DNA of 22,633 nt from a virus: IMG/VR virus record IMGVR_UViG_3300030430_000914, positions 1 to 22,633 of that record; one strand, 5' to 3'. Below are positions 1 through 22,633 of this stretch, one piece after another. Position numbers and translations under genes: made by a program. Positions within the stretch are counted from its first letter, which is position 1. Each line of letters begins with the position of its first letter. Below the pieces are notes generated by a model. The model was given only the letters and a program-made list of their open reading frames with translations, ran no database searches and was not told where the DNA came from.

Positions 1-1
1 T

Positions 2-304
2 GAAACACGAGTTCGTGACCACAAATTTGGTGACTTTCCTACTATATATTTAGCATTAAAAAAATTTATGTTTGCTAAAGATGTTATAAACAATTTTGGT
101 AAACCTTGTTTCTTTATTGTAGAATGGCTTGGTTGTGGAAGCATAGGATATGTGGACTTATCTTTAGTTGATGCTACAGCTGATGATTTTTTACATTATC
201 AAAATGTTAATTATCGTGACCAAAAAAGAGATATTGGTACAGTTGTTGAAATAAATATTGATGATTTTGTTTTAGTTGAGCATGGTTACAATGGTTTGTC
301 GTGA
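2..304 (+). CDS. 3' part of an unknown protein, possibly a PD-(D/E)XK-type nuclease
   Basis: The reading frame is open from base 2, so this gene begins upstream of the window and only its last 100 residues are seen. An internal ATG at 68 would give 78 aa, but it lacks a Shine-Dalgarno sequence and the codons before it are in keeping with the gene. The visible start has Glu-Thr-Arg-Val-Arg, then a short linker with FPTIYLALKKF, then a hydrophobic strand (CFFIVEWLG). This pattern, a strand with E-x-K/R followed by a helix and a strand, recalls small phage proteins with a restriction-endonuclease-like (PD-(D/E)XK) fold. The upstream acidic residue cannot be seen, so this is a weak inference. The stop overlaps the Mom start as TGATG, so the two are probably translated together. 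Confidence 0.6.
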   Translation, partial: ETRVRDHKFGDFPTIYLALKKFMFAKDVINNFGKPCFFIVEWLGCGSIGYVDLSLVDATADDFLHYQNVNYRDQKRDIGTVVEINIDDFVLVEHGYNGLS

Positions 305-963
305 TGAGTATGAAAAATTACTCAGTCATAGGAATTAAAAGTGAGGAAACAAAAATTTTTATATTAGATATTCATTATGCAAAACGATTACCACAAATAC
401 AATACGCATTTGGACTTTATGACAATAATGAATTAGTAGGTGTTGTAACTTATGGTTTACCACCATCACCTGACCTTTGTTTACTTGCTGGAGAAGAAAA
501 CAAAGATAAAGTTATAGAACTAAATAGACTTGTTTTAAAAAATAATAAAAAAAATGAAGCAAGTTTTTTAGTAGGTAATTCATTAAAAATGTTACCAAAA
601 CCAAAAATTGTTATTTCTTATGCTGATGTAGGACAAAACCATAATGGTTATATTTATCAAGCAACTAATTTTAAATATTCAGGGTTATCAAAGGGTGGTT
701 ATCTTTGGGTGAAAAAAGGTGTAAATGGTGTTTATAATCACGCAAGACATACAACATTAGAAAAAAGGTTAAAAAATCCTGAACTTTATGAAAGAGTTGA
801 AAGAACTGATAAACACCGATATATTTTAGTTGTTGGAAATAAAAGAGAAAAAAAAGATATTTATAGTAAAATAAAATATCCATTGGATTTACCATATCCA
901 AAAGGGGAAAGTAAATATTATGAAAATGATACTAACATAGAAACACAATTATTATTAATGTAG
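304..963 (+). CDS. mom-like: Mom-family DNA adenine modification protein
   Basis: A protein of 219 aa that I recognise as a relative of phage Mu Mom. Mom converts adenine in DNA to N6-(methylcarbamoyl)adenine and protects phage DNA from many restriction enzymes; it has a GNAT-like acyltransferase fold. Matching blocks include HYAKRLP (residues 24-30), GVVTYG (46-51), ELNRLVL (72-78), NEASFLV (84-90), SYAD (105-108), HNGYIYQATNF (113-123) and a basic C-terminal part with KHRY (170-173) and YPLDLPYPKG (192-201). I start at ATG 304, which forms a TGATG overlap with the previous stop. GTG 301 and ATG 310 are alternatives, and none has a strong Shine-Dalgarno sequence. No Mu Com-like translational activator is visible next to it. 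Family assignment is confident; the exact chemistry in this phage is inferred. Confidence 0.87.
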   Translation: MSMKNYSVIGIKSEETKIFILDIHYAKRLPQIQYAFGLYDNNELVGVVTYGLPPSPDLCLLAGEENKDKVIELNRLVLKNNKKNEASFLVGNSLKMLPKPKIVISYADVGQNHNGYIYQATNFKYSGLSKGGYLWVKKGVNGVYNHARHTTLEKRLKNPELYERVERTDKHRYILVVGNKREKKDIYSKIKYPLDLPYPKGESKYYENDTNIETQLLLM

Positions 964-972
964 GAGAAAAAA

Positions 973-1362
973 ATGGAAAAAAAATTAGCGTTTATGAATG
1001 TACCGGTAAGTGATTTAGTAAACATACAACATGATTGTGGACCGGCTGTAGCAAAGGACCTTTATATACTTTTTATTGAGTTATGGCGTAGAGATTGTGA
1101 ACCTTTACCGATAAATATTGCTCAAAAGAAACTAAAAATTAATATAAATCGACTAATAAAATGTGCAAATGATTACCCAAATTATGTAAATTTTGACGAT
1201 AATTGCATAGAAAGTGAATTTATTTTTACATTTTTTAATCAAAATTTAAGGAAGAAACAAAGTCGTGAAAATTGGAATGAAAAACGAAGAATGTTGAATA
1301 AACAACAAGATACAATAAACAGTTCAACCGATTTAAAAGCTATTATTAACAATAAAAAATAA
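973..1362 (+). CDS. Unknown 129-aa phage protein
   Basis: It starts at ATG 973 after a good Shine-Dalgarno sequence (AGGAG, 963-967), 9 nt after the Mom stop. The protein is basic toward the C-terminus and probably helical, with ELWRRDCEPLPINIAQKKL near residues 36-54 and a run of Lys/Arg/Asn at the end (roughly 93-129). The pattern of a Trp-Arg-Arg segment, then LPIN, then a small helical domain loosely recalls DUF1376/YdaU-type phage replication proteins, but the match is too weak to name it. It lies in an operon-like run with the Mom gene before it. Function not recognised. Confidence 0.7.
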   Translation: MEKKLAFMNVPVSDLVNIQHDCGPAVAKDLYILFIELWRRDCEPLPINIAQKKLKININRLIKCANDYPNYVNFDDNCIESEFIFTFFNQNLRKKQSRENWNEKRRMLNKQQDTINSSTDLKAIINNKK

Positions 1363-1374
1363 ACGCATGCGTTT
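1361..1374. repeat. 14-bp perfect palindrome at a gene end
   Basis: AAACGCATGCGTTT is perfectly self-complementary and starts inside the stop codon of the 973-1362 gene. The remaining 73 bases before the next gene are almost pure A/T, with imperfect tandem AAATTAAAT-like and AAATAAATAA-like units. The palindrome could be a protein-binding site for a regulator, and the A/T tract could bend or melt easily; both readings are inference. It has no U-run directly after it, so it is not a typical intrinsic terminator. Confidence 0.5.
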
Positions 1375-1447
1375 TCACATGAGTTTTGTAATAAATTAAA
1401 TAAATTAAATTAAACTAAATAAATAAATAATAAAAAGGTAACTAAAT

Positions 1448-1690
1448 ATGAATGAAATTAAACTTAAACTAAATGATAAACATTGGTCATTGATAAAAGA
1501 AAAAAATTTAGACTATCATCAACAAAGACGACTATTCTTTGAATGGCATAATGATAAAAAGAAAGTAAGAAAAAATTACAATTTAGCATTTTTGAATTGG
1601 CTAAAGAAAGCTGCACCAAATAAAGTTTCACAAGCTATTATGATTGATGATATAGTATCACAATTAAAAAAGGGAGATTGGGTTGGATAA
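1448..1690 (+). CDS. Unknown small protein (80 aa)
   Basis: It starts at ATG 1448 with an AAAAGG ribosome-binding sequence about 9 nt upstream. The product is basic with many aromatic residues and carries FLNWLKKA near residues 48-55. A similar W-x-x-W-[IL] helix occurs at the C-terminus of some phage replication-initiation or DnaT-like proteins, where it follows a variable linker. That is only a faint resemblance. Together with the 973-1362 gene it might represent the two halves of a replication protein split by the intergenic A/T tract, but I see no sequence proof. The end overlaps the next gene by 8 nt. Confidence 0.65.
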   Translation: MNEIKLKLNDKHWSLIKEKNLDYHQQRRLFFEWHNDKKKVRKNYNLAFLNWLKKAAPNKVSQAIMIDDIVSQLKKGDWVG

Positions 1691-2270
1691 TCAATATAAA
1701 AAAATTAACTTTAAAAACCGGTGTGATGCCATTGCCGAGATATTAATACAAAAAGGTTTACTAAGTACATATTCGCTAGGAAACAAAACACGAGAAGAAA
1801 GTGAAATGTTTATAAGAGATACAACATTATTACTAAATGAGAATATACCGAACCACGACAATATGAAAGAGTTTGAAAATTATTTAAACGATTTACGAAA
1901 GTATATTATAACAAATTTCAGTTCTGATTTTATGCCTAATACAAGTCGATTAGTAAAATTGTTGCATCAGTTTAATAAGTATCGTGATAATCAAAAATAT
2001 GCTGGTCTTGGTGAGTTGTTTAAATATGATAAATGGGAACTAGCTAAAGGCACTAACATTGCAGATAGTGGTATTATTTATAATGATAATTTTAAACAAA
2101 AATGGTTTGAGTCATTTCCAAACGAGTCACCTTTAGCTTGTAAATCTTATGTTATTCAGATACATAAAGGAACAAGGGTTTTTGGTGATTATAAACATAT
2201 AAAAAAATTAATAGACATGGGTTTACCTGTAAAACATACACTAGATAGTAAGGAACTACAGCTTGAATAA
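1683..2270 (+). CDS. Unknown 195-aa protein with TTG start
   Basis: It starts with TTG at 1683, preceded by AGGGAG (1669-1674) at a suitable distance. No ATG lies near the beginning in this frame until Met-44 (GAAATG), so TTG is well supported. The start overlaps the previous stop (TTGGATAA). The protein looks globular and probably helical in its first half (about residues 1-100), with a more mixed charged second half. No catalytic motif, membrane segment or signal peptide is visible. The layout and the downstream neighbour suggest a replication or regulatory role, but I do not recognise the family. Confidence 0.72.
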   Translation: MDNQYKKINFKNRCDAIAEILIQKGLLSTYSLGNKTREESEMFIRDTTLLLNENIPNHDNMKEFENYLNDLRKYIITNFSSDFMPNTSRLVKLLHQFNKYRDNQKYAGLGELFKYDKWELAKGTNIADSGIIYNDNFKQKWFESFPNESPLACKSYVIQIHKGTRVFGDYKHIKKLIDMGLPVKHTLDSKELQLE

Positions 2271-2742
2271 AGTAACACCAACAAAAGAACAGATTAGAAA
2301 AACCGATAATATTTATGTATTAGAAGAAACTATAAAAGCCGGAATACGCAGACTAAGAAATCGTGGTTCAACTGTTTACGATAGATATTATGCAAGAAAT
2401 CAAATTAATGCTGATATGCACAATGCAGCAACCTTATATTATACACATTATTTTTTAGGACATGAACGAACATCAACCATTGTTAAGTATGGTGAACGAT
2501 TAGGTGAGGGGTCCATACCGGCATTGACTAATGGTGAATATCAAGAACATCATAGAGATATTTATAATAAAGCAAGAACACATATAAAAACATTTAATCC
2601 TAAACTTGCAACATTTATTGATGATGTCATATTGTATGATGTTGATTTAAGAACAGCTGCAAAAACAATACGACATCAACCTGAAAATGGTTATTCATTA
2701 TTTTGTGTTACACTTGAGTCTTTAGTAGATTTCTTTTTTTAA
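2263..2742 (+). CDS. Unknown 159-aa protein, possibly a phage regulator
   Basis: It starts with TTG at 2263, preceded by AAGGA (2250-2254), and overlaps the previous stop in the form TTGAATAA, copying the junction just upstream. The N-terminal 60 residues are basic (IKAGIRRLRNRG). The C-terminal part, with ARTHIKTFNPKL, then a hydrophobic Asp-rich helix, then a pattern ending SLFCVTLESLVDFFF, resembles the layout of a family of phage DNA-binding/regulatory domains (DUF6456-like, or late-gene antiterminator-like proteins). This is inferred from pattern only. Being the last gene of the rightward run before a convergent island, a regulator would fit. Confidence 0.68.
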   Translation: MNKVTPTKEQIRKTDNIYVLEETIKAGIRRLRNRGSTVYDRYYARNQINADMHNAATLYYTHYFLGHERTSTIVKYGERLGEGSIPALTNGEYQEHHRDIYNKARTHIKTFNPKLATFIDDVILYDVDLRTAAKTIRHQPENGYSLFCVTLESLVDFFF

Positions 2743-2755
2743 TGGTCCTTATGGA

Positions 2756-2801
2756 TTAGTATAGAAAAGGACATACAAGAATAATCCCCAACCTATACTA
2801 A
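2756..2801. repeat. 9-bp inverted repeat between convergent genes
   Basis: TTAGTATAG (2756-2764) is repeated in inverted form as CTATACTAA (2793-2801) with a 28-nt spacer. GG and CC (2753-2754 and 2803-2804) extend the symmetry across one mismatch. It lies in the 98-bp gap between the end of the rightward run and the end of the leftward pair. A bidirectional transcription end is possible, although no U-run follows either arm directly. A second weak dyad (CAATTAAA at 2826-2833 and TTTAATTG at 2844-2851) overlaps the end of the leftward gene. Confidence 0.45.
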
Positions 2802-2840
2802 ACCACATGAACGCAAATAAAAATTCAATTAAAAAGTTTT

Positions 2841-3074
2841 TCATTTAATTGCCTTATACTTTTCATCAAAGAACTTATTTCTATCATCAGCATCTTCAAA
2901 ATCATTTATAAAGTAATTTAGCTTTTCTGATTTATCCAAAACTGTAGTTCTTATTTCCCAACCTTTTTCAAATTCATCACCTATCATACGCATTAAAGTA
3001 TAAAAATCAGTATAATCTCCAAAAGCATGGTATCTAGTTAATATTTTTATATAGTCTTGTTTAGTATGTTTCAT
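2841..3074 (-). CDS. Unknown small protein (77 aa), leftward
   Basis: The start ATG at 3074 has an excellent Shine-Dalgarno sequence (GGGAG, 7 nt away) that overlaps the end of the neighbouring leftward gene, so the two form a mini-operon. The product is acidic and aromatic-rich, with a Tyr/Phe-rich helix near residues 8-30 (YIKILTRYHAFGDYTDFY) and an Asp-rich C-terminus. No known domain is recognised. Its reversed direction relative to all other genes suggests it is expressed under separate control, for example early in infection. Confidence 0.72.
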   Translation of the reverse strand: MKHTKQDYIKILTRYHAFGDYTDFYTLMRMIGDEFEKGWEIRTTVLDKSEKLNYFINDFEDADDRNKFFDEKYKAIK

Positions 3075-3076
3075 TT

Positions 3077-3400
3077 TTATCTCCCTCTTCTTAAATAGTC
3101 TGGACCATAGATTCTATTTCTTTTAATTTCGTAACCATCATTAACATTGCCTCTTGGGTGTTTAGCAGGTCTTGACCATGTAGCTGCTTTATAGATGTGA
3201 CCATCTTTATCTACAAAACCCCAAGCAGAAGCTGGTTTACCATGTGCATTAGTTGTAACAATTTTTATGTATTTTTTACCAACTACATAATCAAAACTGT
3301 CTTGGCTTTTTTCCCATTGTCTTTTGTGTTCTTCTTTTAAGTCACTCACAAGAACATCAATGTTTTTAATTAGATTTTTGTTTTCTAGTATGTTTGTCAT
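3077..3400 (-). CDS. Small phage protein of the DUF7717-like type, leftward
   Basis: I place the start at ATG 3400 (107 aa) because GGAG lies 6-7 nt upstream of it; the in-frame ATG at 3412 would put that same ribosome-binding site inside the coding region. The first half is a charged helix (residues 1-38). The second half has GKKYIKIVTT followed by SAWGFVDKDGHIYKAATWSRPAKHPRGN, a block I associate with small proteins found in many marine phages (DUF7717-like), where GFV-K and W-x-x-PAK-x-x-RGN are conserved. Their function is unknown. It is the first gene of the leftward pair, downstream of a good promoter. Confidence 0.75.
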   Translation of the reverse strand: MTNILENKNLIKNIDVLVSDLKEEHKRQWEKSQDSFDYVVGKKYIKIVTTNAHGKPASAWGFVDKDGHIYKAATWSRPAKHPRGNVNDGYEIKRNRIYGPDYLRRGR

Positions 3401-3436
3401 TTTTATCTCCATTTTTTTAACTAACTTACATTTATA

Positions 3437-3465
3437 TATATAGTACTATTGACATATAAAGTCAA
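3437..3465 (-). promoter_or_regulatory. Leftward sigma70-type promoter with dyad
   Basis: Read leftward there is TTGACT (3465-3460), a 17-nt spacer, then TATATA (3442-3437), close to the sigma70 consensus and about 37 nt before the start of the leftward pair. The -35 lies inside a perfect dyad, TTGAC-N7-GTCAA (3449-3465), whose other arm reads TTGACA rightward. A factor bound at the dyad could therefore control the leftward promoter, and perhaps a rightward one. Confidence 0.6.
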
Positions 3466-3503
3466 TACTTTTTATTAAAAAAAAACAATTAATTTACATT
3501 TTT

Positions 3504-3533
3504 TTGACAAAATTAAATAAGTTGTGATACATA
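3504..3533 (+). promoter_or_regulatory. Rightward promoter candidate ahead of the packaging genes
   Basis: A consensus TTGACA (3504-3509) is followed after 17-18 nt by ATACAT/TACATA (3527-3533), which is a weaker -10. It lies 68 nt before the start of the putative small terminase gene. A second TTGACA at 3449 with TTATTA at 3472 is another, weaker rightward option. Confidence 0.45.
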
Positions 3534-3600
3534 TAAAACAATGGTTTAGGTATTTAATTAATTATAAAAGGGTGTGACAAGACACAAAGGGTCAAAAATC

Positions 3601-3984
3601 ATGGATTTTGAAACAAAACAAGAACAAAACGAGAACAAAACAAGAATAAAGAGAGGTAGAGGTCGCCCAAAGGGTAGTTTAACTAACAAACCTCGTAAGG
3701 CTGCTTATGACATCATTAAAAGACAATTTAATTACGCCTTAAGTGATATGGAGAAAGACCCAGACAAACCATTACATAAGATAATAAAAGATGCTCTAAC
3801 GAAAGATATACGAGACATAAGACATTTTGCTTTTTTATTTCCACAACAAAAGCAAACTGATATAGATGTTAAATTAGTTAAGACAATAAATGTAGTATCG
3901 GACCGGATAAGAGATTACAAAGAAGAAAGAAAAATAGCTAAAGCAAAGACAATAGATGTGACCCCAACAAAAATAGAGGAGTGA
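3601..3984 (+). CDS. Putative terminase small subunit, with AT-hook-like motif
   Basis: I choose ATG 3601 because AAAGGG (3586-3591) sits 9 nt upstream; the GTG at 3574 has its purine run too close. The protein (127 aa) has a strongly basic N-terminal tract with RGRGRPKGS (about residues 18-26), which matches the AT-hook core R-G-R-P that binds the minor groove of A/T-rich DNA. The GRPKGS-x-x-N sequence is also common at the start of phage small terminase subunits and other DNA-binding proteins. A helical, lysine-rich remainder follows. Position just upstream of the large terminase supports a small terminase that recognises packaging DNA, but sequence proof is limited. A general DNA-binding regulator is the alternative. 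Confidence 0.6.
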   Translation: MDFETKQEQNENKTRIKRGRGRPKGSLTNKPRKAAYDIIKRQFNYALSDMEKDPDKPLHKIIKDALTKDIRDIRHFAFLFPQQKQTDIDVKLVKTINVVSDRIRDYKEERKIAKAKTIDVTPTKIEE

Positions 3985-4173
3985 CCTTAATACAACATAT
4001 AAGTTACACATTTTACACCCCCCCTGTTTTTTGTGTCGCCCCCTAGTAGTAATAATAATTATACCCCTACCTATACCGAAAAAAAAAATTATTTTTTTTC
4101 CGACAATTTTCGTTTCTCAATAGTTATATATGTAGAAGATAAAAAATTTTTTTTATCATAATTGGAGAATACA
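3985..4173. other. Non-coding A/T-rich stretch with C-runs and A/T hairpins
   Basis: I see no gene here. Two C-runs (4018-4024 and 4039-4043) stand out in the A/T background. They are followed by a hairpin of ten A, TTA and eight T flanked by G and C (4078-4100), and a second perfect A/T dyad (GATAAAAAA, 4138-4146, with its inverse at 4149-4157). The stretch could hold a promoter for the small gene at 4174 or a binding site for the AT-hook protein encoded just upstream. Both readings are inference. Confidence 0.5.
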
Positions 4174-4311
4174 ATGTTACATATAGATAGAATAAAAATA
4201 TATCAAAAATTTATGGATGAACCAGAAAATTTAACTGATAATGAGTATGATGTATTAGATATGTTTGATGCAGAGTTTCAAAAATGGTTAGAAAATACAT
4301 ATAACATATAA
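4174..4311 (+). CDS. Small unknown protein (45 aa)
   Basis: ATG 4174 follows TTGGAG with about 7 nt spacing, a strong ribosome-binding site. The 45-residue product (MLHIDRIKIYQKFMDEP at its start) is acidic in the second half (MFDAEFQKWLE near residues 30-40) and probably one or two helices. It stands alone between A/T hairpins and an intrinsic terminator, so it appears to have its own transcription unit. No function recognised. Confidence 0.65.
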   Translation: MLHIDRIKIYQKFMDEPENLTDNEYDVLDMFDAEFQKWLENTYNI

Positions 4312-4315
4312 AAAA

Positions 4316-4348
4316 AGGGGGTATCACAACCCCCTAATTTTATTTTAT
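4316..4348 (+). terminator. Intrinsic terminator
   Basis: AGGGGGT (4316-4322), loop ATCACA, ACCCCCT (4329-4335) form a perfect 7-bp, G/C-rich stem followed by AATTTTATTTTAT. It begins 5 nt after the stop of the 45-codon gene and separates it from the large terminase. Confidence 0.85.
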
Positions 4349-4361
4349 ACTACATATAGTG

Positions 4362-4390
4362 TTGACAAACCTCCACAAATCACGAAATAT
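4362..4390 (+). promoter_or_regulatory. Promoter candidate for the morphogenesis operon
   Basis: A consensus TTGACA (4362-4367) lies just after the terminator, with AAATAT (4385-4390) 17 nt downstream as a weak -10. Its position, after a terminator and before an 18-kb rightward run without another obvious break, fits a late promoter. The -10 overlaps a long dyad. Confidence 0.45.
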
Positions 4391-4417
4391 GACAAAATTG
4401 ATGTAATTGTGTCATAT
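4387..4417. repeat. Near-perfect 13-bp dyad before the terminase gene
   Basis: ATATGACAAAATT (4387-4399) and its near-inverse AATTGTGTCATAT (4405-4417) pair at 12 of 13 positions around the 5-nt centre GATGT. It overlaps the -10 and likely start region of the promoter candidate, so it could be an operator, or a terminase-binding element. As RNA it would form a mostly A/U stem with no U-run after it, which argues against a terminator. Confidence 0.65.
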
Positions 4418-4467
4418 CCTCCCTACTAACGACAACGCAGAAAAAAATGGTAAAACACAATTACATT

Positions 4468-4520
4468 CCTTGCAAGGCAGGGGTGGCAGGTTTTATACAC
4501 CATTTTTCCTGTTCACCCCT
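4468..4520. repeat. Palindrome plus stem-loop in the terminase leader
   Basis: CCTTGCAAGG (4468-4477) is a perfect 10-bp palindrome. One base further starts a hairpin: AGGGGTG (4479-4485), one unpaired G, CAGG (4487-4490), a 17-nt loop, CCTG (4508-4511), unpaired TT and CACCCCT (4514-4520). The hairpin ends about 12 nt before the large-terminase ATG and 3 nt before its AGG ribosome-binding site (4524-4526). The block is much richer in G/C than its surroundings. It could control terminase translation, or be a packaging (cos/pac) site. Confidence 0.6.
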
Positions 4521-4532
4521 TATAGGTTATAT

Positions 4533-5930
4533 ATGGAAGATTTAGAAAACATTATTTCAGAATTAGCGACAGACCCTGTTATGTTTGTTGAGGCAATGTT
4601 GGGTGTCAAGCCTGAAAAATGGCAGCGTAAATTTTTACAAAATGTTATGGATAATCCAAGATGTGCTGTAAAATCTGGTCATGGTGTTGGTAAGACAGCA
4701 GTATTATCATGGCTCATTTTATGGTGGTTAATTACTCGTCACCCATGTAAGGTTGTCTGTACAGCCAATACTGCTCATCAATTATCAGATGTATTATGGG
4801 CAGAAGCAAAAAAATGGGGTCGTCAACTACCTGATGTGTTTTATCAACAACTTGAAATGAAAACAGATAAAATTAATTTAGAGGGGGCGAATGATAGTTA
4901 CGCTGTGGCTCGTGTGTCAAGGCGTGAAAACCCAGAAGCTCTACAAGGTTTTCATAGTGAAAATTTATTATTTATCATTGACGAAGCAAGTGGTGTTGAC
5001 GATATGATTTTTGAGGTTGGTGAGGGTTCACTTTCTACACCTAATGCTAAGGTTGTAATGACCGGTAACCCAACACGCACAAGTGGGTATTTCTTTAATG
5101 CTTTTTCAGCAATGCGTGATAGGTGGACCTTACAAACTGTTGCCTGCAAAGACAGTACACAAGTGTCACCAGATTATATAGAAGATATGAAATTAAAATA
5201 TGGTGATGATTCTAATGTTTATCGTGTGCGTGTCTTGGGTGAGTTTCCTCGTGCAGAAGATGATACAGTTATACCATTATATATGGTTGAAAGTTCATTA
5301 CAAAGAGATGTGCAAGTTGACCCCTACACACCTGTTGTTTGGGGGTTAGATGTCGCCAATTTTGGTAGTGACAGAACCGCCTTATGTAAAAGGCGTGGCA
5401 ATGAAGTTGTTGACAAAATACGAACATGGCAAGGAAAAGACCTAATGGAAACTGTTGGTATGGTTGTACAAGAGTATGAAATGTGTAATTACAAAGATAA
5501 ACCAACAGATATTTTTGTTGATACTATTGGAATTGGTAGTGGTGTATGTTCAAGATTAACAGAACTTGATTTACCTGCTAGACCTATACAAGTAAGTGAA
5601 AGCCCTAGTATGCGTGACAAGTATATGCGTTTGCGTGACGAATTATGGTTTCGTGCTAGAGAATGGTTTGAGGGTCGTGATGTTTTTCTTATACAAGATG
5701 ACAAACTTATTGAAGAATTAATTGCACCTCGTTTTAAAATAACAAGTGCTGGAAAAATAAAAGTTGAAGCAAAAGATGAATTTAAGAAAAGATTAGGTGG
5801 TCGTTCTTGTGATTTAGCTGATGCGTTTTGTTTAACATTTGCACATCAATCATTTGTTGCAAGTGTTCGAGGCACACAACATAATTGGAATAAACCAATA
5901 GCATATAAGGATAACTCATGGATAACATAA
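4533..5930 (+). CDS. terL: Terminase large subunit (ATPase-nuclease)
   Basis: The motor that cuts and pumps DNA into the prohead through the portal. With the start at ATG 4533 (465 aa) the domains are clear. The N-terminal ATPase has Walker A GHGVGKT (residues 49-55), Walker B LLFIIDEAS (145-153) with catalytic Glu-151, and a coupling motif TGNPT (177-181). The C-terminal RNase H-like nuclease has acidic residues in WGLDVANFGSDRT (Asp-273), IFVDTIGIGSG (Asp-330) and CDLADAF (Asp-427/Asp-430). I reject an upstream extension to TTG 4407: its 42 codons cover the palindrome and stem-loop, have atypical composition, and family members start near this ATG. An AGG at 4524-4526 serves as a modest ribosome-binding site. 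The end overlaps the next gene by 13 nt. Confidence 0.95.
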   Translation: MEDLENIISELATDPVMFVEAMLGVKPEKWQRKFLQNVMDNPRCAVKSGHGVGKTAVLSWLILWWLITRHPCKVVCTANTAHQLSDVLWAEAKKWGRQLPDVFYQQLEMKTDKINLEGANDSYAVARVSRRENPEALQGFHSENLLFIIDEASGVDDMIFEVGEGSLSTPNAKVVMTGNPTRTSGYFFNAFSAMRDRWTLQTVACKDSTQVSPDYIEDMKLKYGDDSNVYRVRVLGEFPRAEDDTVIPLYMVESSLQRDVQVDPYTPVVWGLDVANFGSDRTALCKRRGNEVVDKIRTWQGKDLMETVGMVVQEYEMCNYKDKPTDIFVDTIGIGSGVCSRLTELDLPARPIQVSESPSMRDKYMRLRDELWFRAREWFEGRDVFLIQDDKLIEELIAPRFKITSAGKIKVEAKDEFKKRLGGRSCDLADAFCLTFAHQSFVASVRGTQHNWNKPIAYKDNSWIT

Positions 5931-6199
5931 AATATGACCTAATGTATATGGGTTTTGATATTAATGAAGAAGAAACAAAAAAATTTATTACTGAAAACCC
6001 TATTACACACGCTCTATTATCACATTTGGTAACAGAGGTAGATTCAATGAACGAAACCATAAAAGATTGGTCATTTTTAACAGATGTTGTCTTGGCAACA
6101 GCTGCCTATACATTTTATCGGTCAGGTGGCACAAGTAAAGAGTTTATGAAAAAATTAAAAAGTGTTGATATTGCACCTGATATTAGCAAATTAAACTAG
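5918..6199 (+). CDS. Unknown small protein (93 aa)
   Basis: It starts at ATG 5918 inside the last codons of the large terminase, a 13-nt overlap that implies coupled translation. The protein is acidic and helical in its first half (residues 10-50), with a moderately hydrophobic stretch around residues 51-67 (WSFLTDVVLATAAYTFY) that is too polar to be called a membrane segment with confidence. It lies between the terminase and portal genes, where phages often carry small accessory proteins. Function unknown. Confidence 0.72.
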   Translation: MDNIKYDLMYMGFDINEEETKKFITENPITHALLSHLVTEVDSMNETIKDWSFLTDVVLATAAYTFYRSGGTSKEFMKKLKSVDIAPDISKLN

Positions 6200-6207
6200 G
6201 AGAAAAC

Positions 6208-6309
6208 ATGGAAATAATTACAAACATATATAATTATATCAAAAATCACTCATGGGATTATGTTGATGCTGCTTTTGGTGTCATTATCGTAATACTTTTA
6301 TTTATATAA
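6208..6309 (+). CDS. 33-aa single-span membrane peptide
   Basis: ATG 6208 follows AGGAG with 7 nt spacing. The peptide has a short polar N-terminus and a hydrophobic C-terminal half (AAFGVIIVILLFI, residues 21-33) that ends right at the stop, typical of a tail-anchored or very small membrane protein. Codon use matches the neighbours and it fits exactly between two other genes. It is too small for a usual holin, but a lysis or membrane role cannot be excluded. Confidence 0.65.
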   Translation: MEIITNIYNYIKNHSWDYVDAAFGVIIVILLFI

Positions 6310-6322
6310 TAAGGAGAATACT

Positions 6323-6418
6323 ATGCAAAAAAGTCAAATAGCAGACATGGAAAAGACAGCTAAAAAGGCAAAAGAAGAAAAAAAAGCTGCCGAAAAGAAA
6401 AAAACCACAAAAAAATAA
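6323..6418 (+). CDS. 31-aa lysine-rich peptide
   Basis: ATG 6323 follows AAGGAG with 7 nt spacing. About 45% of the residues are Lys, mixed with Ala and Glu (KKAKEEKKAAEKKK, residues 14-27), so it is probably a charged helix. It could bind DNA, RNA or an acidic partner. It ends 8 nt before the portal gene. Its good ribosome-binding site and tight packing support a real gene; the function is not known. Confidence 0.55.
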   Translation: MQKSQIADMEKTAKKAKEEKKAAEKKKTTKK

Positions 6419-6426
6419 GGTAAGTT

Positions 6427-8433
6427 ATGAATGAACTAGAGTTTCAAGCTCTTGTGCGTAATGAAATAGAAAACGCATTAGGGTTTTATGATAGTGAGTA
6501 TGGTATAGACCGGATTCGTGCTATGGATTACTATATGGGCGAAAAGTTTGGTAACGAACAAGAGGGGCGTTCTCAAGTTGTAACGACAGAAGTTGCCGAT
6601 ACCATAGAATTTATCATGCCAAGCCTGATGCGTACTTTTACACAGACAGATAATTATGTTGAGTTTGTGCCACGACAAGAGGAAGATGTGGAGGGTGCAA
6701 AACAAGCAACATCATACGCAAATTATGTTATTAACTGTCAAAATAATGGTTTTGTTATTTTACACAACTTTTTTAAAGACGCATTACTGCAAAAACTTGG
6801 TGTAGTAAAAGTCTATTATGACGAAACAGAAAAAGTAGAAGAAGAAACATATACAAACTTATCAGATGATGAATTAACTTTATTGTTACAAGATGATAGT
6901 ATTGAAATTGTTGAACAAAAAACCTTAGATTTACAATCAGAAGAAATTGATGAAATGGGTACACCTATCATGGAAGATTATATCAGACATGATGTTACCA
7001 TAAAAAGAACCATGTATGATGGTATGATACGAGTTGACAACATACCACCTGAAGAATTTTTAGTAAACAAAAGGGCTGCATCAATAGATGAAGCTGATTT
7101 TGTTGCACATAGAACAACAATGAAAGTAACTGATTTAGTACAAATGGGTTATGACCGAGAAACAGTTGAACGCTATGCTGGTTATACAGAATTAGATTTT
7201 GACCAAGAGGTACAAAATCGTTTTGAAGATGTTGAGTCTGGTTCTGACACCGATACCTCTGATATGTCAATGCGTGATGTGTTAGTTACAGAAGCATATA
7301 TTCGTGCTGATTATGATGGTGATGGTATTGCAGAGTTACGCAGAGTTGTTGCACTAGGGTCCGGTTTTGAAATAGTTGAAAACGATACTTTTGACCATAT
7401 ACCTTTTGCGTGTTTATCACCAATACTTATGCCACATAGATTAGTAGGTCGTAGTTTAGCAGAACTAATTATGGATATACAGATGATAAAATCAACTGTT
7501 ATGCGTCAATTATTAGATAATATTTATTTAACAAATAATGTTAGAGTTGCAGCTGTAGAGGGTCAGGTTAATATTGATGATTTGTTAAACTCAAGAGCTG
7601 GTGGTATTGTGCGTGTTCGTCAAGCTAATGCCTTACAACCATTGCAACCACAACTTATCGGTCAAAACGCATTTAGTTTGTTACAATATCTTGACAGTTT
7701 AAAAGAACAAAGAACAGGATTATCAAAAGCATCAATGGGTTTAGATGCTGATGCTTTACAAAGTACAACAGCAACCGCAGTTGCAGCCCAAATGTCAGCA
7801 GCACAAGGCAAAATAGAAATGATTGCTCGTGTTTTTGCCGAAACAGGCGTGAAAGACTTATTTCAATTAATTTTAACACTTTGTTTACAACATGGCAAAA
7901 AAGACCAAATGATACGCTTGAATAATAAATTTGTTCCGATTGACCCTAGTAATTGGAAACATGAATACGATATTTCAGTAAATGTCGGATTAGGTAGTGG
8001 TCAAACTAACGAAAAAATGGCATTTTTAAATACGATTGCACAAAAACAAGAACAAATATTATTGCAAACAGGTATAAACAATCCATTAGTTAGTTTACAA
8101 CAGTATCGTAATACTCTTGCTGAACTTGCAGGTATGGCAGGATTTAAAGATGCGTCAAGATTCTTTAAAAATCCAGAAGATACACCACCACAACCACAAC
8201 AACCTCCACCACCAAGCGAGGCTGAAATGAAGATGCAATTTGAACAGCAAAAATTACAGGCAGAACTTGAGCTACAAAAACAAAAACAAGACGCAGAATT
8301 AGCTTTAAAACGAGAAGAATTGCAAATGAAAATGCAAATACGACAAGAAGAATTACGCTATGAGGCACAATTAAGAGGATTTGAACAACAATTAGGTGGT
8401 GAACCATCTACAAACTTACCAAGAGCTGAATAA
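6427..8433 (+). CDS. Portal protein (P22-like head-tail connector)
   Basis: The portal forms the dodecameric ring at the unique capsid vertex through which DNA enters and leaves. The 668-aa length and the N-terminal pattern fit the P22-type portal superfamily widespread in marine podoviruses: YYMGEK at residues 35-40, EGRSQVV at 46-52, then a run of conserved positions VADTIEFIMPSLMRTF (56-71) and KDALLQKLGVVKVYY (117-131). The middle carries the stem and clip region. Near residues 575-592 there is a Pro/Gln-rich linker, followed by a long Gln/Glu/Lys coiled-coil (about 595-650), like the barrel of P22 gp1. The start at ATG 6427 follows AAGG. Its stop overlaps the next start as TAATG. Confidence 0.93.
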   Translation: MNELEFQALVRNEIENALGFYDSEYGIDRIRAMDYYMGEKFGNEQEGRSQVVTTEVADTIEFIMPSLMRTFTQTDNYVEFVPRQEEDVEGAKQATSYANYVINCQNNGFVILHNFFKDALLQKLGVVKVYYDETEKVEEETYTNLSDDELTLLLQDDSIEIVEQKTLDLQSEEIDEMGTPIMEDYIRHDVTIKRTMYDGMIRVDNIPPEEFLVNKRAASIDEADFVAHRTTMKVTDLVQMGYDRETVERYAGYTELDFDQEVQNRFEDVESGSDTDTSDMSMRDVLVTEAYIRADYDGDGIAELRRVVALGSGFEIVENDTFDHIPFACLSPILMPHRLVGRSLAELIMDIQMIKSTVMRQLLDNIYLTNNVRVAAVEGQVNIDDLLNSRAGGIVRVRQANALQPLQPQLIGQNAFSLLQYLDSLKEQRTGLSKASMGLDADALQSTTATAVAAQMSAAQGKIEMIARVFAETGVKDLFQLILTLCLQHGKKDQMIRLNNKFVPIDPSNWKHEYDISVNVGLGSGQTNEKMAFLNTIAQKQEQILLQTGINNPLVSLQQYRNTLAELAGMAGFKDASRFFKNPEDTPPQPQQPPPPSEAEMKMQFEQQKLQAELELQKQKQDAELALKREELQMKMQIRQEELRYEAQLRGFEQQLGGEPSTNLPRAE

Positions 8434-10697
8434 TGAGAAATGATGCAGTAGATATAGTTGGTGAGTTAAATAAAATACAACCAACAACACAACAAGTAGA
8501 TTATTCAGGTTTTATGCAGAATTTCCAACCTGTATTAAATAATCCTAATTACTTTGTTCCACAACAAGGATTGTTACAAAACACACCTGTATTAGACACA
8601 TTGTCAGATTTAGATGTTATGCAACAAAGACCACAAGTTGTTATGGATATGTTAAATCAGTACCCAACACTTGAGAGTGATTTTCAACAAAGTTTTGCAG
8701 TTAGTCCTGACACATTTAACATGAATGTTTACAAACCATTACCTTATGACCCTAGTTTTTGGGAATCATTTATTAATCGTGGTGGTACATTAGATGGTAG
8801 TTTAGACTTAGGTGGGTTAGGGGCTGCAGGTCTTGTTGGTGCTTCTGCTTATAAATTATTAAGTGGAGATGATAGTGCTTCAATTACAGATACTACTACA
8901 GGTCTAACATCATCAGTTGTTGATACAGGTACTCCATCATCTGATGTAACTACAAATGAAATTGTTACAGTCGAAGATGTATCAGATAGTGATGATACTA
9001 ATACAGTAACAACAGATGATGGTAAAGTAACTGTTATAGATACATCATTAGATGATACCACAACTGATGGCTCTAATTTGTCAACAAAAGGTGTCGTAGA
9101 GGTTGTAGATTTACAAACTGATAACACACTTGATGCTACAACTGCTGATAGCGGAACAACAGAGGTTACAGACACAACTTTGTCTGATGTAAAAACAAAT
9201 GCTAATAATTTAATAATTGATTCTCTTTTTAGCACAGGTGACATTAGTGGTGCGGAATTAGATAGTCTTACAAATACAATTAATGCAAGCACATCTGTTA
9301 TTGACATAAATAATGTTCTTAGTGATGCTTTTGGTACTGCTGGAAAACAAATTCCTGTTAGTTCTGTACTTACAAAAGGTGGTACACCTCTAATAAGCAC
9401 ATCAAGCTATAATGTAATAAATCCTGCAACAATAAGTGGTTTAAATTTTAAGGGGAATATTGCAACTGATGTTGCAACAGGTGCAGATGCTTTTAGTAAT
9501 ATTTTAGGTTTAGATGAACCTATAGCTGGTTATAATGCTATTTTTAATAATAGAGGTTTTAGCCCAGACTTTAAAGTTGTAGATGTTACAGAAAATGGCG
9601 TTAAAGTTGGTGAAAAAATAGTTCAAAAAAATTTTTTAGATAAACAATTTGATAAATTAGGTAATTTTTTAAATAACCCAATTAATGAGGGTTTTGGTTC
9701 TGCTGGTTCAGCAATAAATGAGGCAACACAATTAACAGGTGCAGAGGCATTATCTTTAGCTGGTGGTATTTTATCAGGTTTAGATGCAATAGAAGATGGT
9801 AATGTTTCTAATGTTTTTAATACAGCCGCAGGTTTAAGTGGTTCAGGTTTATTAGGTTCTCAAGCTCAAGCTCTTGCAACAAACCCAGCAACAGCTGCAA
9901 TAGGCACATTATTGTTCGTAGCTAATCAAATGGCACCAGACCCATCTGCTAAAACAGGTTCAGGTACTTATGATTATGATACAAATACAGCATCTGAATT
10001 TGGTATGGGTGGTGATAAATTTAAGCAAGAACATGTTGATGCAGCATCATCAATATCACAAGGTATTGGCACAGCAGTTAATACGATTGCTAATTCTTAT
10101 GGATTATCAGTAGAGGGTGACCATTTAGTTGAATTTGGTCGTGATAGACCATTAAGTATAACATTTGGTGATACTGACGAGGAACAAACTAATACAGATA
10201 GATTAAATTACAGTCCTGAAACAGGTGATATTATTAATAGTACAGACGATATAAAAAGATTTTATTTTCTTAATGATGGTAATACATCTACAAGAGTGAC
10301 AGACAATGTTGTAAAGGGAACAAATTTACTTGCATTAAAAGCAATAGCTAACAACGAGGATAGTATAAATTTAAAAGATTTTGTTTTACCAGCAAGGTCA
10401 TCTGATGATGTTATGCGTGGTTATATGTCATTAGGTTATGATGAGGTAGCTGCTAATGCTTTAACAGGGGCATCACAAAACCCATCACCAGAAACTGCAT
10501 CTTTATTAGGAAGTTTGTTACAACCTAACACAGTTGATACTCGTTTATTTTTAACAGACGCAGAAAGAACAAGTTTAATTGATAAAGGTTATACAAATGA
10601 ACAATTAGATACACTTTTGTATGGAACAACGCAGGATAGTGTAGCTGCGATTAACTTATTAAATATAAATGAGGAAAATAATCAAACAAACATATAG
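8433..10697 (+). CDS. Large unknown protein (754 aa), probable virion component
   Basis: It starts at ATG 8433, overlapping the portal stop (TAATG), so it is expressed with the portal. Visible parts are an N-terminal domain of about 125 residues, a Gly/Ala-rich hydrophobic stretch (about 125-145), then a low-complexity acidic tract rich in Asp, Thr, Ser and Val (about 148-255; bases 8875-9200). A globular part follows, with a second Ala/Gly/Leu-rich region near residues 435-505. No catalytic motif is seen. Large proteins with hydrophobic Ala/Gly segments are often phage ejection proteins or internal structural proteins, and its place between portal and scaffold supports a virion role. That is inference; I do not recognise the family. 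Confidence 0.8.
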   Translation: MRNDAVDIVGELNKIQPTTQQVDYSGFMQNFQPVLNNPNYFVPQQGLLQNTPVLDTLSDLDVMQQRPQVVMDMLNQYPTLESDFQQSFAVSPDTFNMNVYKPLPYDPSFWESFINRGGTLDGSLDLGGLGAAGLVGASAYKLLSGDDSASITDTTTGLTSSVVDTGTPSSDVTTNEIVTVEDVSDSDDTNTVTTDDGKVTVIDTSLDDTTTDGSNLSTKGVVEVVDLQTDNTLDATTADSGTTEVTDTTLSDVKTNANNLIIDSLFSTGDISGAELDSLTNTINASTSVIDINNVLSDAFGTAGKQIPVSSVLTKGGTPLISTSSYNVINPATISGLNFKGNIATDVATGADAFSNILGLDEPIAGYNAIFNNRGFSPDFKVVDVTENGVKVGEKIVQKNFLDKQFDKLGNFLNNPINEGFGSAGSAINEATQLTGAEALSLAGGILSGLDAIEDGNVSNVFNTAAGLSGSGLLGSQAQALATNPATAAIGTLLFVANQMAPDPSAKTGSGTYDYDTNTASEFGMGGDKFKQEHVDAASSISQGIGTAVNTIANSYGLSVEGDHLVEFGRDRPLSITFGDTDEEQTNTDRLNYSPETGDIINSTDDIKRFYFLNDGNTSTRVTDNVVKGTNLLALKAIANNEDSINLKDFVLPARSSDDVMRGYMSLGYDEVAANALTGASQNPSPETASLLGSLLQPNTVDTRLFLTDAERTSLIDKGYTNEQLDTLLYGTTQDSVAAINLLNINEENNQTNI

Positions 10698-10705
10698 GAT
10701 AAAAA

Positions 10706-10966
10706 ATGGTGCAAATTGAAAATTTAGAAAAAGACAAAGCTCGTGCTGAACAGGCACAAGCATTATTACGAAATGAGATATTACAAGAGGCTTTTAAATA
10801 CTTAGAAGAACAATACCATGAAGCATGGGCTAACAGTTCTATAGAACAAAAAGAACCTCGTGAAAAAGTTTTTATGATGTTGTCAACACTTAAAACTGTA
10901 AAACAACACATAGAAAATGTTGTCGCTAATGGTAAATTAGCTGATGACCAATTAAATCAATTATGA
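10706..10966 (+). CDS. Small helical phage protein (86 aa), head-module family
   Basis: It starts at ATG 10706 after AGGAT, 9 nt from the previous stop. The protein is almost wholly helical: a charged N-terminal helix (EKDKARAEQAQALLRNEIL, residues 8-26), then FKYLEEQYHEAWANS, then a REKV-x-x-LSTLK segment and a closing helix. This layout (leucine-rich first helix, a Trp-Ala centre, Arg-Glu, then a third helix) recurs as a small protein before the scaffold gene in many podoviruses, and a structural or assembly role is likely. Its precise function is unknown to me. Confidence 0.75.
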   Translation: MVQIENLEKDKARAEQAQALLRNEILQEAFKYLEEQYHEAWANSSIEQKEPREKVFMMLSTLKTVKQHIENVVANGKLADDQLNQL

Positions 10967-10998
10967 CCAAGCATTAAGCAGTCACAAAGGAGAAAAAC

Positions 10999-12030
10999 AT
11001 GATAAACGACAACCCAACAGGGAACGAACCAATCAATATGGCGGAAGCCGCAAGCCTACTACTTGATAGGCAGGAATCAGAAGATAATCCACAACCGAAT
11101 CAAGAGGCACAACCTGAGTCAGAAGTTGAAGAAACTCCTGATGTTACAGATACAGAAGAATTAGTAAGTGAAGAACCTGATGAGGCACTTGAAGCTACTG
11201 AGGAAGATGTATCGGAAGAATCAGATGAAGAAATAACTGAAGAAACTGAAGAATTTGAGGAACAAGAATACTATACTGTTAAAAATAATGGTGTAGAAGA
11301 AGATGTTACCCTTGATGAATTAGTTGCAGGTTATTCTCGACAATCTGATTATACAAAAAAGACAACCGATTTAGCCAATCAAAGAAAAGAATTTGAACAG
11401 CAAAAAGAGGCTCTTTTACAAGAGCGTAATGCTCTTGCACAAGGATTACAACAGTTGAATCAAAAATTGTCGAATGAAATACAAAATGAACCGACAAAAG
11501 AGTATTGGGATAATTTGTATAATACAGACCCCTTAGAGTTCATTAAACAAAAAGACGATTATCGTGACAAACAACTAGAGTTACAAAAAGTCCAACAAGC
11601 ACAAAATCAACTACAACAACAACAGGCTGCTGAACAACAACAGCAAATGCAAAAACATTTAGCTGCAGAACAAGAAAAACTTGTAAAAGCAATACCTGAA
11701 TGGAAAGATGAAAAAGTTGCTGAAATAGATAAAAGAAACATTGTTACTTTTGCAAAAAGATATGGTTTTAATGACCAAGAACTTAATAATGCTACTGACC
11801 ATAGAGCAATATTAATGTTACGCATGGCAATGATGTATGATGCTTTAGAATCAAAAAAACCTTTAGTTAAGAAAAAATTGAAAAAAGCACCAAAAATGAC
11901 AAAATCTAGTAAGAAACTTTCAACTCAAAAATCCTTAAACAAAACAAAGGTCGATAAAGCCTACAATAAGTTGAAATCAACAGGTAGCATGGATTCTGCT
12001 GTTGATTATCTTTTACAAAAATCCAATTAA
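10999..12030 (+). CDS. Capsid scaffolding protein
   Basis: Scaffold proteins guide coat subunits into a prohead and then leave. This 343-aa protein has the usual features: a very acidic disordered N-terminus (residues 1-92, rich in Glu/Asp/Thr), a motif block with YYTVKNNGVEEDVTLDELV followed by YSRQSDYTKKTTDLA (about 93-128), a Gln/Glu coiled-coil (130-230), a conserved PEWKD-plus-GF region (about 234-262) and a basic C-terminal tail (KKKLKKAPKMTKSSKK, near 294-310) that would bind coat protein. It starts at ATG 10999 after AGGAG and lies directly upstream of the major capsid gene, as expected. Confidence 0.9.
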   Translation: MINDNPTGNEPINMAEAASLLLDRQESEDNPQPNQEAQPESEVEETPDVTDTEELVSEEPDEALEATEEDVSEESDEEITEETEEFEEQEYYTVKNNGVEEDVTLDELVAGYSRQSDYTKKTTDLANQRKEFEQQKEALLQERNALAQGLQQLNQKLSNEIQNEPTKEYWDNLYNTDPLEFIKQKDDYRDKQLELQKVQQAQNQLQQQQAAEQQQQMQKHLAAEQEKLVKAIPEWKDEKVAEIDKRNIVTFAKRYGFNDQELNNATDHRAILMLRMAMMYDALESKKPLVKKKLKKAPKMTKSSKKLSTQKSLNKTKVDKAYNKLKSTGSMDSAVDYLLQKSN

Positions 12031-12047
12031 CCATAAAGGAGTTTATT

Positions 12048-12995
12048 ATGGCAACTTTTAAAACCGCAAATGCAATCGGTGAAAGAGAAGATTTGTCTGA
12101 TGTAATTACTCGAATTGACCCAGCTGAAACACCAATTTTCAGTAACGCCAAAAAAATTACATCAAGTGGTGTATTCCACGAATGGCAAGTTCAAGAATTA
12201 GCCGCAGCTGCAGATGACAATTATGTTAATGAGGGTGCTGACTATTCTTATGTCAACCCAACAGCAACTACAAGACTTGGTAATTATCACCAAATCTCAG
12301 TACAAGCTGCATCAGTATCAGGAACACTTGATGTTGTTGATAAAGCTGGTCGTGACAAAGAAACAGCTTATGTGAAAGTTCTAAAAGGACTTGAACAGCG
12401 TAGAGATATTGAAAAATCACTATGTAAAAACGAAGCAAGAGTAGCTTCACCAGAACCAAGAAAAACAGGTAAAATTAGTTCATTTATGACTAATGTTTCA
12501 CTTGTTTCTCCAAGTACAACACCAACAGGTGATGGTACTGATGTTTCTGACAAAGCTGGTACTAACGCTGCCCTTACATTAGCAAAAATTGATGCTGCAA
12601 TGAAACTAGCTTATGATGATGGCGGACAGCCAGATATGCTAGTTGTATCACCTGCTAACAAAGTAGCATTTAGTGATTTATCTTCTGGTTCAGTTGCAAC
12701 TGCACAGTTACAATATTCTGCACCAAGAGATATTGCTATCATTGGTAGTGTATCACTATATCTTACTGATTTTGGTGAGCTTAGTGTCACTATCAGCAGA
12801 CAAATGCTAAATGATACAATATTCCTATTAGATTCTGACCACTATTCTATTGGTGCATTACCTAATAGATTATTTTCTGTATCAGATGTAGCACCTACAG
12901 GTGACGCTACAAAATTTGCTATCGTCAGCGAGTATGTTTATGTGCCAACAGCACCTAAAGCACACGCTATGGTAACAGATTTAAATACATCTTAG
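12048..12995 (+). CDS. Major capsid protein, SU10/DUF5309 family (HK97 fold)
   Basis: The main shell protein, 315 aa. The N-terminal signature of the SU10-type capsid family is present: EREDLSDVITRIDPAETP (residues 12-29), HEWQVQEL (44-51) and NEGADY (61-66). The rest alternates strands and helices in a way consistent with the HK97 fold (inferred). There is no sign of a protease-cleaved propeptide and no N-terminal scaffold domain, in agreement with the separate scaffold gene just upstream. ATG 12048 follows AAAGGAG with about 7 nt spacing. A strong stem-loop follows the stop, common after highly expressed capsid genes. Codon choice is somewhat richer in G/C than in neighbouring genes, typical of high expression. 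Confidence 0.93.
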   Translation: MATFKTANAIGEREDLSDVITRIDPAETPIFSNAKKITSSGVFHEWQVQELAAAADDNYVNEGADYSYVNPTATTRLGNYHQISVQAASVSGTLDVVDKAGRDKETAYVKVLKGLEQRRDIEKSLCKNEARVASPEPRKTGKISSFMTNVSLVSPSTTPTGDGTDVSDKAGTNAALTLAKIDAAMKLAYDDGGQPDMLVVSPANKVAFSDLSSGSVATAQLQYSAPRDIAIIGSVSLYLTDFGELSVTISRQMLNDTIFLLDSDHYSIGALPNRLFSVSDVAPTGDATKFAIVSEYVYVPTAPKAHAMVTDLNTS

Positions 12996-13005
12996 TAATA
13001 GCAAA

Positions 13006-13028
13006 GGTGGGGTATTAAATACCCCACC
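13006..13028 (+). terminator. Stem-loop after the capsid gene
   Basis: GGTGGGGTATT (13006-13016) and AATACCCCACC (13018-13028) are exact inverses, giving an 11-bp dyad (about 9 bp of stem with a small loop). No U-run follows (GAACTTTA), so it is probably a partial terminator, a processing site or an mRNA-stabilising hairpin that sets the ratio of capsid to downstream tail transcripts. Confidence 0.65.
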
Positions 13029-13045
13029 GAACTTTAGGACAGATA

Positions 13046-13366
13046 ATGAAAAAAATTATAGGATATGACCCTGTACAGAAAAAAACTACATATTTTCATG
13101 GGGGTTCTGATGGTCAACATCATGTAACAGTTGAACAAGAAACTGAACATATTATAAAAAAAGCAAAAGAATTAGATATAGATTACAAACCATACGATAT
13201 TGTTGGTACACAAAAACACATGAGGCAAGTTGCAGAACTACCTGCTAATCTATATTTTGAATTAACAAAAAAACTTGGTGAACCAAAACATAACAAAAAG
13301 GCATGGGCTAGATGGCTAAATGACCCTGACAACAAATTTTTTAGAACAGGTGGTGGTAATATATAA
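13046..13366 (+). CDS. Small head-completion or tail-region protein (106 aa), family unknown
   Basis: It starts at ATG 13046 after AGGA with 6 nt spacing. The visible pattern is an N-terminal YDPVQKKTTYFHGG, a charged helix in the middle (TEHIIKKAKELDI), VAELPANLYFEL (about residues 67-78) and a C-terminal WLNDPDNKFFRTGGG (90-104). Short proteins with the same kind of W-L-N-D-P-x-N-x-x-F-R-T ending lie between capsid and adaptor genes in other phages, so a head-completion or connector role is likely. I know of no proven function. Its stop overlaps the next start as TAATG. Confidence 0.72.
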   Translation: MKKIIGYDPVQKKTTYFHGGSDGQHHVTVEQETEHIIKKAKELDIDYKPYDIVGTQKHMRQVAELPANLYFELTKKLGEPKHNKKAWARWLNDPDNKFFRTGGGNI

Positions 13367-13992
13367 TGTCAATTACAACATATTCAGAACTAAAAACACA
13401 AATAGCTAATTTTTTGGCAAGAGATGATTTAACATCACAAATAGATACATTTATTGACCTTGCTGAGTCAAGAATTAGTCGTGAATTAGAATCACGCTCT
13501 CAAGATACACGCACAACTCTAACAACAACACCTGACAATGCCTATGTATCATTACCAACAGATATGCGTACAATTCGTAATGTTAAAGTAATGAACAATC
13601 CAAGAATTACATTAAGGTATTTGTCACCATTACAAGTAAAAAAAGAATTTGCTACAACAGGTACAGGATTACCACGAGTGTATAGTGTAATTGGTGATAA
13701 TTTGTTTTTAGCACCTATACCAGATACAGCATACAATATAGAATTGACTTATAAAGCGTCTGTAAGCTCTCTGAGTGACAGTAATACATCAAATACTATA
13801 TTGACTCGTTATCCTGATTTATACCTCTATGCGAGCTTATTTCACGCTTACACATACCTTTTAGATGAACAAAGAGCTACACAATACGAAGCCTTAATAC
13901 AATCAATACTACAACAAATACGAGTTGACGAAGAAAAAGGCAGCTATGGTGTTGGTTTAGAGATGAGAAGTGTATATGGAGAATTTACCTAA
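13366..13992 (+). CDS. Head-to-tail adaptor protein (SU10/P22 gp4-like)
   Basis: The adaptor ring attaches to the portal and carries the short tail. The 208-aa protein has the typical N-terminal helix-rich start ITTYSELKTQIANFLARDD, then LAESRISRELESR (about residues 32-44), a strand segment with LPTDMRTIRNV (58-68), a further strand block around GDNLFLAPIPDTAYNIELTY (109-128), and a C-terminal helical part with RYPDLYLYASLFHAYTYL. This order matches the adaptor family of P22-like and SU10-like phages. It overlaps the previous stop and the next start by TAATG, so three genes are translationally linked. Confidence 0.87.
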   Translation: MSITTYSELKTQIANFLARDDLTSQIDTFIDLAESRISRELESRSQDTRTTLTTTPDNAYVSLPTDMRTIRNVKVMNNPRITLRYLSPLQVKKEFATTGTGLPRVYSVIGDNLFLAPIPDTAYNIELTYKASVSSLSDSNTSNTILTRYPDLYLYASLFHAYTYLLDEQRATQYEALIQSILQQIRVDEEKGSYGVGLEMRSVYGEFT

Positions 13993-15461
13993 TGTTAAAT
14001 TTTGGTGAATGGTTACCGGACCAACCAGATAATACATCTGGTGTAACAACAGCAAAAAATGTTATACCTGCAGCAAGAGGGTATCGTGGTTTACAAGATT
14101 TATCACAATATAGTAATGCTGCTGATAATAGATTAAGAGGTATATTTGCTGCTAAAGACGATAGTGGTGACCCAAAAATATTTGCAGGTGATGTTACAAA
14201 ATTATATGAGTTTACAAAATCAAACTCTAACTTAACAAATATATCAAAAGCAGGTAATTACACATCATTGGGTAATGAAGATATATGGAAGTTTATTGAC
14301 TTTAGTGGTTTTGTTATCGGTGCATCAGGGCATAATAATATATTGCAAGTCTATGATAATGGTACAAGTTCTGCTTTTGCTGACATATCCGGTAGTCCTG
14401 CAGCTAAACATATAGCAGTTGTTGGTGACTTTGTATTTACAGGTAATGTAAAATATGGTGGCACAGTCTATCCTAATCGTGTGTATTTTTCATCACTTGC
14501 ATCACATACAGGTTGGACTATAGGCACAGACCAATCTGATATACAAGATATATTTGATATGGGTGATATTACAGGTATTGTTGGTGGAGAATATGCAACG
14601 ATATTATGTGAAAGAGGTATAGTGCGTGGTTCGTATGTTGGTACACCATTTATATTTCAATTTGATAAAGTACAAACAGGTTTTGGTTGTAACTATCCAA
14701 ATTCAGTAGCAAATGTTGGTGAGACAATTTTTTACTTATCAGATGATGGTTTTTATCAATTTGATGGGCAAAGAAGCACACCTATAGGGGCAGAAAAAGT
14801 AAATCGTTTTTTCTTTGATGATTTTACAATACGAAACAAGGGTAGAATATCTACTGCGGTTGACCCTACAGAACAAATTGTCGTTTGGTCATATACATCA
14901 GGTAGTTCAAATGATGATACACCGGACAGATTATTAATATATAATTATGCGTTACGAAGATGGTCGTATGCAGAATTAGATTGTGAACTTATATCACCAT
15001 TTATGACAATAAATTACACATTAGAAGAATTAGATAGTATTAGTACATCATTAGATGGTTTACCTGCATCACTTGACTCATCTATCTATATAGGTGGTCA
15101 ATTTATATTTGGTGGTGCTAAAGATAAAAAATTACATACATTTAGTGGTATTAACAAACAAGCATTAATAGAAACTGCTGATTTAGATACAGGTAATGGT
15201 CGGACAAGTGTTATTACTAATGTCATACCCTATGTAGAAATTGTTGGTGGTACATCACCATCAGTAACAGCACAAGTGTCATCAAGAAATAGACAAGTTG
15301 ATGAAGATAGTTTTGGTACAGAAAGCACATTAAATACAGATGGATATTGTAATGTTAGGTCAAATCAAGGTAGGTATCATAAGATAAGACTGAATGTATC
15401 AGGTACATGGAAATATATACAAGGTGTAGAGATAGAGGCAAAAACAACAGGTAAACGATAA
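13992..15461 (+). CDS. Tail hub / DNA-stabilisation protein (P22 gp10-like)
   Basis: In P22-like phages this protein forms the tail hub below the adaptor, closes the capsid and carries the tailspikes or fibres. The 489-aa protein begins FGEWLPDQPD (residues 4-13) and continues with repeated strands typical of a beta-propeller hub: ARGYRGL, KIFAGDVTKLYEF, IWKFIDFSGFVIGASG, GDFVFTGN, and NRVYFSSLASHTGWTIG. The block ILCERGIVRGSYVGTPFIFQFDKVQ and then FYLSDDGFYQFDG are characteristic of this family. There is no transmembrane segment. The start overlaps the adaptor stop (TAATG), and its end overlaps the following small gene in the same way. Confidence 0.87.
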   Translation: MLNFGEWLPDQPDNTSGVTTAKNVIPAARGYRGLQDLSQYSNAADNRLRGIFAAKDDSGDPKIFAGDVTKLYEFTKSNSNLTNISKAGNYTSLGNEDIWKFIDFSGFVIGASGHNNILQVYDNGTSSAFADISGSPAAKHIAVVGDFVFTGNVKYGGTVYPNRVYFSSLASHTGWTIGTDQSDIQDIFDMGDITGIVGGEYATILCERGIVRGSYVGTPFIFQFDKVQTGFGCNYPNSVANVGETIFYLSDDGFYQFDGQRSTPIGAEKVNRFFFDDFTIRNKGRISTAVDPTEQIVVWSYTSGSSNDDTPDRLLIYNYALRRWSYAELDCELISPFMTINYTLEELDSISTSLDGLPASLDSSIYIGGQFIFGGAKDKKLHTFSGINKQALIETADLDTGNGRTSVITNVIPYVEIVGGTSPSVTAQVSSRNRQVDEDSFGTESTLNTDGYCNVRSNQGRYHKIRLNVSGTWKYIQGVEIEAKTTGKR

Positions 15462-15775
15462 TGGCTGATAATCAGTACAAAAGGTTAGCTAATCAAGGTG
15501 GTAGTCCTAGACAGGTTGCAGAGGTTGTCAATCGTATTTTAGATGGTGGTATTAATTCAACAGGGTCAATAACCTTGCAAACCTCATCTACGACAACTAC
15601 AGTTAATGATGTTCGTGCTGGTGAAAATAGTGTTATAACTTTTATGCCAAAATCAGCTAATGCTGCAGCAGAACTTACAGCTTTATTTGTTTCAACTAGA
15701 ACAAATGGGTCCTTTACAATTACACATAATAGTAGTGGAACAACTAGACAATATGAATACATCATCATTGGATAA
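15461..15775 (+). CDS. Small beta-rich tail protein (104 aa)
   Basis: It starts at ATG 15461, overlapping the hub stop (TAATG). After a short polar N-terminus (residues 1-35) it has a strand-rich body: TGSITLQTSSTTTTV, AGENSVITFMPKSANAAAELTAL, then GSFTITHNSSGTTRQYEYIIIG at the end. The G-S-x-T-L then T-x-V then P-x-x-A-x-A-A then H-N pattern is seen in a small protein that follows the hub gene in many podoviruses, likely part of the tail or attached to the fibre. Its function is not established to my knowledge. Confidence 0.78.
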   Translation: MADNQYKRLANQGGSPRQVAEVVNRILDGGINSTGSITLQTSSTTTTVNDVRAGENSVITFMPKSANAAAELTALFVSTRTNGSFTITHNSSGTTRQYEYIIIG

Positions 15776-16136
15776 AGAAGCGTGGTTAAAATCACGCAAA
15801 TATATATTAGAAGCCCTTAATAGGGGTATTGATAGCCATAGTGAGAAAGATGTATTTTATGCAATAGCAAGAGGTGATGCTCAATTATGGACCGGACAGC
15901 AATCAGCTTGTGTTACAGAAATAGTTACATATCCTAATTATAAAATGATACGATTTTGGTTAGGTGGTGGTAATTTAGAAGAATTAAAAGAAATGGAAAA
16001 ACCAATTTGTGAATGGGCTAAATCTATTGGTTGTGAAAAATCAATGATATTAGGTCGTAAAGGTTGGTCAAAAATTAAACATGAAAACAGAACTTACAAA
16101 GAAGTAGGTACAATATCAATAAGGAGTTTATTATGA
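15753..16136 (+). CDS. GNAT-like protein in the tail module (127 aa)
   Basis: I place the start at ATG 15753 (MNTSSLD), 23 nt inside the previous gene; the earlier in-frame start at 15660 would add 31 residues that are only the shadow of the preceding gene. The core has LWTGQQSACVTEIVTYPNYKMIRFWLGGG, then a helix (EELKEMEKPICEWAKSIGC), then MILGRKGWSKI. In many phages this same layout (W, then TE-x-x-x-Y-P, then a glycine turn, a helix, GR-x-GW) marks a GNAT-like N-acyltransferase-fold protein next to tail or internal virion genes. Whether it still binds acetyl-CoA is not clear. It overlaps the next gene as ATGA. Confidence 0.78.
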   Translation: MNTSSLDKEAWLKSRKYILEALNRGIDSHSEKDVFYAIARGDAQLWTGQQSACVTEIVTYPNYKMIRFWLGGGNLEELKEMEKPICEWAKSIGCEKSMILGRKGWSKIKHENRTYKEVGTISIRSLL

Positions 16137-16882
16137 GTATTGGCGGAAGTGAACAAACAGGTATGCAAACAACGACAATGTTGCCACCTGCCTATGTTTT
16201 ACCACAGTTAGCGTATGGTGCAAATGAAGCCCAAAGAATGTATAACGCAGGAACAGGGTTTAATTTTTTTCCAGATAATACTGTAGCAGATTTTAGTCCT
16301 GAACAACAAATGGCTATGAATCTACAAAGAAATAGAGCATTATCTGGTAGTCCTATAACAAGACAAGCACAAGATTTATCACTAAATACTTTGCGTGGTG
16401 ATTTTTTATCAGGTAATAATCCTTATTTTCAAACCGCAGTATTAGACCCAATAACCGATAGAGTACAAGGTCAATTCAGTCGAGCTGGTCGTTTAGGTTC
16501 TGGTGCAAACCAAATGGCACTTACTCGTGCCTTGGCAGACCCACTTATGCAAAATTATGAACGAGAAAGACAAAGACAAAACGCAATGATTACACAAGCC
16601 CCATCTATTGCTAATCAAGATTATGTCGATTATTCACAATTAGCAGCTGTTGGTTTAGATAGACAACAACAAGCACAACGACAGATTGAAGCAAATAAAG
16701 CTCGTTTTGATTTCTTACAAGCTGCACCACAACAACGACTAGCTACATTTTTAAGTAATCTAAATGCTGCAGCAGGAAACGCACAAACACAATCACAACC
16801 AATTTATGAAAATAGAGCTGCAAATGCTCTTGGTAATGTGGCTACGATTGCAGGTATTTTAAAAACATTGAATTTAGTTTAG
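16133..16882 (+). CDS. Internal virion / ejection protein, small component (249 aa)
   Basis: It starts at ATG 16133 after AAGGAG, overlapping the previous stop (ATGA). The protein is Gln/Ala/Asn-rich: an N-terminal part with PPAYVLPQLAYGANEAQRMY (residues 18-37), FFPDNTVADFSPEQQMAM (47-64), then QFSRAGRLGSGANQMALTRALADP (about 113-136) and Gln/Arg-rich helices to the end. This set of blocks is frequent in a protein encoded just after the hub genes in podoviruses, where the products are packed in the head or tail and ejected into the cell (the role of P22 gp7 or T7 gp14). The assignment rests on pattern and position. Confidence 0.75.
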   Translation: MSIGGSEQTGMQTTTMLPPAYVLPQLAYGANEAQRMYNAGTGFNFFPDNTVADFSPEQQMAMNLQRNRALSGSPITRQAQDLSLNTLRGDFLSGNNPYFQTAVLDPITDRVQGQFSRAGRLGSGANQMALTRALADPLMQNYERERQRQNAMITQAPSIANQDYVDYSQLAAVGLDRQQQAQRQIEANKARFDFLQAAPQQRLATFLSNLNAAAGNAQTQSQPIYENRAANALGNVATIAGILKTLNLV

Positions 16883-16890
16883 GAGTTAAC

Positions 16891-18018
16891 ATGGGATTAT
16901 TTGATAATAAAAAAAGACCAAATGGATTATTAGGTAATGTAAGTGAAGAGGGTTTATTGGCACTTGCAAATGCTTTATATCAACAAGGTCAACCAAGTTT
17001 AACACCAAAAGGTGGGTTAAATCTTGCTGCACCAATGTTAGCATATAAACAAGCAAGCAAAGGTAATGAAACAGATAGATTTTATCTACAATTAGGAATA
17101 GACCCAAAAGACCCTCTTAGGGAAGAAAAAGCTAAAAGAGCACAAGGACTTACAGGAACTCCAATGTTTCAAAATTATTTAACAGCTAAAAGAGATGCTA
17201 ATTATACAGGAAGTTTTATCGATTATCAAAATGAGGTAAATCAAAAGATTTTAGGATTGAACCAACCTAATCAAGGTGGCGGACAAAACAACCAAAATGC
17301 TAATATGCAAAATAATAATGAATTTATGAATGCAAACATAGCATTACCAAATGATAAGTTTTTAAGTCAACCAGACGCTAATGGAAGAGTAAATGTTAGA
17401 AGAAATGGTCAAGTAAAAACAGTTTTTATTCAAGGTAGTAAAGCATATAATGATGAGATTATTAAATTTGAAAATAGACGAGTAAATGAAATACAAAAAT
17501 TAACTCCTGTTTTAACTAATGCTGTAAAAATAAAAGAAATAGTTACTAAAAATCCACAAGCTGTTGGTGCGTTTTCAGCACTTACTGAAAGTATTAGAGG
17601 TAGTGATGCAAATACAGTACAAAATCTTTTAACAACTATAAAAGCATATACAGGATTTAGTACATTAGCACAAATGAGGGCAGCAAGTCCAACAGGAGGT
17701 GCATTAGGGCAAGTTTCTGAAAGAGAAATTGATTTACTACAAGGTGCGTGGGCATCTTTAAGTAACTCTTTAAATGCAGAGGATTTTGTTGAACAGCTTG
17801 ATTTAGTTGTTACTCAAGCTGAACAATCATTAACTAATTTAGAAAGAGAAGCAGAAAGAAAAGGTGTAAAAATACAAAATGACCCTGTTGCAAAAGCCTT
17901 ACAAGACGAATTAAACAAATTTCTTAATACTTACAAAACAGGTGTTAATCAAACATCAACACTAAAACCAATAGATGAAATGACACCAGAAGAAATTGAT
18001 GCGGAGTTAAATAGTTAA
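16891..18018 (+). CDS. Internal virion / ejection protein (375 aa)
   Basis: It starts at ATG 16891 after AGGAG with 7 nt spacing, 8 nt from the previous stop. The N-terminus has NVSEEGLLALANALYQQG (residues 15-32), followed by an Asn/Gln-rich linker near 125-145. The C-terminal domain has a conserved segment STLAQMRAASPTGGALGQVSE (about 255-275) and a long helix ending in a charged tail with MTPEEIDAELNS. The Met-Arg-x-x-SPTGGALG-x-VS block is shared by DNA-transfer proteins of many podoviruses that are delivered with the genome. Together with its two neighbours it forms the ejection-protein group. Confidence 0.8.
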   Translation: MGLFDNKKRPNGLLGNVSEEGLLALANALYQQGQPSLTPKGGLNLAAPMLAYKQASKGNETDRFYLQLGIDPKDPLREEKAKRAQGLTGTPMFQNYLTAKRDANYTGSFIDYQNEVNQKILGLNQPNQGGGQNNQNANMQNNNEFMNANIALPNDKFLSQPDANGRVNVRRNGQVKTVFIQGSKAYNDEIIKFENRRVNEIQKLTPVLTNAVKIKEIVTKNPQAVGAFSALTESIRGSDANTVQNLLTTIKAYTGFSTLAQMRAASPTGGALGQVSEREIDLLQGAWASLSNSLNAEDFVEQLDLVVTQAEQSLTNLEREAERKGVKIQNDPVAKALQDELNKFLNTYKTGVNQTSTLKPIDEMTPEEIDAELNS

Positions 18019-18020
18019 TT

Positions 18021-19592
18021 ATGGCGGATAGTTTAGAATTAAAAAAGAAAAAATTAGCTTTAAAAAGAAAAAGAGAAGCAGAGGCACAAAACAACAAAAA
18101 CAATAGATTTTTAGATAGGGATTTTGTTCGTAGTGCTGTTGGTCAAGGTTTGTTTTTTGGCTATGGTGATGAAATTGAAGCAAAAATTCGTTCTATGATT
18201 GGTAAGAAAAGCTATGAGGAACTTTTGCCTGAAATTAGAGCTGCTTTAAAGGCGTATGAACAGGATTTTCCTATTCAATCACTTACTAATGAGGTTATTG
18301 GTTCTATTCCATCAGGAATATTGTTAACATTAGGCACAAGCGGATTAGCAACTCCGGTTGTTGCAGGAACAAGATTAGCAACACTTGCTAATAAAGCAAA
18401 ACCATTTTTACAGGCTATGGGATTAGCTGGTTTATATGGTAGTGGTAAAGAAGAGGGTGATGTAATTGAAAAAATAAAAACAGGTGCAAAAACAGCACCA
18501 TTTGGATTAGTTTTATACCCAATTCAAAGGTTGGCTGGTAGCAAACCTGCACAAGCATTAAAAAACAAATTAAACTTAACGATAGGTCAAAAGATTGGTG
18601 GTACTGCAAAAAGATTTGAAGAAATTTTAAAATCAGTACCAATATTAGGTGAAACAATAAGAAAGCGTGAACAAGATGTTCTTCAACAAATGAATGTCAA
18701 TATTTATGACAGAGTTTTAAAAAATATTGGTAAAAAATTAGACAAAAACAAAGTAGGACATGAAGCCTTTGATGAGGCTGATGGTTTTATTCGAGATGCT
18801 TATAAAGAAATTATACCAAAATTAAAATTAGATGAAACTAGCATACAAACATTAATAACCAAAATTAAAGCTATTGGTTCAGATGATTTAAATATATCAA
18901 CAGATGTTGGAGAAGATTTTATAAAAAAAACAACTAATTTAATTAATAACAATATAACTAAATCAAGTCTTAATAAAAACGCAAGAAATATATCAGGTCA
19001 AAATTTAAAAAATTTAGAAAGCAAGTTAAGTCAAAATATTAGCAAGGGTATAAAAAGCCCAGACGCTGCAGTAAGAGAAAATGCTTTTCGATTACAAAAA
19101 GTAAGAAATGAACTTACAAAATTAATGGAAAATAATAATCCTAAATATGCAGATAAATTAAAAAAAATAAATTTAACATTTCGTCAATTTTTACCGATTG
19201 GAAACGCTGTTAGTTCATCAGTTAAAAATGATGGTGTATTTACAACAGGTCAATTAATTACAGGAATAAGACAAACTTCGCCAAAAAGAGATTTAAGACG
19301 AGGAAGCGGTGGTGCTGGTTTACAAAAAGAAGCCCAACAATATCATTCTGTTTTAAAAAATGTTGTACCTGATAGTGGTACACCAGAAAGGGGTTTAGGA
19401 CTAGCAGGATTAGGTGGTGCAGCATATTTTACTGACCCTGTTACAGTTGGTACAGCATTAGGGGCTGGTACAGCTTTGTACACAAAAGGTGGTCAACGAA
19501 TCGCTGACATAGTTACAGATAAATTAAGTTTGTTAGGTACATCAGGTGGACTAGCAAATGTTACAAGAGAACAAACAGGCTTATTAGATTAG
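18021..19592 (+). CDS. Internal virion / DNA-ejection protein (523 aa)
   Basis: It starts at ATG 18021, 2 nt after the previous stop, with no clear Shine-Dalgarno sequence, so translation is likely coupled. The N-terminus is a basic helix (ELKKKKLALKRKREAEAQ, residues 5-22). Next comes GLFFGYGDEIEAKIRSM (about 43-59) and YEELLPEIRAALKAYEQDFP, a block typical of a group of phage ejection proteins. Residues 86-118 are hydrophobic Gly/Ala/Leu (IGSIPSGILLTLGTSGLATP), a likely membrane-inserting stretch, with a second near 453-480. A role in crossing the host inner membrane during genome entry fits (compare P22 gp16/gp20, T7 gp15/16), by inference. Confidence 0.8.
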   Translation: MADSLELKKKKLALKRKREAEAQNNKNNRFLDRDFVRSAVGQGLFFGYGDEIEAKIRSMIGKKSYEELLPEIRAALKAYEQDFPIQSLTNEVIGSIPSGILLTLGTSGLATPVVAGTRLATLANKAKPFLQAMGLAGLYGSGKEEGDVIEKIKTGAKTAPFGLVLYPIQRLAGSKPAQALKNKLNLTIGQKIGGTAKRFEEILKSVPILGETIRKREQDVLQQMNVNIYDRVLKNIGKKLDKNKVGHEAFDEADGFIRDAYKEIIPKLKLDETSIQTLITKIKAIGSDDLNISTDVGEDFIKKTTNLINNNITKSSLNKNARNISGQNLKNLESKLSQNISKGIKSPDAAVRENAFRLQKVRNELTKLMENNNPKYADKLKKINLTFRQFLPIGNAVSSSVKNDGVFTTGQLITGIRQTSPKRDLRRGSGGAGLQKEAQQYHSVLKNVVPDSGTPERGLGLAGLGGAAYFTDPVTVGTALGAGTALYTKGGQRIADIVTDKLSLLGTSGGLANVTREQTGLLD

Positions 19593-19601
19593 GAGTATAT
19601 A

Positions 19602-22600
19602 ATGGCAAAAACAAAAATATCACAGTTTGATGCTACCGCAGCAAATAATACTGACTTAAATAGTATTAGTATTGCTGAGGGTACAGCACCATCTAATATT
19701 AACAATGCTATAAGAGAATTGATGTCACAACTTGCTGACCTAAATCTTGGTAATGAAGTTTTATCTACTCTTAAAATAGATAATTTACACCTAGATGGTA
19801 ACAGTATTGTCACTTTAGATACTAATGGTGACCTCAACCTTACGCCAAATGGTAGTGGTTCGGTTGTCGTAGCCAAAGCAGACATCAATGGTGGTGCAAT
19901 AGATGGTACACCAATAGGTGCGGCTAGTGCAAGTACAGGGGCTTTTACAACATTGTCTGCAAATTCGACTGTTGGTCTTGGCAGTAGCGTGACTATATCA
20001 GGAGGTAATATTGATGGTGTTATAGGTGCAAATACACCTGCAGCTATTACAGGCACAGTCATAACCGCTAATACAAATTTTGCTGGTAATCTTACAGGTA
20101 ATGTAACAGGTACTTTAGATGGTGTTGTAGGTGGCACAACCCCAGCTGCTGTTACAGGAACGACAATAACAGCCAATACGAAATTTGTCGGTGCAATAGA
20201 TGGTAATGTTACCGCAACAAGTGGCACATCTACATTTAATAATGTCACTATAAATGGTACATTAGATATGGATAGTACCACATCACAAACAATAACAGGT
20301 CTTGCTACACCATCTGGTTCTACAGATGCAGCAACAAAAGGTTATGTTGATACCGAAATATCTGGTTTAGTTGACTCTGCACCTGCAGCACTAAATACAT
20401 TAAACGAATTAGCTGCAGCATTAGGTGATGACGCTAGTTTCTCAACAACTGTAACTAATTCTATCGCAGCAAAATTACCACTTGCTGGTGGTACAATGAC
20501 AGGTGATATTAACGCAAATTCTAATACTGTTAGTGGATTAAAAGCACCATCATCTGCAAATGACGCAACAACAAAAACTTATGTTGATACAGCAGATGCA
20601 CTAAAACTTAATTTAAGTGGTGGTACATTATCTGGTAACCTTGCTATGGGTAGCAATAAAATAACAGGTTTAGACACACCGACTGATACTGCTGATGCTA
20701 CGACAAAAGGTTATGTTGATGGTGTATTAGGTTCTGCAACAGCTGCTGCTACATCTGCATCAAATGCTGCTACATCAGCTACAAATGCAGCGTCTAGTGC
20801 GACTGCCGCAGCGTCATCAGCAACTGCTGCTGCCTCAAGTGCTACATCAGCTGCTGCATCTTTTGACAGTTTTGACGACAGATATTTGGGTGCAAAATCA
20901 TCAGCACCTACTGTTGATAATGATGGTGATGCTTTAGTAACAGGTGCATTATATTTTAATACAACATCAAATGAATTATTTGTTAGAAATTCATCAAACG
21001 CATGGGTACAAGCTGCGTTTACTGCAAGTGGATTTTTAAGTTCTAGTAATAATTTATCAGATGTAGCAAGTGCATCAACAGCAAGAACAAATTTAGGATT
21101 AGCTATAGGTTCAAATGTGCAAGCCCATGACCCTGATTTAGATGCCCTTGCAGGACTTACCTCTGCTGCTGACAAAGGCATACAATTTACAGGTAGTGGA
21201 ACTGCAGGTACTTACGACTTAACAACAGCAGGTAAAGCCCTACTAGATGACGCAAATGCTGCAGCTCAAAGAACAACACTAGGTCTTGGTACAGTTGCAA
21301 CATTAGATGCAGGTACATCAGCAAATAATGCTGTTCAATTAGATGGCTCTGCCAAGCTACCAGCAGTTGATGGCTCAGCATTAACAAATATGGCAAGTGG
21401 TGGCAGTATAAACATGGTTGCAGATGGTGCTATTGCTATAAGAAAACCTGTCATACTTACTGCAGCAGGTAAAGCAAAAGAAGTAGCTGAAACAGGAAAT
21501 GATGTTACAGAGGGTATAGGCACAGCAAACCAATTTAATGGCACGAATGGAATTAACTATGTATCTCCTGCATTAGCTCAAGTAGCAGATGATAAAGTTG
21601 CAGTTTCATATCGAGATGCAGCTAACAGTAATTATGGTGTCGTACAAGTAGCAACAGTAGACGATTCTAACAGAACAATATCGTTTGGTACAAAAGTTGT
21701 TATTAATAGCGTTGCATCTAGGGGTGGAGGTATTGCTTTTGATACAAGCAGAAGTGTGCTTGGTGCAACTGTACAAACAGAAAGTGACCCAAAACTTATT
21801 ATAGCTAATTATACAATATCAGGCACAACACTTACAAAACAAGGTAGCACTTTAAGTTTAATGACTACAGATACTGTGTCATCACACACAACACTTTTTG
21901 ACCCAGACAACAACCATATGATGGTTTTCCTTGTGTATGAAAATGGTTCAGACCGAACATTTAGAGCGATTGCAGTAACAGGTAATGCGTCAGGCACACC
22001 AACAAGTTCTTATCTTGTTAATGTTAATGTTGATACTACTTTTTTTGATATAGGTAGTCCATTAGCTGCCACTTATGACACAAATGTTAATGCTTTTTTA
22101 GTTACATCAGAAAAAGCCGAACCATCAACATTTAGAGGTATAGTTGTAACAAATAATGGTTCTGCAATTACAGCAACAGAACGCAGTAAAACAAAGCCAA
22201 CAGAGTATTTAGATGGCGTAACATTATGTTTTGACAGTAATAATAATAAAGTAGTTATGGCATATAATACGACAACTTATTACAACCGCATAGTAAATAT
22301 AACTATGACTACTAATGATTTTACTTTAGGTACACCGACATCAGTTACATCACTTGGTACAGGTTCAACAAGCTCTGTATCTCGAGGGTTTTTGTCTTTT
22401 GACCCAACAGCTCAAAGAATTGTATTGTTGAGAGGTGGTGGAAGTGCTGCAACCTCAAGATGGGCAGTATTTTCCAATGATGGTTCAGACTTTACACAAC
22501 AATCAACAGGTGTCTGGGATTCCTCAACAAATAATTTTGCTCAAAGAGGTGGTATTTTACAAACAGCAATGACAACGAATATGAATAGCAACCCAATACC

Positions 22601-22633
22601 AATAATTATGAATAATGGTAATACAGGATATGG
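19602..22633 (+). CDS. Tail fibre, N-terminal 1010 residues (runs off the window)
   Basis: The reading frame starts at ATG 19602 (AGGAG, 6 nt upstream) and stays open to the last base, so the gene continues beyond the window. The layout is mosaic. A short N-terminal head (MAKTKISQFDA) is followed by Gly/Thr/Asn-rich beta repeats, then three TGL-x-x-P...DAxTKxYVD repeats (20292-20720). Next is an Ala/Ser/Thr-rich coiled stretch (20737-20860), then a DDRYLGAKSSAP...GALYFNTTSNELF...W block. After a LGLGTVATLDAGTSANN linker (about 21280-21330) comes a C-terminal region with repeated strand blocks such as ADDKVAVSYRD and FDPDNNHMMVFLVY, looking like a beta-propeller (21570 on). These features are typical of marine phage tail fibres; the receptor is unknown. 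Confidence 0.92.
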   Translation, partial: MAKTKISQFDATAANNTDLNSISIAEGTAPSNINNAIRELMSQLADLNLGNEVLSTLKIDNLHLDGNSIVTLDTNGDLNLTPNGSGSVVVAKADINGGAIDGTPIGAASASTGAFTTLSANSTVGLGSSVTISGGNIDGVIGANTPAAITGTVITANTNFAGNLTGNVTGTLDGVVGGTTPAAVTGTTITANTKFVGAIDGNVTATSGTSTFNNVTINGTLDMDSTTSQTITGLATPSGSTDAATKGYVDTEISGLVDSAPAALNTLNELAAALGDDASFSTTVTNSIAAKLPLAGGTMTGDINANSNTVSGLKAPSSANDATTKTYVDTADALKLNLSGGTLSGNLAMGSNKITGLDTPTDTADATTKGYVDGVLGSATAAATSASNAATSATNAASSATAAASSATAAASSATSAAASFDSFDDRYLGAKSSAPTVDNDGDALVTGALYFNTTSNELFVRNSSNAWVQAAFTASGFLSSSNNLSDVASASTARTNLGLAIGSNVQAHDPDLDALAGLTSAADKGIQFTGSGTAGTYDLTTAGKALLDDANAAAQRTTLGLGTVATLDAGTSANNAVQLDGSAKLPAVDGSALTNMASGGSINMVADGAIAIRKPVILTAAGKAKEVAETGNDVTEGIGTANQFNGTNGINYVSPALAQVADDKVAVSYRDAANSNYGVVQVATVDDSNRTISFGTKVVINSVASRGGGIAFDTSRSVLGATVQTESDPKLIIANYTISGTTLTKQGSTLSLMTTDTVSSHTTLFDPDNNHMMVFLVYENGSDRTFRAIAVTGNASGTPTSSYLVNVNVDTTFFDIGSPLAATYDTNVNAFLVTSEKAEPSTFRGIVVTNNGSAITATERSKTKPTEYLDGVTLCFDSNNNKVVMAYNTTTYYNRIVNITMTTNDFTLGTPTSVTSLGTGSTSSVSRGFLSFDPTAQRIVLLRGGGSAATSRWAVFSNDGSDFTQQSTGVWDSSTNNFAQRGGILQTAMTTNMNSNPIPIIMNNGNTGY
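20292..20720 (+). repeat. Three tail-fibre repeats ending in KGYVD or KTYVD
   Basis: The 20-residue unit I/V-[TS]-G-L-x-x-P-x-x-x-x-D-A-[AT]-T-K-x-Y-V-D occurs at 20292-20351, 20529-20588 and 20661-20720, separated by 237 and 132 bases. Such units are the phage-fibre repeat family seen in many tail fibres; they build an elongated trimeric shaft. The spacings are multiples of three, in agreement with their coding role. Confidence 0.8.

Follow-up and report, generated by a model that had tools for sequence, protein, structure and literature searches.

Gene content and identity of the phage

The window, meaning the whole stretch of viral DNA analysed here (22,633 bases), carries a Mom-family DNA-modification gene followed by terminase and head genes, all on the positive strand. 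The Mom-family gene (301..963, 220 aa) matches Pfam PF25680 (E 1.4e-33; 116.7 bits, cut-off 27.1) and PHROG 1384 'Mom-like DNA modification protein' (E 1.9e-55). Its product is known from sequence as a member of the family of phage Mu Mom and has 44-45% identity to Listeria phage proteins, the 45% match being annotated 'DNA modification protein'. The large terminase (TerL, Terminase_6N) lies at 4536..5930, its start placed by alignment with relatives; a terminase scan of IMG/VR returned 80 loci at 55-92% identity. An SU10-type podovirus head module is confirmed by the portal protein at 6427..8433 (PF23899, E 5e-219), the major capsid protein at 12048..12995 (PF17236, E 1e-67) and the adaptor protein at 13366..13992 (PF24175, E 1e-35). 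A stabilization/nozzle-like structural protein follows at 13992..15461, 39% identical to that of Methylophilales phage Venkman and 35% to that of Pelagibacter phage HTVC106P. The nearest named relatives are C72C1 (48-57%), and HTVC106P and Venkman (35-45%, portal and stabilization proteins).

A search of 17 relatives, including two of 34-38 kb, gave no integrase-family match; the window and most of the records are fragments. The phage is very probably a marine podovirus with SU10-type head genes and, as part of the same overall reading, would be lytic. As clues to the host, tRNA genes were sought and none was found, and a search of genomes for prophages gave distant terminase relatives only, the best at 60% on a contig of 8 kb.

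Absence of GATC

GATC does not occur in the window, as a sequence-only reading had claimed; the exact count is 0 in 22,633 bases. Dinucleotide-preserving shuffles of the window give an expectation of 36.7 +/- 6.0, and shuffling synonymous codons of the coding sequence with the proteins fixed gives 51.3 +/- 5.2, with a minimum of 37 in 300 shuffles. A Markov comparison, proposed in that same reading, puts the expectation at 56.6 (maximal-order estimate; z = -9.0). ATC itself is not depleted, since AATC (89), CATC (87) and TATC (101) are all common; these 277 occurrences agree with the earlier observation that ATC is frequent after A, T and C, and its contexts are not equally depleted. GANTC, previously put at about two dozen, was counted 28 times against 40 +/- 6 expected, a mild depletion. 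All window counts cover this one 22.6 kb metagenomic genome fragment of 33% GC.

Other words missing from the window

The absence had also been described as specific to the GATC palindrome, and this part does not hold. ACGT is likewise absent (z = -9.2), with 37-54 expected across the Markov, shuffle and codon-shuffle nulls, and many other words are gone. Over the entire window (1..22633) the count is zero for GATC, ACGT, ACGG/CCGT, CCCG/CGGG, GCGC, GGCC and CGCG, and among longer words for CACTG/CAGTG, ACTGG, CCTTC, CCNGG (CCAGG included), CATCG, GAAGAC, CAATTG, ATGCAT and AAGCTT; CATCC/GGATG occurs once. Elimination was defined as an observed/expected ratio below 0.1 with an expected count above 15, a range into which the window falls for GATC (0/57), ACGT (0/38), CASTG (0/32), ACTGG (0/29), CCNGG (0/21), CCTTC (0/20), CATCC (1/19) and CATCG (0/16). 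For CCAGG the codon null expects just 1.5 copies, so its elimination is judged from the Markov expectation and from relatives. Words such as CATG, flagged by Markov statistics, were excluded where the codon null showed no depletion (for CATG, 35 copies against 36 expected). Some words are over-represented, namely GCWGC (67 vs 30) and CTGCAG (14 vs about 3-9).

The window is AT-rich and metagenome-derived, which would suit an origin of these absences in its base composition, in codon usage or in faulty assembly. The Markov, shuffle and codon-shuffle nulls each exclude the composition and codon account. Seven 4-mers (reverse complements collapsed) are absent from the coding part of the window vs none in codon-shuffled copies, and 45 5-mers vs 2. 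AT-rich controls, among them phage 44AHJD and gut loci whose GC content is 27-30%, are almost free of elimination, which together with the three nulls rules out composition and codon usage as the cause of the missing words. The pattern, moreover, is repeated in relatives from many separate IMG/VR records. The probability left to this explanation as a whole is practically nil.

Correspondence with restriction specificities

The missing words are preferentially real Type II restriction specificities, asymmetric ones included. Among non-palindromic 5-mers, 6 of 58 REBASE words are eliminated in the window vs 0 of 379 others (p 4e-6), and all six are known specificities: BsrI, TspRI, FokI-type CATCC, CdiI, CCWGG and HpyAV-type CCTTC. 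For plain, non-redundant (non-nested) words the figures are 13/92 for REBASE and 11/1287 for non-REBASE words (p 3e-10). Among 281 testable REBASE sites no longer than 8 bases, 34 are eliminated, many of them nested and about twenty independent.

ACGG is lost in every left-hand and right-hand context of the window and corresponds to no listed 4-base site. With its complement CCGT, it is also gone in every context from clade A of the relatives (L002-L011). In clades B, C and D just ACCGT/ACGGT and CACGG/CCGTG are eliminated, and ACAGT/ACTGT is retained. Neither ACGG nor, in relatives, ACSGT and CACGG are among known 4-5 bp restriction sites, which counts against a restriction account. Restriction specificities that are still undescribed are nevertheless to be expected, and ACGG, ACSGT and CACGG are candidates for such specificities.

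Turnover of missing sets among relatives

The relatives split into clades with differing missing sets. Clade A lacks ACGT, ACGG and CCGG; clades B and C lack GATC and retain CCGG; and clade D has ACGT at normal levels and no CCGG. Repeating the GATC count in related phages, as the sequence-only reading had suggested, extends its finding to part of the group: besides clades B and C, branch A2 of clade A is almost GATC-free, and branch A1 retains GATC in part. CCWGG is absent from nearly all clade A-D records, and GGCC, GGWCC and CATCG are strongly depleted across these clades with few exceptions. In the pooled clades most 6-bp palindromes are strongly depleted, as are the asymmetric GAAGAC, CTCTTC, GTATCC and GAATGC. 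CCGG is enriched or retained in the window and clades B/C and absent in A and D, a pattern which indicates that avoidance of CCGG has been switched on or off within the group. Missing sets differ even among relatives whose TerL proteins are 83-92% identical, so the pressure turns over quickly.

Aligned homologous positions show the losses directly. None of 55 GATC sites in aligned A1 relatives (82.6% DNA identity) is kept in the window, as against 57-69% of control words, and none of 120 ACGT sites in clade D alignments; records share positions, and the distinct window positions number 18 for GATC (A1 coding sequence) and 36 for ACGT (clade D). The protein is unchanged in 69% of GATC losses vs 34-42% of control losses. 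Across well-populated comparisons generally, 61-83% of losses are protein-silent vs 31-55% of control losses. Turnover can also be seen to be recent from relatives G010 and G009 (89.5% DNA identity), between which ten aligned GATC sites go to zero (10/10 differ) and CATC is kept at 105 of 124 positions.

Many restriction-type words are also eliminated in three gut clostridial loci (L129, L131 and L174; terminase relatives from gut MAGs or genomes), and the strategy is thus not confined to the ocean.

Probable selection by restriction and its alternatives

The best explanation, held with high confidence, is that a lytic marine podovirus has had its genome purged of sites for many Type II restriction-modification systems, with GATC (MboI/DpnII type) among them. 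Incoming phage DNA bearing a site would be cut in a host with the cognate enzyme, and phages with fewer sites would survive better. Selection over many hosts and enzymes would then remove sites, mainly by silent changes. As the pressure turned over, which sites a sister lineage retained or lost would depend on the hosts that it met.

The earlier proposal of a host restriction system cutting GATC, or a similar host factor, holds to the extent that restriction has good support as the selecting force. One factor that cuts GATC is not enough to account for the pattern, given that these 22.6 kb have been cleared of many unrelated sites and that close relatives do not share one missing set. GATC does show the largest deficit by expected count, and no other site avoided by phages is better documented (PMC6286503), as would suit one GATC-directed host factor, either nicking of Dam/MutH type or one DpnII/MboI enzyme, with the other missing words as unrelated curiosities. 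The z-score of ACGT, however, equals that of GATC, the window is missing about twenty classes of site, and clade A1 partly keeps GATC yet lacks ACGT. Mismatch-repair nicking would not predict the loss of GGCC, CCTTC or ACTGG; Dam/MutH-directed avoidance requires confinement to GATC, which is contradicted by the absent ACGT and many unrelated words. A lone GATC-directed factor is therefore very unlikely.

DpnII matches were present in 7 of 190 sampled genomes of the class of alphaproteobacterium G047, four of them full length. Two full-length genes lie in complete operons with two methyltransferases (N6/N4 and D12) in small AT-rich alphaproteobacterial genomes, one of 1.2 Mb with 35.5% GC around the locus and one of 1.6 Mb with 33%. 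The operon of the 1.2-Mb genome (L203 7475-10057) adjoins clpX-lon, and its locus has 22 GATC vs about 51 expected from base composition. Cognate enzymes thus exist in the right kind of genome, with none linked to this phage. Enzyme families for GGCC, GCGC and CCWGG are rare in the sampled alphaproteobacteria and likewise gave no link to it. That no cognate enzyme has been matched to a host is a counterpoint to the restriction account, as is the reported lack of restriction-modification systems in SAR11 genomes (PMC9516812), should SAR11 be the host; one possible endonuclease is mentioned for HTCC1062 (PMC10504331).

SAR11 phages show multi-site elimination in spite of that reported lack, and the selecting nucleases could then belong to rival phages or mobile elements sharing the cell, acting as sequence-specific endonucleases in place of host restriction. 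A protective role of phage methylases in relation to superinfecting phage DNA has been raised (PMC10504331). Against such a source, homing-type endonucleases recognise long sites, whereas the words eliminated here are short ones that correspond to Type II specificities of bacteria. Intracellular competitors are accordingly an unlikely source of the pressure, and host Type II restriction is preferred.

Modification genes

A Mom gene turned up in 3 of 46 records (the window, G010 and G036), most records being fragments. C5 methyltransferases were found in 4 of 27 (G002, G003, G013 and G018) and N6/N4 methyltransferases in 2 of 27 (G024 and G031). This distribution suggests that modification genes are variable, as if exchangeable. 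Relative G010 also has a 2OG-Fe(II) oxygenase gene (L084 5996-6559). Judged from gene content, Mom here and the methyltransferases in relatives probably form a second, exchangeable anti-restriction layer.

Mom-type modification could further be supposed to choose the sites, those that it can protect being kept and the rest purged. The consensus of Mu Mom stood in for the target of the Mom in the window, an assumption on our part from which the real target may differ. A Mom-family gene is present inside the window, and protectable sites show a weak trend towards retention; the same trend, though, is seen in clades where Mom was not found, and several protectable sites, e.g. GAGAC, are depleted in the window and G010. 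Tested with the Mu consensus, perhaps not the target of this Mom, protection as the factor deciding which sites are kept is not supported, and its chance of being right is very slight. Phage methyltransferases were also considered as the reason for kept sites (e.g. CCGG in clades B/C), and no site-by-enzyme link emerged.

Significance

If Type II restriction is the selecting force, the words that a phage lineage avoids show which restriction enzymes it has met, even where hosts and enzymes are uncultured. With about twenty missing site classes and differing sets in sister lineages, host-defence turnover in the ocean becomes measurable from sequence alone. Tentatively, phages that infect streamlined marine bacteria (SAR11, OM43 and the host of this phage) may record a large, fast-changing Type II repertoire with undescribed specificities (ACGG; ACSGT; CACGG) that is unseen in published host genomes. 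That several cultured SAR11 phages show the same loss of many sites is at odds with the reported absence of restriction systems from SAR11, and the question becomes testable.

Comparison with known phages

Several to many Type II sites are eliminated in SAR11 phages (L183, L188, L189, L193-L196 and L201) and in an OM43 phage (L184); HTVC106P also lacks CGAG and CACG. On a list of 80 prototype sites, chosen partly after this clade had been seen, the window has 23 eliminated sites out of 61 testable, compared with 9-29 out of 65-69 for nine SAR11 phages and 23 out of 70 for Venkman. SAR116 phage HMO-2011 (11) and C72C1 (9) are intermediate, and 0-5 are eliminated in T7, SU10, KHP30, 44AHJD, Syn5, P-SSP7, SIO1, P26218 and a Microcystis phage. 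Decoy words are rarely eliminated. The unbiased comparison uses all plain REBASE words, of which 14% are eliminated in the window, 3-14% in SAR11 phages, 11% in Venkman and 0-4% in the remaining named phages; non-REBASE words are eliminated at 0-1.5% across the compared phages. On this unbiased count SAR11 phages stand out less from controls, yet still do so, with HTVC034P, HTVC100P and HTVC008M lying near the upper controls.

Elimination of restriction sites is typical of non-temperate dsDNA phages; a survey by Rusinov et al. 2018 (PMC6286503) puts it at 7.1% of the orthodox Type II phage-site pairs for which the host is known. The window resembles the phages of that survey in having almost no copies of orthodox Type II sites for which more than 15 are expected; no integrase was seen in its relatives, most of their records being fragments. 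It differs in losing that 14% share of testable non-redundant REBASE words, roughly twenty classes including asymmetric ones, within 22.6 kb. T7 and the staphylococcal phages 44AHJD and phiAGO1.3 are, like the window, GATC-poor or GATC-free, and PMC6346686 describes restriction sites as lacking or sparse in phiAGO1.3; T7 and 44AHJD, however, have three tested site classes eliminated each vs 23 in the window. Some pelagiphages are depleted in GANTC, with no cause known there (PMC9516812). There, as here, motif depletion separates related marine phages by clade, in that case with a host that has no known restriction system, but the window keeps GANTC and loses many other words, and further Type II sites are missing from several SAR11 phages in the present comparison. 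Site avoidance by phages is thus known as a phenomenon, and what is new is its breadth, the inclusion of asymmetric sites, the fast turnover and the link to SAR11.
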